Made by a program: the position numbers and the translations under genes
From: Sphingobacterium spiritivorum ATCC 33861
Lineage (GTDB): Bacteria; Bacteroidota; Bacteroidia; Sphingobacteriales; Sphingobacteriaceae
Direction: 5' to 3'
Assembly: GCF_000143765.1 (NCBI RefSeq)
Contig: NZ_GL379772.1
Coordinates: forward strand, 1 to 64,000
Length of the DNA: 64,000 bases
The notes under the pieces: model-generated
Seen by the model: only the letters and a program-made list of their open reading frames with translations
The model's database searches: none
Told to the model about the DNA's origin: nothing
Part shown: positions 1 through 64,000 of the stretch, in pieces
Layout: every line of letters begins with the position of its first letter
Numbering within the stretch: the first letter of the stretch is position 1

Positions 1-354
1 AGGTCTGCCAAGGCCGTCAAAGTACTGGATGCTCTGGTTTTCTTCTTCTACGGTGCGGGATTGGGATAGGTTGGCTAATGTTACTCCTGCCTTGCGAAAG
101 GTGCGTGTCAGGATGTAGTTCTGATTTCCACTCGGCTGGGTTTGTAAAACAGGATGTGTCTGCAGGCTGCTGCTGGTATAGATCCGAACCGTACTGCCTG
201 AAGGGATATGGAAGCCTGGCTTCAGGGTAACGCTGCCACTGGCTTTGATCTGACTCTGACCGCTGTAGCTGGTCAGAATCAGATCTGTATTTTGTGCACT
301 AACCGTTGATAGGGATAATAGGGTTAATATCGTGGATAAAAAAGGTCTTTTCAT
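1..354 (-). CDS. DUF6443/RHS-family protein, N-terminal 118 residues (cut by window edge)
   Basis: The reading frame starts at the ATG at 354-352 and stays open to base 1, so only the first 118 codons are visible. The start is fixed by alignment with the complete paralog at 13163-16594, to which it is nearly identical: a Sec signal peptide ending SAQ, a short beta-rich stretch, then the start of the DUF6443 region with the motif QYFDGLGRP. It lies 8 bp downstream of the large secreted RHS component at 363-3590, the same spacing as in the second locus. By analogy the missing part should hold RHS/YD repeats and a variable C-terminal toxin tip, but that is not in the window. Confidence in the family is high; the tip is unknown. 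Confidence 0.9.
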   Translation of the reverse strand, partial: MKRPFLSTILTLLSLSTVSAQNTDLILTSYSGQSQIKASGSVTLKPGFHIPSGSTVRIYTSSSLQTHPVLQTQPSGNQNYILTRTFRKAGVTLANLSQSRTVEEENQSIQYFDGLGRP

Positions 355-530
355 AATCGGACTTATTGGGCACGGTAATGGTAATGGTAGCTTTGTCTGA
401 GCTGCTGAAACTGATCCAGGACATGTTGCAAGCGTTGCAGACCATCATATTGATAATACTCTGTCTGCCCTTTGGCATCGGTCTTACTTGTCATGCCGAC
501 AAGGGGTTTGTAGGTGTAGGAGATGATCTG
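1..530. repeat. Direct repeat copy 1 (RHS gene junction)
   Basis: This segment covers the 3' end of the upstream RHS component and the first 354 bases of the DUF6443 gene. It aligns without gaps, at an offset of 16240, to 16241-16770; by eye there are about 20 mismatches across the first 354 bases and fewer in the rest. Similarity stops abruptly near 530, where the two upstream proteins become unrelated in sequence. Confidence 0.9.
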
Positions 531-3500
531 GGAATTACTTAATCTGAAATCATTACGTAGCAAATCAGAGACAGATTTAAGTTCCTGATCAGACGGAATT
601 TTATTTTCAAGATCTTTTAAAATTTCATTTCCGCCCATAACAGAAACTACAGTATTGATATCTGCATTTTTAATCTCAAAAATGGGATATGAACCTCGGT
701 AACTATAGAGATATATGGTATAGGTGTCGTCATTCCTTTTGTAAGACATCACATTTGCATTCCCGGAATATTTATTAACAGATAATATGGATTCATAAAT
801 ATTATTTTTCAGATTACGGGACTCTACGTTACCCAGAACAAAAAACTGAAGATAAGGATTAATGTAATTATATTTATCCAAAATGAAATTTGAAGAAAAA
901 ACGGTCTTTTTTTCAATTATCGGATTCAGCATATTTCGCTGAATCATGTTATTTACTATACTATTTCCAGTTCCTTCTACATCCGATGTATATGTATTCT
1001 CTTCCGAATAACTTGTTCCGTTACTTCGGTTGACAATCTTTTTTATGACCTGATATTTATCATTATAAAAAAGACTTGTACCGGAAGCTAGTGGGTTACT
1101 GGGATTATCATAATTTTTCTCCGTTATATTTTTTACTCTTCTTACACCCGAATAGATAGGATAATCAAAAATATAATAATCTGAAAATTGATCTCTTAGG
1201 GAAACAAATTGATCAGCACAGCCCCCTCTGACGACTCCTTTTCCAATCTCAATTCCTTTTCCTACAGACTTTTCAACATTCTCATAATCATATAGGGATT
1301 CTTTAGTGAGGACATAAGAGCCGTTAATCTCCTTAAATACAGAAACAGATTCTACTTTACCATTTGGCCATGAAAACGGAATCTGATATATAGTATTAGG
1401 GTATATAACGGATACAGGCAGACTACGATCCGTAAAAACAGTATACTTTGAAACCATTTTACCATTTGCTTTATTCATATTTGTGGTGTATTCTGCTATC
1501 TCTTCATAACAAATCTGATTTCCGCTAAAAGAACTCAGATTATAAAAAGAATTTCCCAGATAAACCTTTCTCGTAGTATTACATCTTGTACATCCGCCAA
1601 AACCTCCCGAGCTTCCAGTAATATATTCTCCGGTATATGCATAGCCCATTTTATTAAACTGTGCTGAAATAATTATTCCGGTTCCTTCTTCCCTCTGTCC
1701 ATACCTATACTCTTTAGCTACAGCTACACTATTATCAGCATTATAGTTAACTACTCTCTTTATCCGCAATCCAAATCCCTCACCAATTTCTTTGACATCC
1801 TGTTCAACGGGGATTTTTATTGTAATCTCAGCGAATGCTCTCCTGTTTCCGATGGCCTCCGCATAAAGCTGATACTTTCTTCCGGCTATCAATGGAGCTA
1901 CGTCGTTTCGCAAAAGATCATTGTGAGGATCTCCACCCATTACAAAAATCACCTGATTGGTGGTTAAATCAGTCAAACGTACAAAAGGTCTGCTGTTGAC
2001 TCCCGGCAAATCTGAAAATTTCCGGATATTAACAGTCATTACAGAAGGGCCGGTTAAACTCTCCGGCATAGTAAATGTCAATGAATTGACCGGAGTCATA
2101 TCTCCATTTGCTACACAGGAAATATATTCATTTGTCTGCTTTCTGTAACTTTTGACAAACTGATTATTTGCATATTCAAATACGGAATATCCTTTGGTTG
2201 GATAAGTAACCTTCTTAAGTATTCCGGCTTCTATATGGGCGGAGGAGAGATCTCTGTTCGCAGATCCCACATTAACTATAACATTATTCACTATATCCTG
2301 TCTTGCTTTTAGCAATGATGTGTTTGTCAGTTGTCCGTTATAGTAACCCCACTCATCCTGAGCAAAACTATTTACTGCAGGCAATTTTATTTCGCTGTAG
2401 CCAAAACGATATTTCTGGTTTTGATCTATTGTAAGAGAATCCAGTTTCAATCTTTTTTTCAGGTAACTGTTCATCACATTTTCATTTGCCGTAAAATAAT
2501 CGGTATGAAAATCTATTGTTCTGATCTTTTCGTAACTACTTAAGTTGGGGTTTACAGCATAAACCTCCATTTTACTTAATCTTCTTCCTCCGCCATCCTC
2601 ACGATTATCCACAGATGTAAGTTCAATATAACCTAAACTAAAGCTGATTTTTTTAAGTCTCAATGAAGTGTATTTCCGGGTTGTCATTCCACTGGTTTCA
2701 GGTCCCAGGTTATATATACCGGTACAATTATCATCTGCCTGATAACTTTGGGAAAAACTATGTGAATATTCCTGTGTCGGATAGTAATCACTTATATATT
2801 CAAACTTTATAGTATCCGTTTTATCCGCAGATATCATTTTTGAAAGATACCATGTTGAATACCCGCTGGGCAAAGCAACATCCCCACGAAAATAAGCCGA
2901 CACGTATTCTTTGTCATAAAACTGATATTCATTCCCATCCTCATCTGTAAGGACAAAACTATTTCCATTATCTTCTTTTACCTTTATTGCATTAGATTCT
3001 ATCATCTCTATCTGACCACCGGGAGTAAATATAAATTTGCCACTCCGACCATTTATATTAAAATAGAAATTATCCGGTTTTGTATCCTCATAACCCTCTT
3101 CAATCCTTTTTAAGTAATTCAGATTGTTTTGTGTTGCACCTTCGCTTACTATACTTTCCACAGATCGGAGTCCGATGTTTTTGAATCCTGTGGGCGCAAA
3201 ATCATCACCTCCGTTGATTGTTCTGGAGACAGCTCCACCCAAATCCAATACCCAACCTAAGCCCGTCCACCCTGATCTTTCATCAACCCGGACACCATTA
3301 AATGCAACATAATTTAAGGTAATCGGCAACCTGAATCTGGAAGTCTTTAATTCATATAAAGGAATAGAGAGGTTGGTTTTGCCAGAATTATTATCCATTT
3401 TATATTCTCCGAATACGCCCAACGCTGCTGCATCCGGAGAAGGGGGAATAGAAACCGGATTTACAACCTTTTGTTGTTGAGCATATATGGGATAACAATA

Positions 3501-3590
3501 TAAAATCAATAAACAAACGGGTAGATAAATATGTACTTTATTATAACATAAAATAGATTTTAAAACCATTTTTAGTATGACATTTAACAT
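363..3590 (-). CDS. Large secreted RHS/YD-repeat component, copy 1
   Basis: A 1075-residue protein with an N-terminal signal segment (hydrophobic core around residues 20-37, ending YAQ). Residues about 60-125 contain the opening typical of SpvB/RHS shells in Bacteroidota, with the motif SGWTGLGWVLDLGG and an NGGDD run, followed by long beta-strand-rich sequence. Only the last ~55 residues (TSKTDAKGQTEYYQYDGL onward) are YD-type repeat and are shared with the paralog at 16603-19815. It is transcribed just before the DUF6443/RHS gene, so the two probably form one split RHS shell. An internal ATG at codon 8 is an alternative start. Release through Sec and possibly type IX secretion is an inference; no C-terminal sorting domain is visible. 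Confidence 0.8.
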   Translation of the reverse strand: MLNVILKMVLKSILCYNKVHIYLPVCLLILYCYPIYAQQQKVVNPVSIPPSPDAAALGVFGEYKMDNNSGKTNLSIPLYELKTSRFRLPITLNYVAFNGVRVDERSGWTGLGWVLDLGGAVSRTINGGDDFAPTGFKNIGLRSVESIVSEGATQNNLNYLKRIEEGYEDTKPDNFYFNINGRSGKFIFTPGGQIEMIESNAIKVKEDNGNSFVLTDEDGNEYQFYDKEYVSAYFRGDVALPSGYSTWYLSKMISADKTDTIKFEYISDYYPTQEYSHSFSQSYQADDNCTGIYNLGPETSGMTTRKYTSLRLKKISFSLGYIELTSVDNREDGGGRRLSKMEVYAVNPNLSSYEKIRTIDFHTDYFTANENVMNSYLKKRLKLDSLTIDQNQKYRFGYSEIKLPAVNSFAQDEWGYYNGQLTNTSLLKARQDIVNNVIVNVGSANRDLSSAHIEAGILKKVTYPTKGYSVFEYANNQFVKSYRKQTNEYISCVANGDMTPVNSLTFTMPESLTGPSVMTVNIRKFSDLPGVNSRPFVRLTDLTTNQVIFVMGGDPHNDLLRNDVAPLIAGRKYQLYAEAIGNRRAFAEITIKIPVEQDVKEIGEGFGLRIKRVVNYNADNSVAVAKEYRYGQREEGTGIIISAQFNKMGYAYTGEYITGSSGGFGGCTRCNTTRKVYLGNSFYNLSSFSGNQICYEEIAEYTTNMNKANGKMVSKYTVFTDRSLPVSVIYPNTIYQIPFSWPNGKVESVSVFKEINGSYVLTKESLYDYENVEKSVGKGIEIGKGVVRGGCADQFVSLRDQFSDYYIFDYPIYSGVRRVKNITEKNYDNPSNPLASGTSLFYNDKYQVIKKIVNRSNGTSYSEENTYTSDVEGTGNSIVNNMIQRNMLNPIIEKKTVFSSNFILDKYNYINPYLQFFVLGNVESRNLKNNIYESILSVNKYSGNANVMSYKRNDDTYTIYLYSYRGSYPIFEIKNADINTVVSVMGGNEILKDLENKIPSDQELKSVSDLLRNDFRLSNSQIISYTYKPLVGMTSKTDAKGQTEYYQYDGLQRLQHVLDQFQQLRQSYHYHYRAQ

Positions 3591-3937
3591 AATAGCAATT
3601 AATAATTTATTTCAATACAAAGTCAGAATACATCCAGATATAATTGATCATAATCAATACCGTTTAGCCTTTTAAAGCCGATATGATATATTAAAGCCGA
3701 TATGATATACACATTGGATTTATGGACATCACTTACAGCAATATTTTACCCAAACAAAACAAATATAACTCAATTTCGATTAAAACAAAAGAAAATTTAA
3801 AACAAAAGAAATAAAACTTCGATTATGGTAAAAATATCACAAATCTTACAAGTGCAACATTTCAAAAAATAACTCCTCTAATCATTCACCTCTATTCATC
3901 AAATTTCTTATCTTTATGAAATAATATTAACCCGAAT
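3591..3937. other. Divergent intergenic region
   Basis: An AT-rich region between the RHS operon (minus) and the secretion-type operon (plus). It should hold both promoters, but I see no clear TTTG/TAnnTTTG pair for either gene; TATCTTTA at 3909-3916 is at best a weak match for the plus-strand operon. It contains the tandem repeat at 3672-3709. No gene or RNA was recognised. Confidence 0.5.
3672..3709. repeat. Perfect 19-bp tandem duplication
   Basis: Two exact back-to-back copies of TTAAAGCCGATATGATATA lie in the divergent intergenic region, about 80 bases upstream of the RHS start. Confidence 0.9.
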
Positions 3938-4297
3938 ATGAAGATACCATTCCTTATCGCTGCTGTAACTTTGTTTAGCTCATGTGCTGATTTTATAGAG
4001 TACCCTTTAGAGAAAGAACAGGTCGCTCTTCTTGGTCCTGTGGACAATTTTTCGACTACTGATACACTGATTACATTTTGGTGGGATACACATCAGGATG
4101 CCAAAGCTTACAGACTACAGATAGTAAGTCCGGATTTTGACAAGGTTGGGAGCGATGTTATCGATACACTGGTTGCAGGAGACAAAGCGAGATTATCACT
4201 CAAAGCAGGAGCTTACACATGGCGTGTACGACCTGAAAATAATGGCAGTGCAGGAATCTATACCTACCGCAAGCTGGAAATCAAGGCAACGAATTAA
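3938..4297 (+). CDS. Small lipoprotein, first gene of the type II secretion-like operon
   Basis: A 119-residue protein with a lipoprotein leader (lipobox FSSC, Cys16). The mature part reads as a single fibronectin-III-like beta sandwich: an FWWD motif near residue 47, AYRLQIVSPDF, and a closing YTWRVRP strand typical of such domains in Bacteroidota. Its stop is directly followed by the ATG of the next gene (no gap), so they are co-transcribed and probably coupled. Its position ahead of GspC-, pseudopilin- and GspF-like genes suggests a periplasmic accessory of that apparatus, perhaps a pilotin-like partner; that role is inferred from context only. Confidence 0.7.
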   Translation: MKIPFLIAAVTLFSSCADFIEYPLEKEQVALLGPVDNFSTTDTLITFWWDTHQDAKAYRLQIVSPDFDKVGSDVIDTLVAGDKARLSLKAGAYTWRVRPENNGSAGIYTYRKLEIKATN

Positions 4298-4801
4298 ATG
4301 AAAAATAAGGCACTGACATATGGACTCATTATTGTAGTGATCGCATTGTGGGGCTATATTATCTACACCATATTTGCTTCGGTATCTGAAGACAATACAA
4401 CTGCTGTTATACGGGCTTCAACAATAGAAAATGAAACTGTCAACCTCAATTATTACCGAATCAAGGATGATGTAATGTTAGCGCTGGATTATGAAGACCC
4501 TATGCTGAGAGGTATGGACATTCCTCTGGAAAATACAGATGCACCAGCTGCAGCCAGCCCTAATCCGACTCCTTATTTTACTCCGGCTCCGGTACTTCCA
4601 CAGACCAAAGTAGCTTATCTGGGTTATATCGAAAATGAAAACGGCAGGAATGCAACAGCCATACTGGCTATTCAGGGTAAACAACATATGGTCAATACAG
4701 GGGACCAATTGCAAGGCGTAAAGGTACTGCAGATCAAAAGCAGCTTCGTAAAGGTCCAGGTAGACGGTGAATCCAAAATTATATATAAAAATGAAGATTA
4801 G
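4298..4801 (+). CDS. GspC/PilP-like inner-membrane protein of a type II secretion or pilus system
   Basis: A 167-residue protein with one N-terminal transmembrane helix (about residues 7-27), a periplasmic linker rich in Pro and Ala (about 85-102), and a C-terminal beta domain with YLGYIENENGRNATAILAI followed by GDQLQGVKVLQI. This layout and the final domain match the HR/PilP-type domain of GspC and PilP, which links the inner-membrane platform to the secretin. No family match is certain from sequence alone, but the operon context supports it. Its last 11 bases overlap the next gene. Confidence 0.65.
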   Translation: MKNKALTYGLIIVVIALWGYIIYTIFASVSEDNTTAVIRASTIENETVNLNYYRIKDDVMLALDYEDPMLRGMDIPLENTDAPAAASPNPTPYFTPAPVLPQTKVAYLGYIENENGRNATAILAIQGKQHMVNTGDQLQGVKVLQIKSSFVKVQVDGESKIIYKNED

Positions 4802-5420
4802 CATATATTTGACGTTGTTATCTCTTTCTTTAGCTTTTTCTTCGGGAGCGCAGAAAAGACAAGAGGTACAATATAACCGTTTTACCATAAACGGTGAAGA
4901 CGGGTCTAAACAGACTTTTTTTGCTGAAGACAAAAGAATAAATTCAAAATCAGACAGATTATATTCCTGGTATGCCTCCAACAAAATAACACTGACTGAA
5001 GGAGGATTCAGCGGTAAACTTCTCAATGGAGAATATACCCGCTATTATCCAAACAAGAATCTTGCTGAAAAAGGTATTTTTAAGTTTGGCCTTAGAAATG
5101 GTTTATGGCGCAGCTGGTCTTCCGAAGGTCTGCTGACTAAAGAATCCAATTGGATAGAAGGTATAGAAACAGGTGCATTTGTTCAATATAACTCCGATGG
5201 CAAACAGGAAAAGAAAGGAGAACTGAAAAACGGAAAGCTACATGGTGCTATCCAACTATTTTCCGGATCAGACAGTACATCCGTACAGTACTACAACGAA
5301 GGAAAATCCATCTCCGAGGAAGAATACATCAACAGCAATCTATTCCGGAAATCCGGCAGTTATCTTGGTCGTACATTCGGCAAACTGTTTAATAAAAATA
5401 AAGAACCCAAACAGAAGTAA
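4791..5420 (+). CDS. Secreted MORN-repeat protein
   Basis: A 209-residue protein when started at the ATG at 4791. That start gives a clean signal peptide (MKISIYLTLLSLSLAFSSGAQ, cleaved after GAQ), unlike the ATG eight codons upstream. The mature protein has repeated G-x-Y/L-x-x-Y/W units (LLNGEYTRYYPNKNLAEKG, FKFGLRNGLWRSW, IEGIETGAFVQYNSDGK, LKNGKLHGAIQLF), the MORN/YwqK pattern that packs as a beta meander. The gene overlaps its upstream neighbour by 11 bases and sits 2 bp before the next one. Its role in the secretion operon is unknown. Confidence 0.75.
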   Translation: MKISIYLTLLSLSLAFSSGAQKRQEVQYNRFTINGEDGSKQTFFAEDKRINSKSDRLYSWYASNKITLTEGGFSGKLLNGEYTRYYPNKNLAEKGIFKFGLRNGLWRSWSSEGLLTKESNWIEGIETGAFVQYNSDGKQEKKGELKNGKLHGAIQLFSGSDSTSVQYYNEGKSISEEEYINSNLFRKSGSYLGRTFGKLFNKNKEPKQK

Positions 5421-5422
5421 TC

Positions 5423-6679
5423 ATGCTGAAGGCCGCAGCATTGCATCTGGCAATAGTCATTTCACTGATCATAACGCTTATTCTGGGATCTATGCTGTAT
5501 CTGGCCTTCTTTTTCAGAGATCAGACAGCACGGTTTAACCGCTATGATCTCCTGCAGCAGGAACTGGAAGCCGGCATTACTATTATGCAGACTCTTGATT
5601 TTCCATATACTGCCAAAGACAGTATTCTGCATTCTGTATTGTATTCCGGTGATTCCATTTCGGTGAGTAAGCAGCAATGGGGATTATTTGATATCGGATA
5701 TGTCAGGAGCTATATCCAAAAGGATACTCTTCAGAAAACTTTTATGATGGGTATACCGTTGCAGGATAGTCTTGTCCTGTATGTAGCGGATGAAGACCGG
5801 CCTATATCAGTGAGCGGCAAAACCAGTATTATAGGAAATGTTCAGCTTCCTAAAGCCGGAATTCAGCCAGCGTATGTAGATGGCAAATATTATTCCGGAC
5901 ACAAAGATATTGTACAGGGAAAAAAGAAGGACAGCGAACGCCAATTGCCGAAGCTACAGCAAAAACGGCTGAACCATATTCTGGAATTATATGGTCTGCT
6001 TGAAAATGAAGACTTGCCTTCTATTCCGTCAGGCAATTTAAGGGAATCCTTCTACCAGCCAGCAGCACAATACAGAAGTATGGAAGCTCTTTCATTGACT
6101 GCAGACAGTATATCCGGACATGTCATTTTAGTAGTGGACAGCACTTTACATATCTCCGCTAATTCGGTTATTCACGATGCTATAATTGTGGCGCGGTCCA
6201 TCAGCATTGAAAAAGGTTTTAAGGGTAGTGCTCAATTCTTCGCTTTGGACTCCATTATTGTAGAGGATGAGGTAAATCTTCAATTTCCCTCCGTATTGGG
6301 GATTGTAAAATCGCCAAAAGAGGATTTACAACCTCTGATACGCATTGGTAAGAAATGTCATATCGAGGGAACAGTTTTTTATTATGAGGATAAACGATCA
6401 CCTGTACCTGCTGTTGTCTCGGTAGGAAAAGAATCTATAATTTCAGGTGATATGCTTGTATACGGCATGTTGCAGTATGAAAAGCCTGTACAGTTTATAG
6501 GTACTACTTATTGCTATCGTTTTCTTGTCAGGACACCTGCTTCCATTTATGAAAACTTCCTTATAGATCTGACCCTGGACCGCAAGAAATTAAGTCCGTA
6601 CCACCTTCGTTCTTTTTTATGGGATCCTTCACAGAAAACAGTTTCTGCATCACTTCTTCAGTCGCTGAACAATGATTAA
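5423..6679 (+). CDS. Membrane-anchored GspK/PilX-position protein of the secretion operon
   Basis: A 418-residue protein with one long N-terminal hydrophobic helix (about residues 8-30) and then an extracytoplasmic domain. The central part (about 130-330) alternates short beta strands such as GKTSIIGNVQLPKAG, VIHDAIIVARSISIE and GKESIISGDMLVYG. This resembles a polymer-forming or bactofilin-like beta solenoid. No enzymatic motif is seen. Its place just before two pseudopilin genes corresponds to that of large minor pseudopilins (GspK, PilX), but it lacks a recognisable prepilin cleavage site, so I call it by position only. Its end overlaps the next gene by 8 bases. Confidence 0.55.
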   Translation: MLKAAALHLAIVISLIITLILGSMLYLAFFFRDQTARFNRYDLLQQELEAGITIMQTLDFPYTAKDSILHSVLYSGDSISVSKQQWGLFDIGYVRSYIQKDTLQKTFMMGIPLQDSLVLYVADEDRPISVSGKTSIIGNVQLPKAGIQPAYVDGKYYSGHKDIVQGKKKDSERQLPKLQQKRLNHILELYGLLENEDLPSIPSGNLRESFYQPAAQYRSMEALSLTADSISGHVILVVDSTLHISANSVIHDAIIVARSISIEKGFKGSAQFFALDSIIVEDEVNLQFPSVLGIVKSPKEDLQPLIRIGKKCHIEGTVFYYEDKRSPVPAVVSVGKESIISGDMLVYGMLQYEKPVQFIGTTYCYRFLVRTPASIYENFLIDLTLDRKKLSPYHLRSFLWDPSQKTVSASLLQSLNND

Positions 6680-7037
6680 CAGGTCATCGCATATCACCTT
6701 ACGGGCATCTACCCTTGTCGAGGTGCTGATTGCATTACTGATTATTATGTCTGTATTTGCAGCAGGAATGGTTATATTCGCTAATATAAACAAAGCATCC
6801 CGAAGCCAGACACAGCAGCAGATAAAAATGCAACTCAAGGACCTGCAAAAAGAATATGAAAAGTACCCTGTCGCAACGGAAGAACATATTATCAGAGACA
6901 GTATTGCCTATACTATTCGCATTGTGACCAGTCAGGATTATCCCCGGTTAAAAAGAATAACAGCTTCTGCCCGACATCCTCACAACGATCTTATTTTGGA
7001 CAGCTTAGTCGTATTAAAAGAGAACAGAGATGAATAA
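6672..7037 (+). CDS. Pseudopilin with non-standard prepilin signal
   Basis: A 121-residue protein with the class III layout: a short basic leader, then STLVEVLIALLIIMSVFAAG, in which Glu5 and the hydrophobic helix of type IV pilins are conserved. The residue pair at the expected cleavage point is Ala-Ser rather than Gly-Phe. The helix is followed by an amphipathic stretch (KQLKDLQKEYEKYP-like) and a small domain. It overlaps both neighbours by 8 bases, so all three genes are translated together. Probably a minor pseudopilin (GspI/GspJ position). Confidence 0.75.
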   Translation: MINRSSHITLRASTLVEVLIALLIIMSVFAAGMVIFANINKASRSQTQQQIKMQLKDLQKEYEKYPVATEEHIIRDSIAYTIRIVTSQDYPRLKRITASARHPHNDLILDSLVVLKENRDE

Positions 7038-7530
7038 GGATAAGTTAAAAGCATTTACCCTGATTGAGATTACGATAGCAATGCTTATAGCAGCTGTAGT
7101 AATCGGTCTCTGCTATTATACGTTTCAACTGTTTATGAATCTGTCACATGAACAGCAGCAAAAGAAAAATGAACAGTTTCAGGCAGAGCTTTTACAGCAT
7201 CTGCTTGTCCGGGATTTTGACCATGCAAGAGCCATTTATCTGGAAGATGAACTGTTAACAATACAGGATAGCAGCGGAGAGATCAAATATACACTCTCCT
7301 CAAATCATATCTTACGAAACCAATATGACCTTCGTACAGATACTTTTCAGATGAAAGTACTGGAACACAAGGGTGAATTCGAAGGCCCCGAATTACCCGT
7401 CCAAAGCCTGATCAACAGACTTTCTTTACAGCTGCAACAGGAAAAACGCATCTGGAATCAATCTTTATTTAAGAACTATACAGCACAGCAACTCTTGCGT
7501 ATAGAAGATCTGCAATACTCTTTTAATTAA
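7030..7530 (+). CDS. Pseudopilin (GspJ/PilW-like)
   Basis: A 166-residue protein beginning MNKDKLKAFTLIEITIAM, a clear prepilin N-methylation signal (cleavage expected before Phe9, Glu at mature position 5), followed by a hydrophobic helix to about residue 35. The rest is a soluble domain with several Gln-rich helices and no known enzymatic motif. It is processed in related systems by a GspO/PilD peptidase, which is not in the window. It lies 7 bp before the GspF-like gene. Confidence 0.8.
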   Translation: MNKDKLKAFTLIEITIAMLIAAVVIGLCYYTFQLFMNLSHEQQQKKNEQFQAELLQHLLVRDFDHARAIYLEDELLTIQDSSGEIKYTLSSNHILRNQYDLRTDTFQMKVLEHKGEFEGPELPVQSLINRLSLQLQQEKRIWNQSLFKNYTAQQLLRIEDLQYSFN

Positions 7531-7537
7531 TACGATT

Positions 7538-8692
7538 ATGCCGAATATTGACATCTCCCAATACAAGAAAAAGAAAAAAACGACAACTTCAGGATCACCT
7601 GTTACTGATGAGGAAACAAATATATGGTCTTTTATGAACAAGGACATCAGTTTCGGAGATGGTCAGTTACCGGATCGTAAAAAGGAAGAATTTTATCTTG
7701 AACTGAGTACACTCCTTTTGTCAGGAGTAGATCTGAGAACATCTTTTGATCTGGTATTACTGGAAAAAGAAAAATCCAAAAACGGAAAAATTTTTACCGG
7801 CATAAAAGATGAAGTACTGAAAGGAGATGCACTTTCTGAAGCGATACGTAAGACAGGTAAATTCAGTGATTATGAATACTACAGCATCAGAATCGGAGAA
7901 GAAACAGGTAAATTAGGTCAGGTTCTGAAAGAGCTGGCTCAGTTTTACAAAAATAAGATCAGTCAGCGTCGCAAGATTGTATCGGCGCTCACTTACCCTG
8001 CTATTGTATTCTCAACTTCTATAGGAGCTGTATTCTTTATGCTGAAATTCGTTGTTCCCATGTTTGCAGATGTCTTCACCCGCTTTGGTGGTCAGTTGCC
8101 GTGGATTACGGCTTTTATCCTCAAGGTTTCTAATTTTCTGGATCAGACATTCTGGGGTTTTATCCTGATTGTTCTTACAGTAATGATTATAGCCTATGTC
8201 AACCGTAAGAAGCTGTGGTGGCGAAAAGGTTATGCCAAAGTACTTCTTAAGTTACCTCTATTCGGGGATATTATACGCAAGATACATCTGGCCAGATTTG
8301 CCAATACTATGCGCCTTTTGGTCAGTACAAACACGCCATTACTAACATCTATACAGCTTGTACAGCAAATGGCGGACTTCTATCCTATTGAAGAATCTCT
8401 ACGGCAGACTGAAGCACTTATTATGCGGGGAGAATCACTACACCAGTCATTAGGTAAGTTTTCTTTCTATCCGGCCAAGATCGTACAGCTTATCAAGGTT
8501 GGAGAGGAAGTAAACCGACTGGATTTTTTCTTTGAAAAAATAGCTGATCAATTGACCGAAGAAGTAGAATACCGTACCTCCACTATCTCCAATTTACTGG
8601 AACCTTTTATTATTATTTTTCTCGGATTAGTGGTCGGTCTGATTCTGATCGCCATGTACCTTCCGATGTTCCAGATGAGTAATAGTTTTTAA
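7538..8692 (+). CDS. Type II secretion / type IV pilus platform protein GspF
   Basis: A 384-residue polytopic protein with the family's two repeated GspF domains (about residues 50-170 and 250-375) and three transmembrane segments (about 150-175, 203-225 and 352-376). The first domain shows FYLELSTLLLSGVDLR and SIRIGEETGKLGQVL; the second shows FANTMRLLVSTNTPLL and LIKVGEEVNRLDFFF, the matching repeat. A charged Lys-rich N-terminal extension of about 40 residues precedes the first domain. It normally works with a GspE/PilB ATPase, which is not encoded here. Last gene of the operon; the tail-to-tail neighbour at 8785 is on the other strand. Confidence 0.88.
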   Translation: MPNIDISQYKKKKKTTTSGSPVTDEETNIWSFMNKDISFGDGQLPDRKKEEFYLELSTLLLSGVDLRTSFDLVLLEKEKSKNGKIFTGIKDEVLKGDALSEAIRKTGKFSDYEYYSIRIGEETGKLGQVLKELAQFYKNKISQRRKIVSALTYPAIVFSTSIGAVFFMLKFVVPMFADVFTRFGGQLPWITAFILKVSNFLDQTFWGFILIVLTVMIIAYVNRKKLWWRKGYAKVLLKLPLFGDIIRKIHLARFANTMRLLVSTNTPLLTSIQLVQQMADFYPIEESLRQTEALIMRGESLHQSLGKFSFYPAKIVQLIKVGEEVNRLDFFFEKIADQLTEEVEYRTSTISNLLEPFIIIFLGLVVGLILIAMYLPMFQMSNSF

Positions 8693-8784
8693 AATAATCA
8701 AAATCAAATTCATACTTTATTATCCTTATTTTTAAGTTTAAATAATACATTTTATTTTTCTGATAGCTCATTCCAAAGAACCAG

Positions 8785-9297
8785 TTATCTGTTGAAGTCC
8801 TTTGTTTGCATATTTCTATATTCTTCCTCTATTTTCTCCAGATAAAAAGAGGATTTCGAGGGTATATTGTCATCCCCAAAAGCTTCATGAATACTATATT
8901 TTGCATTATCATATCCCAATTCATATGCCTTTAGGAGGTAAAATTTAGAAAAATATTCGGTAAGATGATCATTACTATACATCTTTATACCATTTATTGT
9001 TATTGAGGTATTTAAGATGATATATAGATTTTCGTAAGCTTCAGGACATTGGTATTTATTCGCCATTATCAATGCATAATAATAAAGCTCATAGTTTTTT
9101 ATTTGTTCAAAAAACTCTGTAGCTAATACATGATAGGCTTCAAAATCACCTTCATTAATTGCTCTGCGACATAAAGAATCCAATGTTTTTTTTGGCAACA
9201 TCTCTTGTTTAGGAGAATCAATTATCACACGATCCTGATTCCTGTTGTTACAACTATAGAATAGCCATATAAATAAACTGTATATTAATATTTTCAT
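8785..9297 (-). CDS. Lipoprotein with Sel1-like repeats, immunity candidate
   Basis: I start this 170-residue protein at the ATG at 9297-9295, because it opens a lipoprotein signal (MKILIYSLFIWLFYSC, lipid Cys16); the frame is open further upstream, to an ATG at 9378. The mature part has short helical pairs (CRRAINEGDFEAYHVLATEF, YYYALIMANKYQCPEAY, YLLKAYELGYDNAKYSIHEA) that resemble Sel1/TPR repeats. It is the last gene of the RHS downstream region, where immunity genes accumulate, so an immunity role is plausible but only contextual. Confidence 0.6.
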   Translation of the reverse strand: MKILIYSLFIWLFYSCNNRNQDRVIIDSPKQEMLPKKTLDSLCRRAINEGDFEAYHVLATEFFEQIKNYELYYYALIMANKYQCPEAYENLYIILNTSITINGIKMYSNDHLTEYFSKFYLLKAYELGYDNAKYSIHEAFGDDNIPSKSSFYLEKIEEEYRNMQTKDFNR

Positions 9298-9422
9298 TAG
9301 AGCTTTTCTTAAAATTCTTGCTACTCCTGGTGCATTATACATCGTTGAACGCTTAAACTTTAAATCTTCTTCTAACAATTCCTCAAAAAGTCCAACCTTT
9401 AACAGATCTGGTTTTATTCTTC

Positions 9423-9728
9423 TTATTCCAAATAGCTTATATTTATAGCTTTGTTTAGATCAGACAAAGTAAGCTGCTTATATTCCTTCGGCTTTTTACC
9501 TGTCAAAAAACGAAAAAGACTTGGTAATATCCAATCACCTTCACTGGGAAAGTAATCGGTAAAGCAGAATCTGGAAAGATCTACTTTGAACTGCTCTTCG
9601 AAACAATTCAATAATTCAATTGCATCATCGCCATAGATATTTAGATCGTGGTACAGCCTTACGTTTTCGTCGAGAGCTTTATCAGTAGAATTATATTCTT
9701 GTAATAAATCAATTAGTCTCGTATCCAT
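9423..9728 (-). CDS. DUF1493-family protein, likely immunity protein
   Basis: A 101-residue protein using the ATG at 9728, which overlaps the TAA of the preceding fragment in a TAATG junction; an ATG four codons earlier is also possible. The central motif DLNIYGDDAIELLNCFEEQF followed by VDLSRFCFTDYFPSEGDW is the recognisable core of DUF1493, a small acyl-carrier-like family often found beside contact-dependent or RHS toxins. Cytoplasmic, no signal peptide. Coupling to the RHS tip fragment just upstream suggests it is the cognate immunity gene of that displaced tip. Confidence 0.7.
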   Translation of the reverse strand: MDTRLIDLLQEYNSTDKALDENVRLYHDLNIYGDDAIELLNCFEEQFKVDLSRFCFTDYFPSEGDWILPSLFRFLTGKKPKEYKQLTLSDLNKAINISYLE

Positions 9729-10015
9729 TATTTGAACCATTTTGTATCATGCTTTCCATACCATTTACTTAGACCATAATGTTTACCAAGCTCATAACTT
9801 ACGCCTGTAATAGTAATAACCCATCCGGCATATTGTACTACACGGCCTACAGCTGCCCCCAGTCCTATGGTTTCAAGCGCTCTGTGTAGTAGACCTTTGG
9901 CTTTCAACTTATAAGTACCAAGACACCCTGAACAACCAGATCTATCCATCTCAACGACTTTGAATCTACAGATGTCCATGCGCCTGCAGCTACTCCTCCT
10001 GTTTTTATTAGCCAA
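9728..10015 (-). pseudogene. C-terminal fragment of a displaced RHS toxin tip
   Basis: The frame ends in IGLGAAVGRVVQYAGWVITI and ELGKHYGLSKWYGKHDTKWF, a glycine-rich hydrophobic stretch and basic tail of the kind that closes RHS-type tips. It has no ATG at its beginning: it opens with a TTG and the frame continues upstream into the neighbouring gene, so it looks truncated rather than a complete small gene. Four Cys residues in the first 31 positions may be a metal site or chance. The DUF1493 gene follows with a one-base overlap, keeping the usual tip-immunity order. Confidence 0.5.
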
Positions 10016-10049
10016 TTCCCAGATTATCGGAAAGTAATTACAATATTTA

Positions 10050-10424
10050 TCATTTCCATTTCACTACTATATCACTTCCACAAATAATATCTATTATATT
10101 GTTAATATTTCCTATCGAATAGTGTTTCAGTCCCCAATCCTCAAACATTTCCCTACTTTCCATATGAAACCATTTTAAATAACTGGAATTATCAGAGGCT
10201 ACAAATCTCCTATAGGATGGGTTTTCATATAATGTTTTTAATCGAGCTCCCTCATCAACAACCCGGTACGCCATTACTCCTTTAATTTTAAATTCTAATA
10301 CTTTATTATCCTCCATTTCTGCTAACCGAATGGTTAATATACCTTTACTATCCGATAAACACACAAAATACAAATCTTTAGGAATTGGAGTAATAATAGG
10401 TTCCCATTTTATAAAATCATTCAT
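10050..10424 (-). CDS. Small cytoplasmic protein of unknown function, immunity candidate
   Basis: A 124-residue protein started at the ATG at 10424; the frame extends to an ATG at 10502, but the upstream 26 residues are low-complexity and Lys/Ile-rich. The sequence (FIKWEPIITPIPKDLYFVCL, MAYRVVDEGARLKTLYENP, WFHMESREMFEDWGLKHYSI) has no motif I recognise and no signal peptide. Its position among displaced RHS tips suggests an orphan immunity protein. That is inference from context only. Confidence 0.5.
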   Translation of the reverse strand: MNDFIKWEPIITPIPKDLYFVCLSDSKGILTIRLAEMEDNKVLEFKIKGVMAYRVVDEGARLKTLYENPSYRRFVASDNSSYLKWFHMESREMFEDWGLKHYSIGNINNIIDIICGSDIVVKWK

Positions 10425-10599
10425 AATAAAGTGGATTGAATTGATTTGTAATGTCAAATTCAGTTTTTTTTTGTGTATTTTGAATTCCTGTATAAAATTC
10501 AATTAGAACATATTGATTTGGTAACAAAAATATTGTCTTTACCTTATAAACAGGAGCTTTTACAGATAAAATCTCTATTTTTCTAAATCCAACCTTCAC
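10417..10599 (-). CDS. Possible 60-residue ORF upstream of the preceding gene (doubtful)
   Basis: A short frame from the ATG at 10599 that ends 8 bases inside the start of the 10050-10424 gene, as a translationally coupled leader or the tail of a lost tip would. The sequence (VYKVKTIFLLPNQYVLIEFY) is strand-rich without a known motif. It may equally be a remnant or a chance ORF. Confidence 0.25.
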   Translation of the reverse strand: MKVGFRKIEILSVKAPVYKVKTIFLLPNQYVLIEFYTGIQNTQKKTEFDITNQFNPLYYE

Positions 10600-10988
10600 T
10601 TTCTTTTTTATTATTTTGTATTTATAAGGATTATTATTAATACTATTTTTTGTAATTAACTACCTATCTATTTTAACTTCCGTGTCAATGCTATAACCAT
10701 CAGACGTTGGTGAAGACATTCTTAGGTGTATTTTTGTACAAATAAAACAAAAGTTACAAGAAGAAAAATAGATGTAAGAATTATGATATTTCTTTCATTA
10801 CCTAACAGTTTACTAATACTTTATTCCTACGTTATTTATATGACCAGTAGTAACTGAGTTTCCATTTTGTATATGTAACGGTGTTTCCTCCAACTTAAAT
10901 ATACCACGTAAATAAACCGATACTTTTAATAAAAAGCCGACCGTCTCTTATAGACATCAGTGTATGTGAAAACTACATATGTATTCTA
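10600..10988. other. AT-rich intergenic stretch in the immunity graveyard
   Basis: About 390 bases without a convincing frame on either strand. No terminator, tRNA or recognisable repeat was seen. It separates the 10050-10424 gene from the 221-residue secreted protein and could carry a promoter for the downstream genes or be decayed RHS DNA. Confidence 0.4.
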
Positions 10989-11654
10989 TCAAAGACTTGC
11001 TCTTATTCCTTTCTCGACTAAAATCATATCCCACCATTTAACAGTACCTTGATTTAAATATCTTACAACTTTATTATTATACCAATTTATTTTTCCTTTA
11101 GTTTCCAATTCATTTTCAAGCAGTTTATACCACATCTTATATCTCCGAGCCATATGACTTACCTTTTCAGGATTACTATTTACTTCTTTCATAGTTTTAC
11201 TATCAAACATTACCGGGAAAGTAGATATTTTATGAAGCCCTGCATTAAATACTAATCTATTGATAGCAAACATAGCATCAACAGCTATTGTATAATTTTT
11301 ACTTTTAGGCTCAGGCATATCTTGAAAATCTAACTGAGTAGAATTAATATAATATTTTTTTACATCTTGACAAGAAAGAGAAATGTCCTCAAAACACGGA
11401 ATCAATTGCTTCATTACCTCCAAAACGTCTTGATCATTGATATTTTTCTCAAAAACACTTTGCATAAAATAATCTTTAGTTTCTCTGATATATTTTTCTG
11501 ATCCCTTGGTTATATTTATTCGGAGAAAATAACCTTCTTTATTTATATTACATTTAACTTTTTCGACTACAACATTTGCTTTTTGACCATAAACCCTGAA
11601 TTGACACAATATGCATATAAACAGTAGGATATATATATAATATTTTTTCATCAT
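10989..11654 (-). CDS. Secreted protein of unknown function, immunity candidate for the orphan RHS tip
   Basis: A 221-residue protein with a signal peptide (KYYIYILLFICILCQFRVYG, ending YGQ) and no lipobox in the right place. The mature protein is largely helical (YFMQSVFEKNINDQDVLEVM, HMARRYKMWYKLLENELETK) with a Cys pair around residues 96-103. Its start overlaps the last base of the orphan RHS tip gene in a TAATG junction, the standard tip-immunity arrangement. No known family was recognised. Export suggests that the toxin it would neutralise acts in, or passes through, the periplasm. Confidence 0.6.
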   Translation of the reverse strand: MMKKYYIYILLFICILCQFRVYGQKANVVVEKVKCNINKEGYFLRINITKGSEKYIRETKDYFMQSVFEKNINDQDVLEVMKQLIPCFEDISLSCQDVKKYYINSTQLDFQDMPEPKSKNYTIAVDAMFAINRLVFNAGLHKISTFPVMFDSKTMKEVNSNPEKVSHMARRYKMWYKLLENELETKGKINWYNNKVVRYLNQGTVKWWDMILVEKGIRASL

Positions 11655-12703
11655 TACTTTAAATAATTATTAATTAACCTATTAATTTCACTCCAAAAAT
11701 CACTACTAGACATCCCTTTTAAAGTAGAAAGATCAACTGATATTCCGTTATATTGCTTTTGTGGCCGCTTATCTTGATATGGAATAAACGATCTATTTTC
11801 TAAATCACGTCCATCTTTTGTTGCCGCCATGTCAAAATTCCATCCACGATAGACTCCATAATACCCATGATCACCTTCCCACATAGAAAAATTTCGTTTA
11901 AATATATGCGCATAGCTTCGATCTCCATTCAATTTTTCCAAAAAACCATCAGATAAAAAATTAAACTTTGCAGAATAAGCTGTTTCTTCAGTATTGTAAT
12001 TTACAGAAATACCTTCTTCTGCTAAAATTTGTTCCAAAAAAAGTGTAGCTTGATATTCATCTTTAGCCTTATCATATATAGGAAGATAAAATTCACCACC
12101 AGTAAGGACAAAACCATAACAATTTGAAGACATATCCAAAGTCTGTCCATCTTCTACTGGGTATTTTGATGTCCCTTGACCAATAAGGCGCCACGCTTCG
12201 ACATCTGTTCCTTGATTAGTTTTTATTGTAAAAACGGCATATAATGCTCCATTCATTTCCTCATGTTTAATCCTTCCATTCTCAATTTTTGGAGTAGCAA
12301 TGATTCTACCATACTGATCAACAATAAAGTTCCCATCTTTATCAATAAATTTGATAGGATTTCCTAATGCATATCCATAAGGAGAAGTTTCTCTATACAC
12401 CTCATTAAATTTATCCACCACATTCCATCTTCCAATCACTGGATCATCCGCCAATAGGCGGACAGGTGTCATCTGTCTCCGTAGTCCAGTTGGCCACCTA
12501 GCTCTTCCTGCTTCTCTTTTCCAACACTTGTCCACCACTGGCTGATAAGAATACTTATTATTTCCATATACAGGATTTGGAGATTTCTGTAATCCGCCAG
12601 CTGGCGGATAGTAATCATCTCTTTGTAAGACCTCTACAGTATTAGGATTTCGGTAGATTGTAACTCTAACAACTTGTTCCGATACTTTTGTCATCAGATT
12701 CAT
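11654..12703 (-). CDS. Orphan RHS tip with damaged core remnant, papain-like candidate toxin
   Basis: A 349-residue frame whose first ~110 residues are a short remnant of the RHS core: VTIYRNPNT, VEVLQRDDYYP, LQKSPNPVYGNNKY and DPVIGRWNVVD match the complete RHS gene upstream. Between these blocks the core is altered by palindromic insertions (see 12447-12462 and 12593-12608), so the normal YGARFYDP stretch is lost. The tip after FIDKDGN has SSNCYGFVLTGG and later YAHIFKRNFSMWEGDHGYYG, compatible with a Cys-His papain-like or NlpC-type fold; that is inferred from motif only. It lacks a signal peptide or shell, so it is probably a silent cassette reachable by recombination with the core. Confidence 0.65.
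   Translation of the reverse strand: MNLMTKVSEQVVRVTIYRNPNTVEVLQRDDYYPPAGGLQKSPNPVYGNNKYSYQPVVDKCWKREAGRARWPTGLRRQMTPVRLLADDPVIGRWNVVDKFNEVYRETSPYGYALGNPIKFIDKDGNFIVDQYGRIIATPKIENGRIKHEEMNGALYAVFTIKTNQGTDVEAWRLIGQGTSKYPVEDGQTLDMSSNCYGFVLTGGEFYLPIYDKAKDEYQATLFLEQILAEEGISVNYNTEETAYSAKFNFLSDGFLEKLNGDRSYAHIFKRNFSMWEGDHGYYGVYRGWNFDMAATKDGRDLENRSFIPYQDKRPQKQYNGISVDLSTLKGMSSSDFWSEINRLINNYLK
12447..12462. repeat. Short palindromic insertion, TCCGCC-N4-GGCGGA
   Basis: TCCGCCAATAGGCGGA, 6-bp arms around a 4-base loop, sits in the orphan RHS core remnant where the intact core at 13981 reads differently. A second smaller inverted pair (GACAG...CTGTC) follows directly, so the inserted piece is a nested hairpin. 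Confidence 0.75.
12531..12546. repeat. Degenerate copy of the same palindrome
   Basis: TCCACCACTGGCTGAT resembles TCCGCCAGCTGGCGGA with four mismatches. It lies in another segment of the orphan core that is replaced relative to the intact RHS gene. The call rests on its location and partial match, and is tentative. Confidence 0.35.
12593..12608. repeat. Perfect 16-bp palindrome inserted in RHS core remnant
   Basis: TCCGCCAGCTGGCGGA is a perfect palindrome. It replaces about 10 bases of the intact core around 14071-14081, changing the protein from YYPFGLQ to YYPPAGGLQ while keeping the frame. Confidence 0.8.
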
Positions 12704-12716
12704 TATTTATTAAGAT

Positions 12717-13160
12717 TTAAAATTCTATCTTTATGCCAAAAACACAAGTATCACCTCTTACATCAAATTGATTATTTTTTATTTCTTTTAAAGATCTAAA
12801 AGACTCTTCTAAAAAAGGTTTAAACCTTACCATATTATCATAATCTTTTCTATAGCCTACTGTATCAATACCATGGTAGTAATCAACTTCCTCTTTATTT
12901 TCTTCTTTAGATTTCACTAGTAGTTTCATTATCTCAACTTTAACGATTTCACTAGTATTAGTTACTATCTTACTCTCCAATATTGCATATCCAGTAATTG
13001 AGTTACCACCTAAGCTATCGGGTAATTTTAATAAACGTTTCTTAACAAATGTTTCAGTTGAAACTTTATTGTTTATCGATGACGAAACTTTATATTTTTG
13101 ACTATAACATGAGACTACTAAGATGAAGGGTATTAGTGAAAATAATACATTTTTTTTCAT
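12717..13160 (-). CDS. Lipoprotein, candidate immunity protein for the metallopeptidase tip
   Basis: A 147-residue protein starting 2 bp after the RHS stop codon, in the canonical immunity position. The leader MKKNVLFSLIPFILVVSC carries a lipobox (lipid Cys18). The mature part, with ITGYAILESKIVTNTSEIVK and a final GDTCVFGIKIEF strand, weakly resembles a TonB C-terminal-like alpha/beta fold, a similarity I would not rely on. Membrane anchoring on the periplasmic side fits protection against a toxin delivered to the periplasm. Specific neutralisation of the HExxH tip is inferred from adjacency. Confidence 0.65.
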   Translation of the reverse strand: MKKNVLFSLIPFILVVSCYSQKYKVSSSINNKVSTETFVKKRLLKLPDSLGGNSITGYAILESKIVTNTSEIVKVEIMKLLVKSKEENKEEVDYYHGIDTVGYRKDYDNMVRFKPFLEESFRSLKEIKNNQFDVRGDTCVFGIKIEF

Positions 13161-13162
13161 AT

Positions 13163-16100
13163 TTACTTTATTAATGGATAAAAGGACTTTATTAATGGAT
13201 TTTGTGTTACAGGAACTGGGGCACCATAACCATATTTTCCATCTTGGTTTGCAGTGCTTCCTCCTCGAAAATTGTCAACGGCTTTTTTAAACATATTAAC
13301 ATCAAAAGAGGGTGCATACATTAGACCTGACATAGATTCCTCATATATTTTACCAGCAACAGTACTGGTTCCCCAAGGCATAGATGAAAACCCCATGTCA
13401 TTATTCATCATATAGTTTTGATAGATAGATCTACCAAATAAATATGCTTCTACTTCATTACTAACGCGATTATTCTGTCCATTTTCATATTGATATCCAT
13501 GAAAAAGTTCATGTGAAACGTTCTCCAACAATCTGTATTCATTAGATTTAAGTGCATTGCCTGCTAAAATATCTCCTCCACCACTCTCATTTCTTTTAAA
13601 AGCCGCTTCAGCTTGATCAATTAAATTACCTTTTCTATCTCTAGGAAGTTCATTCTTGAAATTAAAAAAGTTATCAGATGAAATTATTGATTCTAAAAGT
13701 TTTTCTCCCATCTGCACTGTGTTCATTCTATTAAGAGCCATCACAATTGATGCTACAAACTGATTTCTTCCTTGATAATCCATTCCCGCAGAATACTGTA
13801 TTTTTTGGTCATCACCATTTTCATCTTGATAATAAATCCAAATTTCCTTTCCATTCGGATCAATAAATTTAATGCTATTATTCGCCGCATAAACATATGG
13901 TGATATAGAAATATATTTCTCCGCCAACGGATCCACCACATTCCATCTTCCAATCACTGGATCATAGAATCTGGCTCCATAGTCCAGTTGTCCACCTAAC
14001 TCCTCCTGCTTCTCTTTGCCATTATAAAGATACTTATTATTTCCATATACCGGATTTGGGGATTTCTGTAAGCCAAACGGATAGTAATCATCTCTTTGTA
14101 AGACTTCCACTGCATTTGTATTCGGGTTCCGGTAGATGGTGGCTCTGACATTGCCCAGATGATCCGTCAGGTTGTAGCGGTAGCTGTATGTGCCGTTTGC
14201 ATTCCGGTAGGCTACGCCTTCTGCGGTATGGATCAACTCGATTACTCCGTTCTGGTATTCTATTCCGCCGGCATAATCCCGCTGTCCGCTGGTGCTGGCT
14301 GTTTTACGAAGCTTATTGCCTGCTGCATCATACAGGTAGGTAATCGTGTTCCCTCCTCCTGTCACCTGTCGAGGTATATTCAGGTGGTTGTAGCTCAGAT
14401 TCATTCCCATACGGTCCGTCTTTGCATTGCCGTTTTCATCATAGCTGTAGCTGCCATTGATACCACCGGATACCGTATTCAACCTGTTGCCGGTATAAGT
14501 GTAGCTGATCCCGGATCCGTCACGGGTCAATTGGGTGATATTACCCATATCATCGTAGTTCAGTAATTCGGACATGCCCGATGTGGGGCTGCTTCCGTTG
14601 GTCAACCGGTTCAGTTTGTCATAACTGTATACAAAGTGTTGGTTGAGGGTTGTCGTCTGCCCCCATTGCTGTTCGGAGATATTGCCGTTCCATTGTGCAG
14701 CTGCTCCTTTGACCGGATCCTGATAACTGAGCTGCTGGCTGAAGTGGGGTGAGGTAGTGCTTGTCATCCAGCCCCGTTCATTGTACCGGTAGTCTGTCGT
14801 ATTCACCGGGTTATTTCCCTGCTGATCTGCGCCTACGGTCTTTGTCCTGAGCTGTCCGATTTCATTGTAACTGTTGGCCAATAAAGTGACTTCCGGTTGA
14901 CTGTTGAGCTGTTGTCTGCTGTTGACCAGACGGCCGACATGATCGTATTCGTTAGTTGTTGTTATGGTAGTGGTTTGTCCGTTAACGGTATGTCTGCGGG
15001 TGCTGCTTTCCAGTTCTCCGGTGAAGCTGTAGCTGTTGTCGGTGATATCTGTACCGCCGATATGGTTCTGACTCTTGCTCTGGATCACCCTTCCTTCCAG
15101 ATCATAATAGTGGGTGGTCAGCAGCATAGTACCTGTGCCCAGTGTGGTGGTTTTGGTGCCGGTCAATAAGGTCTTGACCCGTGCTCCGGAAGCCTGATTC
15201 CCTGTCGGAGCGCCAAAGCTGTTCTCCGGAAAGTCATACCGGTCGTAGTAGTGGATCGTATGGTAATACGCAATATTCGTCGGAAAGACAGCATTGGTAT
15301 ACCCCTGGTCTGTGGTTGTAGGATTTTCCCAGAGCCGGCCTATAGTCTGGCCATTGCTGTTGATCTGGGCAGTAAGCGTTACTGCACTCTCGGTACTGGT
15401 ATAGATACCGGTCATAATCACCCGGCCGAATGCATCGTATTTGCTGAACAGCCATTCTCCGGCTGCTCTGCGGTTGGCATCACGGCTCAGTACTACCTGG
15501 TCATTGTTATTATACACCAGCTCTTCTTTTCCTTTGCCGGGGATCTTTTTCTCTGTTAACCGTCTGCGTCCGTCATATTTATAACCATAGATGTATGCAT
15601 CGTAGTTGGGGTCTGCAGGATCTTCACTGAATGTGTTTACACTCACTGCAGGAGGGATCACATAGCGAAGGTCGCCGAAGTCATCGTAGACATAATGCGT
15701 CTCCAGTTTTTTGCTCTCTGTTTCCCAGACACGTTTCAATACCACTCTTCCATCGAAGTCTTTGTATTCTTCTACGGTGCCGCTTTTGCCACTGCTCCAG
15801 TTCTCATCTTTGATGGTGGTTTTGTACAGCCTGCCCGGTTGGTAATAAGTGGCAGTAGCGCCGTTTTCGGCTGCATTAAGCTGCCAGAGTTTCACATCAT
15901 TAGTTTCATTGGTGCCATAGTCTGTGCGGACGGTATGGCCTGAACTCAGCTGCCAGGATTCGCCGGGTGAGCCCTGAGCCTGTACCCGGTTCAGCGGACT
16001 GTTCTCAAACTGTGTCTCTGCATAGGGATAGCCTGTTTTCTTTACGGCTGCATCCCAGCCCACAGTGGGACTATAGAAATTCATCACATCCACTCCGGCT

Positions 16101-16594
16101 GTGGGTTTATAGCTGCCGTCCATACTTCCGGAAGTGGCATAGGGAAGGTATTTTTTGCTCTCTCTGCCAAAGCCGTCGTACTCTGTATGCTGCACAATGT
16201 CTTTGTGGGTAGGGGAAGCCATGACCTGTATACTCTGCAGTGGCCGGCCCAGGCCGTCAAAGTACTGGATACTCTGGTTTTCTTCTTCTACGGTGCGGGA
16301 CTGGGATAGGTTGGCTAATGTCACCCCTGCCTTGCGAAAGGTGCGCGTCAGGATGTAGTTCTGGTTTCCACTCGGCTGGGTTTGTAAAACAGGATGTGTC
16401 TGCAGGCTGCTGCTGGTATAGATCCGTACCGTACTGCCTGAAGGGATATGGAAGCCTGGCTTCAGGGTAATGCTGCCCTGGGCTTTGATCTGACTCTGGC
16501 CACTGTAGCTGGTCAGGATCAGATCTGTATTTTGTGCACTAACCGTTGATAGGGTTAATAGGGTTAATATCGTGGATAAAAGAGGTCTTTTCAT
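13163..16594 (-). CDS. DUF6443 and RHS-core protein with predicted HExxH metallopeptidase tip
   Basis: A 1143-residue polymorphic toxin. Order: signal peptide ending SAQ (residue 21); DUF6443 region (about 80-230, with QYFDGLGRPLQSIQVM and TEYDGFGRESKKYLPYA); YD/RHS repeats (about 290-830); the conserved core end (YNGKEKQEELGGQLDYGARF, DPVIGRWNVVDPLAEKY, ending FIDPNGKE near 920); then a variable tip. The tip contains HELFHGYQYE at 1028-1037, with Glu1047 and Glu1049 as possible third zinc ligands, resembling the M91/NleD type of effector peptidase. The core (about 14100-16594) is visibly GC-richer than the AT-rich tip, as in other RHS elements. It is 8 bp downstream of the shell component, and a lipoprotein immunity candidate follows. 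Confidence 0.88.
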   Translation of the reverse strand: MKRPLLSTILTLLTLSTVSAQNTDLILTSYSGQSQIKAQGSITLKPGFHIPSGSTVRIYTSSSLQTHPVLQTQPSGNQNYILTRTFRKAGVTLANLSQSRTVEEENQSIQYFDGLGRPLQSIQVMASPTHKDIVQHTEYDGFGRESKKYLPYATSGSMDGSYKPTAGVDVMNFYSPTVGWDAAVKKTGYPYAETQFENSPLNRVQAQGSPGESWQLSSGHTVRTDYGTNETNDVKLWQLNAAENGATATYYQPGRLYKTTIKDENWSSGKSGTVEEYKDFDGRVVLKRVWETESKKLETHYVYDDFGDLRYVIPPAVSVNTFSEDPADPNYDAYIYGYKYDGRRRLTEKKIPGKGKEELVYNNNDQVVLSRDANRRAAGEWLFSKYDAFGRVIMTGIYTSTESAVTLTAQINSNGQTIGRLWENPTTTDQGYTNAVFPTNIAYYHTIHYYDRYDFPENSFGAPTGNQASGARVKTLLTGTKTTTLGTGTMLLTTHYYDLEGRVIQSKSQNHIGGTDITDNSYSFTGELESSTRRHTVNGQTTTITTTNEYDHVGRLVNSRQQLNSQPEVTLLANSYNEIGQLRTKTVGADQQGNNPVNTTDYRYNERGWMTSTTSPHFSQQLSYQDPVKGAAAQWNGNISEQQWGQTTTLNQHFVYSYDKLNRLTNGSSPTSGMSELLNYDDMGNITQLTRDGSGISYTYTGNRLNTVSGGINGSYSYDENGNAKTDRMGMNLSYNHLNIPRQVTGGGNTITYLYDAAGNKLRKTASTSGQRDYAGGIEYQNGVIELIHTAEGVAYRNANGTYSYRYNLTDHLGNVRATIYRNPNTNAVEVLQRDDYYPFGLQKSPNPVYGNNKYLYNGKEKQEELGGQLDYGARFYDPVIGRWNVVDPLAEKYISISPYVYAANNSIKFIDPNGKEIWIYYQDENGDDQKIQYSAGMDYQGRNQFVASIVMALNRMNTVQMGEKLLESIISSDNFFNFKNELPRDRKGNLIDQAEAAFKRNESGGGDILAGNALKSNEYRLLENVSHELFHGYQYENGQNNRVSNEVEAYLFGRSIYQNYMMNNDMGFSSMPWGTSTVAGKIYEESMSGLMYAPSFDVNMFKKAVDNFRGGSTANQDGKYGYGAPVPVTQNPLIKSFYPLIK

Positions 16595-16770
16595 AATCGG
16601 ACTTATTGGGCACGGTAATGGTAATGGTAGCTTTGTCTGAGCTGCTGAAACTGATCCAGGACATGTTGCAACCGTTGCAGACCATCGTATTGATAATACT
16701 CTGTCTGCCCTCTGGCATCGGTCTTACTTGTCATGCCGACAAGGGGCTTGTAGGTATAGGAGGTGATCTG
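16241..16770. repeat. Direct repeat copy 2 (RHS gene junction)
   Basis: This is the partner of 1-530 in the same orientation. It covers the start of the complete DUF6443 gene, the 8-bp gene junction and the last ~55 codons of the upstream shell component. Confidence 0.9.
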
Positions 16771-19700
16771 AGAACCGGGAAGGTTGGAGCGTAAAATGTC
16801 CATCTTCTGACGGATATAATCCGCTGTGACGGTTCCGCTGTTCAATTCATCTACTACACTTTGTCCACCAATGGCCGATACAACGTCATTATATTGTGCA
16901 TTGACAATTTCGGCAACAGGATACTGCCCGTTGTAACCCCAGAGGTAGCTGGTAACCGGACCATTCGTTTTCTTTACTGCCAGAGGATTCCCATAGGTAT
17001 CATATAAAGGCACACTTAACTTAACATTATATCTACTATCAGCTATAAATGCTCCTCTTCCTCCATTAGGGGGTATTTGCCCCGAAAGTCGATTACTAAA
17101 TTTAAAATCAGTTAGAGGTTCAGAAATATCTAATTGTGAGTATTGACTTAATTTTCCATTATCAGAATATTGATTAAGTACACCAGAAACAATATGTTCT
17201 TGATTTTCATTTTTGACAGTATTTACAGTTTCAACAGGAACATTTAAAATATTTTTTGAAATTAATGATTCAAATCCTGAGTTGTAATCTAAAGGATACG
17301 TAACATATGTAACAAAAGAATCTTTATTAGATTTTGACACAAAATTCCTAGTCCAATGAGCATGGAATGAATTATCATATTTAAACTCCTCTAAATGAAT
17401 ATTTTCACTTCCGCCATCCTTCCTTATCGTTCTTTTATTAACTAATGCTGTAAATGGAAAATATCTGGTATAAAGAGTATTCATAGTAGCTGACAATCTA
17501 TCAGTATGCAGCTCTCCTCCAGGATAATTTGCAAGTAGTGGAAATGTTGGTTGAACTAAAACATATTGGATTGATTTTGATCTGTTATCTGCAAAATCAG
17601 AATAAGTATATTGAGTTGATTTAATCAGATCACCAATTGAATTATATGTCTCTTCTCTCAACAGCTTACCCCTGCTACTCTTTCTTGAAATATTCGCACT
17701 TAGCAGCGGATCTGCTACACCCAATTCAAATAAAGCAGTTTCATCTGGTACATCAAATATTGTCGAATAAACAAATTTGGTATATGAATTATCTTCATTA
17801 AGTTCAATAACACTGGAATATCCTAACACTTCTGATTCATCATATCCTAAAATTGGAGTAGAGCTGGAAAAAATTCCTTGCACATTTGGAATTAGTGATG
17901 CAGCAGAAATGACATGTGTGGGCATTTTTGTTAATATTCCACTTGAATTTTGTGACGTTAAAAAGTCTTTGTACAAATATTTTTTTGATATGGTATTTTG
18001 TCCATCGTGGTTAATAATTTCAGCCACACGCAATCCACCTCCATATGCCTTCTCATTTTCCGTAAGTTCCTCTGCCTCCATATAACCAAAAGATACGGCT
18101 CCTGAAGCCATAACAACATCAGAATTTTCCCAATGTAATAAGTAATTAGCATTTAGAATACTTCCTGCATTATACGTACCCGGCGATAATGTCATCGAAT
18201 AAAATTGATAATTAGTTGATGAAGGAACAATCCATTTAGTGTTAGGACCTCCTCCCTTTAGATTTTTAGAGACTTCAACAAGTGTAGGGTTTTCCAACGT
18301 AAATTCTAAGGAATAAGGATCAACTGAAAATGTTCCATCCTCATATTCAAAACTTAAAACATGTGAAGATACACTGGTTTTCCTTTTTGGAGAATAACTG
18401 TCTCCTTGAAGAGAAAAATCATTTAATTCGTATCGAAATTCGGTATAACCTCCTGTTGGATAAGAAATTCTTTTTAACACTTCTGCTGAGGCATATATAT
18501 AATTTGATTCTCTAACAGCATCTCCATATAATGTTCCTTTGAAAAGAGTCTGGGGAATCGTACCGCCATCGACTCCATTCAATCCATTATAATAACCCCA
18601 GTAATCAACCTGATTACTATAATATGGATAGTTTGGATTACTCCCCCAAGGTAAAAGTTGAGAATTGTACGTAAAATTCCTATACAATTCAGTTGTTTGA
18701 GAGGTATTTTTAAGAATACCAGAGAGTTTAAATCTTTCATCTTGGTTCTCAATATATGCAAAACTATAGCCATAATTGAAGAGGCCATTTTTATCAAGGA
18801 GATTTACAGCGTCTAATTTTTTGGTTTTTTGTGCTCCCCTATCGATTCTATTTGACATTTCAAATTCTATACTTCCCAAAGGAAATTTGATTTTCTTTAA
18901 ATATTTTTCATAATGGGTAAAAATATGTGTATTACTGGTACTTAAATCACTAGGTAGTAAACCTATAACAGTTCCCCCTGTTTGCGTCTTTGCATAACTT
19001 AAAAAGTAATTTGCGGATGATAGGTCCAAAGAGTTGGGATAATATTCAAAATCTATTTGTTGTCCACTAACTAATGTAATTCTTGTCAGATACCACGCAC
19101 TATTATAAAAATTTGCTCCCATTGAATTGATAGTATACGTAGACACATTTCTGTCTTTGAATTCATATCTCACTCCATCAGGAGAAATTACTATAAAACC
19201 TGTAAAATTATGTCCATCAACAATTGGATCAATTTTATAATTACTGAATTGATCCTGAATTATATTTTTATTTTTGTCAAAATAGAATGTTCCACTGTAG
19301 TTAGAAATTTTAAAATGAAAAATATCAGGTTCAGAATCCAGAGATGTATTTAACACATCATTTAAATAAGAAGTTCTATCTGTATAATATTGTTGTATAT
19401 TTCCTCCATTAAAATAATATCCTCTAACATCATCATCCGGAAGTGATTTTAAAACCCGAGTAATTACCCCTCCAACCTGAAGTGAAAATCCTAATCCAAC
19501 TTCAGAAGGAAAGTTCGATGGTTTATTTTCTAATGTAGAATATGAAAGTCCAACATTTAAATTAAATTGATTTACCCTCAAATCAAATAAATCGATTTTT
19601 ATTTCAGGAGTACCTGTATATAATGACATTGGATAATTACCATAATTGGAAAAGGCCCATGATTTTGGACTTGGAAAAACAACAAAATTATTCCTCACCC

Positions 19701-19815
19701 TCTCATAGTCATTTGTTTGAGATTTTACAATCAGAACTGTAAAATTACAAAACATAAAAATTAATATTTTCAGTATAAAAATACTTTTCCTTATTTTACA
19801 TAAACGTCTCATCAT
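16603..19815 (-). CDS. Large secreted RHS/YD-repeat component, copy 2
   Basis: A 1070-residue protein with a hydrophobic leader (about residues 12-32, ending KSQ) and a shell-like beta-rich body that opens with VGLGFSLQVGGVITRV, the counterpart of the GLGWVLDLGG motif of the copy at 363-3590. The bodies of the two copies are strongly diverged, while the final ~55 residues are almost identical, including the YD unit TEYYQYDGLQRLQHVL. YLWGYNGQYPVAEIVNA near residue 960 is a conserved element of Bacteroidota RHS shells. Its start is 3 bp after the stop of the last fibre gene, so it appears to belong to the same transcript as the array. It probably works with the 13163-16594 product as a split RHS shell. 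Confidence 0.82.
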   Translation of the reverse strand: MMRRLCKIRKSIFILKILIFMFCNFTVLIVKSQTNDYERVRNNFVVFPSPKSWAFSNYGNYPMSLYTGTPEIKIDLFDLRVNQFNLNVGLSYSTLENKPSNFPSEVGLGFSLQVGGVITRVLKSLPDDDVRGYYFNGGNIQQYYTDRTSYLNDVLNTSLDSEPDIFHFKISNYSGTFYFDKNKNIIQDQFSNYKIDPIVDGHNFTGFIVISPDGVRYEFKDRNVSTYTINSMGANFYNSAWYLTRITLVSGQQIDFEYYPNSLDLSSANYFLSYAKTQTGGTVIGLLPSDLSTSNTHIFTHYEKYLKKIKFPLGSIEFEMSNRIDRGAQKTKKLDAVNLLDKNGLFNYGYSFAYIENQDERFKLSGILKNTSQTTELYRNFTYNSQLLPWGSNPNYPYYSNQVDYWGYYNGLNGVDGGTIPQTLFKGTLYGDAVRESNYIYASAEVLKRISYPTGGYTEFRYELNDFSLQGDSYSPKRKTSVSSHVLSFEYEDGTFSVDPYSLEFTLENPTLVEVSKNLKGGGPNTKWIVPSSTNYQFYSMTLSPGTYNAGSILNANYLLHWENSDVVMASGAVSFGYMEAEELTENEKAYGGGLRVAEIINHDGQNTISKKYLYKDFLTSQNSSGILTKMPTHVISAASLIPNVQGIFSSSTPILGYDESEVLGYSSVIELNEDNSYTKFVYSTIFDVPDETALFELGVADPLLSANISRKSSRGKLLREETYNSIGDLIKSTQYTYSDFADNRSKSIQYVLVQPTFPLLANYPGGELHTDRLSATMNTLYTRYFPFTALVNKRTIRKDGGSENIHLEEFKYDNSFHAHWTRNFVSKSNKDSFVTYVTYPLDYNSGFESLISKNILNVPVETVNTVKNENQEHIVSGVLNQYSDNGKLSQYSQLDISEPLTDFKFSNRLSGQIPPNGGRGAFIADSRYNVKLSVPLYDTYGNPLAVKKTNGPVTSYLWGYNGQYPVAEIVNAQYNDVVSAIGGQSVVDELNSGTVTADYIRQKMDILRSNLPGSQITSYTYKPLVGMTSKTDARGQTEYYQYDGLQRLQHVLDQFQQLRQSYHYHYRAQ

Positions 19816-19818
19816 ATT

Positions 19819-20886
19819 CTATTTTTGGTTTATCCTGTTTAGTTGTTGCTCAATTTCAGAAATACGTTTATTTTGTTGCTGCACCTGATTTTCTTTTTCG
19901 ATAAGATGTAGTGTCAATTCCTCCACTTTCTTCAGCAAAAGTTTGTTCATTTCGCCTAATGACACACCTTCCTTTTCGGCTTCCGCAGCCTTTGGCATGT
20001 CCGGCAGATGACCATGTTTTTCGATGTAAGCCCGAAGCTCGGAAAGCGATGTCAATTCATAGTCTTTCTTAAATACATAATCCGGCCAGTTGGCCGCTTC
20101 TACCTTTACTTCCTGTGAACGAATCTTTCCATTTACTGCCAGATCATATTCTCGTGGTGTGCTGGTCTTGATACCAACCTTTCCGGAGAAATACGCTATG
20201 TCAGCCTGACTCTTATTGATCCCCAACAGCGCTTCTATAGTCGGTTCATTGCCATCTACAACCTCTGCTCTGGGACCATAGAAATACTGACGATCATTTG
20301 AATTAGGATCGTAGTAGAGATACGTACGGTGAAAGGTTGTGGTAACATAGTCAGGAAACTTAAAATCCTCTATTTCGGCTACTCTGGCTCCTGTAACACC
20401 ATCGTATATACCTCCGTAATATGTTGTTGACGGATCAGCACTTCCATGAATATAGGCGACTAACAGATACCATTTATCTAATTCGGGCAAATCTCCCTGC
20501 CAGAAATAAGGATTAGTAACAAGTAAATTATCAAGGTTATTAACATTCGCACAGCCAAAGTAGCTGTAACCATCTGTGGAATTCGTTTTCTTCAGCCAGA
20601 TAGTCAAGCGGTAAATTTTCCGACGATCGATTGCAAAAGGTTTTGAATCCCATCCCGCATTAGCATGACTTGCTCCTCCAACACCTTTCCACAACATAAC
20701 GCGATTACCATAAGGTCCGATACCCCATTCCCGGATATTATTAGCCGGGTCTCCATTAACCTCCAAAAAAGCAGTACTTCCGGTACCCGGCACCCAATCA
20801 TTGAGATTTACCAGGTTTTGGGCCTGCATATTAGTGCTAAGCAGCATTAAGACCACAAAACACGAGAAGTAAAGTGTATTTTTCAT
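19819..20886 (-). CDS. Secreted fibre-like paralog F1 (jelly-roll head)
   Basis: A 355-residue protein: signal peptide ending MQAQ (residue 23), a head of about 190 residues, a neck (VGIKTSTPREYDLAVNGKIR), the shared module from NWPDYVFKK (residue 266) to LGEMNKLLLKKVEELTL, and a Gln-rich coiled coil to the end. The head (NDWVPGTGSTAFLE, EWGIGPYGNRVMLWKG, WYLLVAYIHGSADPS) is strand-rich, like carbohydrate-binding jelly rolls of phage fibres, and is shared with F2 and F6. It is the last fibre gene before the RHS pair, with a 3-bp gap. Ligand binding is inferred; no catalytic motif is visible. Confidence 0.75.
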   Translation of the reverse strand: MKNTLYFSCFVVLMLLSTNMQAQNLVNLNDWVPGTGSTAFLEVNGDPANNIREWGIGPYGNRVMLWKGVGGASHANAGWDSKPFAIDRRKIYRLTIWLKKTNSTDGYSYFGCANVNNLDNLLVTNPYFWQGDLPELDKWYLLVAYIHGSADPSTTYYGGIYDGVTGARVAEIEDFKFPDYVTTTFHRTYLYYDPNSNDRQYFYGPRAEVVDGNEPTIEALLGINKSQADIAYFSGKVGIKTSTPREYDLAVNGKIRSQEVKVEAANWPDYVFKKDYELTSLSELRAYIEKHGHLPDMPKAAEAEKEGVSLGEMNKLLLKKVEELTLHLIEKENQVQQQNKRISEIEQQLNRINQK

Positions 20887-20889
20887 ATT

Positions 20890-21942
20890 TTATTTTTTAA
20901 GAAGTAATAACTGGTTGATCTGCGCTTGTTGCGCTTCATTATTCTTTTCCATTTTCAGGATATACAGTGTCAATTCCTCCACTTTCTTCAGCAGAAGCTT
21001 ATTCATTTCACCTAATGACACACCTTCCTTTTCAGCTTCCGCAGCCTTTGGCATGTCCGGCAGATGACCATGTTCTTCAATGTAAGCCCGAAGCTCAGAA
21101 AGCGATGTCAATTCATAGTCTTTCTTAAATACATAATCCGGCCAATTGGCCGCTTCTACCTTTACTTCCTGTGAACGGATCTTTCCATTTACTGCCAGAT
21201 CATATTCTCGTGGTGTGCTGGTCTTGATACCAACCTTTCCGGAGAAATACGCTACCTCAGCCTGACTCTTATTGATCCCCAACAGCGCTTCTATAGTTGG
21301 TTCGTTGCCATCAACAACCTCTGCTCTGGGACCATAGAAATACTGACGATCATTTGGATTAGGATCGTAATGAAGATAAGTTCTGTGTAAAGTTGTGGTG
21401 GCTAAATCAGGAAACTTAAAATCCTGTATTTCAGCTACCCTGGCTCCTGTAACCCCGTCATATATACCTCCGTAATACGTTGTAGACGGATCAGCACTTC
21501 CATGAATATAGCCAACGACCAGATACCATTTGTCTAGTTCGGGTAAATCTCCATACCAGAAATAAGGATTAGCATCAGGTACATTATCAAGTGTATTTAC
21601 ATTCCTACACCCAAAGTAACTGTGACCATCTGTTGAATTCGTTTTCTTCAGCCAGATAGTAAAGCGGTACATTTTCCGATGATCGATTTCAAAAGATTTA
21701 GAACTCCATCCGGCATTGGCATCATTTATTCCTCCAACACCCTTCCACAACATAACGCGATTACCATAAGGTCCGATACCCCATTCCCGGATACTATTAG
21801 CCGGCTCTCCATGAGCCTCCAAAAAAGCAGTACTTCCGGTACCCTGAACCCAATCACTGAGATTTATCAGGTTTTGGGCCTGGATATTAGTACTGAGTAG
21901 CATTAAGACTACAAAACAAGAGAGGTAAAGTGTGATTTTCAT
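20890..21942 (-). CDS. Secreted fibre-like paralog F2 (jelly-roll head)
   Basis: A 350-residue near-duplicate of F1: the same leader (ending IQAQ), the same head family (LSDWVQGTGSTAFLE, GIGPYGNRVMLWKGVGG) and an almost identical neck and module. Differences cluster in head loops (for example NVNTLDNVPDANPYFW against NVNNLDNLLVTNPYFW in F1), while the C-terminal coiled coil ends differently (KMEKNNEAQQAQINQLLLLK). It is 3 bp from F1 and F3. This looks like a recent tandem duplication followed by change in exposed loops. Confidence 0.75.
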   Translation of the reverse strand: MKITLYLSCFVVLMLLSTNIQAQNLINLSDWVQGTGSTAFLEAHGEPANSIREWGIGPYGNRVMLWKGVGGINDANAGWSSKSFEIDHRKMYRFTIWLKKTNSTDGHSYFGCRNVNTLDNVPDANPYFWYGDLPELDKWYLVVGYIHGSADPSTTYYGGIYDGVTGARVAEIQDFKFPDLATTTLHRTYLHYDPNPNDRQYFYGPRAEVVDGNEPTIEALLGINKSQAEVAYFSGKVGIKTSTPREYDLAVNGKIRSQEVKVEAANWPDYVFKKDYELTSLSELRAYIEEHGHLPDMPKAAEAEKEGVSLGEMNKLLLKKVEELTLYILKMEKNNEAQQAQINQLLLLKK

Positions 21943-21945
21943 ATT

Positions 21946-22923
21946 CTATTTTTTCTGAATTAATAATTGGTTGATCTGTGCTTGTTGCACTTCATTATTC
22001 TTTTGCATCTGCAAGATATACAGTGTCATTTCCTCCACCTTCTTGAGCAGAAGTTTGTTCATTTCTCCCAGAGAAACTCCCTCCTTTTCGGCTTCTGCAG
22101 CCTTTGGCATATCCGGCAGATGGCCATGTTCTTCGATGTAAGACTGAAGCTCAGAGAGTGGCTTTAGTTCATAGTCCTTCTTAAATACATAATCCGGCCA
22201 GTTGGCTGCTTCGACCTTGATTTCCTTTGCACGGATATTGCCGTTGACAGCTAATCGCTCCGTCGGAGTAGCAGTACCAATACCGGTATACCCATTGGCT
22301 AAAACAGTAACCTTGGAAGCTCCGTTTGTAATAATGGAAAAAGGATGATTAGAATGTGTACCGACAATACCGCCTGCAACCGCTCCATAATATCCACTTT
22401 CGTGCGACCACAAACCACTCTTCACCACTCCTGTAGTCACCAGCATCTTGGCATGCCCTTCTCCGTTGACCTGAAATGCTCTGTCCCAACCCTCGTTATT
22501 ATCCACGGAAGTCGTTCCTAAAAGCAAATGGCCATTTTCATCCAGGCGCATCCGTTCAGTATTGTTATTCGTATTAAAGGATATAAATCCACCTGTCACA
22601 GATACTCCTCTATGGAAATTGATAGCATTATTGATCTGCCCGTAAAAACTATGGATAAGGGAAAAGCTCTTACCTCCAATCACATTTGTTCCTGTACCCT
22701 GGACTCCAAGAAAAGTTCCTGATCCGGTCTCATCTCCTTCTTCCAATCGGCCAAATACAGTACCCAATCGGTCATTATGAATGTAAGGAGCCGCTACATC
22801 CAATATAGCTTTTGGAGAGGTTGTTCCTATACCAACCGGACCTGAAGCCGGGAAGGTATTAGTCTGTGCATTTGTAATGTTTACGCATAATAGTAAACTC
22901 ACTAAAAAATTTAAGATTTTCAC
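21946..22923 (-). CDS. Secreted fibre-like paralog F3
   Basis: A 325-residue protein: signal peptide ending TNAQ, then NTFPASGPVGIGTTSPKAIL, a beta-repeat head with two internal GIGT neck units, and the shared module (YVFKKDYELKPLSEL onward) with a coiled-coil end nearly the same as F2. The middle segment (SGYYGAVAGGIVGTHSNHPF) is shared with F15 and F16, although the first half is of the F4 type, so the gene looks like a mosaic. Repeated GIGT-x-SP/TP motifs are typical of trimeric fibre shafts in phage and Bacteroidota surface proteins. Confidence 0.75.
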   Translation of the reverse strand: MKILNFLVSLLLCVNITNAQTNTFPASGPVGIGTTSPKAILDVAAPYIHNDRLGTVFGRLEEGDETGSGTFLGVQGTGTNVIGGKSFSLIHSFYGQINNAINFHRGVSVTGGFISFNTNNNTERMRLDENGHLLLGTTSVDNNEGWDRAFQVNGEGHAKMLVTTGVVKSGLWSHESGYYGAVAGGIVGTHSNHPFSIITNGASKVTVLANGYTGIGTATPTERLAVNGNIRAKEIKVEAANWPDYVFKKDYELKPLSELQSYIEEHGHLPDMPKAAEAEKEGVSLGEMNKLLLKKVEEMTLYILQMQKNNEVQQAQINQLLIQKK

Positions 22924-22931
22924 AGTTGATT

Positions 22932-23756
22932 TTATTTATTGTCAATTACTTTTTGGAGAAGAAGCTCTAATTCCTTTTGCTTATTCTCAATATCCTTTAG
23001 CTTTCTATTGGATATTTTTATTTCGTTATCCTTTTCTATAAGATGTAATGTCAGTTCCTCCACTTTCTTTAGCAGAAGTTTGTTCATTTCGCCTAATGAT
23101 ACTCCTTCCTTTTCGGCTTCCGCAGCCTTTGGCATGTCCGGCAGATGACCATATTCTTTGATGTAGGCATCAAGATCAGCGAGTGGCTTTAATTCATAGT
23201 CCTTTTTAAATACATAATCCGGCCAGTTAGCAGCTTCGACTTTGATTTCTTTTGCACGGATATGACCGTTGACGGAAAGAAGTTCACCTCTGGATACAGT
23301 TGTTCCCAATAACAATTTTCCTTCTGTATCCAGACGCATACGTTCAGTATTATTATCGGTATTAAAGGTTAAAAAACCTCCTGTTGCATCGTCCCCTCTT
23401 AGAAAATTAATAGAACTGTTAATGTATCCATAAAAGGAGTGTTCAAGAGCAAAACTTTTCCATCCATACTGCTCACTGTATTGGGTACCGTATCCACGCA
23501 CGCCCAGAAAGGTGCCCTCTCCTGTAACATCACCTTCAAGCAATCGACCTAAAACCGTCCCCAATCGGCCATTATGAATATAAGGAGCAGCTATATCCAA
23601 TATCGCTTTTGGAGAGGTTGTTCCTATTCCGACCGGACCTGAAGCCGGAAAGGTATTAGTCTGTGCAAATCCCTGTGCAGACATTGCAGCATAATACAGT
23701 GTAGCTATTACTCCGGTTCTGGTTAACTTTCCTAAGATAGTTTTCATTCTTTTCAA
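22932..23756 (-). CDS. Secreted fibre-like paralog F4
   Basis: A 274-residue protein with a signal peptide ending GFAQ and the same opening as F3 (NTFPASGPVGIGTTSPKAIL, then AAPYIHNGRLGTVLGRL). The head is shorter than in F3 because it passes directly from NTERMRLDTEGKLLLGTT to the neck (LLSVNGHIRAKEIKVEAANW) without the shared middle segment. The C-terminal coiled coil is long and charged (IEKDNEIKISNRKLKDIENK). No enzymatic motif. Confidence 0.75.
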   Translation of the reverse strand: MKRMKTILGKLTRTGVIATLYYAAMSAQGFAQTNTFPASGPVGIGTTSPKAILDIAAPYIHNGRLGTVLGRLLEGDVTGEGTFLGVRGYGTQYSEQYGWKSFALEHSFYGYINSSINFLRGDDATGGFLTFNTDNNTERMRLDTEGKLLLGTTVSRGELLSVNGHIRAKEIKVEAANWPDYVFKKDYELKPLADLDAYIKEYGHLPDMPKAAEAEKEGVSLGEMNKLLLKKVEELTLHLIEKDNEIKISNRKLKDIENKQKELELLLQKVIDNK

Positions 23757-23758
23757 GT

Positions 23759-24490
23759 TTAGTTTTTCTTTAATGTGTCTATTTGTTTTTGCAGATCAAT
23801 AATATACAGTGTCAGTTCCTCCACTTTCTTCAGCAGAAGTTTGTTCATTTCTCCCAGAGAAACTCCTTCCTTTTCGGCTTCCGCAGCCTCTGGCATGTCC
23901 GGCAGATGACCATGTTCTTTGATATAGGCATTAAGCTCAGCGAGTGGCTTTAATTCATAGTCCCTTTTAAATACATAGTCCGGCCAGTTGGCTGCTTCTA
24001 CTTTGATTTCTTTTGCACGGATATTGCCGTTGACGGCTAATCTTTCTGTAGGGCTGGCAGTACCAATACCTATCCGGTCCTGCAGATCTATAACTAAAGG
24101 CGATGTATTTGTCAACGAATTATAAATACCAAAGTTTGTATTGTCATTATACAGTCTATGATAGGCATTATTAGGTTTATACAGGTATAAGGAAGATGAA
24201 TTATCATCAAAAGGAAGGATCTGCAGATAGCGTAAAGTTATCAGATTTCGTGTCTCCAGTCCTAAAGTATGTAAAGTCCCGTTGCTTTCCACGCTCATCG
24301 TTCCCCAATTCCATTCTCCGTTTATTTTTGGTGAAATATAAAGAGTAGTTCTACCGTCATCAGGTGTATGAAAAATCCATGAATTACTTCCGGTTGACAC
24401 CAGATCCTCTCCTGTCTGCGCCTGACAAAGTTGGCTCAGAAAAATAATTGTAAGACTGCTTATCAAGCATTTTTTATTGAATATTGACAT
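23759..24490 (-). CDS. Secreted fibre-like paralog F5 (unique head)
   Basis: A 243-residue protein: signal peptide ending CQAQ, then a compact head of about 115 residues (STGSNSWIFHTPDDGRTTLY, INGEWNWGTMSVESNGTLHT) not shared with any other member. Neck IGIGTASPTERLAVNGNIRA and module YVFKRDYELKPLAELNAYIK follow. NSWIFHTPDDGRTTLY resembles the opening of tail-fibre heads in Bacteroidota phages, an impression rather than a search result. It ends in a short coiled coil (YIIDLQKQIDTLKKN). Confidence 0.72.
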   Translation of the reverse strand: MSIFNKKCLISSLTIIFLSQLCQAQTGEDLVSTGSNSWIFHTPDDGRTTLYISPKINGEWNWGTMSVESNGTLHTLGLETRNLITLRYLQILPFDDNSSSLYLYKPNNAYHRLYNDNTNFGIYNSLTNTSPLVIDLQDRIGIGTASPTERLAVNGNIRAKEIKVEAANWPDYVFKRDYELKPLAELNAYIKEHGHLPDMPEAAEAEKEGVSLGEMNKLLLKKVEELTLYIIDLQKQIDTLKKN

Positions 24491-24500
24491 AATAAAGAGA

Positions 24501-25568
24501 TTATTTGGTATAATTTACTTTTGACTTCAATAGTTGTATTTGCTCAGCCTGTTCACTGATCTGTTTATTTGCTTCTATCATATATAGTGTCAGTTCCTCG
24601 ACTTTCTTAAGCAGCAGTTTATTCATCTCGCCCAGCGATATTCCTTCCTTTTCAGCTATCTCTGCTTTCGGTATATCCGGAAGATGGCCATACTGCTTAA
24701 TATGATTTTCCAAGCCTTCCAGAGACTGCAATTTATACTGAGGCTTGAATACATAATCCGGCCAGTTGGCGGCTTCTACTTTGACTTCCTGCGAACGAAT
24801 CTTACCGTTGACAGCAAGATCGTACTCCCGCGGATTATTGGTCCTGACACCTACCTTACCTGAGAAATATGCAACTTCACTCTGTCCCTTATTTATGCTC
24901 AGCAGTGCTTCTATAGTCGGTTCATTACCATCTACTACCTCCAGTCTCGGAGCATAAAAATATTGACGGTCGTTAGTATTGGGATCATAATAGAGGTATG
25001 TACGATGATTGGTATATGTGCTGCCGGGTAAAAATTTGAAATCAACCATATCTATCACTTTTTCTCCTGTAGTACCATCGTAAATTGCTCCAAAATGTTG
25101 GGTGGAAGGATCGTCCGCAGCGTGAATGTATCCGACCAGCAGATACCAGCGGTCCAGTACCGGAAGACTTCCATGATAGAAATAGGGATTATTATCCGGC
25201 ACATTATCGAGTCCCGCAACAGCTACACAACCAAAATAAGTAGTTCCACCATTTGAATTTGTTTTTTTTATCCAGACAGAAGAACGATACATTTTCTTAT
25301 GATCTATTGCTACGGGATTACTGTTCCAGCCTCCGTCGTCGTTAGCATTTCCTTCGGGAGTCGCTTTCCAAAGTATGACCCGATTAGCATGTGGTCCTAC
25401 TCCCCATTCTCTTGTATTTTCGATTGTCTGACCATTCTGATTAAACATTCCTGCAGAACCTTCTCCTGCTTTCCAGTCATTAAGGTCCAATAGATTCTGT
25501 GCATAACATAGTGACGATGACCCAGACAGCAAGAGTCCAAGTAAGTAGTATTTTATGTGCATTTTCAT
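24501..25568 (-). CDS. Secreted fibre-like paralog F6 (jelly-roll head)
   Basis: A 355-residue protein of the F1/F2 head type but more diverged (LNDWKAGEGSAGMFNQNG, EWGVGPHANRVILWKATPEG, WYLLVGYIHAADDPSTQHFG). The neck is VGVRTNNPREYDLAVNGKIR and the module is the most divergent of the first subfamily (YVFKPQYKLQSLEGLENHIK, HLPDIPKAEIAEKEGISLGE). The leader is hydrophobic, ends CYAQ and is not a lipobox. Its separation from F1 and F2 by three unrelated heads shows that head types are interspersed rather than duplicated only in blocks. Confidence 0.75.
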   Translation of the reverse strand: MKMHIKYYLLGLLLSGSSSLCYAQNLLDLNDWKAGEGSAGMFNQNGQTIENTREWGVGPHANRVILWKATPEGNANDDGGWNSNPVAIDHKKMYRSSVWIKKTNSNGGTTYFGCVAVAGLDNVPDNNPYFYHGSLPVLDRWYLLVGYIHAADDPSTQHFGAIYDGTTGEKVIDMVDFKFLPGSTYTNHRTYLYYDPNTNDRQYFYAPRLEVVDGNEPTIEALLSINKGQSEVAYFSGKVGVRTNNPREYDLAVNGKIRSQEVKVEAANWPDYVFKPQYKLQSLEGLENHIKQYGHLPDIPKAEIAEKEGISLGEMNKLLLKKVEELTLYMIEANKQISEQAEQIQLLKSKVNYTK

Positions 25569-25569
25569 G

Positions 25570-26319
25570 TTATTTCATATTATTTTTAAGTTCATTTATC
25601 TCCTGACGAATTTCTTTTAATTCCCTGATTTCCTTATCCTTTTCTATTAGATGTAAAGTCAGCTCCTCTATTTTCTTTAGTAACAGTTTATTCATTTCTC
25701 CAACAGACAGACCATCTTCAGCGATCTTCTGCGCCGATGGAATATCCGGAAGGTGTTTATTGGTTTTAATAAATGCTTCTATTTCAGGGAGGGATCTCAG
25801 CAGATAATCTTCTTCAAACACGTAGTCCGGCCAGTTAGCTGTCTCGACTTTAATTTCCTTTGCACGGATATTGCCGTTAACAGCCAGTTTCTCTGAAGGT
25901 GTGGTAATACCGATTCCTAAATTACCCTCTTCATTCAATACCATTTTAGGAATACTCCAATTTGTAGAATTAATCTTACTGGTAAAGAATTTAATAGAGT
26001 GGTTCTCTGTGGAAATTGCCCCCAGTTGTCTGAAATGTCCGGAGTAAATATTCAGATCATTTCCATATGTTCTTATCTGTGCATCATAAGTATTTTCTAT
26101 CCCTAATTCTAAACTCGGATAATTGCTATCTGATCCAATACGCAACCCTACAGTCCCATTAATTCCCCCCGCTCCCAGATTAATATTTAAAGGTGCCAGC
26201 GGTGAAAGTGTACCAATTCCGGCATAGCCGGTAGTTGGAAACGTATTTGATTGAGCCATTACCCATGAAGCACTTGTACTGAGAAGTGCAGTACACAAAA
26301 TTCTAATTCTTTTTTTCAT
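25570..26319 (-). CDS. Secreted fibre-like paralog F7
   Basis: A 249-residue protein: signal peptide ending VMAQ, then NTFPTTGYAGIGTLSPLAPL and a short beta-repeat head (LRIGSDSNYPSLELGIENTY, QIRTYGNDLNIYSGHF). Neck LGIGITTPSEKLAVNGNIRA. From here upward in the array the shared module switches to the second subfamily (YVFEEDYLLRSLPEIEAFIK, KHLPDIPSAQKIAEDGLSVG). Its first 17 bases overlap the end of F8, indicating translational coupling. Confidence 0.75.
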   Translation of the reverse strand: MKKRIRILCTALLSTSASWVMAQSNTFPTTGYAGIGTLSPLAPLNINLGAGGINGTVGLRIGSDSNYPSLELGIENTYDAQIRTYGNDLNIYSGHFRQLGAISTENHSIKFFTSKINSTNWSIPKMVLNEEGNLGIGITTPSEKLAVNGNIRAKEIKVETANWPDYVFEEDYLLRSLPEIEAFIKTNKHLPDIPSAQKIAEDGLSVGEMNKLLLKKIEELTLHLIEKDKEIRELKEIRQEINELKNNMK

Positions 26320-27256
26320 AATTTTCTATTTTATCCAATCGCTTAAGAACCATATCCAACTGTTGCTGTTGCTTCTTAATAATACAATCTTTTTCAATCA
26401 GATACAGTGTCAACTCTTCAATCTTTCTTATCATGAGCTTGTTTATTTCTCCAACAGACAGGCCTTCTTCAGCAATTTTTTGAGCGGATGGTACCTCCGG
26501 AAGGTGTTTATTGGCTTTAATAAATGCTTCTATTTCAGGGAGGGGTGTGAGCTGATAATCTTCTTCAAACACATAATCCGGCCAGTTGGCCGCTTCGACC
26601 TTGATTTCTTTTGCACGGATATTGCCGTTAACTTCTAACTTTTCTGCAGGATTCCGTTTTCCAAGGCCCACATTTCCTTTAAAATAACTCGACTGATCTG
26701 ACAGAACATTCAGAGATTCACTGAATGTATTTCCATTTCGCATTACATAATCTTCTTCATTGGATTTTATATCAAAAACCTTCCCTCCGATTGCAGTAAC
26801 GTAAGGATACGCATGCTGGACCCCGTCATATACAACAGGTACTACTGAAGCGGTAGCGTTATAATAGTAATTTGTATTTCCCCGCATCCACAATACGATT
26901 TCATTTACTTCTCCCTGAAGTGTAGCATCTGCCCATCCTGCAATAAATGACTGGTAGATACTGTTGTTTTTTGAAGTACCTAATTTTACATCTAGAAAAT
27001 TAGACTCATGCCCACCGTTACTTACATGATAAACAATAGTTGCCATCACAGAACCTTTCCACAGCCCGCCCTCGTGGATATTACTTCTTCCTAAATTCAG
27101 CACTGTGGGTTTATGCTGATCAAAATTTCCATCTTTCCATGTAACAGGGTAAAATTTGGTTATGTCTCCGCCTATTGTTATCATTCCGGAAGACTGCCCC
27201 CATGTAACCATGAACGTACACAGGAACAAAAACAACAAAATTAATCTGGACAGCAT
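26303..27256 (-). CDS. Secreted fibre-like paralog F8
   Basis: A 317-residue protein with a signal peptide ending TWGQ and a head of about 170 residues (GGDITKFYPVTWKDGNFDQH, VLNLGRSNIHEGGLWKGSVM, AGWADATLQGEVNEIVLWMR) that is shared, with strong divergence, by F12. This head reads as a single compact jelly-roll-like domain. The neck VGLGKRNPAEKLEVNGNIRA departs slightly from the usual GIGT form, as it does in F12. It ends in a coiled coil with KKQQQQLDMVLKRLDKIENY. Confidence 0.75.
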   Translation of the reverse strand: MLSRLILLFLFLCTFMVTWGQSSGMITIGGDITKFYPVTWKDGNFDQHKPTVLNLGRSNIHEGGLWKGSVMATIVYHVSNGGHESNFLDVKLGTSKNNSIYQSFIAGWADATLQGEVNEIVLWMRGNTNYYYNATASVVPVVYDGVQHAYPYVTAIGGKVFDIKSNEEDYVMRNGNTFSESLNVLSDQSSYFKGNVGLGKRNPAEKLEVNGNIRAKEIKVEAANWPDYVFEEDYQLTPLPEIEAFIKANKHLPEVPSAQKIAEEGLSVGEINKLMIRKIEELTLYLIEKDCIIKKQQQQLDMVLKRLDKIENYEKKN

Positions 27257-27264
27257 AAGATATT

Positions 27265-28269
27265 TTATTTTAAATTTTTATTAGTCAGGATTTCGTTTAG
27301 AAGGATTTTCATTTCCTGATTCTGTTTTTTGTGCTGTTCACTCTCTTTCTTTAATTCAATCAGATACAGTGTCAGCTCTTCAATCTTTCTTATCATGAGC
27401 TTGTTTATTTCTCCAACAGAAAGGCCTTCTTCAGCAATTTTTTGAGCGGATGGTACCTCCGGAAGGTGTTTATTGGTTTTAATAAATGCTTCTATTTCAG
27501 GGAGGGGTGTTAGCAGATAATCTTCTTCAAACACGTAGTCCGGCCAGTTGGCTGCCTCGACCTTGATTTCCTTTGCACGGATATTGCCTTTAACGGAAAG
27601 TTTTTCCGTCGGGACGTCTGTTCCTATCCCTACATTTCCTTCGGGCAATATGGTGAACCTTGCATTTCCGAATCCACTCCCATATACACCATCTCCGCCA
27701 TCCTCCCATATACTAAAACTACTTGAGGCATACCCGCCACCAATGGCCCATTGTTTGGCTTTATTTCTATAACTAAATAGCAGCTTTGGGTTATCTCCAA
27801 AACCAAAATCGGTGGCTAAAGCTAGTACATGTCCCCAGGCCTGTCCGCCAGTGGAATGAAATATACCTGCGGAAATATTAGAAGACGGAGGTGTCACTTC
27901 CAGTTGTGTTTGCGGATTGCTGGTGCCAATACCTACATAGCCCCTATTGTCAGCTGCAATAATCTTACGCCATGCTTCCCAACCGGCATCGTATCCCGAT
28001 CTTATATAAAGATCAGCATCTGTAAAGGCTAATTCATGTGCTTTACCTCCTGAATCATCTTCCCAGCCTCTGATGCCTAAAACGGTAGAATAAAACCCGG
28101 GAGCATTTAAGCCCAGAACAGTGTTAAATTTAAAAGAAGGCTTAAGTTTAAAATTGTATTGCAGAGGAGCGGTAGGTATACTTCTACTATCCTCGACACT
28201 TAACTCCTGCTGTCCATATACCACGGAAATAGCCATACATAAGAAGGCAAAACAAATGATTTTTTTCAT
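27265..28269 (-). CDS. Secreted fibre-like paralog F9, first gene of the distal block
   Basis: A 334-residue protein with a signal peptide ending VYGQ. The head begins NFKLKPSFKFNTVLGLNAPG and contains WEDDSGGKAHELAFTDADLY and GYDAGWEAWRKII, a pattern (Trp-rich end, paired aromatic strands) like the knob repeats of R-type pyocin and phage fibres. The first ~110 residues are shared with F17, the first gene of the other block, and the regions upstream of both genes share an exact 55-bp element. A second, own segment (NPKLLFSYRNKAKQWAIGGG) follows before the neck. Confidence 0.76.
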   Translation of the reverse strand: MKKIICFAFLCMAISVVYGQQELSVEDSRSIPTAPLQYNFKLKPSFKFNTVLGLNAPGFYSTVLGIRGWEDDSGGKAHELAFTDADLYIRSGYDAGWEAWRKIIAADNRGYVGIGTSNPQTQLEVTPPSSNISAGIFHSTGGQAWGHVLALATDFGFGDNPKLLFSYRNKAKQWAIGGGYASSSFSIWEDGGDGVYGSGFGNARFTILPEGNVGIGTDVPTEKLSVKGNIRAKEIKVEAANWPDYVFEEDYLLTPLPEIEAFIKTNKHLPEVPSAQKIAEEGLSVGEINKLMIRKIEELTLYLIELKKESEQHKKQNQEMKILLNEILTNKNLK

Positions 28270-28738
28270 TTTTAAATAATGTTGAGCAGATCGAAGGATT
28301 CCTCTTAGGTCTGTAAAATTTCTATTTATCTGAATAAAAAACGTATACCTGGATAAAATACCGTAATGAAGAAATTAAAAATTGATCTGCAATTCCAATA
28401 ATAAAGATTAACAGCCCTAATATAAGAAATTTTTTAAAACGAAAAGCAATTTATTATTTTCTTTATCATGAATAATCAAACAAGAACCAAGTATTAAGTC
28501 TGTGTTAGTTATTTATTAAATAAATTGACATAAGGAGATTGCAGGTATTCTTTTTCTTAGCAATGTATAGATCCGGGCTTTTATTTCCGGATCCTTAAAG
28601 TAATTATATTTTATAGATATGCTATACGAAACAGGCAGCAATAGATAAAGGATAGAATTTCTGTTATGGGAACAGTAAAGGCAGTAACGTAGAACTCTTA
28701 AAAAGAATGAAATTAAAAGTAATATAATTCTAATACAT
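28270..28738. other. Intergenic region between the two fibre blocks
   Basis: This 469-base region is downstream of F10 and upstream of F9. It contains the 55-bp element at 28370-28424 and, nearer F10, a hairpin with GATCCGG/CCGGATC arms at 28570-28593 that could end the proximal block. I see no gene. The hairpin has no clear T-tract on the minus strand, so its terminator role is uncertain. Confidence 0.5.
28370..28424 (-). promoter_or_regulatory. 55-bp conserved upstream element, copy 1
   Basis: This is an exact copy of 36217-36271; weaker similarity continues for about 20 bases beyond it. Read on the minus strand it contains TATTATTG, one mismatch from the Bacteroidota -7 consensus TAnnTTTG, with TTTC 22 bases ahead. 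It lies about 100 bases before the F9 start, as copy 2 does before F17. It is probably the promoter or control site of each block. Confidence 0.6.
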
Positions 28739-29500
28739 CTATTTATTCAGAAAAGTCTTAAACTGGACTTTTAAAGCATTCAATTCTTCCTGTTGCGTCT
28801 GCAGCTGCTGCTCCTTTTCAATCAGATGTAAAGTCAGTTCTTCGATCTTTTTGAGCAGGTCAATCTGCAAATCCCCTACATTAATACCGTCTCTCCGCAT
28901 TTCTACTGCGGAAGGAATACCAGGCAGATGTCCGTGTTCTTTAATAAATCGCTGTGTAGTCTTCAGATCAGGTAATTTATATCCCTCCTCAAAAACGTAA
29001 TCTGCCGTTTTTGTGGTTTCGACACGCAGTTCATGAGCTCTGACAGCACCCACTACATCGAGCCTGTAGTCAGGACTACTGGTACCTATTCCGATTTTTT
29101 CCTCAATAAATAAATTTTTGGCTTTCCAATCTGTATCTTTATTATTGGCATTTACAGAAGTATAAAAGGTATGCCACGCCGTCCATCCTCCGTTATCGTA
29201 CTTCCCCATCCGGATCTGCGGAGCGTTACCTCCATAATAATTTGAGTACGGTACATACAGTTGAAAAGCTGCCCCATCCTGATCATCCCAGTACCCGCCT
29301 CCGGCAAGCACTGTTCCGTAATCAGGAAAGCCTTCAGCTGCACTAACAAATGATAGCTGCAGTTTTTTATTAAATACTTTAGGTTCGACGTTGGCGTTCC
29401 AGACATAATTACCGGAAGAATTTAATACGGTCTGCGCTTCAATATGTTTCCATAAAAACAAGGAACAGACAGACATTATAATATATTTCATCTTTTTCAT
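28739..29500 (-). CDS. Secreted fibre-like paralog F10 (most divergent module)
   Basis: A 253-residue protein, last gene of the proximal block. Signal peptide ending IEAQ; the head (GNYVWNANVEPKVFNKKLQL, GGYWDDQDGAAFQLYVPYSN, MGKYDNGGWTAWHTFYTS) belongs to the knob-like group of F9 and F17. The shared module has drifted the furthest in the array: AVRAHELRVETTKTADYVFE, HLPGIPSAVEMRRDGINVGD, with LGEMNKL replaced by VGDLQIDLL. The coiled-coil tail (QTQQEELNALKVQFKTFLNK) is nevertheless almost that of F13, which suggests exchange of 3' ends. Confidence 0.74.
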   Translation of the reverse strand: MKKMKYIIMSVCSLFLWKHIEAQTVLNSSGNYVWNANVEPKVFNKKLQLSFVSAAEGFPDYGTVLAGGGYWDDQDGAAFQLYVPYSNYYGGNAPQIRMGKYDNGGWTAWHTFYTSVNANNKDTDWKAKNLFIEEKIGIGTSSPDYRLDVVGAVRAHELRVETTKTADYVFEEGYKLPDLKTTQRFIKEHGHLPGIPSAVEMRRDGINVGDLQIDLLKKIEELTLHLIEKEQQLQTQQEELNALKVQFKTFLNK

Positions 29501-29501
29501 T

Positions 29502-30416
29502 TTATTTATCCTTTATCAGCAGCTTATTCAGTCTTTGTATTTCTTTATCTTTTTCAATTAAATAAAGTGTCAGCTCTTCGATTTTTTTCATCATAAGCTT
29601 ATTCATCTCCCCCAGGGAAAGTCCCTCCTCTTCTATCTCTCTGGCAGACGGTACATCCGGAAGGTGCTTATTAGTCTTGATAAAGGTTTCTACTTCTGAG
29701 AGGGATTTTAGCTTATACTCTTCTTCAAATATATAATCCGGCCAATTGTTAGTCTCCACTTTGATCTCTTTAGCGCGGATATTGCCATTGACGGATAACC
29801 TTTCTGTCGGATCTTCAGTGCCAATACCGACATTTCCGTTGGTCAGAATAGTTAAATGTCCGGTATGAAAATGCCTTATACTAAATTTTGATGCTTGTTC
29901 TTCCGAAAACTTGAGCAGGGTCCATTGACCATACCCTGTACCCGATGTTCCGGGTATTGCTCCTAAGGCAATACTGGCTGAACCGTATTGAGAACTTGGA
30001 AGACGCAAATTTTCATTAAAATTATTACCATTCTTATTATAAATGATGGCTGTACCATTAACTTCCAATTCCGTACTCGGATTCAAAGTTCCCACTCCAA
30101 CTTTACCATTCGTCTCTAACAATACCCGACTCCAGGGGGTAGCCGGATTATTATTTGTCTTGCGGAAATATAAGTACTGATCAAAAAAACTTCCCGAAAA
30201 CTGCATAGCATGATTATTATCCGGACGAGAATGCCTGACATCCAGAAGGTGCCACCAATTTGTTGCTCCTGTAGGAAAATTGACGGGTTCATATGCTTCA
30301 AAAAAACCTGAAGTTGCTCCGGCATCTCCCCGCAAACCTGCATCATTGCGGATCTGCGACCAGACAATGACCGGGAATAAACTCATGACCATTATAAGTA
30401 TTGCTAATCTTTTCAT
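29502..30416 (-). CDS. Secreted fibre-like paralog F11 (knob-like head)
   Basis: A 304-residue protein with a signal peptide ending VWSQ. Its head (NDAGLRGDAGATSGFFEAYE, WWHLLDVRHSRPDNNHAMQF, RKTNNNPATPWSRVLLETNG) is closely shared with F13 and ends in the aromatic WSRVL motif of knob-type fibre domains. A second short segment (LRLPSSQYGSASIALGAIPG) differs from F13. The neck VGIGTEDPTERLSVNGNIRA and second-subfamily module follow. Confidence 0.76.
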   Translation of the reverse strand: MKRLAILIMVMSLFPVIVWSQIRNDAGLRGDAGATSGFFEAYEPVNFPTGATNWWHLLDVRHSRPDNNHAMQFSGSFFDQYLYFRKTNNNPATPWSRVLLETNGKVGVGTLNPSTELEVNGTAIIYNKNGNNFNENLRLPSSQYGSASIALGAIPGTSGTGYGQWTLLKFSEEQASKFSIRHFHTGHLTILTNGNVGIGTEDPTERLSVNGNIRAKEIKVETNNWPDYIFEEEYKLKSLSEVETFIKTNKHLPDVPSAREIEEEGLSLGEMNKLMMKKIEELTLYLIEKDKEIQRLNKLLIKDK

Positions 30417-30418
30417 TA

Positions 30419-31381
30419 TTATTTATTCTTTAGTTGATTGATTTCGCTAGCTTGCTGATCTACTTTTTCTATGAGCATATGTACACGCTGTGACAGTATT
30501 TCATGCCGCTTTTCCTTCTCTATCAGATGTAAAGTCAGTTCTTCAATCTTTTTCATCATCAGTTTGTTCATCTCCCCCAGAGAAAGTCCATCCTCTTCTA
30601 TCTCTCTGGCAGACGGTACCTCCGGAAGATGCTTATTGGCTTTGATAAAAGTTTCTACTTCAGCCAGAGGAGTTAGTTTATAATCTTCTTCAAATACATA
30701 GTCCGGCCAGTTAGCTGTTTCGACCTTGATTTCCTTTGCACGAATATTGCCGTTTACCTCCAGTTTTTCGGTAGCATCCCGTTTACCGATCCCGATATTT
30801 CCGGCAAAATAATTAGTCGCCTGTCCCATAACATGAATAACTCCATCGGTATTGGACCCTCTAGAATTCACATAATCTTCCACTCTGGTCTTGAACGTAT
30901 GTGCGGCCCCGTTTTCCTGTTGGTAAGGTAACATATTTTGAACATTATCATATATTCGGGGGGATTGGGCAGCATTAGAGACATAAAAATATGTCGAAGC
31001 TCCCTTTAACCATATAATAAATTCCCTATTGCCGCTTGCCAGAGTTGCATCATGATAACCGCCAATAAAGGGTACAATCTCGGCATAACCATGCCTGCCC
31101 TGATAGATATCTGTTTCAATAAAATGGGAACCATGTCCCCAAAGCATATTATGTATACGAAAACGTGCGATCATCGAACCCCTCCACCACTCATCATAAT
31201 GGGTATCTGACCGTCCGATTTCGATTACTGTAGCCACGCTGTTTCCCCAGTTATTATCCTGAAATATTACCGGATAGAATTTATCCTTATCTCCGTTTAC
31301 ATAAAATGAGGTAGTAGCAACCTGTGCTTCTGCCAAAGTGTTCAAAACACTTATCCATAAGATTAGAAGTAATGCTCTCAT
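30419..31381 (-). CDS. Secreted fibre-like paralog F12
   Basis: A 320-residue protein with a signal peptide ending AEAQ and the F8 type of head (NGDKDKFYPVIFQDNNWGNS, VIEIGRSDTHYDEWWRGSMI, GGYHDATLASGNREFIIWLK). The neck IGIGKRDATEKLEVNGNIRA also matches F8 in its KR form, so head and neck have travelled together. The C-terminal tail (RHEILSQRVHMLIEKVDQQA) is a clear heptad coiled coil. The gene is 2 bp from F11. Confidence 0.75.
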   Translation of the reverse strand: MRALLLILWISVLNTLAEAQVATTSFYVNGDKDKFYPVIFQDNNWGNSVATVIEIGRSDTHYDEWWRGSMIARFRIHNMLWGHGSHFIETDIYQGRHGYAEIVPFIGGYHDATLASGNREFIIWLKGASTYFYVSNAAQSPRIYDNVQNMLPYQQENGAAHTFKTRVEDYVNSRGSNTDGVIHVMGQATNYFAGNIGIGKRDATEKLEVNGNIRAKEIKVETANWPDYVFEEDYKLTPLAEVETFIKANKHLPEVPSAREIEEDGLSLGEMNKLMMKKIEELTLHLIEKEKRHEILSQRVHMLIEKVDQQASEINQLKNK

Positions 31382-31412
31382 ATTTACTTTTTTTGTACAG
31401 ATTTTTAAAAAT

Positions 31413-32363
31413 CTATTTATTTTGAAAAGTCCTGAACTGTGTCTTTAACGTATTCAGCTCTTCCTGTTGCGTCTGCAGTTGCTTGTCTTTCTCTATCAGA
31501 TGCAAAGTCAGTTCTTCAATCTTTTTCATCATAAGTTTGTTCATCTCCCCCAGAGAAAGTCCATCCTCTTCTATCTCTCTGGCAGACGGTACCTCCGGAA
31601 GATGCTTATTGGCTTTGATAAAAGTTTCTACTTCAGCCAGAGGAGTTAGTTTATAATCTTCTTCAAATACATAGTCCGGCCAGTTGTTTGTCTCCACTTT
31701 GATTTCTCTGGCACGGATATTACCGTTGACAGCTAATTTATCCCGCGGAGTAGTTATACCTATTCCTACATTCCCGTTATCCATAATGGTAAACCTGTTG
31801 GTGCAAAGGCCGCCTGTAGTACACCCTATTGCGTCGTATGCCCAGAACTGCAGACTATTACCATATACACCAGCCATGTTAAATATTCTCCAGTACATGG
31901 CCACCCCATTGGCAGTTTTTGCAGGATTGCCAAGAGTAAGAGTTCCTCCGATATCCGGATCAGAAACAGTAGATATTAATGAACCATCTGCAGAGATATG
32001 TCCTTTTACATCCAACTTTTGCTGTGGATTATCTGTACCTATTCCCACTTTACCATTCGTCTCTAACAATACCCGACTCCAGGGGGTAGCCGGATTATTA
32101 TCTGTCTTGCGAAAGTATAGTTGCTGATCACCAAAGCTTCCCGAAAACTGCATGGCATAATTATTAGCCGGATTACTGTGCCTGACATCCAGCAGGTGCC
32201 ACCAATTTGTCGCTCCTGTTGGAAAATTGACGGGTTCATTTGCATCAAAAAAACCTGAAGTCGCTCCGGCATCACCCCGCAGCCCCGCATCATTTCTGCT
32301 CTGTGACCATACGAGTATTGGAAATAAGCATAAGGCGATTAAAAGACCGGCAAATCTTTTCAT
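31413..32363 (-). CDS. Secreted fibre-like paralog F13 (knob-like head)
   Basis: A 316-residue protein with the F11 head (WWHLLDVRHSNPANNYAMQF, RKTDNNPATPWSRVLLETNG) followed by its own second segment (NPAKTANGVAMYWRIFNMAG, FWAYDAIGCTTGGLCTNRFT) between two GIG necks. The two Cys residues in GCTTGGLC are unusual for the array. The module is of the second subfamily and the tail matches F10. Its ATG overlaps the stop of F14 by 4 bases. Confidence 0.75.
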   Translation of the reverse strand: MKRFAGLLIALCLFPILVWSQSRNDAGLRGDAGATSGFFDANEPVNFPTGATNWWHLLDVRHSNPANNYAMQFSGSFGDQQLYFRKTDNNPATPWSRVLLETNGKVGIGTDNPQQKLDVKGHISADGSLISTVSDPDIGGTLTLGNPAKTANGVAMYWRIFNMAGVYGNSLQFWAYDAIGCTTGGLCTNRFTIMDNGNVGIGITTPRDKLAVNGNIRAREIKVETNNWPDYVFEEDYKLTPLAEVETFIKANKHLPEVPSAREIEEDGLSLGEMNKLMMKKIEELTLHLIEKDKQLQTQQEELNTLKTQFRTFQNK

Positions 32364-33322
32364 TTTCTTTTAGTTTTAAGTTGGCTGATTTCGTTGGCTT
32401 GTTGACTTACTCTTTCTTTCAGCATATTTACATCCTGCAAAAGTGTTTGTTGAGATGTGTTCTGTTGTTGGAGTTGCCTGTCTTTCTCAATCAGATGTAA
32501 AGTCAGTTCTTCTATCTTTTTCATCATAAGTTTGTTCATCTCCCCCAGAGAAAGTCCATCCTCTTCTATCTCTCTGGCAGACGGTACCTCCGGAAGATGC
32601 TTATTGGCTTTGATAAAAGTCTCTACTTCAGCCAGAGGAGTTAGTTTATAATCTTCTTCAAATACATAGTCCGGCCAGTTGTTTGTCTCCACTTTGATTT
32701 CTCTGGCACGGATATTACCGTTGACTGACAGCCGTTCCGTTGGTGTAGTTGTACCGATGCCAACATTACCATTTGTATTCCAGACTCCATTTTCAGGAAA
32801 CCTCACATTTCCATTAAAAGAGTTTCTATATTCCAACTGTACTATCTCATTGCTACTTAATGCTTCATCGGCCGTGGCCCAACTTTTATAATATGCAGGA
32901 GCATTATTAAAACCATGCGTAAACGCATCAACGAAAAAACGTAGAAAATAGTTTTTATCATCTATAAAAATCACCACCTTTCCGTTTTCCTGAGCTAAGA
33001 ATATTCTTGGTGTGTATGAGCCTGCGGTAGATACAGAAGAAGCCCACACTTTAGGTAAGTTCGCATCATTATTAAAAATGTAAAACACAAGAGTTAAATC
33101 CATAACTTCACCATTTCCATAGTTGTACCCCTGAATTTTAACAGTGGGCATATCAACCTGATGCATAAAAGGAATATTGGTTTTTATTTTCACACCATGT
33201 GTCGGGACACCATTATAAGAATATTCGACTAAGTTGCGATACACCTGTGCCTGTATAGTTAATTTTGTACCTGCCAGACAGATCATTAATAGTATACAAA
33301 AAGCCGTTTTTGTATTTTTCAT
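32360..33322 (-). CDS. Secreted fibre-like paralog F14 (unique head)
   Basis: A 320-residue protein with a leader ending IQAQ and a long single-domain head not found in other members (YRNLVEYSYNGVPTHGVKIK, DLTLVFYIFNNDANLPKVWA, KVVIFIDDKNYFLRFFVDAF). The strand pattern suggests a jelly-roll or C1q-like fold; I have no family name for it. The neck VGIGTTTPTERLSVNGNIRA and module are nearly identical at protein level to those of F13 and F15. The tail is a long coiled coil with LQDVNMLKERVSQQANEISQ. Confidence 0.74.
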   Translation of the reverse strand: MKNTKTAFCILLMICLAGTKLTIQAQVYRNLVEYSYNGVPTHGVKIKTNIPFMHQVDMPTVKIQGYNYGNGEVMDLTLVFYIFNNDANLPKVWASSVSTAGSYTPRIFLAQENGKVVIFIDDKNYFLRFFVDAFTHGFNNAPAYYKSWATADEALSSNEIVQLEYRNSFNGNVRFPENGVWNTNGNVGIGTTTPTERLSVNGNIRAREIKVETNNWPDYVFEEDYKLTPLAEVETFIKANKHLPEVPSAREIEEDGLSLGEMNKLMMKKIEELTLHLIEKDRQLQQQNTSQQTLLQDVNMLKERVSQQANEISQLKTKRK

Positions 33323-33323
33323 C

Positions 33324-34262
33324 TTACTTTCGCATTAAGTTTTCTTTTAGCTGTTGTATTTCTTCCTGAAGCGCAACAATTTCTTGTTTTATTCCTTTTA
33401 AGTCCCTGATCTCTTTATCCTTTTCAATCAGATGCAAAGTCAGCTCTTCGATTTTTTTCATCATCAGCTTGTTCATCTCTCCCACAGATAATCCTTCCTC
33501 TTCTATCTCTTTGGCAGACGGTACATCCGGAAGATGCTTATTAGCTTTGATAAAAATTTCTACTTCTGTCAGAGACTTTAGTTTATAATCTTCTTCAAAT
33601 ACATAATCTGGCCAGTTGTTAGTCTCCACTTTGATTTCTCTGGCACGGATATTACCGTTGACTGACAGCCGTTCCGTTGGAGTAGTTGTGCCGATGCCCG
33701 TGTAACCATTGGATAAAATGGTGACCTTAGAAACTCCGTTTGTAATAATAGAAAATGGGTGATTGGTATGTGTACCAACCATACCTCCTGCAGCTGCACC
33801 ATAATATCCGCTGTTGTGGGACCACATACCAGTTCTCACTGCATTAGTAGTTACTAATAACTTAGCATGATCAGTTCCGTGAACCTGAAGTGCTTTTTCC
33901 CATCCTTCATTATTTTCAACTGTTGTTATCCCTATACCAATATTACCATCCGGCTGAAAGATCATAAACGGACGATCATAATTCTTACCGATATAAGAAT
34001 AAGCCTGAAAGGACTTTCCTGTTATATCATAATTACCCATAGTTCCTAGTTGAATAAAGGATTCTGAATCATCATTATTGGATATCCTGTATCCCCTTGC
34101 CCATCCTCCGGATATCCCGGTTCCAAAATCTGCCAGTAGATTAACACCATATGCAGGTCCATCAAAACCAATCTGTACCCGATTATCCTGCTGTGCAAAA
34201 CCTATATGTGTAAGAAGCATACTTAATGCTATTCCAGTTACTTTAATAATTTTATTTTTCAT
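33324..34262 (-). CDS. Secreted fibre-like paralog F15, intact sister of the amber-stopped gene
   Basis: A 312-residue protein with a signal peptide ending GFAQ. The head starts VQIGFDGPAYGVNLLADFG, continues through FQPDGNIGIGITTVENNEGW, and then carries the SGYYGAAAGGMVGTHTNHPF segment shared with F3. It is the closest relative of F16 (34259-35176) and gives the reference for the lost Trp codon there: TGG at the position where F16 has TAG. Its ATG overlaps the last bases of F16. Confidence 0.76.
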   Translation of the reverse strand: MKNKIIKVTGIALSMLLTHIGFAQQDNRVQIGFDGPAYGVNLLADFGTGISGGWARGYRISNNDDSESFIQLGTMGNYDITGKSFQAYSYIGKNYDRPFMIFQPDGNIGIGITTVENNEGWEKALQVHGTDHAKLLVTTNAVRTGMWSHNSGYYGAAAGGMVGTHTNHPFSIITNGVSKVTILSNGYTGIGTTTPTERLSVNGNIRAREIKVETNNWPDYVFEEDYKLKSLTEVEIFIKANKHLPDVPSAKEIEEEGLSVGEMNKLMMKKIEELTLHLIEKDKEIRDLKGIKQEIVALQEEIQQLKENLMRK

Positions 34263-35176
34263 TGCTTTTCTTCAATTTTTTTAAGTCTTTCCGCCATATC
34301 GGCTAATTGTTGTTCATATAGTTTCTGGGTTTTATCCTTCTCAATCAGATGCAAAGTCAGCTCTTCGATTTTTTTCATCATCAGCTTGTTCATCTCCCCC
34401 AGAGAAAGTCCATCCTCTTCTATCTCTCTGGCAGACGGTACATCCGGAAGATGCTTATTGGCTTTGATAAAAGTTTCTACTTCTTTCAGAGACTTTAGTT
34501 TATAATCTTCTTCAAATACATATTCCGGCCAGTTGGTAGTCTCCACTTTGATTTCCCTGGCACGGATATTACCGTTGACTGACAGCCGTTCCGTTGGTGT
34601 AGTTGTACCGATGCCCGTGTAACCATTGGATAAAACAGTGACCTTAGAAACTCCGTTTGTAATAATAGAAAATGGGTGATTGGTATGTGTACCAACCATA
34701 CCTCCTGCAGCCGCTCCATAATATCCGCTGTTGTGGGACCACATACCAGTTCTCACTGCATTAGTAGTTACCAATAACTTGGCATGATCAGTTCCGTGAA
34801 TCTGAAATGCCTTTTCCTATCCTTCGCTATTCTCAACAGTTCTTGTTCCTACACCAATATTTCCATCCGGCTGGAAGACCATATATTCGCGGGAAAATCC
34901 GCCTCCGATATATGAATACCGCTGAGTGGAAGTACCATCTGAATAATGGTCTCCTGTTGTTGCCAACTGGATAAATGATGCTGAACCGTCATGATTAGAA
35001 ATACTGTACCCTCTTACCCATGGTCCGGAATAAGTACCGAAATTGACCAATAAATTAGTTCCATATGCAGGTGCATCCAAACCAATCTGTACCCTATAAT
35101 CCTGTTGTGCAGAGGCCATGTGTGTAAAAAGTAGACTTAGAGCTATTCCTGTTACTTTAATAATTTTACTTTTCAT
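34259..35176 (-). pseudogene. Fibre-like paralog F16 interrupted by one amber stop
   Basis: The frame runs from the ATG at 35176 to the stop at 34259, 305 sense positions, broken only by TAG at 34819-34817 (codon 120). The sister gene F15 reads ENNEGWEKALQVH at this place; here it is ENSEG-stop-EKA, so a single G-to-A change explains it. Everything after the stop is intact and well conserved, including neck, module and coiled coil (KTQKLYEQQLADMAERLKKI), so the lesion is recent, or the stop is read through. The last ~70 bases are the same as the end of F17. It overlaps both neighbours by 4 bases. Confidence 0.85.
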
Positions 35177-36126
35177 TGCTTTTCTTCAATTTTTTTAAGT
35201 CTTTCCGCCATATCGGCTAATTGTTGTTCATATAGTTTCTGCGTTTTTTCCTTCTCAATCAGATGCAAAGTCAACTCTTCGATTTTTTTCATCATCAGCT
35301 TGTTCATCTCTCCCACAGATAATCCTTCCTCTTCTATCTCTTTGGCAGACGGTACATCCGGAAGATGCTTATTGGCTTTGATAAAAGTCTCTACTTCTGC
35401 AAGAGGTGTTAGTTTATACTCTTCTTCAAATACATAGTCCGGCCAGTTGGTAGTCTCCACTTTGATTTCCCTGGCACGGATATTACCGTTGACAGCTAAT
35501 TTATCCTGCGGAGTAGCTGTACCAATTCCTACATTCCCATTTGCCTTGACGGAAACCAGATTAACCCAACTAATACCCGTTGTTTTATTCCATATCTGCC
35601 ATGCATCATCTACAGGTCTGACTCCATAAGCAAAATATCCTGACTGAATATCATCTGATCCACTATAGGAAGAAAATATATCCATATTGGGACTATCATC
35701 TGTTCTTATAATTGAAATATAGTCTTTATCATTTGTTTGATTTTTCAAAGTCAAAAATGTTTGCGGATTGCTGGTTCCAATTCCAACATAGCCATTAGCG
35801 TCTGCCGTAACCATCTTACGCCATGCTTCCCAACCGCTATCATATCCGGACCTTATATAAAGATCATTATCAGTAAAAGCGAGTTCGTGAGCTTTACCTC
35901 CGGAATCATCCCACCAACCTCTCATGCCCAAAACAGTAGAATAATTCCCGCTTACATTTAGTCCAATATCTGTATTGTACTTAAAAGAGGGTTTGAGTTT
36001 AAAATTATAGTGAACCGGAGTGGATGCTATACCCCTACTATCCTCCATAATTAATTGCTGCTGACTATACACCCCGTTTATGGCCATACCTAGCAGCGCA
36101 AAACAAATGATTCTTTTCATTTTCAA
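35173..36126 (-). CDS. Secreted fibre-like paralog F17, first gene of the proximal block
   Basis: A 317-residue protein with a signal peptide ending VYSQ and the F9-type opening head (NFKLKPSFKYNTDIGLNVSG, WDDSGGKAHELAFTDNDLYI, WEAWRKMV). It then has its own segment (NDKDYISIIRTDDSPNMDIF, YGVRPVDDAWQIWNKTTGIS) before the neck VGIGTATPQDKLAVNGNIRA. As the promoter-proximal gene it shares both the opening head and the 55-bp upstream element with F9, which argues that a whole block was duplicated. Confidence 0.76.
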   Translation of the reverse strand: MKMKRIICFALLGMAINGVYSQQQLIMEDSRGIASTPVHYNFKLKPSFKYNTDIGLNVSGNYSTVLGMRGWWDDSGGKAHELAFTDNDLYIRSGYDSGWEAWRKMVTADANGYVGIGTSNPQTFLTLKNQTNDKDYISIIRTDDSPNMDIFSSYSGSDDIQSGYFAYGVRPVDDAWQIWNKTTGISWVNLVSVKANGNVGIGTATPQDKLAVNGNIRAREIKVETTNWPDYVFEEEYKLTPLAEVETFIKANKHLPDVPSAKEIEEEGLSVGEMNKLMMKKIEELTLHLIEKEKTQKLYEQQLADMAERLKKIEEKQ

Positions 36127-36500
36127 ATGATATTTAACGGATCTGAGAATTTCATGGGGAGTAAATGGTTTCTATCATGTATAAGAAAATAGAAATGCCC
36201 ATAACTACCCACTGTGAGAAATTAAAAATTGATCTGCAATTCCAATAATAAAGATTAACAGCCCTAATATATGAAATATTTTAAATCAAAAGAAATTTTT
36301 TACACCACCCATCATATTTAAGAACAAAACCGTAACAAGCTAGCTTTTTGTTAGTTAACTGTTAAATAATTTGACACAAGAACAACAACTGAAAACCATA
36401 ACGGAAAAATCTATTCAGATTAACCGGTACCTGGATTATAATACTTAAGCATTTTTTAAGCACATGAATCCGGTTATATTATCGCAGATTTTTCCATAAC
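36127..36500. other. Intergenic region upstream of the fibre array
   Basis: A 374-base AT-rich stretch between F17 and the terminator of the efflux operon. It holds the second copy of the 55-bp element at 36217-36271. A further patch near 36348-36380 (GTTAGTTAACTGTTAAATAA) resembles one near 28504 in the other upstream region. No gene was seen. Confidence 0.5.
36217..36271 (-). promoter_or_regulatory. 55-bp conserved upstream element, copy 2
   Basis: This matches 28370-28424 base for base. It is placed about 90 bases before the F17 ATG and contains the same minus-strand TATTATTG with TTTC 22 bases upstream. It is the likely promoter or control element of the proximal fibre block. Confidence 0.6.
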
Positions 36501-36531
36501 AAAAAAAGCCATTCCGGAATCCGGAATGGCT
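36501..36531 (-). terminator. Rho-independent terminator of the efflux operon
   Basis: An 11-bp perfect stem (AGCCATTCCGG / CCGGAATGGCT) with a 3-base loop, followed on the minus strand by seven T. It lies 30 bases downstream of the RND pump stop codon. Confidence 0.9.
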
Positions 36532-36561
36532 TATATAAACAAATTGTAAAATAAAGGTATT

Positions 36562-39500
36562 CTAGTGTTTGACAGACATCTCGTCTACATAATCCTTATT
36601 CGGCTCGTAGTCTGCTTTCATCAATGCTTCATAATCAAGTTTTTCATGCTGACCAAAGCGCTTCTGCAAGCTATCGAAGATCGAATAGACCACCGGTACG
36701 ATGACCAGTGTCAGGAATAAGGAGGAAAGTAATCCTCCGATAATCACGATCGCCAGACCTCTGTTCATATCCGCACCTTCACCCGTGGCTATCGCAATCG
36801 GCACCATACCGAATACCATCGCAATAGTAGTCATCAGGATCGGACGGAGACGGGCATGGTTGGCCGCTACTAATGCATCATGTGTATTGTCACCGGCGTC
36901 TTTACGCATATTGGCAAAGTCGACCAATAGAATCGCATTTTTACATACCAGACCAATCAACATGATAATCCCCAGGATCGTAAAGATATTCAGAGACGTA
37001 TCGGTAAGAGCCATTAACAGTAAAGCTCCGATAAAAGACAACGGTACAGAAAAGATCACGATAAATGGTGTAACAAAACTGTCATACAGAGACACCATCA
37101 CCAGGTACACAAGGATAATAGATGCTAACAATGCAAATCCTAATGTACCGAAACCTTCCTGCTGGTTTTCCATATCACCACCCCACATATAACTCACTCC
37201 CGGTTTACGTGGTAATTCCTTAAATTGTGCTTCCCATTCTGTTGCAATAGTACCGGAAGGACGTCCGATAACCTGCGCCTGTATAGATACAGAAGGAGAT
37301 TTGTCACGACGTTCCAATAAAGTCGGACCTGAGCTGTAACTGATCGTTGCAAATTGTTCCAGACGTATTTTCTGCCCCATATTATTGATAAACAGCAGGT
37401 TTCTTACGTCTTCAATATTTTTACGGTCTTCTTCTCCAAAACGGATATTGATATCATACTCATACTCTCCGGCTCTGAATTTACCATCCGTGTTACCACT
37501 GAAGGCAGTCTGCATGGCCATACCTACTGTAGAAAGTCCCAGACCCAGTGAATTCATCTTATCACGATCCACCTGTACATTGATCTCCGGATTACCATCC
37601 TCAGATGTCAGCTTGACCTCTGTAGCTCCTTCGATCTTACGCAACTGATCCGCTGCTTTATTTGCAAATTCAAGGGCATCTTTCATATCCGAACCGATTA
37701 CAGTCATCGTGATAGGTGCCTGTTCAGCTCCCATCATACCAACGGTTACCGTTTTCACTTTAGAACCGACAAGTTCTTTTTCAAGTCCTCTCTTCAGTTT
37801 GGCACCAAAGACTTTCGTACTCTCGGTTCGTTCTTTCTGATCTATCAGAATAACATGGATCTCTGCTTTGTATTTTGTACCGGTAGTACCTCCCATACCA
37901 TCACTGGATTGTCCGACAGTAGTAATCGTACGTTTTACTTCCTTAAATTTAGAAATATAAGCTTCAGCACGCTGCGTCATAAAATTGGAAGATTCGATAG
38001 AAGCATCCTTGTTCAGTTCCAACTGCACCAAAAACTCTCCTTTATCCGAAGACGGGAAAAACTCCCCACCGATATAGCCGGCACCTACCAGACCTAAGGA
38101 TGCCACAAAGACAACCAGTACGATAAACAGGGTGATCACTTTATTTTTACGGGAATCAATACACCATTTCAACAAATCCGAAATACTGTGTGTAAAAGCG
38201 GTCAGACCTGCTTCAAAACCATGTATAATCTTACCAAAGAAAGTATGCGGATTGATATGTTCTAACTTACCGAAACGAGAGTATAACCACGGCACTACAG
38301 TAAATGATACCAATAAAGATAATCCTGTCGCAATAATAACTGTCACACAGAACTGAGCGAGGATATTAGCGACCAGACCACTTGCCATCGCAATAGGAAG
38401 GAACACGACTACGATTACCATAGTAATCGCTGTTACTGTAAATCCGATCTCAGCAGCTCCGTCATATGCAGCTCTGATCTTGCTCTTACCCATCTCCATA
38501 TGCCGGTGAATATTTTCCACAACTACGATCGCATCATCCACAAGAATACCAACCACAAGGCTGAGTCCCAGAAGACTCATCAGGTTGAGCGTATAGCCCA
38601 TCAGATAGATACCGATAAATGTAGCAATCAGTGACAATGGAATGGCTACCATGACGACTGCCGCATCCCGTAAACTGTGCAGAAAGAATAACATGATCAC
38701 ACCTACCAGTACAATCGCCAGGAAAAGGTCAAACAAAACGTTGTTAGCCGCTTTCAGTGTATATTCGGATGTATCATTCGCCACCAGAATCTTGATATCC
38801 TGATCTTTATAATCATTTTGTACAGTCTCAATAGTCGCTTTTACGAGTTTACTAACCTCCACCGCATTAGCATCAGACTGCTTTTTAACCTGCATCAGGA
38901 TAGTATTCTTCTGATCCAGACGAGCGATCTTTTCTACTTCTTTTTGTCCGTCTTCAATATCTGCAATATCCCCCAGGCGGATTGGAATATCCAGCGATTG
39001 TCCTCCGCTACCGGATGCTTTAGCCGTGATAGGCAGATTACGCATATCTTCAATAGATCTGTATTTACCTGACAACCTGATCAGGATCTGACTACTTCTG
39101 GTCTTGACGTTACCGGTAGGAAAATCCAGATTGGATGACAAGATATCCTGCTGAACCTGAGCAATACTCAATCCGTAACCTTCCATTTTCTTAGGATCTA
39201 AAGTCACTTTGATTTCCCGCTCTTGTCCGCCGATCATATCCACCTGTGCCACTCCGTTGATACGGGAGAAGATAGGTTGTATTTTTTTATCCAACAGATC
39301 GTAAAGTTCTTTCTCAGACAACTTACTGGTCACGGAAAGATTCATGATCGGCATGTCATCCAGAGAAAATTTAACCAGTGAAGGAGGATCCACATCATCC
39401 GGTAAGTCTTTCAGGATAGCATTTATTTTACGTTGTGCATCATTCAATGCATAGTTGGCATCTGCATTGTCATTAAGGGTAATCATCACTAATGATAAAC

Positions 39501-39759
39501 TCTCATATGACTTTGTCTCTACACGTTTTACGTTCTCCAGAGAAGATATCGCATCCTCTATTTTCTTGGATACGGTATTTTCTACCTCAGAAGGCGAGGC
39601 TCCCGGATACACAGTCTGTACTGTAATAACATTGATTTCAAATTTGGGAATCAACTCGTAGCTTAACAGCTTATAGCTAAATAAACCACCCAACGTAAGT
39701 ATAATAAACAGTACGATAATTATACTGGGGCGCTTTATCGAGATTTCTGAAATTTTCAT
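36562..39759 (-). CDS. RND efflux pump, inner-membrane transporter (AcrB/HAE1 type)
   Basis: A 1065-residue proton-driven exporter of the resistance-nodulation-division family. Visible landmarks: an N-terminal helix after MKISEISIKRPSIIIVLF, the periplasmic porter motif YPGASPSEVENTVSKKIED, the TM4 acidic pair in VVGILVDDAIVVVENIHRHM, the TM10 Lys in GLVCKNAILLVDFAN, and NHARLRPILMTTIAMVFG before TM11, all family hallmarks. The length fits the family. It lies 23 bp after its membrane-fusion protein and is the last gene of the efflux operon. The substrate cannot be told from sequence; drugs, detergents or dyes are usual for HAE1 pumps. Confidence 0.93.
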   Translation of the reverse strand: MKISEISIKRPSIIIVLFIILTLGGLFSYKLLSYELIPKFEINVITVQTVYPGASPSEVENTVSKKIEDAISSLENVKRVETKSYESLSLVMITLNDNADANYALNDAQRKINAILKDLPDDVDPPSLVKFSLDDMPIMNLSVTSKLSEKELYDLLDKKIQPIFSRINGVAQVDMIGGQEREIKVTLDPKKMEGYGLSIAQVQQDILSSNLDFPTGNVKTRSSQILIRLSGKYRSIEDMRNLPITAKASGSGGQSLDIPIRLGDIADIEDGQKEVEKIARLDQKNTILMQVKKQSDANAVEVSKLVKATIETVQNDYKDQDIKILVANDTSEYTLKAANNVLFDLFLAIVLVGVIMLFFLHSLRDAAVVMVAIPLSLIATFIGIYLMGYTLNLMSLLGLSLVVGILVDDAIVVVENIHRHMEMGKSKIRAAYDGAAEIGFTVTAITMVIVVVFLPIAMASGLVANILAQFCVTVIIATGLSLLVSFTVVPWLYSRFGKLEHINPHTFFGKIIHGFEAGLTAFTHSISDLLKWCIDSRKNKVITLFIVLVVFVASLGLVGAGYIGGEFFPSSDKGEFLVQLELNKDASIESSNFMTQRAEAYISKFKEVKRTITTVGQSSDGMGGTTGTKYKAEIHVILIDQKERTESTKVFGAKLKRGLEKELVGSKVKTVTVGMMGAEQAPITMTVIGSDMKDALEFANKAADQLRKIEGATEVKLTSEDGNPEINVQVDRDKMNSLGLGLSTVGMAMQTAFSGNTDGKFRAGEYEYDINIRFGEEDRKNIEDVRNLLFINNMGQKIRLEQFATISYSSGPTLLERRDKSPSVSIQAQVIGRPSGTIATEWEAQFKELPRKPGVSYMWGGDMENQQEGFGTLGFALLASIILVYLVMVSLYDSFVTPFIVIFSVPLSFIGALLLMALTDTSLNIFTILGIIMLIGLVCKNAILLVDFANMRKDAGDNTHDALVAANHARLRPILMTTIAMVFGMVPIAIATGEGADMNRGLAIVIIGGLLSSLFLTLVIVPVVYSIFDSLQKRFGQHEKLDYEALMKADYEPNKDYVDEMSVKH

Positions 39760-39782
39760 GAAATATCTTTTGTTTCAAACAA

Positions 39783-40841
39783 TTATTTAATAATGCTGAT
39801 CGGCGTATTGTTCAGCAAGTTGATTTGTCCACTGGTGATAACGATCTGACCTGCAGAAAGACCGTCCAGTACTTCTACATAGTCACCGAAATTGCGTCCC
39901 GAAGTGATCGTCTTAAGGACTGCTTTATTGTTTTCATTGACAAATATCTGATTGGAACTCACACTACCTACAAATGCTGTTCTAGGGACGGTAAGTACCG
40001 GCAACAACTGGTCTGCACCAAATACTGCAGTACCGTACATACCTGCACGCAGCTCATTGTTAGGATTGTTTTTGACCTCTATTTCTACCGGAAAATTAAG
40101 ACTTCCATCTGCTTTAGGAGCAATGAAGGTAATCTTTCCTTCAAAAGATTTGTCAGGATATACACTTGCTGTAATTTTGATATTCTGACCAACTTTGAGC
40201 TTTACAACATTCTTCTCATCAACATTCACTCTTAGTTTCAACGTACCGACATTGACCAGCGAGAACATTTCAGTACCCGGAGATACATAAGTACCCGGTT
40301 CGATTTTACGTTCGTTGATCGTTCCGCTTATTCCGGCTCTGACCGTTGCATCAGAAGCATTCAACTGCGCACTTTTCAGATTATTCAGATCACTTTCCAT
40401 TTTCAACTTAGCCTGATCCAATTGTTGTTGTGTTACGCCTCCTGTCTGAAAGGCATTTTTGTATCTTTCGTAATCTGCTTTAGACGTATTATAGGAAGCC
40501 TGTGCATTCTGTGTATTCACATTCAGTTTGTCTCCTACTACAGTGGCAAGTACTTGTCCTGCTGTTACAAAATCACCTTCATCAACCAGTACAGTTTTCA
40601 CTCTACCCGGAGTTTCGGCAGATAGTCTCATTTCTTTGAATGGCATAAATGTACCATTGGAAATATATTCAGCATTCATTTCGCGAACTGCCACAGTATC
40701 AATACGCACAGCTACAGCCGCATTCTGTTGCGCTACGATTTCTGTTTCCGCTTTATTCTTTTCTTTGTTCTTATTCAAGATAAACATAATACCAGCCAGT
40801 GCTGCTACTATAATTACGATGGTTATGATTGTCCGTTTCAT
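39783..40841 (-). CDS. RND efflux periplasmic adaptor (membrane-fusion protein)
   Basis: A 352-residue protein with an N-terminal membrane anchor (about residues 4-22), then the lipoyl/hairpin half-motif MRLSAETPGRVKTVLVDEGD, a coiled-coil hairpin (about 105-160), and the second lipoyl half ATVRAGISGTINERKIEPGT. The beta-barrel and membrane-proximal domains follow. It bridges the RND pump and the TolC-like channel. It is encoded between them with 10-23 bp gaps, so a complete tripartite system comes from one transcript. Confidence 0.92.
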   Translation of the reverse strand: MKRTIITIVIIVAALAGIMFILNKNKEKNKAETEIVAQQNAAVAVRIDTVAVREMNAEYISNGTFMPFKEMRLSAETPGRVKTVLVDEGDFVTAGQVLATVVGDKLNVNTQNAQASYNTSKADYERYKNAFQTGGVTQQQLDQAKLKMESDLNNLKSAQLNASDATVRAGISGTINERKIEPGTYVSPGTEMFSLVNVGTLKLRVNVDEKNVVKLKVGQNIKITASVYPDKSFEGKITFIAPKADGSLNFPVEIEVKNNPNNELRAGMYGTAVFGADQLLPVLTVPRTAFVGSVSSNQIFVNENNKAVLKTITSGRNFGDYVEVLDGLSAGQIVITSGQINLLNNTPISIIK

Positions 40842-40851
40842 CTGTGGTTAA

Positions 40852-42189
40852 TTATTCGTTGATAAGTGATTTTAAATTCCCGTTTGATTTAATAATTTGT
40901 ATTTCAGCAACTTTGTAGTTCAACAAAGCTGTAGAATGATTATTCTGTGCTTCAGCATACGCCTTTTCAGCATCCAGCAAATCTGTCAATGTAGCCAAGC
41001 CATTCTTATAATTATTCTCCACATTAGACAGCACTTCTTTTGCCAGTTCCATATTAGCCTGCTGAACGTTGATATTTAACAAACTGTTTTTTAGTTGTTT
41101 CTGTGCATTGTTGGCTTCAGTCATCAGTCCCAGTTTTCGATCTGCTATATCGACATCCAGTTTATCAATATCGATCTGTGCCTGCCTTACCTTTGATCGT
41201 GTAGCAAAACCATTGAATATCGGGAAGGAAAGATTCAAACCAATAGAAGCAAAATTAGCCCATACCCCATTGTTGTTAACCAATGGGAATTTCTGTCCGA
41301 AACCGGCATAGCCATAGCTCGCCTGTAGAGATAGAGTCGGATAATACTGAGCCTCAATAGATTTCTTGTTGAATATGTTCAATTGTCTTTGTGTTGCCAA
41401 TAATTTTATCTCTGTTCTGTTGTCCAGTTGGGCAGTATCCAGATTAGCGATTTTCAGGTCTATATTGAATGTGCTTTTCGGCATTTGAATTTCTTTATTT
41501 ACGTCCATACCGATTACAAATTTCAGTGCATTCTCTTTTAACTGGATTTCATTCATCTTTTGCAATTTAGATGATTCCAGATTGTTGACAGCTACATCAG
41601 TACGATCCAAATCGATCTTTTTTGCCAATCCATTTGAGTACGAACCAAAGATAACGTCGCGTGTTTTTCTGGTACTTTTCAGATTACTCTCGATTGTTTC
41701 AAGTTGCATTTTTGCCTGATAAACATCATAGTAGCTATTTGCTACCCGCTCTATTAATTGCTCCTCAGTCATTTCATGGTTTACCTGATAAAAAGCTCTT
41801 GTGGTACTGGCCGCTTTCAGACCTGTAAATACCGATTGGTTAAAGATCTGCTGGGTCATCGACACGGTAGGAGTAGCCTGCCATTTCTGCCCCATCTCGA
41901 CTAATGTTGTTCCACCAGTCTGTCCTGTAAAATCCGGAAGAGCAATTTTCTGTATAATCGGATTATACGTCAACCCAGCACTAAGGTTAATTTGAGGCAA
42001 AGCATTCGAACGGACTTCGCTGATCTTGTTTTCGGCATTGATCACATCCAGCTTTGATTTTTTAGCATCAGCTTTATTCTGAAGCGCATACTGTATGGCC
42101 TCTTTGAGTGTCAGTTCTTCCTGAGCATATGCAGAACCGAAAATTCCGATACTCAGCAGGAGCATTAACCATTTGCTTATTCTATTCAT
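40852..42189 (-). CDS. TolC-family outer-membrane efflux channel
   Basis: A 445-residue protein when started at the ATG at 42189, which directly opens the signal peptide (MNRISKWLMLLLSIGIFG, ending AYAQ); an ATG 7 codons upstream is possible. It has the two-fold repeat of the outer-membrane efflux protein family: ELTLKEAIQYALQNKADAKK at the start of the mature chain, and LGLNLSFPIFNGFATRSKVR opening the second half, ending with GLATLTDLLDAEKAYAEAQN. It forms the exit duct for the RND pump. Confidence 0.92.
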   Translation of the reverse strand: MNRISKWLMLLLSIGIFGSAYAQEELTLKEAIQYALQNKADAKKSKLDVINAENKISEVRSNALPQINLSAGLTYNPIIQKIALPDFTGQTGGTTLVEMGQKWQATPTVSMTQQIFNQSVFTGLKAASTTRAFYQVNHEMTEEQLIERVANSYYDVYQAKMQLETIESNLKSTRKTRDVIFGSYSNGLAKKIDLDRTDVAVNNLESSKLQKMNEIQLKENALKFVIGMDVNKEIQMPKSTFNIDLKIANLDTAQLDNRTEIKLLATQRQLNIFNKKSIEAQYYPTLSLQASYGYAGFGQKFPLVNNNGVWANFASIGLNLSFPIFNGFATRSKVRQAQIDIDKLDVDIADRKLGLMTEANNAQKQLKNSLLNINVQQANMELAKEVLSNVENNYKNGLATLTDLLDAEKAYAEAQNNHSTALLNYKVAEIQIIKSNGNLKSLINE

Positions 42190-42224
42190 ATTTATATTTA
42201 GTATTTCCATTGTGGTTGTCTTGT

Positions 42225-42833
42225 TTATTTTTTCCGCATTCCATGAAACATGATCTCCGTGACCTCTTTCTGCCGTTTCAGGATATCGTCCAGGTTATCA
42301 ATACTCGGATATCCCTGTATAATATTAGTCACATTGCCCATCAATCCCAGACCCCGCATAGTATCGCTGTAATTTTTGGCAAGATAGCGCGGATCCAGAT
42401 CGGCCAATTCGCCTTTATCTTTAGCCTTTTCAAAGATTTCACAGTATTGGTCTTCATCCTGTTGAATAAGGGAGTCTATTTCTAATGAAATGCCGGGATC
42501 TTTGATCCAGTCTACATTTTCAAAAATGTAAAACATATAGTATTTCTTTACGAAAAAGGCCCGTATGTCCAACAATCTGTTCAACAGTACCAGTACTCCC
42601 CCCTTTTCCGTATTCATGGCATCCCGCTCCACCACATCCATTTCAGCTACTATAGCCAGAATAGAATCTTTGATCAGCGAAATTTTATCAGGAAAATAAT
42701 AATAAAGATTAGCTTTTGTCAAATGCACATCATCTGCTATCTCACTCATAGTGGTTTTTGGAATACCGAAATGAGCAAAGCGTTTGAGGGCCGCTTTAAC
42801 AATCTGATTTTTCTTCTTTTGTGTATTATCCAT
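42225..42833 (-). CDS. TetR/AcrR-type regulator of the efflux operon
   Basis: A 202-residue protein with the TetR DNA-binding domain at the N-terminus (HFGIPKTTMSEIADDVHLTK, then ANLYYYFPDKISLIKDS), followed by an all-helical ligand domain. It is the first gene of the efflux operon and is separated from the TolC gene by about 35 bp. By family behaviour it would repress its own operon and be released by a pump substrate. The operator is not identified; the promoter is at 42866-42896. Confidence 0.9.
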   Translation of the reverse strand: MDNTQKKKNQIVKAALKRFAHFGIPKTTMSEIADDVHLTKANLYYYFPDKISLIKDSILAIVAEMDVVERDAMNTEKGGVLVLLNRLLDIRAFFVKKYYMFYIFENVDWIKDPGISLEIDSLIQQDEDQYCEIFEKAKDKGELADLDPRYLAKNYSDTMRGLGLMGNVTNIIQGYPSIDNLDDILKRQKEVTEIMFHGMRKK

Positions 42834-42865
42834 TTTTTAATTTTTGACTTTTTGCAAATCAGGGT

Positions 42866-42896
42866 CAAAAGTAAAAAAAGAGCAATAAAAATCAAA
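42866..42896 (-). promoter_or_regulatory. Promoter of the tetR-efflux operon
   Basis: On the minus strand: TTTG at 42896-42893, a 19-base spacer, TACTTTTG at 42873-42866, an exact fit to the Bacteroidota consensus. It ends 33 bases before the regulator ATG. Confidence 0.75.
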
Positions 42897-42971
42897 TTCT
42901 CAAGATGCAATCTTGAAAAAACAATTAAAAAAAGACTTTAAGATGACAATTATCTCTTGTGAAAGAAATAA

Positions 42972-43637
42972 TTAATCTTCATGCGAAAATGCTTTATGGA
43001 ATTTACGTTTATCGAGTTTATATAATCTGGCAGCTCTGTACGACACACCTTTCTGAAACTCAGAAAGTTCTTTCAGGAAGCCGTAATTGAGCATTTTTTT
43101 TCTAAAATTACGCTTGTCCAACTTCTTTCCAAGAATAGCTTCATAGACCAGTTGTAATTGTGTAAGGGTAAATTTTTCAGGTAATAATTCAAATGCTACC
43201 GGACTATATCCGATTTTACGTTTCAATTTTTCGAGACTAAGCTCTATAATTTGTTTATGGTCAAAAGCCAGATCCGGAAGTTCATGTACAGAAAACCAAT
43301 TGGCCTGTCGCATATACGATGTCACAGGTTTTACTTTGATCTTTGCATGATCCAGTTGCATAAGAGCAAAATAGGCTACGGTCAGAATTCGTCCCTGCGG
43401 GTGTCGCTTCAATCCGGCTAACGCAGCCAGCTGTTCCATATAAATATCTTTCAGTCCTGTATTTTCGTACAGAATCCGTTTGACGGCATCTTCCATCTCC
43501 TCGTCGTTGTTAACGAAAAAACCAGGAAGAGCCCACCAATCCTTGAAAGGATATTCATTTCTTTCTGTCAGTAAAACTTTTAAATAACCGTCATGGAAGC
43601 CAAATATGACGCAGTCAATGGTAAAATTTGTAAACAA
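42972..43637 (-). CDS. NrtR-type regulator (inactive Nudix domain plus winged helix)
   Basis: A 221-residue protein with an N-terminal Nudix-like domain (ALPGFFVNNDEEMEDAVKRI onward) and a C-terminal winged helix (about residues 145-215, with TLTQLQLVYEAILGKKLDKR and NFRKKMLNYGFLKEL). The Nudix box is degenerate: R-I instead of R-E and E-N instead of E-E, so hydrolysis is unlikely and the domain probably senses a metabolite, as in NrtR and AraR regulators. It diverges from pfkA, and a palindrome lies between the genes, so it is probably a local regulator of glycolysis. Which effector it binds is unknown. Confidence 0.82.
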   Translation of the reverse strand: MFTNFTIDCVIFGFHDGYLKVLLTERNEYPFKDWWALPGFFVNNDEEMEDAVKRILYENTGLKDIYMEQLAALAGLKRHPQGRILTVAYFALMQLDHAKIKVKPVTSYMRQANWFSVHELPDLAFDHKQIIELSLEKLKRKIGYSPVAFELLPEKFTLTQLQLVYEAILGKKLDKRNFRKKMLNYGFLKELSEFQKGVSYRAARLYKLDKRKFHKAFSHED

Positions 43638-43760
43638 TGCTCAATAATTTATTAGTTTAAGACTTCTAAACGATAGACCTGCACGAACTTACAGATGCCT
43701 TCTACACAAGTATCCGTTAAATATAGCAAAGTAACAAAAAAAATAATCAAAAAATTTAAT

Positions 43761-43777
43761 AGTGTAAAAAATACACT
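43761..43777. promoter_or_regulatory. Candidate operator palindrome at the pfkA promoter
   Basis: AGTGTA-AAAAA-TACACT, a perfect 6-bp inverted repeat, sits immediately ahead of a -7-like TATATTCG at 43779-43786. It lies in the region shared with the divergent NrtR-type gene, the expected place for a regulator to block RNA polymerase. Confidence 0.6.
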
Positions 43778-43812
43778 GTATATTCGTGAAACCTGATTAA
43801 AGAAATAAACAC

Positions 43813-44796
43813 GTGAATACAATATCAAATATAGGAGTTTTTACATCCGGAGGAGACGCACCGGGAATGAATGCCTGCATTCGTGCAGTCGTCCGTACAG
43901 CGGTCTACGAAGGCAAGAAAGTGACAGGCATATACCACGGTTACCAGGGTATGCTGGACGGTACATTTGTCGAAATGAACAGTCGCTCGGTAAGCAATAT
44001 TATCCAAAAAGGCGGAACTATTCTCAAAACTGCAAGATGTATAGAGTTCAGAACTCCGGAAGGAAGAGCCAAAGCATATGAAAACCTGAAAGCACAGGGA
44101 ATAGACGGTTTAGTGGCTATCGGTGGTGACGGTACGTTCACAGGAGCAGATTTTTTCTCCAGAGAATACGACATCCCGGTAATGTGTATACCAGGCACGA
44201 TTGACAATGATCTGTACGGATCGGACTACACATTAGGATATGACACGGCTACAAATACAGTCATCGATGCCATTGATAAAATTCGTGACACCGCAGCTTC
44301 CCACGGTCGTCTGTTTTTTATAGAAGTAATGGGACGTGATTCAGGCTGTATTGCGCTTAATGCCGGTATTGCCGGAGGAGCCGAGGCCATCATGCTTCCT
44401 GAAAAGGAAACAGCTATAGACGAGCTGATTGATCTCTTGGAGCGAGCCGCTTTTAAGCAAAAAACATCTACTATCGTTATCGTAGCCGAAGGGGATAAAA
44501 ACGGTGGTGCGTACAATGTAGCTAAGCGGGTCAAAGAAAAATTTGATTATTATGACACAAAAGTTAGTATATTAGGGCATTTACAAAGAGGAGGTTCTCC
44601 AAGTAGTTTTGACCGCGTACTGGCGAGTAGAATGGGATATGCAGCTGTAAAGCACCTCCTTCAGGGAAAAACCAGAATGACGGTAGGTCTTCGAGGAAAT
44701 GAGATCATCCTGACTCCTCTGGAAGAAGCTCTTAATAACAAGGAATTTAAATTAAGTAACGATATGTTAGAGATCTCCCAGATCATGGCGATCTAG
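43813..44796 (+). CDS. pfkA: 6-phosphofructokinase
   Basis: A 327-residue cytoplasmic enzyme that phosphorylates fructose 6-phosphate. Seen: the nucleotide-binding GVFTSGGDAPGMNACIRAVV near the start, GGDGTFTGADFF, the catalytic PGTIDNDLYGSDYTLGYDTA with the base Asp, and the substrate motif MGRDSGCIALNAG. In PFKs the residue after GGDG is a marker of phosphoryl donor; here it is GGDGTFTGA, compatible with the ATP-dependent type. First gene of a glycolytic operon, preceded by a palindrome and diverging from the NrtR-type regulator. Confidence 0.95.
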   Translation: MNTISNIGVFTSGGDAPGMNACIRAVVRTAVYEGKKVTGIYHGYQGMLDGTFVEMNSRSVSNIIQKGGTILKTARCIEFRTPEGRAKAYENLKAQGIDGLVAIGGDGTFTGADFFSREYDIPVMCIPGTIDNDLYGSDYTLGYDTATNTVIDAIDKIRDTAASHGRLFFIEVMGRDSGCIALNAGIAGGAEAIMLPEKETAIDELIDLLERAAFKQKTSTIVIVAEGDKNGGAYNVAKRVKEKFDYYDTKVSILGHLQRGGSPSSFDRVLASRMGYAAVKHLLQGKTRMTVGLRGNEIILTPLEEALNNKEFKLSNDMLEISQIMAI

Positions 44797-44816
44797 ACAT
44801 ATTATCTATAAGCAAT

Positions 44817-46677
<1,861 letters not shown>

Positions 46678-46708
46678 TCTTAGATAGGTTTACACCTTAA
46701 TATAACAG

Positions 46709-46740
46709 AAAAGGTCATGGTATCGCACCATGACCTTTTT
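46709..46740 (+). terminator. Terminator of the glycolytic operon
   Basis: A stem AAAAGGTCATGGT / ACCATGACCTTTT with a 5-base loop and a T-run, 30 bases after the gap stop codon. Confidence 0.9.
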
Positions 46741-46928
46741 TAATTAAAGAAGGAATAATAGATGATGAAGCACAACATCACCACAATAAATCCAAATAAC
46801 TTGATTTCCTTAGACTTCCTCATCATCCGTACTATAGATGCAGGAATAATAAGAATTCCATAATTCCAATAATAGATGACAGGATCGCTGACTAACGCAT
46901 GCGTATGGATATAAGCAGCGGTAAGGCT
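46740..46928 (-). pseudogene. C-terminal remnant of a small membrane protein
   Basis: A 62-codon open stretch on the minus strand reads like coding sequence: SDPVIYYWNYGILIIPASIV and KLFGFIVVMLCFIIYYSFFN, two hydrophobic helices separated by a basic loop (MMRKSKEIK), then a stop. Upstream in the same frame is an in-frame TAA and no start, so only the tail of a gene survives. The parent family was not recognised. The rest of the gap, 46929-47122, shows nothing. Confidence 0.35.
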
Positions 46929-47122
46929 TTACTTTGGAACGGATAACCGTCTTATGTCAGTAGCGGCAAACAGATGACTGTATTGTTCTGTCGTTTGGGC
47001 CGCTTCTGAACAGGCAACTGAAGATAAGAAACGAGGTCGCCAAACTTCTGTTCAGCACCATTCCGATTTCGCCGGAACAGGATACTGTAACATATTTAGA
47101 CAACCTCTTTTCCTGTAAACTG

Positions 47123-48214
47123 TTATTTCATTAAAAAACCACCCCCTATCAGGTCGTTTCCTTCGTAGAATACGGCTGATTGTCCGGGAGCTATTCCCTT
47201 TACATGATGTTCAAAATCTACTTTCATAATATCACCTTGTTGCGTAATAGTAGACAATGCACCGGAATCCTTGTAGCGTATTTTTGTCACAGCTTCCATC
47301 GGCTCGGAAATACTGGCATATTTCACCAGATTGATATTACGCACATAGGCTTGTGCTCTTTCCAGTTCATGTTCTTCACCCAGCATTACAGAATTACTCT
47401 CAGGCAGGATCTCGATCACAAACATAGGTTTTCCTAATGCGATTCCTAACCCTTTACGCTGTCCGATTGTAAAATACGGATAGCCGATATGCTGCCCCAC
47501 TACGGTCCCGTCAGAAAGGATAAAATTCCCCGGACCTACCTTTTCATCCAGATCAGGCATTTTATGTCTCAGAAACGCTCTGTAGTCATTATCCGGCACA
47601 AAACAGATCTCATAACTCTCCGATTTATTCGCAAGCTCCATTTGTCCCATATCAGCAGCCATCTGACGGATTTCCTTTTTTGTAAAACTTCCCAATGGAA
47701 ACTGGGTACGTGCGAGGTTCTCCTGCGTCACTCCCCACAATACATAGGATTGATCTTTATTCTCGTCTCTTCCTTTGGATATAACATGACGTCCGTTTTC
47801 ATGCAGACGGATATTAGCATAATGTCCGGTAGCGATAAATTCGCAGTCCAGTTTATTTGCACGTTTGATCAACGCTTCCCACTTGATATGTGTATTGCAT
47901 AATACACAAGGGTTTGGTGTACGACCTGCAATATATTCATCTACAAAATTGTCGATTACATAATCTCCGAATTCATCCCGGATATCTAATATAAAATGCG
48001 GAAATCCATAGTTTACAGCCAGTGCACGTGCATCATTGATGCTATCCAGACTGCAGCAACCTGTCTCCTTGGATGAACCGCCTGAGGATGCATAATCCCA
48101 GGTCTTCATCGTGATCCCTATTACTTCATATCCTTGTTCGTGAAGCATTACGGCTGCGACCGAACTATCCACTCCACCGCTCATTGCTACTAGTACTCTT
48201 CCTCTTTTACTCAT
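47123..48214 (-). CDS. mnmA: tRNA-specific 2-thiouridylase MnmA
   Basis: A 363-residue enzyme that thiolates U34 in tRNAs for Lys, Glu and Gln. Visible: the PP-loop ATP site VLVAMSGGVDSSVAAVML at the N-terminus, the first catalytic Cys region RTPNPCVLCNTHIKWEAL, the second catalytic Cys in KSESYEICFVPDND, and the central PYFTIGQRKGLGIALGKP of the barrel domain. The length matches the family. Monocistronic; a -7 element (TATCTTTG on the minus strand, 48239-48232) precedes the start. Confidence 0.96.
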   Translation of the reverse strand: MSKRGRVLVAMSGGVDSSVAAVMLHEQGYEVIGITMKTWDYASSGGSSKETGCCSLDSINDARALAVNYGFPHFILDIRDEFGDYVIDNFVDEYIAGRTPNPCVLCNTHIKWEALIKRANKLDCEFIATGHYANIRLHENGRHVISKGRDENKDQSYVLWGVTQENLARTQFPLGSFTKKEIRQMAADMGQMELANKSESYEICFVPDNDYRAFLRHKMPDLDEKVGPGNFILSDGTVVGQHIGYPYFTIGQRKGLGIALGKPMFVIEILPESNSVMLGEEHELERAQAYVRNINLVKYASISEPMEAVTKIRYKDSGALSTITQQGDIMKVDFEHHVKGIAPGQSAVFYEGNDLIGGGFLMK

Positions 48215-48231
48215 TTTAACGTATTGAAGTG

Positions 48232-48239
48232 CAAAGATA
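48232..48239 (-). promoter_or_regulatory. -7 element of the mnmA promoter
   Basis: TATCTTTG on the minus strand fits TAnnTTTG and is 17 bases before the ATG. No good TTTG is seen at the right distance upstream. Confidence 0.45.
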
Positions 48240-48336
48240 AGGCTTATTTCAATTGCAGCGTGTTTATTTGGTGTAATTTTATCTTAATCAAAATCAATGC
48301 TTTGTCGATTAGATGTAAAATAATTGAACCAAAAAG

Positions 48337-48367
48337 TTTCGGAATTCAAAAAAAGAACATACATTTG
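48337..48367 (+). promoter_or_regulatory. Promoter of the tRNA-Phe/tRNA-Val cluster
   Basis: TTTC at 48337-48340, a 19-base spacer and TACATTTG at 48360-48367; the -33 box has one mismatch, the -7 box is exact. The first tRNA starts 33 bases further on. Confidence 0.6.
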
Positions 48368-48400
48368 CAACGCAAAGAAAAATTATTCTCTGCTGCAAAA

Positions 48401-48473
48401 GGTGCCATAGCTCAGTTGGTAGAGCAAAGGACTGAAAATCCTTGTGTCGCTGGTTCGAATCCAGCTGGCACCA
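48401..48473 (+). tRNA. tRNA-Phe (GAA), copy 1
   Basis: 73 bases that fold as a full cloverleaf: acceptor GGTGCCA/TGGCACC, D-arm GCTC/GAGC, anticodon stem AAGGA/TCCTT with loop CTGAAAA, T-arm GCTGG TTCGAAT CCAGC. The anticodon is GAA. The 3' CCA is not fully encoded. Confidence 0.97.
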
Positions 48474-48518
48474 CCTCAAAATCTGACAAGAAACAGATTC
48501 AAATAAAAATCTTGGTAA

Positions 48519-48591
48519 GGTGCCATAGCTCAGTTGGTAGAGCAAAGGACTGAAAATCCTTGTGTCGCTGGTTCGAATCCAGCTGGCACCA
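48519..48591 (+). tRNA. tRNA-Phe (GAA), copy 2
   Basis: Identical in all 73 bases to the copy 118 bases upstream, with the same anticodon. The spacer between them is unrelated to the copies. Confidence 0.97.
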
Positions 48592-48597
48592 CACCTG

Positions 48598-48627
48598 AAA
48601 AGCTTCGGATAGATCCGGAGCTTTTTT
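48598..48627 (+). terminator. Terminator after tRNA-Phe copy 2
   Basis: A stem AGCTTCGGAT / ATCCGGAGCT (one G-T wobble) around a 2-base loop, followed by six T. It may be partial, since tRNA-Val follows 14 bases later. Confidence 0.75.
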
Positions 48628-48641
48628 AAAATGTTCCAATT

Positions 48642-48716
48642 GGGAAATTAGCTCAGCTGGTTTAGAGCACTACCTCGACAAGGTAGGGGTCACTGGTTCG
48701 AACCCAGTATTTCCCA
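48642..48716 (+). tRNA. tRNA-Val (GAC) with C at position 33
   Basis: 75 bases: acceptor GGGAAAT/ATTTCCC, D-stem GCTC/GAGC, anticodon stem CTACC/GGTAG, loop TCGACAA, T-arm ACTGG/CCAGT. The anticodon reads GAC (Val). The base before the anticodon is C rather than the near-universal T. The Nudix gene begins 26 bases downstream with no terminator between. Confidence 0.9.
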
Positions 48717-48742
48717 CATTCTTTTCTTAACTTCACCCTTAC

Positions 48743-49141
48743 ATGACAGAAATAGACAAAGTTGCCCTGATATATATTCAGGATCGCAGGATTCTGACCG
48801 CACGTTCAAAGGGAAAAGATAAGTATTATATTCCCGGAGGTAAGCGCGAAGCCGGAGAGGATGATACTGCAACACTTATACGGGAAATAAAAGAAGAGCT
48901 TGATGTTGACATCATCCCTTCTTCTATCCGGTTTTGTGGCATTTTCAAAGCACAGGCTGACAGCCATCCTGAAGGAAAAATAGTGAGGATGACTTGTTAT
49001 TCCGCCTTGTTTGAAGGAGAATTATCGCCTATGAGTGAAATAGAAGAGCTATCTTTTATGTCCTCCACAGACGCAAAAAAGTGTTCAGCTGTAGATGAGA
49101 TCATCTTCAGACATTTGCTGGACGAAGGATTGATTGACTAA
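48743..49141 (+). CDS. Small Nudix hydrolase
   Basis: A 132-residue Nudix-domain protein. The Nudix box is complete in its catalytic residues, GGKREAGEDDTATLIREIKE followed by ELDV, with the usual Gly near the end replaced by Asp. Such enzymes cleave nucleoside diphosphates linked to another group; the substrate here is not predictable. The gene follows tRNA-Val directly and may be read from the same transcript. Tail-to-tail with the next gene, 2 bp apart. Confidence 0.88.
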   Translation: MTEIDKVALIYIQDRRILTARSKGKDKYYIPGGKREAGEDDTATLIREIKEELDVDIIPSSIRFCGIFKAQADSHPEGKIVRMTCYSALFEGELSPMSEIEELSFMSSTDAKKCSAVDEIIFRHLLDEGLID

Positions 49142-49143
49142 TC

Positions 49144-50091
49144 TTAAAGAATATCCCTGACATCCAGATTAGTTCCGTAATATTCTTTAAGTAGTCTGCC
49201 GTCTCCGTGTATGGTCCATATCTGACGGGGCTGCACCTGATCTACGTAATCCAGAATATCCTGCCAGTCTACATGATCCGAAATATACAACTCTATATCA
49301 TTATGCTGCTGCAAGCGCTTCCAACCTGAAGCAAATGCGCGCTGTACCTTTGTAGCTCTGAAATAACTGTTAAACGTCATCGGAGGCACCAAATAAACCT
49401 TATCAGGCTCCCCATGTTTCATGACCTGCCTGTTGTAAGGCTCATACTTCATAGGGAAATTACCCAGCTGATCGTAGATGCGATGGAAAGGCAATATATT
49501 ATGATGCACGAGTACATGCCGCTCAGGACAATGCTGATTTAAGAGTGCTGTAATCCGCTGTGCTTTACCCAGAGCATAACACCCCAATAAAATATTAAAA
49601 GGACGATCCTTGAGCTTCAGGATCTCCGCCACTGCATCCGGATGACTCACTTCCGGATTGGCAAAGGTACTTTCAGTAATCAGCACATCAGCTTTTACAA
49701 TATGTATAGGTTCACAGGTAGGATCCGCATCCACTTTATAATCTCCTGTGTATAGATACCGTACTCCTTTATACTCCATTAATATCTGTGCAGAGCCCAG
49801 AATATGTCCCGCAGGGATAAAAGTCAGCACGACTTCAGCAATGTTAAATGACTCTTCAAATCTTTTTACGAGGAAGGTATGCAGAGGTTGCTTACTGTAT
49901 CTGTACTGCATAAAAGCTGCCGTAGCTTCAGTAGCTATAATCTGTGCATGTCCTTTTGTCGCATGATCACCATGTGCATGTGACACTACGTCTATACGTA
50001 CGGGCTCTAAAGCGTCAATATAAAAATCTCCGTAACGGCAATAATATCCTTCTGGTCTCCGAACTAAAAAATCGGCCAGTATATCGGGCAT
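49144..50091 (-). CDS. Metallo-beta-lactamase/beta-CASP nuclease, ligase-associated exonuclease-like
   Basis: A 315-residue protein with the di-metal motif VVSHAHGDHATKGH, the second-half ligand region FIPAGHILGSAQILMEY, and YLYTGDYKVDADPTC, as in mRNA 3'-end-processing-like and DNA-ligase-associated exonucleases. The beta-CASP part is recognised by ILLGCYALGKAQRI and a final IWTIHGDGRLLKEYYG. No ATP-dependent ligase is next to it, so the usual partner is missing here. It is read with coaE from the minus strand, 9 bp apart. DNA repair is the likely role. Confidence 0.8.
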   Translation of the reverse strand: MPDILADFLVRRPEGYYCRYGDFYIDALEPVRIDVVSHAHGDHATKGHAQIIATEATAAFMQYRYSKQPLHTFLVKRFEESFNIAEVVLTFIPAGHILGSAQILMEYKGVRYLYTGDYKVDADPTCEPIHIVKADVLITESTFANPEVSHPDAVAEILKLKDRPFNILLGCYALGKAQRITALLNQHCPERHVLVHHNILPFHRIYDQLGNFPMKYEPYNRQVMKHGEPDKVYLVPPMTFNSYFRATKVQRAFASGWKRLQQHNDIELYISDHVDWQDILDYVDQVQPRQIWTIHGDGRLLKEYYGTNLDVRDIL

Positions 50092-50100
50092 AATTTGAAT

Positions 50101-50688
50101 TTAAAATGTTAAAAATTGTTGATGCAAATGCAGTACCTGTGGTAAAAGAGGCTGTATACCATCGTTGATTACGATAAAATCTGCTAATTCAGATTTTTCT
50201 TTGTCACTCATCTGCTTACTTATTCTGTCCCTTACTTTTGCCTCATCGGTGTGATCACGGGCCACGACACGAGCTATACGGATATCTTCAGGAGCTGTAA
50301 CCAGTATGGTATAATCAAGCTGACGGTAAGAACCTGTTTCAAAAAGCAAGGCCGCTTCTTTTAAAGAATATACAGCAGTCTGTTTTTCCGACCACTCCTC
50401 CCCTGCGCGAATCACAGCAGGATGCACAATCCCGTTCAGTAGTTTCAGCTGAGCCTCATCTCCAAATACTTTTGAAGAGAGAAAAGCTCTGTTTAAAGAA
50501 CCGTCTTCAAAATAGGTTTCGTTTCCAAAAGTCTCTTTCAATGCAGCCTTTACCTCTTCGCTTTTGATCATAATATCTTTAGCTTCCTGGTCAGCATTGT
50601 AAACCGGTACTCCCAATACTTTAAAAATATTACAGATAATACTCTTACCGGCTCCGATACCTCCTGTAATCCCTATTTTCAGTCCCAT
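50101..50688 (-). CDS. coaE: Dephospho-CoA kinase
   Basis: A 195-residue P-loop kinase for the last step of coenzyme A synthesis. The Walker A motif is GITGGIGAGKSIICNIF at the N-terminus; the substrate region has VPVYNADQEAKDIM, and the lid LVTAPEDIRIARVVARDH contains the conserved Arg residues. The length is normal. It lies between the beta-CASP nuclease and the YbbR gene on the same strand. Confidence 0.95.
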   Translation of the reverse strand: MGLKIGITGGIGAGKSIICNIFKVLGVPVYNADQEAKDIMIKSEEVKAALKETFGNETYFEDGSLNRAFLSSKVFGDEAQLKLLNGIVHPAVIRAGEEWSEKQTAVYSLKEAALLFETGSYRQLDYTILVTAPEDIRIARVVARDHTDEAKVRDRISKQMSDKEKSELADFIVINDGIQPLLPQVLHLHQQFLTF

Positions 50689-50744
50689 ATCACTATCTTA
50701 ATATGCTTGTTTGTTATGTTTTAATATTCCTGTAGCAGGACTAT

Positions 50745-51692
50745 TTATTTACGAATGAAAAAGTCTACATTCTGGGGCTCTACACTCACGATCTTGCAAT
50801 ACGGTGGTATCTTCGTCAGAATGACAGGAAGGTTAGGAACTCTGTTCTCTTCCCAGTCTTCTATATCCACCACGGCTTCAAAATCCCGCTGTGTCCATTT
50901 ATTATAGTCTTTAAGTGATACAAGGATGATTACTTTAACCTTGGTTGGCAATGTTCTTACAGAAGTATACTTTTCCGCATTCTCTACCTTGATCGGTAGT
51001 TCCATGACTTTCTCTGTCAGCTCCCCCACCGGGATAGTCACTTCCGCATAGGCAGGATATACATTGATATTTGCTTTTTGATTACGATCCAGATAAGCCA
51101 TTGTACGGATATCGGCATTGATTCCTGTGCCCCGGATAGTGTCGGTTTCCCAGGATTCAATATTAGCCACATCCTCCAGAGGGCCTGTTATGGTAACATA
51201 TTCAGGCAAGCTCCTGGTATCGCCGATAATACCATACTGCTTTGCAAAATCCACACTGTATACCGCTTTAATAGGTACCTTGCGCTGTGTTTGTTTAGAA
51301 AAATCAAAGTATAACGTATCCGGACTTACAGATACGACATGTTTATCATTCGGAAATTGCCTGTTGATAAAGCCAATCTGATTGGAGAAGACGATCCAGT
51401 TGCGGTTTTTCAATCCGCTCAGGTCTACCTGAATATTAGCCGTATCCTGTCTGAAGCGTGAAAGCAACAGTTTCCACCCACTCATTTCGACCTTTAGACT
51501 GACCGTGTCAGACTGCAGCGGATGAAAGGCTTTATTGTCCGGAAGATTCACGTACTGAATGCCGGCCTTCATAGAGTAAACGTATTTATTGGAAATGGCA
51601 AATAAAGTCCACGCTATAAAAGAAATCAGAATACATCTTAAGAAGATGGAAATTTTTCTTTTCTGGGATTTATTAAAACGTCTCAAAGCCAT
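50745..51692 (-). CDS. YbbR-like domain protein
   Basis: A 315-residue protein with one N-terminal transmembrane helix (about residues 15-34, after a very basic MALRRFNKSQKRKISIF start) and an extracytoplasmic part made of YbbR-type beta repeats (VPIKAVYSVDFAKQYGIIG, YVTITGPLEDVANIESWETD, AEVTIPVGELTEKVMELPIK). YbbR/CdaR proteins regulate di-adenylate cyclase in Firmicutes; no cyclase gene is adjacent here, so the function is open. A TAAGTTTG box (51706-51699, minus) is so close that the mRNA may have almost no leader. Confidence 0.8.
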   Translation of the reverse strand: MALRRFNKSQKRKISIFLRCILISFIAWTLFAISNKYVYSMKAGIQYVNLPDNKAFHPLQSDTVSLKVEMSGWKLLLSRFRQDTANIQVDLSGLKNRNWIVFSNQIGFINRQFPNDKHVVSVSPDTLYFDFSKQTQRKVPIKAVYSVDFAKQYGIIGDTRSLPEYVTITGPLEDVANIESWETDTIRGTGINADIRTMAYLDRNQKANINVYPAYAEVTIPVGELTEKVMELPIKVENAEKYTSVRTLPTKVKVIILVSLKDYNKWTQRDFEAVVDIEDWEENRVPNLPVILTKIPPYCKIVSVEPQNVDFFIRK

Positions 51693-51750
51693 ATGTCACA
51701 AACTTAAGCATTTTTCACGTTTGATCAGAAGATGAACAGTATTCTTCATT

Positions 51751-51786
51751 AAAAAAGCCGCCAAATTAATATTTAGCGGCTTTATT
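51751..51786 (-). terminator. Terminator of the nusB-DUF1573-yajC unit
   Basis: A stem AAAGCCGC / GCGGCTTT with an AT-rich loop that can pair further (AAAT/ATTT), followed by a T-run on the minus strand. It is located 25 bases after yajC. Confidence 0.8.
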
Positions 51787-51809
51787 ATCAAAGAACACTT
51801 TCGTGACTT

Positions 51810-52133
51810 CTATTTTTCTTTATTAGCATCATTAGCTGCTTTGGAAGCATCCAGTGCAATTGCTGATTTATCAAAACGGATCTTAACTCCTGAACCTACA
51901 TCAACAAGGAAAGTAGTTTCGCTTACTTCCACGATACGACCGTGAATACCTGCAGTAGTTACAATTTTAGTGTTGACACCTAACTCTTCAATATATTTCT
52001 TGTGATCTTTTTGTTTCTTCATCTGTGGTCTGATCATAAAGAAATAGAAAACCACGATGATTAAGATCATTGGAAGAAATGTCATAAAACCACCGCCTGA
52101 TCCACCGGCTTGTAAGAATATTGTACTTATCAT
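51810..52133 (-). CDS. yajC: Preprotein translocase subunit YajC
   Basis: A 107-residue protein with a glycine-rich N-terminus and a single membrane helix (about residues 16-36, FLPMILIIVVFYFFMIRPQM), then KKQKDHKKYIEELGVNTKIV and the conserved GIHGRIVEVSETTFLVDVGS. It associates with SecDF in the inner membrane. It is the last gene of the nusB unit. Confidence 0.95.
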   Translation of the reverse strand: MISTIFLQAGGSGGGFMTFLPMILIIVVFYFFMIRPQMKKQKDHKKYIEELGVNTKIVTTAGIHGRIVEVSETTFLVDVGSGVKIRFDKSAIALDASKAANDANKEK

Positions 52134-52170
52134 TTTTGTGTGTTATTTATTTTTATTACTGTTTTAAAAA

Positions 52171-52638
52171 TTAATTAGCTTTTTGCACTTCACCTCTTAA
52201 CTGTACTGTAGAGATACCATTGGTTGCATTGGACATGACCGTCACGATCTTCTGTTGTTTACCCACCTGACCTTTACTGTCAAAGGCCACTTTTACTTCG
52301 CCTTTCTTACCTGGTAATACAGGTGACTTAGAGTAATGAGGTGTAGTGCAACCACAGGATGCATTCACTTCGGAAAGAATAACCGGAGCTTCACCTACAT
52401 TGGTAAAGGTAAATGTATGTTGCACGACTTCACCTTCCTTAACCTGACCAAAGTCAAATGCGGTTTCTTCAAATTCAATTTTACCCAATGCTTCCTGTCC
52501 CTTTTGCTGCGTTGTATCTCCGGCAACACTATCACCCTGTGCTGCTTTTGCAACGTTTGTTTTAGTACCGTTACCGCAAGCGCTTACCAGACAAGCCATT
52601 GACAATATACCTGCAAAAGCTAATTTGTTAATTTTCAT
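52171..52638 (-). CDS. DUF1573 lipoprotein
   Basis: A 155-residue lipoprotein (lipobox LVSAC, Cys21) with one DUF1573 immunoglobulin-like domain: IEFEETAFDFGQVKEGEVVQ, the signature NASCGCTTPHYSKSPVLPG and the final VTVMSNATNGISTVQLRGEV. The family is common in Bacteroidota envelopes and its molecular role is not known. It is encoded between nusB and yajC, 5 bp after nusB. Confidence 0.9.
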   Translation of the reverse strand: MKINKLAFAGILSMACLVSACGNGTKTNVAKAAQGDSVAGDTTQQKGQEALGKIEFEETAFDFGQVKEGEVVQHTFTFTNVGEAPVILSEVNASCGCTTPHYSKSPVLPGKKGEVKVAFDSKGQVGKQQKIVTVMSNATNGISTVQLRGEVQKAN

Positions 52639-52643
52639 TTGTA

Positions 52644-53591
52644 TTAATCTTTTAATCCCCGACCTTGTTTACGGATCCGCCCCTGCTGGTTCAGATCAGC
52701 CAATATTTTGTCTAAGATACCATTAATAAATGTATTACTTTTCAGTGTACTGAAAACTTTTGACAATTCTATGTATTCATTGATGGTTACTTTCACCGGA
52801 ATAGACGAAAAATTGATCAGCTCACAGATGGCCATACGCATCAGAATAGTATCTAATAACGCTATACGATCTGCTTCCCAGTTTTTGGTTTTAGCAGCGA
52901 TCAGACTTTGATACTCTTCTCCGTAACGGATTGTATTTGCCAGCAGGTCCAGCACAAATTCTCTGTCATCAAGCCAGTTTTGTGTCAACTCTGCAAGCTT
53001 ATTTTGTTGCGGAATCTCACTACTGAAATTTTTAAAAGTCTTGGCGATCAATGCCTGAAGTACTTCTTTATCAACCGGCCAGTTGATAAATTTATCCTCA
53101 AAGGTCTGCTCAATATTAGGCGACTTCAGGATAATTTTCTTAAAGATATGTTTGATAATATCTTTTTCAGTAGCGATAGAGCGGTCTTCCGACTGCAAAT
53201 ATTCCAGATAGATATCCGATTCCTTGAGCTGAGCAAAGATAGAGCGTACAATCTCAGGGTCAAAACTCCAGTCCACTTTATACTTCTTGACACCTTCCAG
53301 ATAATCTCTGTTTTGTCTCAAGGATTCGATGAACGTATTGTTGTTCAACCGTGTAGTCAGTGACAAATCCTTTTCTGTAGGCAGAAACTTATTCGCACGG
53401 CCTTCGGCATCGATAAGTACATACTCGGAAACCTCATCCAGAAGATTCAATGTCCAGATGTACATCTCATATACCTCATCCACACTTTTCAAAAGTGCCT
53501 TTTCATAATTTTTGACCTGTTTGTCCGATGACAAACTGTATGCATACAATGTCTGCATCACTTTCACCCGTAGGTGTCTTCTATTTAACAT
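52644..53591 (-). CDS. nusB: Transcription antitermination factor NusB
   Basis: A 315-residue protein whose start MLNRRHLRVKVMQTLYAYSL and C-terminal half (WEADRIALLDTILMRMAICE, IPVKVTINEYIELSKVFST) are the two halves of the NusB fold. The ~130-residue helical insert between them makes it about twice as long as E. coli NusB, which is usual for Bacteroidota. It binds boxA RNA with S10 and promotes rRNA transcription. First gene of its unit. Confidence 0.92.
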   Translation of the reverse strand: MLNRRHLRVKVMQTLYAYSLSSDKQVKNYEKALLKSVDEVYEMYIWTLNLLDEVSEYVLIDAEGRANKFLPTEKDLSLTTRLNNNTFIESLRQNRDYLEGVKKYKVDWSFDPEIVRSIFAQLKESDIYLEYLQSEDRSIATEKDIIKHIFKKIILKSPNIEQTFEDKFINWPVDKEVLQALIAKTFKNFSSEIPQQNKLAELTQNWLDDREFVLDLLANTIRYGEEYQSLIAAKTKNWEADRIALLDTILMRMAICELINFSSIPVKVTINEYIELSKVFSTLKSNTFINGILDKILADLNQQGRIRKQGRGLKD

Positions 53592-53645
53592 AATTTATAA
53601 AGAACGATTTTTAATATAAGAACGATTGTAAATTTTCAGAAAACA

Positions 53646-54719
53646 CTAACGCTTGATTTTCTTTACATCAGCGATACGTTGCTCTGCAATCTGATTTGCA
53701 GCGACCAGCGTAGTAATACTTTCTTCTTTTGATTTTTGAATCACCTCTCTGGTGATGGTATATATATTACGGATCAATGATTCAGTACGCTCTGAACCAT
53801 ATCCCTCTAACTCCGAATAACAACTTATCAAAGCTCCTGAATTGATCAGGAAATCCGGCACATACAAAATATCATGCTCTTTCAGCATACGAGTCGTTTC
53901 CTGCTCGTTTTTCAACTGATTATTTGCGGATCCTGCAATTATTTTACAACGCATACGCGGAACAGTTTCTGTATTGACAGTACCGCCTAATGCACATGGT
54001 GCATAGACATCTACATCCATCTCAAAACTTGTAGAATCGGTGATAGGCTCTGCTTTATACTTGGCTGCAATTTTCATTTTGCGCTCTTCAGTCATATCAC
54101 TGACATATACACGTGCATTTTCATTTCTCAGCATAGCCACCAGGTGCTCCCCTACGCTACCAACTCCCTGCACAGCGACCTTACGGCCTGCCAGACTATC
54201 ATCTCCGTAAAGCTCTTTGATAGCGGCTTTGATTCCATAAAAAACACCTCTTGCTGCAAAAATTGTCGTATCTCCTCCCCCGTTCAGTGACTCAGGAAGA
54301 CCTGCTACATAGTTTGTTTCGGTGTGAATATATTCCAGATCTTTTTGGGTGGTACCGACATCGATAGATGCGATAAAGTTACCATTCAGTCCTTCGACAA
54401 ACTGTCCCAATCTTCTCAACAGGATCTCAGTCTTGTCTGTACGGTGATTACCAATGATAATGGCACTTCCTCCGCCGAGGTTCAGGCCAGCTACAGCAGC
54501 TTTGTAAGTGATCGCTTTTGACAAACGAAGCGCATCTTCTATGGCTTCTTCAGTCGTATTGTAAGGAAGCATTCTAACCCCGCCTATCGCAGGCCCAAGG
54601 GTAGTATCATGAATGGCCACGATAGCTTTCAGACCTACGGCCTCATCATTACAGAACAATAAATTTTGATGGCCAAACTGACCCATCATTTCAAATAGCG
54701 ACGCATTACTATTTTGCAT
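53646..54719 (-). CDS. Glu/Leu/Phe/Val dehydrogenase (leucine dehydrogenase type)
   Basis: A 357-residue NAD-dependent amino-acid dehydrogenase. The catalytic Lys is in TYKAAVAGLNLGGGSAII, the dinucleotide fold in RKVAVQGVGSVGEHLVAM, and CALGGTVNTETVPRMRCKII and FLINSGALISCYSE close the NAD domain. The length and GLNLGGG motif favour the leucine/valine subgroup over glutamate dehydrogenase. Transcribed alone, with a -7 box (TACTTTTG, 54765-54758) close upstream. Confidence 0.9.
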   Translation of the reverse strand: MQNSNASLFEMMGQFGHQNLLFCNDEAVGLKAIVAIHDTTLGPAIGGVRMLPYNTTEEAIEDALRLSKAITYKAAVAGLNLGGGSAIIIGNHRTDKTEILLRRLGQFVEGLNGNFIASIDVGTTQKDLEYIHTETNYVAGLPESLNGGGDTTIFAARGVFYGIKAAIKELYGDDSLAGRKVAVQGVGSVGEHLVAMLRNENARVYVSDMTEERKMKIAAKYKAEPITDSTSFEMDVDVYAPCALGGTVNTETVPRMRCKIIAGSANNQLKNEQETTRMLKEHDILYVPDFLINSGALISCYSELEGYGSERTESLIRNIYTITREVIQKSKEESITTLVAANQIAEQRIADVKKIKR

Positions 54720-54757
54720 AACAGATAACTCTTAAATATAGTTAAAATCAACTTTTA

Positions 54758-54765
54758 CAAAAGTA
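54758..54765 (-). promoter_or_regulatory. -7 element of the amino-acid dehydrogenase gene
   Basis: TACTTTTG on the minus strand matches TAnnTTTG, 38 bases before the ATG. There is no clear -33 box at the usual distance. Confidence 0.45.
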
Positions 54766-54870
54766 GAAAAATATTTACACTCCACTGGATAAAAAAGCCA
54801 AATAAATGCGTTCTGCCAATTAATGACAGTAATAAAACTATAGAGCCACCAAGTTTATTGAATAATACTG

Positions 54871-54878
54871 TATTTTTG
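54871..54878 (+). promoter_or_regulatory. -7 element of the ABC exporter gene
   Basis: TATTTTTG fits TAnnTTTG and is 10 bases before the ATG, which implies a very short leader. No TTTG is found at the expected distance. Confidence 0.4.
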
Positions 54879-54888
54879 TTCCTGAACT

Positions 54889-56664
54889 ATGAAGGAGCTC
54901 GCTTACCTCAATAAATATTTTTACAAATATCGCTGGAAACTTATTCCGGGAACTTTGTTTGTTATTATTTCGAATTACTTTGGCATTCTGCCGGCAAAAG
55001 TGATCCGTGTAGCCTTTGATCTTGTCAAAGAAAACATTGATCTGTTTCGCCTTTATGAAGGTTTTGACAGACAGGAGATCGTCTATCAGGTATTTGGAAG
55101 CAGCCTTTTGTTTTTCGGCTGTATTGTTCTAATTCTGGCTATACTTAGAGGAATCTTTCTTTTTATGATGCGACAAACGCTGATCCTGACTTCCAGGCAT
55201 ATTGAGTACGATCTTAAAAATGAAATCTATCAGCATTATCAAAAGCTCGATTTTGCATTTTTCAGAAGAAATAATACCGGAGACCTTATGAACAGGGCTA
55301 CCGAGGATGTCAATCAGGTACGAAATTACCTCGGCCCAGGTATTATGTATGCCATCAACACGATCGTTCTATCTATAATGATTATCTACGCGATGTATGA
55401 TGTCAATCCTACATTGGCGACTTATTCCCTATTGCCTATACCTGTTTTATCTGCCATTATCCTCGTCATTAACAAAGTGATCAATCGACGGAGTGAGCGT
55501 ATACAAAGACAATTATCGCAGCTTTCATCTTTTGTACAGGAAACTTTTTCGGGTATCAGAGTAATTAAGACGTATAACCGTGAACAGGATAAAATGAAAT
55601 CTTTTGCTAAAGAAAGTAATGTGTACAGAGACACTTCTCTGTCTTTGGTAAGGATTCAGGCAATCTTCTTTCCTTTAATTGTATTCCTGATCGGACTAAG
55701 CACGATTATTACGGTATACATCGGCGGACTGGAAGTAAATAAAGGTACCATCACAGCAGGTAATATTGCAGAATTCATTATTTATGTCAATCAGCTAACC
55801 TTCCCGGCTATGTCACTGGCTTGGGTAACTTCACTGGTGCAACGTGCGGCAGCTTCTCAGAAACGGATCAATGAATTTCTGAAGACTGAATCCGTTATCA
55901 AACAAGGTACCACAGAGAAAACATTGGCAGGAGATATAACGGTTAAAAATATCAGCTTCACTTTTCCGGAAACAGGCATCAAAGCTATTGACAATATATC
56001 TTTCACGCTCTCCGCCGGAAAGACACTTGCCATTATCGGTAAAACCGGCTCCGGAAAATCGACACTGGCAAACCTGTTGATGCGTATGTTTGATACAGAA
56101 GCGGGAACCATTACTTATGACGGAACTGATATCAGGGCGTTCAACTTTGAAAATCTGCGTTCACAGATCGGTTACGTACCACAGGAAGTCTTTTTATTTT
56201 CAGATACGATTGCCAATAATATTGCTTTTGGCCTCGATACATTTACAACAGATCAGGTTGAACAGGCAGCCAAAGATGCTGCCGTATATGATAATATCAT
56301 TGCTTTTGAAGAGGGATTCGAAACATCTATAGGTGAGCGTGGCATTACCCTGTCCGGAGGCCAGAAACAAAGGGTCTCCATCGCAAGAGCGCTGGTCAAA
56401 GAGCCCAAAATCCTGATCTTTGATGATTGCCTGTCAGCAGTTGACACCAAAACAGAAGAACAAATTCTAAATAACCTGAGCCGCATTATGAAAGGAAAAT
56501 CTTCCATTTTTATTGCGCACCGTGTCTCCACCATCAAAAATGCAGATCATATTCTTGTACTGGATCAGGGACGCATTGTTGAACAAGGCTCACATCAGGA
56601 ACTGATGACACTGGGTGGAGAATACTATGAACTGCATGAGAAACAACTCCTTGAAGCTATATAA
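54889..56664 (+). CDS. ABC exporter half-transporter (membrane and ATPase domains fused)
   Basis: A 591-residue type IV ABC exporter. The N-terminal half has six transmembrane helices with intracellular loops (for example EIYQHYQKLDFAFFRRNNTG). The ATPase half shows Walker A TLAIIGKTGSGKSTLANLLM, signature GITLSGGQKQRVSIARAL, Walker B EPKILIFDDCLSAVDTKTEE, in which Asp replaces the usual catalytic Glu (DD, not DE), and the switch His in SIFIAHRVSTIKNADH. It would act as a homodimer or with another half. Substrate unknown. The loss of the catalytic Glu suggests a heterodimer partner or slow turnover. Confidence 0.9.
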   Translation: MKELAYLNKYFYKYRWKLIPGTLFVIISNYFGILPAKVIRVAFDLVKENIDLFRLYEGFDRQEIVYQVFGSSLLFFGCIVLILAILRGIFLFMMRQTLILTSRHIEYDLKNEIYQHYQKLDFAFFRRNNTGDLMNRATEDVNQVRNYLGPGIMYAINTIVLSIMIIYAMYDVNPTLATYSLLPIPVLSAIILVINKVINRRSERIQRQLSQLSSFVQETFSGIRVIKTYNREQDKMKSFAKESNVYRDTSLSLVRIQAIFFPLIVFLIGLSTIITVYIGGLEVNKGTITAGNIAEFIIYVNQLTFPAMSLAWVTSLVQRAAASQKRINEFLKTESVIKQGTTEKTLAGDITVKNISFTFPETGIKAIDNISFTLSAGKTLAIIGKTGSGKSTLANLLMRMFDTEAGTITYDGTDIRAFNFENLRSQIGYVPQEVFLFSDTIANNIAFGLDTFTTDQVEQAAKDAAVYDNIIAFEEGFETSIGERGITLSGGQKQRVSIARALVKEPKILIFDDCLSAVDTKTEEQILNNLSRIMKGKSSIFIAHRVSTIKNADHILVLDQGRIVEQGSHQELMTLGGEYYELHEKQLLEAI

Positions 56665-56706
56665 CTATACTACTTAGCCTTATAAATAACATCTGCTGAA
56701 AAGATA

Positions 56707-56743
56707 AAAAAGCAATAGCATAACAACGCTATTGCTTTTTTTA
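56707..56743 (+). terminator. Terminator of the ABC exporter gene
   Basis: A stem AAAAAGCAATAGC / GCTATTGCTTTTT with a 7-base loop and a T-run, about 43 bases after the stop codon. Confidence 0.88.
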
Positions 56744-56980
56744 TGTAATATGATAGATGTACGGTCTTAAGCTTTGACATCGCTGTATACTCCGAAGCTC
56801 CCTAAAGGATAATATACTGCTGTTGTAAAAAACCTTACAGCTCATCGGCATGATGATCAAATAAGATAAATCCTGCTTACTTTCAGACGAAGGTCAGCAA
56901 CAAGCTCTGTACAGATTTTGACAGCTCTCTCCTGATCATCAGAAGTCGATTTCAATAGTCGGAAAGCATTAAAATAACAC
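56744..56980. other. Spacer with a possible minus-strand coding remnant
   Basis: Between two terminators lies about 240 bases without a complete gene. On the minus strand 56970-56857 reads NAFRLLKSTSDDQERAVKIC then TELVADLRLKVSRIYLI and a stop, which looks like the tail of a lost gene, but no start is present. The rest shows nothing recognisable. Confidence 0.3.
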
Positions 56981-57014
56981 AAAAAAAAGCCTTTCGGAAA
57001 TCCCGAAAGGCTTT
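56981..57014 (-). terminator. Terminator of the rplU-rpmA operon
   Basis: A stem AAGCCTTTCGG / CCGAAAGGCTT around a short loop, with a long T-run on the minus strand, 22 bases after rpmA. Confidence 0.9.
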
Positions 57015-57035
57015 ATAATGATTTTAGGCGAAGCC

Positions 57036-57302
57036 TTATGCTTTATCTTCTGCAGGAATTACAGAAACATAAGATTTGTTATTTGCTTTTTTACGGAAAA
57101 CTACTTTTCCATCAACTAAAGCAAACAATGTATGGTCTTTACCAATACCTACGTTCAAATCAGGGTTGTGTTGAGTACCGCGTTGGCGAACGATAATGTT
57201 ACCAGCGATAGCAGCCTGACCACCAAAAATTTTGATACCTAAACGTTTACTATGTGACTCACGGCCGTTCTTCGAACTACCCGCACCTTTTTTATGTGCC
57301 AT
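57036..57302 (-). CDS. rpmA: 50S ribosomal protein L27
   Basis: An 88-residue basic protein. It starts [20 protein letters not shown], the peptidyl-transferase-reaching tail, and continues with [20 protein letters not shown] and [15 protein letters not shown], all hallmarks of L27. It follows rplU by 43 bp in the conserved rplU-rpmA order. Confidence 0.98.
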
Positions 57303-57345
57303 TTCTTTATCTTAATTTAAGACTAATGTCTGATTAAAAATTCAA

Positions 57346-57657
57346 TTATAATGTAATATCTGTGATCAAGATCTTAGTGAACTGTTGACGGTGTCCGTTT
57401 TTCTTTTTGTAACCTTTACGGCGTTTTTTCTTGAAAACGATCACTTTTTCACCTTTCAAATGAGACAAAATTTTAGCTGAAACTTTAGCTCCATCTACAC
57501 TTGGCGTACCAATTGAGAATTTACCTGCATTTTCTGCTAACAATACATTGTCAAATTCAATACTAGCGCCTTCATCTCCTTGTAAACGGTGCACAAAAAG
57601 ATACTGGTCTTTTACAACCTTGAATTGCTGTCCTGCTATATTTACTATTGCGTACAT
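57346..57657 (-). CDS. rplU: 50S ribosomal protein L21
   Basis: A 103-residue protein from the ATG at 57657, which opens the standard [19 protein letters not shown] start; the 20 codons upstream in frame are not part of the family. Conserved [20 protein letters not shown] and the final [13 protein letters not shown] bind 23S rRNA. The promoter lies at 57695-57725. Confidence 0.98.
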
Positions 57658-57694
57658 TGTTAATAAATTATTTATGTTTCTATTTAATGAAGGG

Positions 57695-57725
57695 CAAAAG
57701 TATAAACTTTTTTCCAATTTTCAAA
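57695..57725 (-). promoter_or_regulatory. Promoter of the rplU-rpmA operon
   Basis: Minus strand: TTTG at 57725-57722, 19-base spacer, TACTTTTG at 57702-57695, an exact consensus match. It is located 37 bases before the L21 start. Confidence 0.8.
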
Positions 57726-57745
57726 CATCTTTTATTAAAATTTCT

Positions 57746-59791
57746 CTACCACACCCCTACTCTGTTTGCAGGCAACACATAGCTTTTGGCATTTGGCTGT
57801 ATATTAAAGGCTTTATAAAAAGCTTCCATATTGTACAGCGGACCGTTTACTCTGAATTCTTCAGGACTATGGGGATCCATTTTCAGACGGAGACGCATTG
57901 TTTCGTCACGTGTTTTAATTCTCCATACCTGTGCAAATGCCAGAAAAAAACGCTGATCTGGTGTAAAACCATCAATTTTATCAGTGGTTTGCCCTTGTTT
58001 AGTCAACTTGAAAGCATCAAATGCAATACTCAGACCACCGATGTCTGCAAGGTTTTCACCCAGTGTAAGTTCTCCGTTGACATGCTGGTTGTCCAGTAAT
58101 GTAAATCCACTGTACAGATCGGCTACCTTTTTGGCTTTCACGTTGAACTGATCTGCATCGGCTTTGGTCCACCAGTCATTCAGATTACCGTCTTTATCGT
58201 ACTGCCTTCCCTGATCATCAAATCCATGTGTCATTTCATGCCCTATAACTGCTCCGATGGCTCCGTAATTGATGGCATCATCTGCATTGAAATCAAAGAA
58301 CGGGAATTGCAAAATTCCGGCCGGAAACACGATTTCATTGTATGGGGGATTGTAATAGGCATTAACCGTAGGCGGAGTCATTAACCATTCCGTCTTGTCT
58401 ACTGGTTTACCCATTTTATTTACCATTTCCTTATACGCATGACGTTCTGCAGACTTCAGATTAGCGTAGTAAGTATCTTTGCTGATCTCTACATCACTGT
58501 AATCTTTCCATTTATCCGGATACCCAATCTTCTTTGTAAATGCCTCCAGCTTTTCTATGGCTTTCTTTTTGGTTTCCGGTGTCATCCAGTCCAGTTTTTC
58601 AATTCGTGTACGGTAGACTTTCTGAAGATTATCCACAAGTGTCATCATACGCTCTTTGGCTTCTTTCTTGAAATACTTTTCGGCATAGAGTTTACCAACG
58701 ATTTCACCCAGACTTTCATCTGCCGCACTTACCATTAGTTTCCATCGTTCTTTTTGTTCCTTCTGCCCGTTAAGTACTTTACCGTAGAAATCAAATTTGG
58801 CATCTCTGAAGCTTTTCGGTAAAGCTGTAGCCGCATCGTTAAGTGCGTCTAATTTTAGCTTTTGTTTCCATACATCCAAAGGTTCGGACTTCAAAAGCGT
58901 ATTTAGTGCTACGTAATATTTGGGTTGTTGAACAAGTAAGGTATCCGTTTTGATCAACAGACGGGATAAAATATCCTGCCAGTTGATATCAGGTGTTTGT
59001 TTTTGAAAAGCAGCTACAGCAAATTTATTATAGTTCTTTACCGGATCTCTCAGCTCTACAGGTGTAAGGTGAGACTTGGCAATAGCTGTCTCCAGCTTAA
59101 TGATATTATCCGCATACTGCTGTGCTGATTTCTCTTCGCCACTTAATGTAAATAATTTCACAATATAGGCTTTATAGGATTCCAGTATTTTTTTTGACTT
59201 CTCATCGTTATCCAGATAATAGCTCGCTTGCGGAAGGTTTAATCCGCCCTGTACGAAAGTCGCAGCATTTTTATTGGAAATCCTGTCATCCGAAGCTACA
59301 TAGAAGTGAAAGAGATCACCGTTCCCTTCTTTAAAACCATCTGCACTGAATGCAATCAGTTCATTGATATCTTTCAGCGCATTTATCTTGCTGATCAGAG
59401 GTTCTACAGGTTTAGTTCCCAACTTCTCTATAGCCACGGTATCCATTCCGCTGGCGTAAAAGTCTCCCGCTTTTTGTGCATCTGAGCCCTTAGCGCTATT
59501 TGCTTTAGCGGCTTCTTCGAGGATAAGATGCAGTTTGGCCGTATTCTCATCCTGCAGGACATAGAAAGAGCCCCAACCGGTTTCTGACGCAGGAATTTCT
59601 GTTTTCTTAAGCCACCCTCCATTGGCATAAAGAAAGAAATTGTCCCCCGGACTAATCGTCGTATCCATACCGCTGACATCAAAAAAATTGGTTCTTACTT
59701 CTTCAGACGTCGATGTACTGTTGTTGGATTGGCAGGAGCCAAGCACAGCTAGTGCCGGCAATACTGCCCATAATTTGTTTTTGGTAATCAT
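57746..59791 (-). CDS. M13-family zinc metallopeptidase lipoprotein (PepO/neprilysin-like)
   Basis: A 681-residue protein when started at the ATG at 59791, which directly precedes a lipoprotein leader (MITKNKLWAVLPALAVLGSC, lipid Cys20); an in-frame ATG 14 codons upstream lacks this logic. The mature protein has the M13 N-terminal domain (SPGDNFFLYANGGWLKKTEI) and the catalytic domain with HEMTH at 518-522, the third ligand Glu579 in GENLADIGGL, NAYYNPPYNEIVFPAGILQ for substrate binding, and the terminal VGVW. It cleaves short peptides, probably on the periplasmic or outer face. A TATTTTTG box at 59813-59806 precedes it. Confidence 0.94.
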   Translation of the reverse strand: MITKNKLWAVLPALAVLGSCQSNNSTSTSEEVRTNFFDVSGMDTTISPGDNFFLYANGGWLKKTEIPASETGWGSFYVLQDENTAKLHLILEEAAKANSAKGSDAQKAGDFYASGMDTVAIEKLGTKPVEPLISKINALKDINELIAFSADGFKEGNGDLFHFYVASDDRISNKNAATFVQGGLNLPQASYYLDNDEKSKKILESYKAYIVKLFTLSGEEKSAQQYADNIIKLETAIAKSHLTPVELRDPVKNYNKFAVAAFQKQTPDINWQDILSRLLIKTDTLLVQQPKYYVALNTLLKSEPLDVWKQKLKLDALNDAATALPKSFRDAKFDFYGKVLNGQKEQKERWKLMVSAADESLGEIVGKLYAEKYFKKEAKERMMTLVDNLQKVYRTRIEKLDWMTPETKKKAIEKLEAFTKKIGYPDKWKDYSDVEISKDTYYANLKSAERHAYKEMVNKMGKPVDKTEWLMTPPTVNAYYNPPYNEIVFPAGILQFPFFDFNADDAINYGAIGAVIGHEMTHGFDDQGRQYDKDGNLNDWWTKADADQFNVKAKKVADLYSGFTLLDNQHVNGELTLGENLADIGGLSIAFDAFKLTKQGQTTDKIDGFTPDQRFFLAFAQVWRIKTRDETMRLRLKMDPHSPEEFRVNGPLYNMEAFYKAFNIQPNAKSYVLPANRVGVW

Positions 59792-59805
59792 ATGATGTGA
59801 TTTAA

Positions 59806-59813
59806 CAAAAATA
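59806..59813 (-). promoter_or_regulatory. -7 element of the M13 peptidase gene
   Basis: TATTTTTG on the minus strand fits TAnnTTTG, 14 bases before the chosen ATG, which also supports that start over the longer one. No clear -33 box. Confidence 0.45.
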
Positions 59814-59889
59814 AAGGTAGTGATAATTAACAAGTTGCCACAAATGTTATCTTTTCTTTTACATTTTTATCCGTATTATGCAGAAATGT

Positions 59890-59920
59890 TTTGGTTTATT
59901 GCCGGAAGATATTAATTTTG
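59890..59920 (+). promoter_or_regulatory. Promoter of tRNA-Ser
   Basis: TTTG at 59890-59893, a 19-base spacer and TAATTTTG at 59913-59920, an exact match to the Bacteroidota consensus, ending 11 bases before the tRNA. Confidence 0.8.
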
Positions 59921-59931
59921 TGGCTCCTAAC

Positions 59932-60017
<86 letters not shown>

Positions 60018-60049
60018 AAAACCTTCATCTTTCGATGAAGGTTTTTTTT
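60018..60049 (+). terminator. Terminator of tRNA-Ser
   Basis: A stem AACCTTCATC / GATGAAGGTT with a TTTC loop followed by eight T, directly after the tRNA. Confidence 0.9.
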
Positions 60050-60113
60050 ATGAATTATACTTGCTACTTTTAGCACGTAATTCCCTAACTTCATGTAAAA
60101 TAACCAATTAGAA

Positions 60114-60899
60114 ATGAAGAAAGTATCCGGCTACCTGAAGGTAATTATTTTTTATCTCTTCACATTGCTCATCTTTATCGGCTCCTCCGCCCTTACAAAG
60201 CAAAGTTCCTTACCGGATTTATTGTCTTTAATCACTGCATCCATATTTACTTTTATTTTGATTTACTGGTTTGTACGAAGTGATAAAAGTGTACTTTCCA
60301 AAAACGGGTTAGGCTTTGATAAAAAGAGTGTAGTACGGTTTGTATCCGGATTTGGAACAGGCCTTATTATGGTACTGCTGATGGCTGTAATTACCATCAC
60401 ATTCAGCAATGTTACTTTTACCCGATCTCAAACATTTAACCCTAATATTCTTGTCCTACATATCCCCCTTTTTCTTTTTGTTGCTCTTCGTGAAGAACTT
60501 GCCTTCAGAACGTATATGCTTTGGAAATTAAAGACAATTACCGGACCTGTAGTTGCCATGATTATTGTCACCGTTATTTTTAGTATAGAACATCTTTTTG
60601 GTGGATATTCTGTGGTAAATGCCTTCGTTGGATCTGGATTGGGCGCAATCCTGTTTGGATTTGCGACTTTGAGAACAGGAAACATTGCACTCTCCATCGG
60701 AATTCATTTTGCATGGAACTTAACACATTGGCTATTGGGATTCAAGGGTAACAGCGGATTTTTAATCGAAACAGTGCAAAAAGGAACCGAACAACAGGCC
60801 GAAACAATTGCATTTATCGGCTATATAGCAGCAATGATAATGGGGATATGTGTGATTTATCTATTCTTTAAACCACAAAATAACAGGGAGTATAAATAA
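60114..60899 (+). CDS. CPBP-family intramembrane protease
   Basis: A 261-residue membrane protein with about eight hydrophobic helices. The conserved Abi/CaaX-protease motifs are present in order: FVALREELAFRTYMLWKL (the EExxxR catalytic Glu pair), FSIEHLFGGYSVVNAFVGSG (the FxxxH motif), and SIGIHFAWNLTHWLLGF (the second HxxxN/B motif). Family members process prenylated or signal-anchored proteins, or take part in bacteriocin self-immunity; the role here is unknown. Monocistronic. Confidence 0.9.
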   Translation: MKKVSGYLKVIIFYLFTLLIFIGSSALTKQSSLPDLLSLITASIFTFILIYWFVRSDKSVLSKNGLGFDKKSVVRFVSGFGTGLIMVLLMAVITITFSNVTFTRSQTFNPNILVLHIPLFLFVALREELAFRTYMLWKLKTITGPVVAMIIVTVIFSIEHLFGGYSVVNAFVGSGLGAILFGFATLRTGNIALSIGIHFAWNLTHWLLGFKGNSGFLIETVQKGTEQQAETIAFIGYIAAMIMGICVIYLFFKPQNNREYK

Positions 60900-61289
60900 G
60901 AGGTAAGATATTGACAGGTTAGATACCCGCTATCCTTTTTATAATGAAGTGTAAGAATATTGGTTCTTAACCTCTCTCCCGATAAACGGGATCTCTCCTT
61001 AAAAAGGAGAGAATTAATCGGGTTTAACCCTTGCCAATTCTACGGTATGCATTAATCCAACATTATTATACCTCGCTTTCGGATTTGTCCCTCATAAAGT
61101 TGGTACCACAGCATGATCCGAATTCACAACCTTTTTGTATCTTCATATATAAGTATTTAGCTCAATAACAATATTGAAAATGGAGGAGGAAACAACCCGC
61201 TTATAACAACGTTTTCAGTTTTCAGAAAACAACAAATTTACATGACAGAAATACGGGTTATGCTGAAAAAAGTTATTCATCATTAATAA
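60900..61289. other. Intergenic region with hairpins, no gene
   Basis: A hairpin TCTCTCCTT / AAGGAGAGA at 60992-61012 follows the protease gene but has no T-run, and a smaller CCCG/CGGG pair sits just before it. No coding sequence or RNA was recognised in the rest. Confidence 0.45.
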
Positions 61290-61686
61290 ATGAAAACAAG
61301 TGTTGAAATGAAAAAGCAAAATATTCAGGATTCAAATTACCCGAAAAGAGAAAGCAATTTTCTTACTACCATTACTTCAGAAGACACTTTTCAGGTAATT
61401 ATTGATAATGCCGGGAGTAGCACACTTCTACTGTGGCAGGACGAGTATTATATGGAAGCCTACCTGAGTCATTGCGAGATACCAATAACATTAAGCAAAG
61501 TGGATTCGGTGATTTTTCTAAAAATGGATAAAAGACAACCCTCAGGAGCTGAATTTCTTTATTCATCCTGTATTTGGACAAGAATCCCCTAAGTTGAATT
61601 TCAAAGAACTCATGGGAAGAATCATCAAAAAAATGGAAAGTGATGGCGATTTTTATGATACATTAAGAGAAAACAATTTATTATGA
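61290..61686 (+). pseudogene. Small gene of unknown family broken by a frameshift
   Basis: The frame from the ATG at 61290 encodes 100 residues (FQVIIDNAGSSTLLLWQDEY, EIPITLSKVDSVIFLKMDK) and stops at 61592. From about 61525 another frame continues coherently (NPQELNFFIHPVFGQESPKL, then NFKELMGRIIKKMESDGDFY, ending LRENNLL) to a TGA at 61684-61686. Joined by one shift near 61520-61530 the two would give a protein of about 130 residues. No known domain was recognised. The broken state fits the decayed DNA that follows. Confidence 0.5.
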
Positions 61687-62344
61687 GAACCACAGGAGAT
61701 AATCCGATAACGTCTAAGTTGTTTCACACGGATATAAGAATCGAATATCAATATGAGTACCGATTATCTTTTTGATAATGCTTAATAAAATGAATTGAAC
61801 GGGACAAATATAAAGCAAACTATAGCTCAGATTTAGTGTCAATCTAAAAATGAGCTTCTGTCCTCCTAAGAAAATATTAAAAGAGATATCAAGTTTTCGT
61901 GCTTAATCTTAGTCAGAATGTAATTTCACATATAGTGGATTCTTTGCCTGGAATTGAAGCAATACTATATTTCCAGCCAGCAAAAATACTCCTTTAGACG
62001 TATTGCAAAGTAAAACACCTGCCTCTAACTTTGTCAGAAAGAGATGTTGTCGAAAATGGAAGAAAGTTCTATGCAGACAAATCAGGAAAAGAAGTAAAAT
62101 AGATGTCTCTCTGCAAAAAACATAATGCTAAATATACCTGTTGATGGTAATAATTTAAACAAAAGGTAGCCGCTTAGAATACAGTACCTGAATCGGACAC
62201 TGCATTTTTATTTTCAGGGCTTTGTTACAATACAAACAACCTTATACCTTATTTAATAATTATTAATCAAAAAAAACAACAAATATTCTTTAAATGTAAT
62301 TTCTTTATTCTATTTTTATAATAAATACCTATTATATCTGTACT
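61687..62344. other. Decayed intergenic stretch
   Basis: About 660 AT-rich bases without an intact gene. A short plus-strand piece at 61998-62102 reads KVKHLPLTLSERDVVENGRK then FYADKSGKEVK and a stop, which looks like the end of a lost gene; upstream of it the frame is closed. No promoter is clear, although TATTTTTA at 62311-62318 may serve the lipoprotein gene downstream. Confidence 0.35.
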
Positions 62345-63517
62345 ATGATGAAATTACTCGCCTATCTACTTTTGTCTTTGACTGTCTGCGCTATGGTATC
62401 TTGCAAAAAAGATGTTATTGAAGACAAAAAACCACCCATAATTGAACAGAAGGTACGTTCAAAAAAAGAGATTGTAGATTCGCTGAAAAATGACCTTATA
62501 AAAAAAGGATACTCGGTATCAACTCCTGTGGTGAATCAGGACAGTTCAAAAGTAAGCTTTCAGGTTTCAAGAGCAAATAGTATAAAAGAATTTGGTGTTT
62601 TTGAACCCGGTGGCGGAGCAGACCAAAAAACATATCCCGACCTGTATACAGGCAGTGTATTTAATGGAAATGTATTTGTCAAAGAAGGGATATTCTCCTC
62701 CGGATTACCCCTTGAAGGAAAAACGTTGCCTCTACATCAGGATATTGTGATTGTCGGAAAAAATAATGTGAAGATCGCGGAAGGAAAGCAAATTGAACTG
62801 CGAAATTCTAATCTCAAACAGTTTCAATCTGATATACTGAGAAAAATCGGCGAGCCAACCATTGATCAGCATGTAGGAGATGTATCCCTTAAAACCGGAT
62901 TTTTCTCCAGCTTTAGCGATGTCAAAGATTCTGTATTTTTTAACAGGTCTAACATGTACTGGGATAGCTTTAAGCCGGGTGTAGGCTTACTGGAATTCGA
63001 CACAGACAATGCCGTTGTCCCGGGAAAAGGTACTTTTGCTTTCTTCAGACAAGATTATTACAGCATAAAAATAGATACAACAAAATCGGGCTGGAAATTC
63101 TTAGAAGAAGAGCTTAGTAGTGCTTTACAAGCGGAACGCATGCCTATATTTATAAATTCCATTACTTATGGCCGATATGGCTTCGTAACTATCGAAGGTA
63201 ACCAGTCACAGGAAATATTGGCAATGCTGAATAAGGCTATAGCTAATTTTGATAGTTTATCCGAATTTGAACGCAATATTTTAAGCAAATCTACCATTCG
63301 ATGCTTCTTTTTTGGAACACCTGAAGACTGGAGATTCAGCCAACTGCTCCAATCTTCATTAGGAAGATTGCAGTTGTTTACCGAAATTATGAAACAAAAG
63401 ACTTACAAATTCAGATCCTTCGGAGATGCTCCGACCTTTTATACCTTTTCTTCCGTCAAGGATAATTCCGCATTTATGGGATCTACTTTAGAAAGAAAGG
63501 TTGAATTCGATTTGTAG
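62345..63517 (+). CDS. Cholesterol-dependent-cytolysin-like lipoprotein lacking domain 4
   Basis: A 390-residue lipoprotein (lipobox MVSC, lipid Cys20). After a short linker it follows the thiol-activated cytolysin pattern: KTYPDLYTGSVFNGN (96-110, like the YPGALL opening), FAFFRQDYYSIKID (231-244, like the FKQIYYTVSVD strand), IFINSITYGRYGFVTIEG (268-285, like VYISSVAYGR), KSTIRCFFFGTPED (315-328), and APTFYTFSSVKDNSAFMGST (362-381, like PISYTTSFLKDN). These are domains 1-3, the oligomerising and pore-forming part. The chain ends there, so the membrane-binding domain 4 with its Trp-rich loop is absent. A hairpin terminator follows. Identification is by motif reading only. Confidence 0.72.
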   Translation: MMKLLAYLLLSLTVCAMVSCKKDVIEDKKPPIIEQKVRSKKEIVDSLKNDLIKKGYSVSTPVVNQDSSKVSFQVSRANSIKEFGVFEPGGGADQKTYPDLYTGSVFNGNVFVKEGIFSSGLPLEGKTLPLHQDIVIVGKNNVKIAEGKQIELRNSNLKQFQSDILRKIGEPTIDQHVGDVSLKTGFFSSFSDVKDSVFFNRSNMYWDSFKPGVGLLEFDTDNAVVPGKGTFAFFRQDYYSIKIDTTKSGWKFLEEELSSALQAERMPIFINSITYGRYGFVTIEGNQSQEILAMLNKAIANFDSLSEFERNILSKSTIRCFFFGTPEDWRFSQLLQSSLGRLQLFTEIMKQKTYKFRSFGDAPTFYTFSSVKDNSAFMGSTLERKVEFDL

Positions 63518-63563
63518 CATTAGTCCGAATACTAATGCCTGAACATAAATTGAAAGAGCAAGT

Positions 63564-63605
63564 CCGGGGGCTGTATTTTAAACAAATACAGCCCCCGGAA
63601 TCTTT
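63564..63605 (+). terminator. Terminator of the cytolysin-like gene
   Basis: A perfect 15-bp stem CCGGGGGCTGTATTT / AAATACAGCCCCCGG with a 5-base loop, followed by AATCTTTT. It could also serve the gene on the other strand. Confidence 0.85.
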
Positions 63606-63629
63606 TAGGAATAACTTTTAATTAGTTTG

Positions 63630-63902
63630 CTATTCCTCAAAAAGCTCTATGTCAGCGTTCTCTTCATTTATGAGAATAACATTTCCTGTAAATTTATTGT
63701 CTTCCCATACTTCAGCCAGATATTTATTATCCAGATATGCAGGAACATCAACACCATCTTCCGCATTGCTGTGAACATACACCAACTTAGCGGTATCCAC
63801 ACGTTTTAGTTTAGCCAGAAACTTCAGGTGTTCACTTTTTAGGGTAATGCTCACTAATTTCTTAGTGTCAAAAGCCTGATCTTTAAATATTACAATACTC
63901 AT
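63630..63902 (-). CDS. Small acidic protein of unknown function
   Basis: A 90-residue cytoplasmic protein starting MSIVIFKDQAFDTKKLVSIT. It alternates strands and short helices and ends in an acidic tail (NADIELFEE). No signal peptide and no motif I recognise. It is transcribed toward the cytolysin-like gene, sharing the hairpin between them as a likely bidirectional terminator. Its promoter would lie in 63903-64000, where I see no clear boxes. Confidence 0.6.
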   Translation of the reverse strand: MSIVIFKDQAFDTKKLVSITLKSEHLKFLAKLKRVDTAKLVYVHSNAEDGVDVPAYLDNKYLAEVWEDNKFTGNVILINEENADIELFEE

Positions 63903-64000
63903 AATCTTATGTATTTAGTATATTTTCTTTTTGATCACTCTATATTATTTCCTATCTCTCCTGACACTTGAATATTGAAAACGTATATTTTCAAGAGTAT

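What the first reader, a model, noticed from the sequence alone, without database searches (positions are those of the whole stretch)
19819..36126. Tandem array of 17 secreted fibre-like proteins with variable heads and a shared base
Seen directly: seventeen consecutive genes on one strand, nearly all 1-10 bp apart or overlapping, each with a signal peptide, a head that differs between members, a neck of the GIGT-x-TPxExLxVNGxIRA type, and a shared C-terminal module with coiled coil. The architecture is that of trimeric phage-type fibres, but there are no structural, packaging or integration genes of a phage. It could be a surface display or adhesin repertoire, or a set of delivery tips for the RHS toxin behind it. 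I know of no described system with this layout, though I cannot search.
Basis: partly seen in the sequence, partly recalled or inferred. Interest (0 to 1): 0.8.

Follow-up and report, generated by a model that had tools for sequence, protein, structure and literature searches.

The report
Fibre-protein arrays beside a secretion machine
A row of seventeen look-alike secreted fibre proteins with swappable heads sits in front of a toxin gene pair and near part of a secretion machine, and this three-part grouping recurs across related bacteria, suggesting the fibres and toxins are cargo that this poorly understood machine carries to the cell surface.

Summary
The array is real: 17 gene loci (16 intact, one interrupted by an in-frame stop) on the minus strand at 19819-36126, in two blocks that start with the same duplicated leader. 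Each intact protein has a signal-peptide-like start, a variable head, a phage-fibre-type neck and a constant C-terminal module. Of two members modelled, one has a beta-helix-like neck resembling Bdellovibrio MAT fibres, the other a carbohydrate-binding-module-like head. Downstream lies a two-gene RHS polymorphic toxin. Arrays, RHS genes and this machine are neighbours well beyond the window: of 31 loci picked by a T2SS gene alone, 24 have a fibre or RHS gene within about 10 kb, against 0 of 20 arbitrary regions. I think the fibres are adhesins exported, with the RHS toxin, by this Bacteroidota machine. Linkage is shown; export is inferred. Against strict dependence: 15 of 38 module-bearing genomes of one sample lack the machine, and the phylum-wide association is weaker. 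Partly in print: one Flavobacterium psychrophilum paper notes T2SS genes, ABC-toxin-like proteins, an adhesin and OmpH in one cluster. Not MAT members (polarity reversed); no S74 protease match.

The parts
35173..36126 (-). fibre gene g01, first of block 1; head class B
34259..35176 (-). fibre gene g02/g03 (34817-35176 and 34259-34774), interrupted by an in-frame stop; head class C
33324..34262 (-). fibre gene g04; head class C
32360..33322 (-). fibre gene g05; head class E
31413..32363 (-). fibre gene g06; head class H
30419..31381 (-). fibre gene g07; head class D
29502..30416 (-). fibre gene g08; head class H
28739..29500 (-). fibre gene g09, most divergent module (50-58% DNA identity to the others); last of block 1
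27265..28269 (-). fibre gene g10, first of block 2; head class B; neck region modelled like Bdellovibrio MAT beta-helix
26303..27256 (-). fibre gene g11; head class D
25570..26319 (-). fibre gene g12; head class F
24501..25568 (-). fibre gene g13; head class A (60% identical to g18 over 346 residues; not modelled itself)
23759..24490 (-). fibre gene g14; head class G
22932..23756 (-). fibre gene g15; head class F
21946..22923 (-). fibre gene g16; apparently mosaic head of the g15 and g04 types
20890..21942 (-). fibre gene g17; head class A (84% identical to g18)
19819..20886 (-). fibre gene g18; head class A, modelled as a CBM4-2/CBM61/CBM16-like beta-sandwich (residues 20-218)
36217..36270 (-). 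leader of block 1; its two probes recur exactly upstream of g10
28370..28423 (-). leader of block 2, second copy
16603..19815 (-). R2: RHS N-terminal partner with a hydrophobic start (SpvB-like by eye; only a sub-cut-off RHS repeat by Pfam)
13163..16594 (-). R1: DUF6443 + RHS core + M91-like tip (23.5 bits, cut-off 25)
12717..13160 (-). small lipoprotein-like gene, candidate immunity protein of R1 (by position only)
11654..12703 (-). displaced end of an RHS core (below cut-off) plus another C-terminal tip
10989..11654 (-). signal-peptide-like small gene, candidate immunity protein of the displaced tip (by position only)
3938..4297 (+). T2SS-linked lipoprotein-like gene ('lip')
4298..4801 (+). 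GspC/PilP-like inner-membrane protein (all matches below cut-off)
4767..5420 (+). MORN-repeat-like protein of the T2SS cluster (below cut-off)
5423..6679 (+). 'K': large pilin-like protein of this T2SS; used as bait
6672..7037 (+). minor pseudopilin-like (matches below cut-off)
7030..7530 (+). minor pseudopilin (N_methyl 2.2e-5, over cut-off)
7538..8692 (+). GspF-like inner-membrane platform protein (T2SSF 3e-43)
363..3590 (-). second R2-type gene; an R1-matching frame overlaps its end and runs off the window start

Best explanation
The array is a repertoire of secreted trimeric fibre adhesins that, together with the adjacent two-chain RHS polymorphic toxin, forms the cargo of the T4aP-derived 'type II secretion system' of Bacteroidota. 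Steps: (1) Sec export by signal peptide (read from sequence); (2) in the periplasm the constant C-terminal part (neck, WPDYVF...HLPxxPsA...GEMNKLLLKKIEELTL module, long helix) drives folding into a trimer with a beta-helix neck (inferred from fold similarity); (3) the folded trimers and the RHS pair leave through the secretin, pushed by the pseudopilus, as T2SS cargo does elsewhere (inferred from gene linkage and general knowledge); (4) the interchangeable N-terminal heads, at least one class with a carbohydrate-binding-module fold, bind glycans or surfaces (inferred); (5) the repertoire grows by tandem duplication and head exchange over a conserved base (inferred from the similarity pattern).
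Against: No export was tested; linkage is not cargo. 15 of 38 module-bearing genomes of the first family sample lack K, and none of those 15 has a T2SSE match over the cut-off; in 8 regions from 5 of them no T2SS or RHS gene was found, though the overlapping locus L050 has one weak RHS fragment about 4 kb before its array. 8 of 31 genomes with K have no module match, and 7 of 31 K loci have neither fibre nor RHS gene in the stretch fetched. At phylum scale the association is weaker: 10 both, 13 secretin only, 35 module only, 189 neither (p 0.003; 0.016 without two seeds). The window holds only part of the T2SS locus. Models are monomers with low confidence in the neck (g18 residues 225-268 below pLDDT 50; g10 mean 65), so trimerisation is by analogy.
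Confidence: 0.53

Rival explanations
1. The fibres are interchangeable targeting or delivery tips of the RHS toxin: the constant C-terminal module docks on the R2/R1 shell and the heads choose the target.
For: R2 directly follows the fibre genes in this window (3 bp between), and a fibre gene lies within 800 bp upstream in 11 of 21 R2-picked loci; R1/R2 occur in 21 of 31 T2SS-picked loci.
Against: 8 of 77 module-picked loci have T2SS genes but no detected RHS, 26 of 77 have neither and 1 has only PorP/SprF (detection is incomplete, as L052 in the 26 has an RHS-like gene by eye). 10 of 21 R2-picked loci show no fibre gene in the stretch fetched. I saw no fusion or shared domain between module and RHS, but did not search for one systematically.
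Confidence: 0.13
2. The fibres are exchangeable tip adhesins of a T4aP-like filament (PilY1-like role), not freely released cargo.
For: The Bacteroidota system branches with T4aP rather than T2SS (PMC6668835, passages); fibre genes sit between morn and K of the pseudopilin half-operon in L008, L021, L167 and L176.
Against: No pilus is described for this system in the passages read; PilY1 resemblance is recalled, not tested; the fibres start with Sec-type, not prepilin-type, signals by eye.
Confidence: 0.13
3. They are general cell-surface adhesins that share genomic islands with RHS and T2SS genes without mechanistic dependence.
For: Module-bearing genes occur in genomes without the machine (15 of 38), and some arrays have PorP/SprF, a T9SS partner, beside them (PF11751 3.5e-76 in L050; L022 and L060).
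Against: Position inside or at the ends of the T2SS operon, repeated in different genera and in a second family sample, is more specific than island sharing; among module-bearing genomes the median number of listed module matches is 7 with K and 1 without (counts are lower bounds because the tool scored at most 28 candidates per genome).
Confidence: 0.17
4. The array is a remnant of a prophage or tailocin.
For: The neck resembles phage tail-fibre families (PHROGs tail families to 9.7e-9 among 10 of 17 members scanned).
Against: Signal-peptide-like starts; no phage record matched one member; 24 IMG/VR loci carry the module against at least 541 matching stretches in genome contigs; purifying selection on the module.
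Confidence: 0.02

Closest known systems
Bdellovibrio MAT (mosaic adhesive trimer) superfamily, PMC10769870
   Same: Repertoire of signal-peptide-bearing fibre proteins with mosaic adhesive ends; MAT fibres are the best PDB matches of the neck by sequence and fold.
   Different: MATs have a conserved ~130-residue N-terminal domain and variable C-terminal tips and are typically ~1,000 aa; here the variable part is N-terminal, the constant part C-terminal, and the intact proteins are 243-355 aa in a tandem array. The passages searched there name no operon, tandem or RHS.
Peptidase S74 / intramolecular-chaperone fibres (T5 L-shaped fibre, K1F endosialidase, MYRF)
   Same: GIGT-type neck followed by a C-terminal domain and helix (MYRF match only at E 0.069).
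   Different: No PF13884 match in the 10 members scanned and no SDxxxK motif in the module; profile comparison reached only 7% probability.
Bacteroidota T2SS of Cytophaga hutchinsonii (PMC5553014; discussed in PMC6668835 as a possible novel system derived from T4aP)
   Same: Same kinds of component (D, E, F, G, O, L/M/C-like, minor pseudopilins); mutants adhere less to cellulose.
   Different: The passages and Discussion read mention neither fibre arrays nor RHS genes and name no proven direct substrate.
F. psychrophilum CC-ST10 T2S cluster (PMC5808330)
   Same: T2S genes in two opposed blocks with two ABC-toxin-like proteins, a putative adhesin and an OmpH chaperone in one ~35-kb cluster.
   Different: One species; section 17 (read whole) names one adhesin and describes no shared module, array or wider conservation. 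Whether that adhesin bears the module was not tested.
RHS polymorphic toxins (PMC3482391, passages)
   Same: RHS core, C-terminal tip, small genes downstream, displaced extra tip.
   Different: Here split over two chains with DUF6443 on the second, and preceded by a fibre array.

Membership tests
MAT superfamily | signal peptide and trimeric beta-helical fibre | tested here: inconclusive
   signal-peptide-like starts; beta-helix neck similarity; trimer not testable
MAT superfamily | conserved N-terminal domain after the signal peptide | tested here: not met
   N-terminal heads vary between members
MAT superfamily | variable C-terminal tip | tested here: not met
   C-terminal module constant in all 17
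Peptidase S74 | S74 domain with SDxxxK catalytic motif | tested here: not met
   no PF13884 match at E up to 1 in the 10 of 17 members scanned; motif absent from the aligned module of all 17
Peptidase S74 | remote homology of the C-terminal folding domain | tested here: inconclusive
   hhalign against 3 S74 sequences: probability 7%, E 0.005, 44 columns at the last helix
Bacteroidota T2SS | inner-membrane platform GspF and pseudopilins | tested here: met
   window 6672-8692: T2SSF and N_methyl over Pfam cut-offs, second pseudopilin below
Bacteroidota T2SS | secretin, ATPase, major pseudopilin and prepilin peptidase at the locus | tested here: inconclusive
   not detected in the window; present in relatives such as L051, L002, L168; no whole genome held for the window
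T2SS substrate | secretion lost in a gspD mutant | not testable with these tools
   needs experiment
RHS polymorphic toxin | RHS core plus variable C-terminal tip and displaced tips | tested here: met
   TIGR03696 1.7e-16 in R1; M91-like tip 7.8e-5 and displaced core at 11654-12703 1.4e-5, both below cut-off
RHS polymorphic toxin | cognate immunity protein | not tested
   candidates by position only
T9SS cargo | T9SS C-terminal domain | tested here: not met
   no such family among Pfam matches at E up to 1 for the 10 of 17 members scanned, or NCBIfam at E up to 0.1 for 3 of 17
phage tail fibre | phage structural genes nearby | tested here: inconclusive
   26 window genes scanned against Pfam gave none; genes from 39.7 to 64 kb were not scanned; no phage record match of g04

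The most novel reading that the evidence does not exclude
The T4aP-derived 'T2SS' of Bacteroidota is a distinct secretion system dedicated to a fibre-adhesin repertoire and two-chain RHS toxins, and the shared C-terminal fibre module is its docking or export signal (a counterpart of the T9SS C-terminal domain), so that new heads become cargo simply by recombining onto the module. The 15 module-bearing genomes without the machine would then be reuse of the module by another exporter.
Probability: 0.25. Interest if true: 0.9.

Novelty: new variant of a known kind. Interest (0 to 1): 0.72.

Why it matters
Denise et al. 2019 (PMC6668835, passages) raised the possibility that the Bacteroidota 'T2SS' is a novel secretion system, and Wang et al. 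2017 (PMC5553014, passages and Discussion) left its direct substrates open. Recurrent linkage to fibre arrays and RHS toxin pairs gives concrete candidate cargo, a module that could serve as a tag, and a deletion experiment that could settle it. The proteins also belong to a very large uncharacterised family: 6,488 of the 7,990 candidates scored matched the array profile at E up to 1e-3, and no Pfam or NCBIfam model reached its cut-off on the members scanned (10 of 17 and 3 of 17).

Tried and rejected
Phage origin: no match of g04 in phage records; 24 IMG/VR loci, of which one (L129) also shows RHS-type frames. S74 membership: Pfam none, hhalign 7%. Weak Pfam hits to helicase-associated, AAA_23 and similar families and to phage T4 gp36 are below cut-offs and were disregarded. 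Fibre matches of the g10 model have low query-normalised TM-scores (about 0.12-0.34); a monomer was modelled; used only as direction. R2 in the PDB: no match; R1 matched two teneurin-like RHS shells. SpvB in one of six R2-type proteins only at E 0.0082, below cut-off, so 'TcB-like' is not claimed. The promoter scan of the gap found one site against 3.5 expected. Strain variation: locus-tag spacing of S. spiritivorum homologues (for example 8 tag steps between the homologues of g05 and g15 against 10 genes here) suggests that array content differs between strains, but assumes one gene per tag step. Paper searches: 85 and 86 returned nothing; others returned the papers followed up or listings only. 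T2SS and RHS genes were sought with single-sequence queries, so counts are lower bounds; large genes after the arrays in L028 and L052 look RHS-like by eye but had no Pfam match. Two of the eight regions without T2SS (L214, L215) are the same loci as L068 and L050.


Full report
What is there. Seventeen consecutive fibre-gene loci run from 36126 down to 19819 on the minus strand. Sixteen are intact; one is interrupted by an in-frame stop. The best named relatives come from Sphingobacterium spiritivorum, so the window is probably from that species or close to it. Two blocks begin with the same leader, whose two probes each occur exactly twice in the window and nowhere else in it within three mismatches. 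The C-terminal module is shared by all 17, evolves under purifying selection, and in 378 module-bearing ORFs (77 loci plus the window) at most 30 residues follow the profile match, which itself includes part of the final helix. The heads form about nine classes by my grouping, and g16 looks like a mosaic of two of them, which points to duplication and head exchange over a fixed base.

What the proteins look like. A profile of the array finds Bdellovibrio MAT fibres as the best solved structures. The model of g10 (mean pLDDT 65) places residues within 135-231 on MAT beta-helix domains; the model of g18 (mean pLDDT 78) places residues 20-218 on carbohydrate-binding modules CBM4-2, CBM61 and CBM16. 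A shared fold does not show a function. Both models end in a helix of about 45 residues. Only these two of the 17 were modelled, as monomers; trimerisation is inferred from the fold relatives. The polarity is opposite to MAT proteins, whose N-terminal domain is constant and whose C-terminal tips vary (PMC10769870, abstract and sections 10, 12 and 16), so this is not a MAT member although it may work like one.

What lies around it. R2 starts 3 bp after the array, followed by R1 (DUF6443, RHS core, M91-like tip below cut-off), a small gene, a displaced RHS tip and another small gene, the usual layout of a polymorphic toxin. In a Balneola relative one 2,163-residue ORF matches R2 and carries the R1-type DUF6443 from residue 955, supporting R2 and R1 as one unit. 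At 3938-8692 on the plus strand lies part of a T2SS-like locus: GspF, two pseudopilin-like proteins, a large pilin-like protein K, a MORN-like protein, a GspC/PilP-like protein and a lipoprotein; several of these rest on sub-cut-off matches and on their conserved order in relatives. A second R2-type gene lies at 363-3590.

The three-way linkage. Among 77 loci picked by the module, 24 hold T2SS genes; with the final detection set 50 of 77 hold T2SS and/or RHS genes (24 with T2SS, 42 with RHS), 1 holds only PorP/SprF and 26 none of these. Because these loci were picked by the module I made two other samples. Picked by R2 (22 match rows, two of them one gene, in 12 of 101 genomes; 21 loci fetched), 11 of 21 have a same-strand fibre gene within 800 bp upstream; one locus has only about 470 bp upstream. 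Picked by K (31 of 151 genomes, one match each), 13 of 31 loci have fibre genes, 21 have R1 or R2, and 24 have either, within about 10 kb where the contig allows; without the three genomes that served as seeds the figures are 12, 19 and 21 of 28. The same detection on 20 arbitrary 19.9-kb regions, at round-number positions I chose on the K-bearing contigs of 20 of those genomes, finds none. In a sample around a Flavobacterium genome the module occurs in 59 of 149 genomes; I fetched 10 regions from 8 of them, chosen by eye because module matches were dense or flanked an 11-13 kb gap, so this is an illustration and not a rate: all 10 contain T2SS-cluster or RHS genes, and one genome shows <m <m <L <D <E <O <G, fibres, R2, R1, fibres, lip, C, K, p2, F over three neighbouring regions.

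Results against. In the first family sample 15 of 38 module-bearing genomes have no K, and none of these 15 has a T2SSE match over the cut-off, against 4 of 4 K-bearing controls; 15 genomes with neither also had none. 8 of 31 K-bearing genomes have no module match, and 7 of 31 K loci have neither fibre nor RHS gene in the stretch fetched. Eight regions from five K-less genomes have no T2SS or RHS gene; one has PorP/SprF, and an overlapping locus has a weak RHS fragment (L050:824-1699, 5.3e-10). At phylum scale 10 of 23 secretin-bearing and 35 of 224 other genomes have the module (p 0.003; 0.016 without two seeds); in 7 of the 10 a listed module match lies within 20 kb of a listed secretin match on one contig. 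The module is therefore not exclusive to the machine, and a second context, perhaps T9SS-related, exists.

What is known. The Bacteroidota T2SS is described in Cytophaga hutchinsonii, where mutants use and adhere to cellulose less well and the proteins found changed were judged unlikely to be direct substrates (PMC5553014, passages and Discussion). Denise et al. place it with T4aP and raise the possibility of a novel secretion system (PMC6668835, passages). A cluster in F. psychrophilum CC-ST10 combines T2S genes, two ABC-toxin-like proteins, a putative adhesin and OmpH (PMC5808330, passages and the whole of section 17); OmpH-like genes also follow fibre genes in L006, L030 and L033 (by eye; Pfam for L033 only). 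Zhang et al. list tail-fibre repeats among polymorphic-toxin stalks (PMC3482391, passages). My searches showed no paper describing fibre arrays with a shared module at these loci; the library holds open-access papers only and most listed papers were seen as listings.

Judgement. The fibre reading is well supported, the linkage to the secretion machine is strong in the family sampled and weaker across the phylum, and cargo status is the most likely but unproven explanation.

Noticed in passing
L006:11278-18086, L030:3898-6002, L033:12830-19405: Fibre genes followed by an OmpH/Skp-like chaperone (PF03938 1.7e-25 in L033; by eye in the others), a ~210-aa protein and, in L006 and L033, an ~1,800-aa protein with no Pfam match: a possible alternative cargo set.
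   Followed up: partly
L050:13050-14063 (same locus as L215:9867-10880), L060:10522-11535, L022:5882-6889: PorP/SprF, a T9SS partner (PF11751 3.5e-76 in L050), beside fibre arrays; in L050 and L060 it directly follows the array.
   Followed up: partly
window 8785-10502: Small genes between the T2SS cluster and the displaced RHS tip, one with DUF1493 (5.6e-9); possible orphan immunity genes.
   Followed up: no
L021:2932-3795, L027:5191-6120, L038:10800-11576: Response-regulator-like genes beside the T2SS half-operon (LytTR 1.5e-17 in L021; the others by eye); possible regulators of the arrays.
   Followed up: no
L147, L146: Module in very long open frames (3,051 and 1,810 codons) of IMG/VR contigs.
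   Followed up: no
L069:11792-18280: R2-type and DUF6443 parts in one 2,163-aa ORF next to fibre genes in Balneola.
   Followed up: partly
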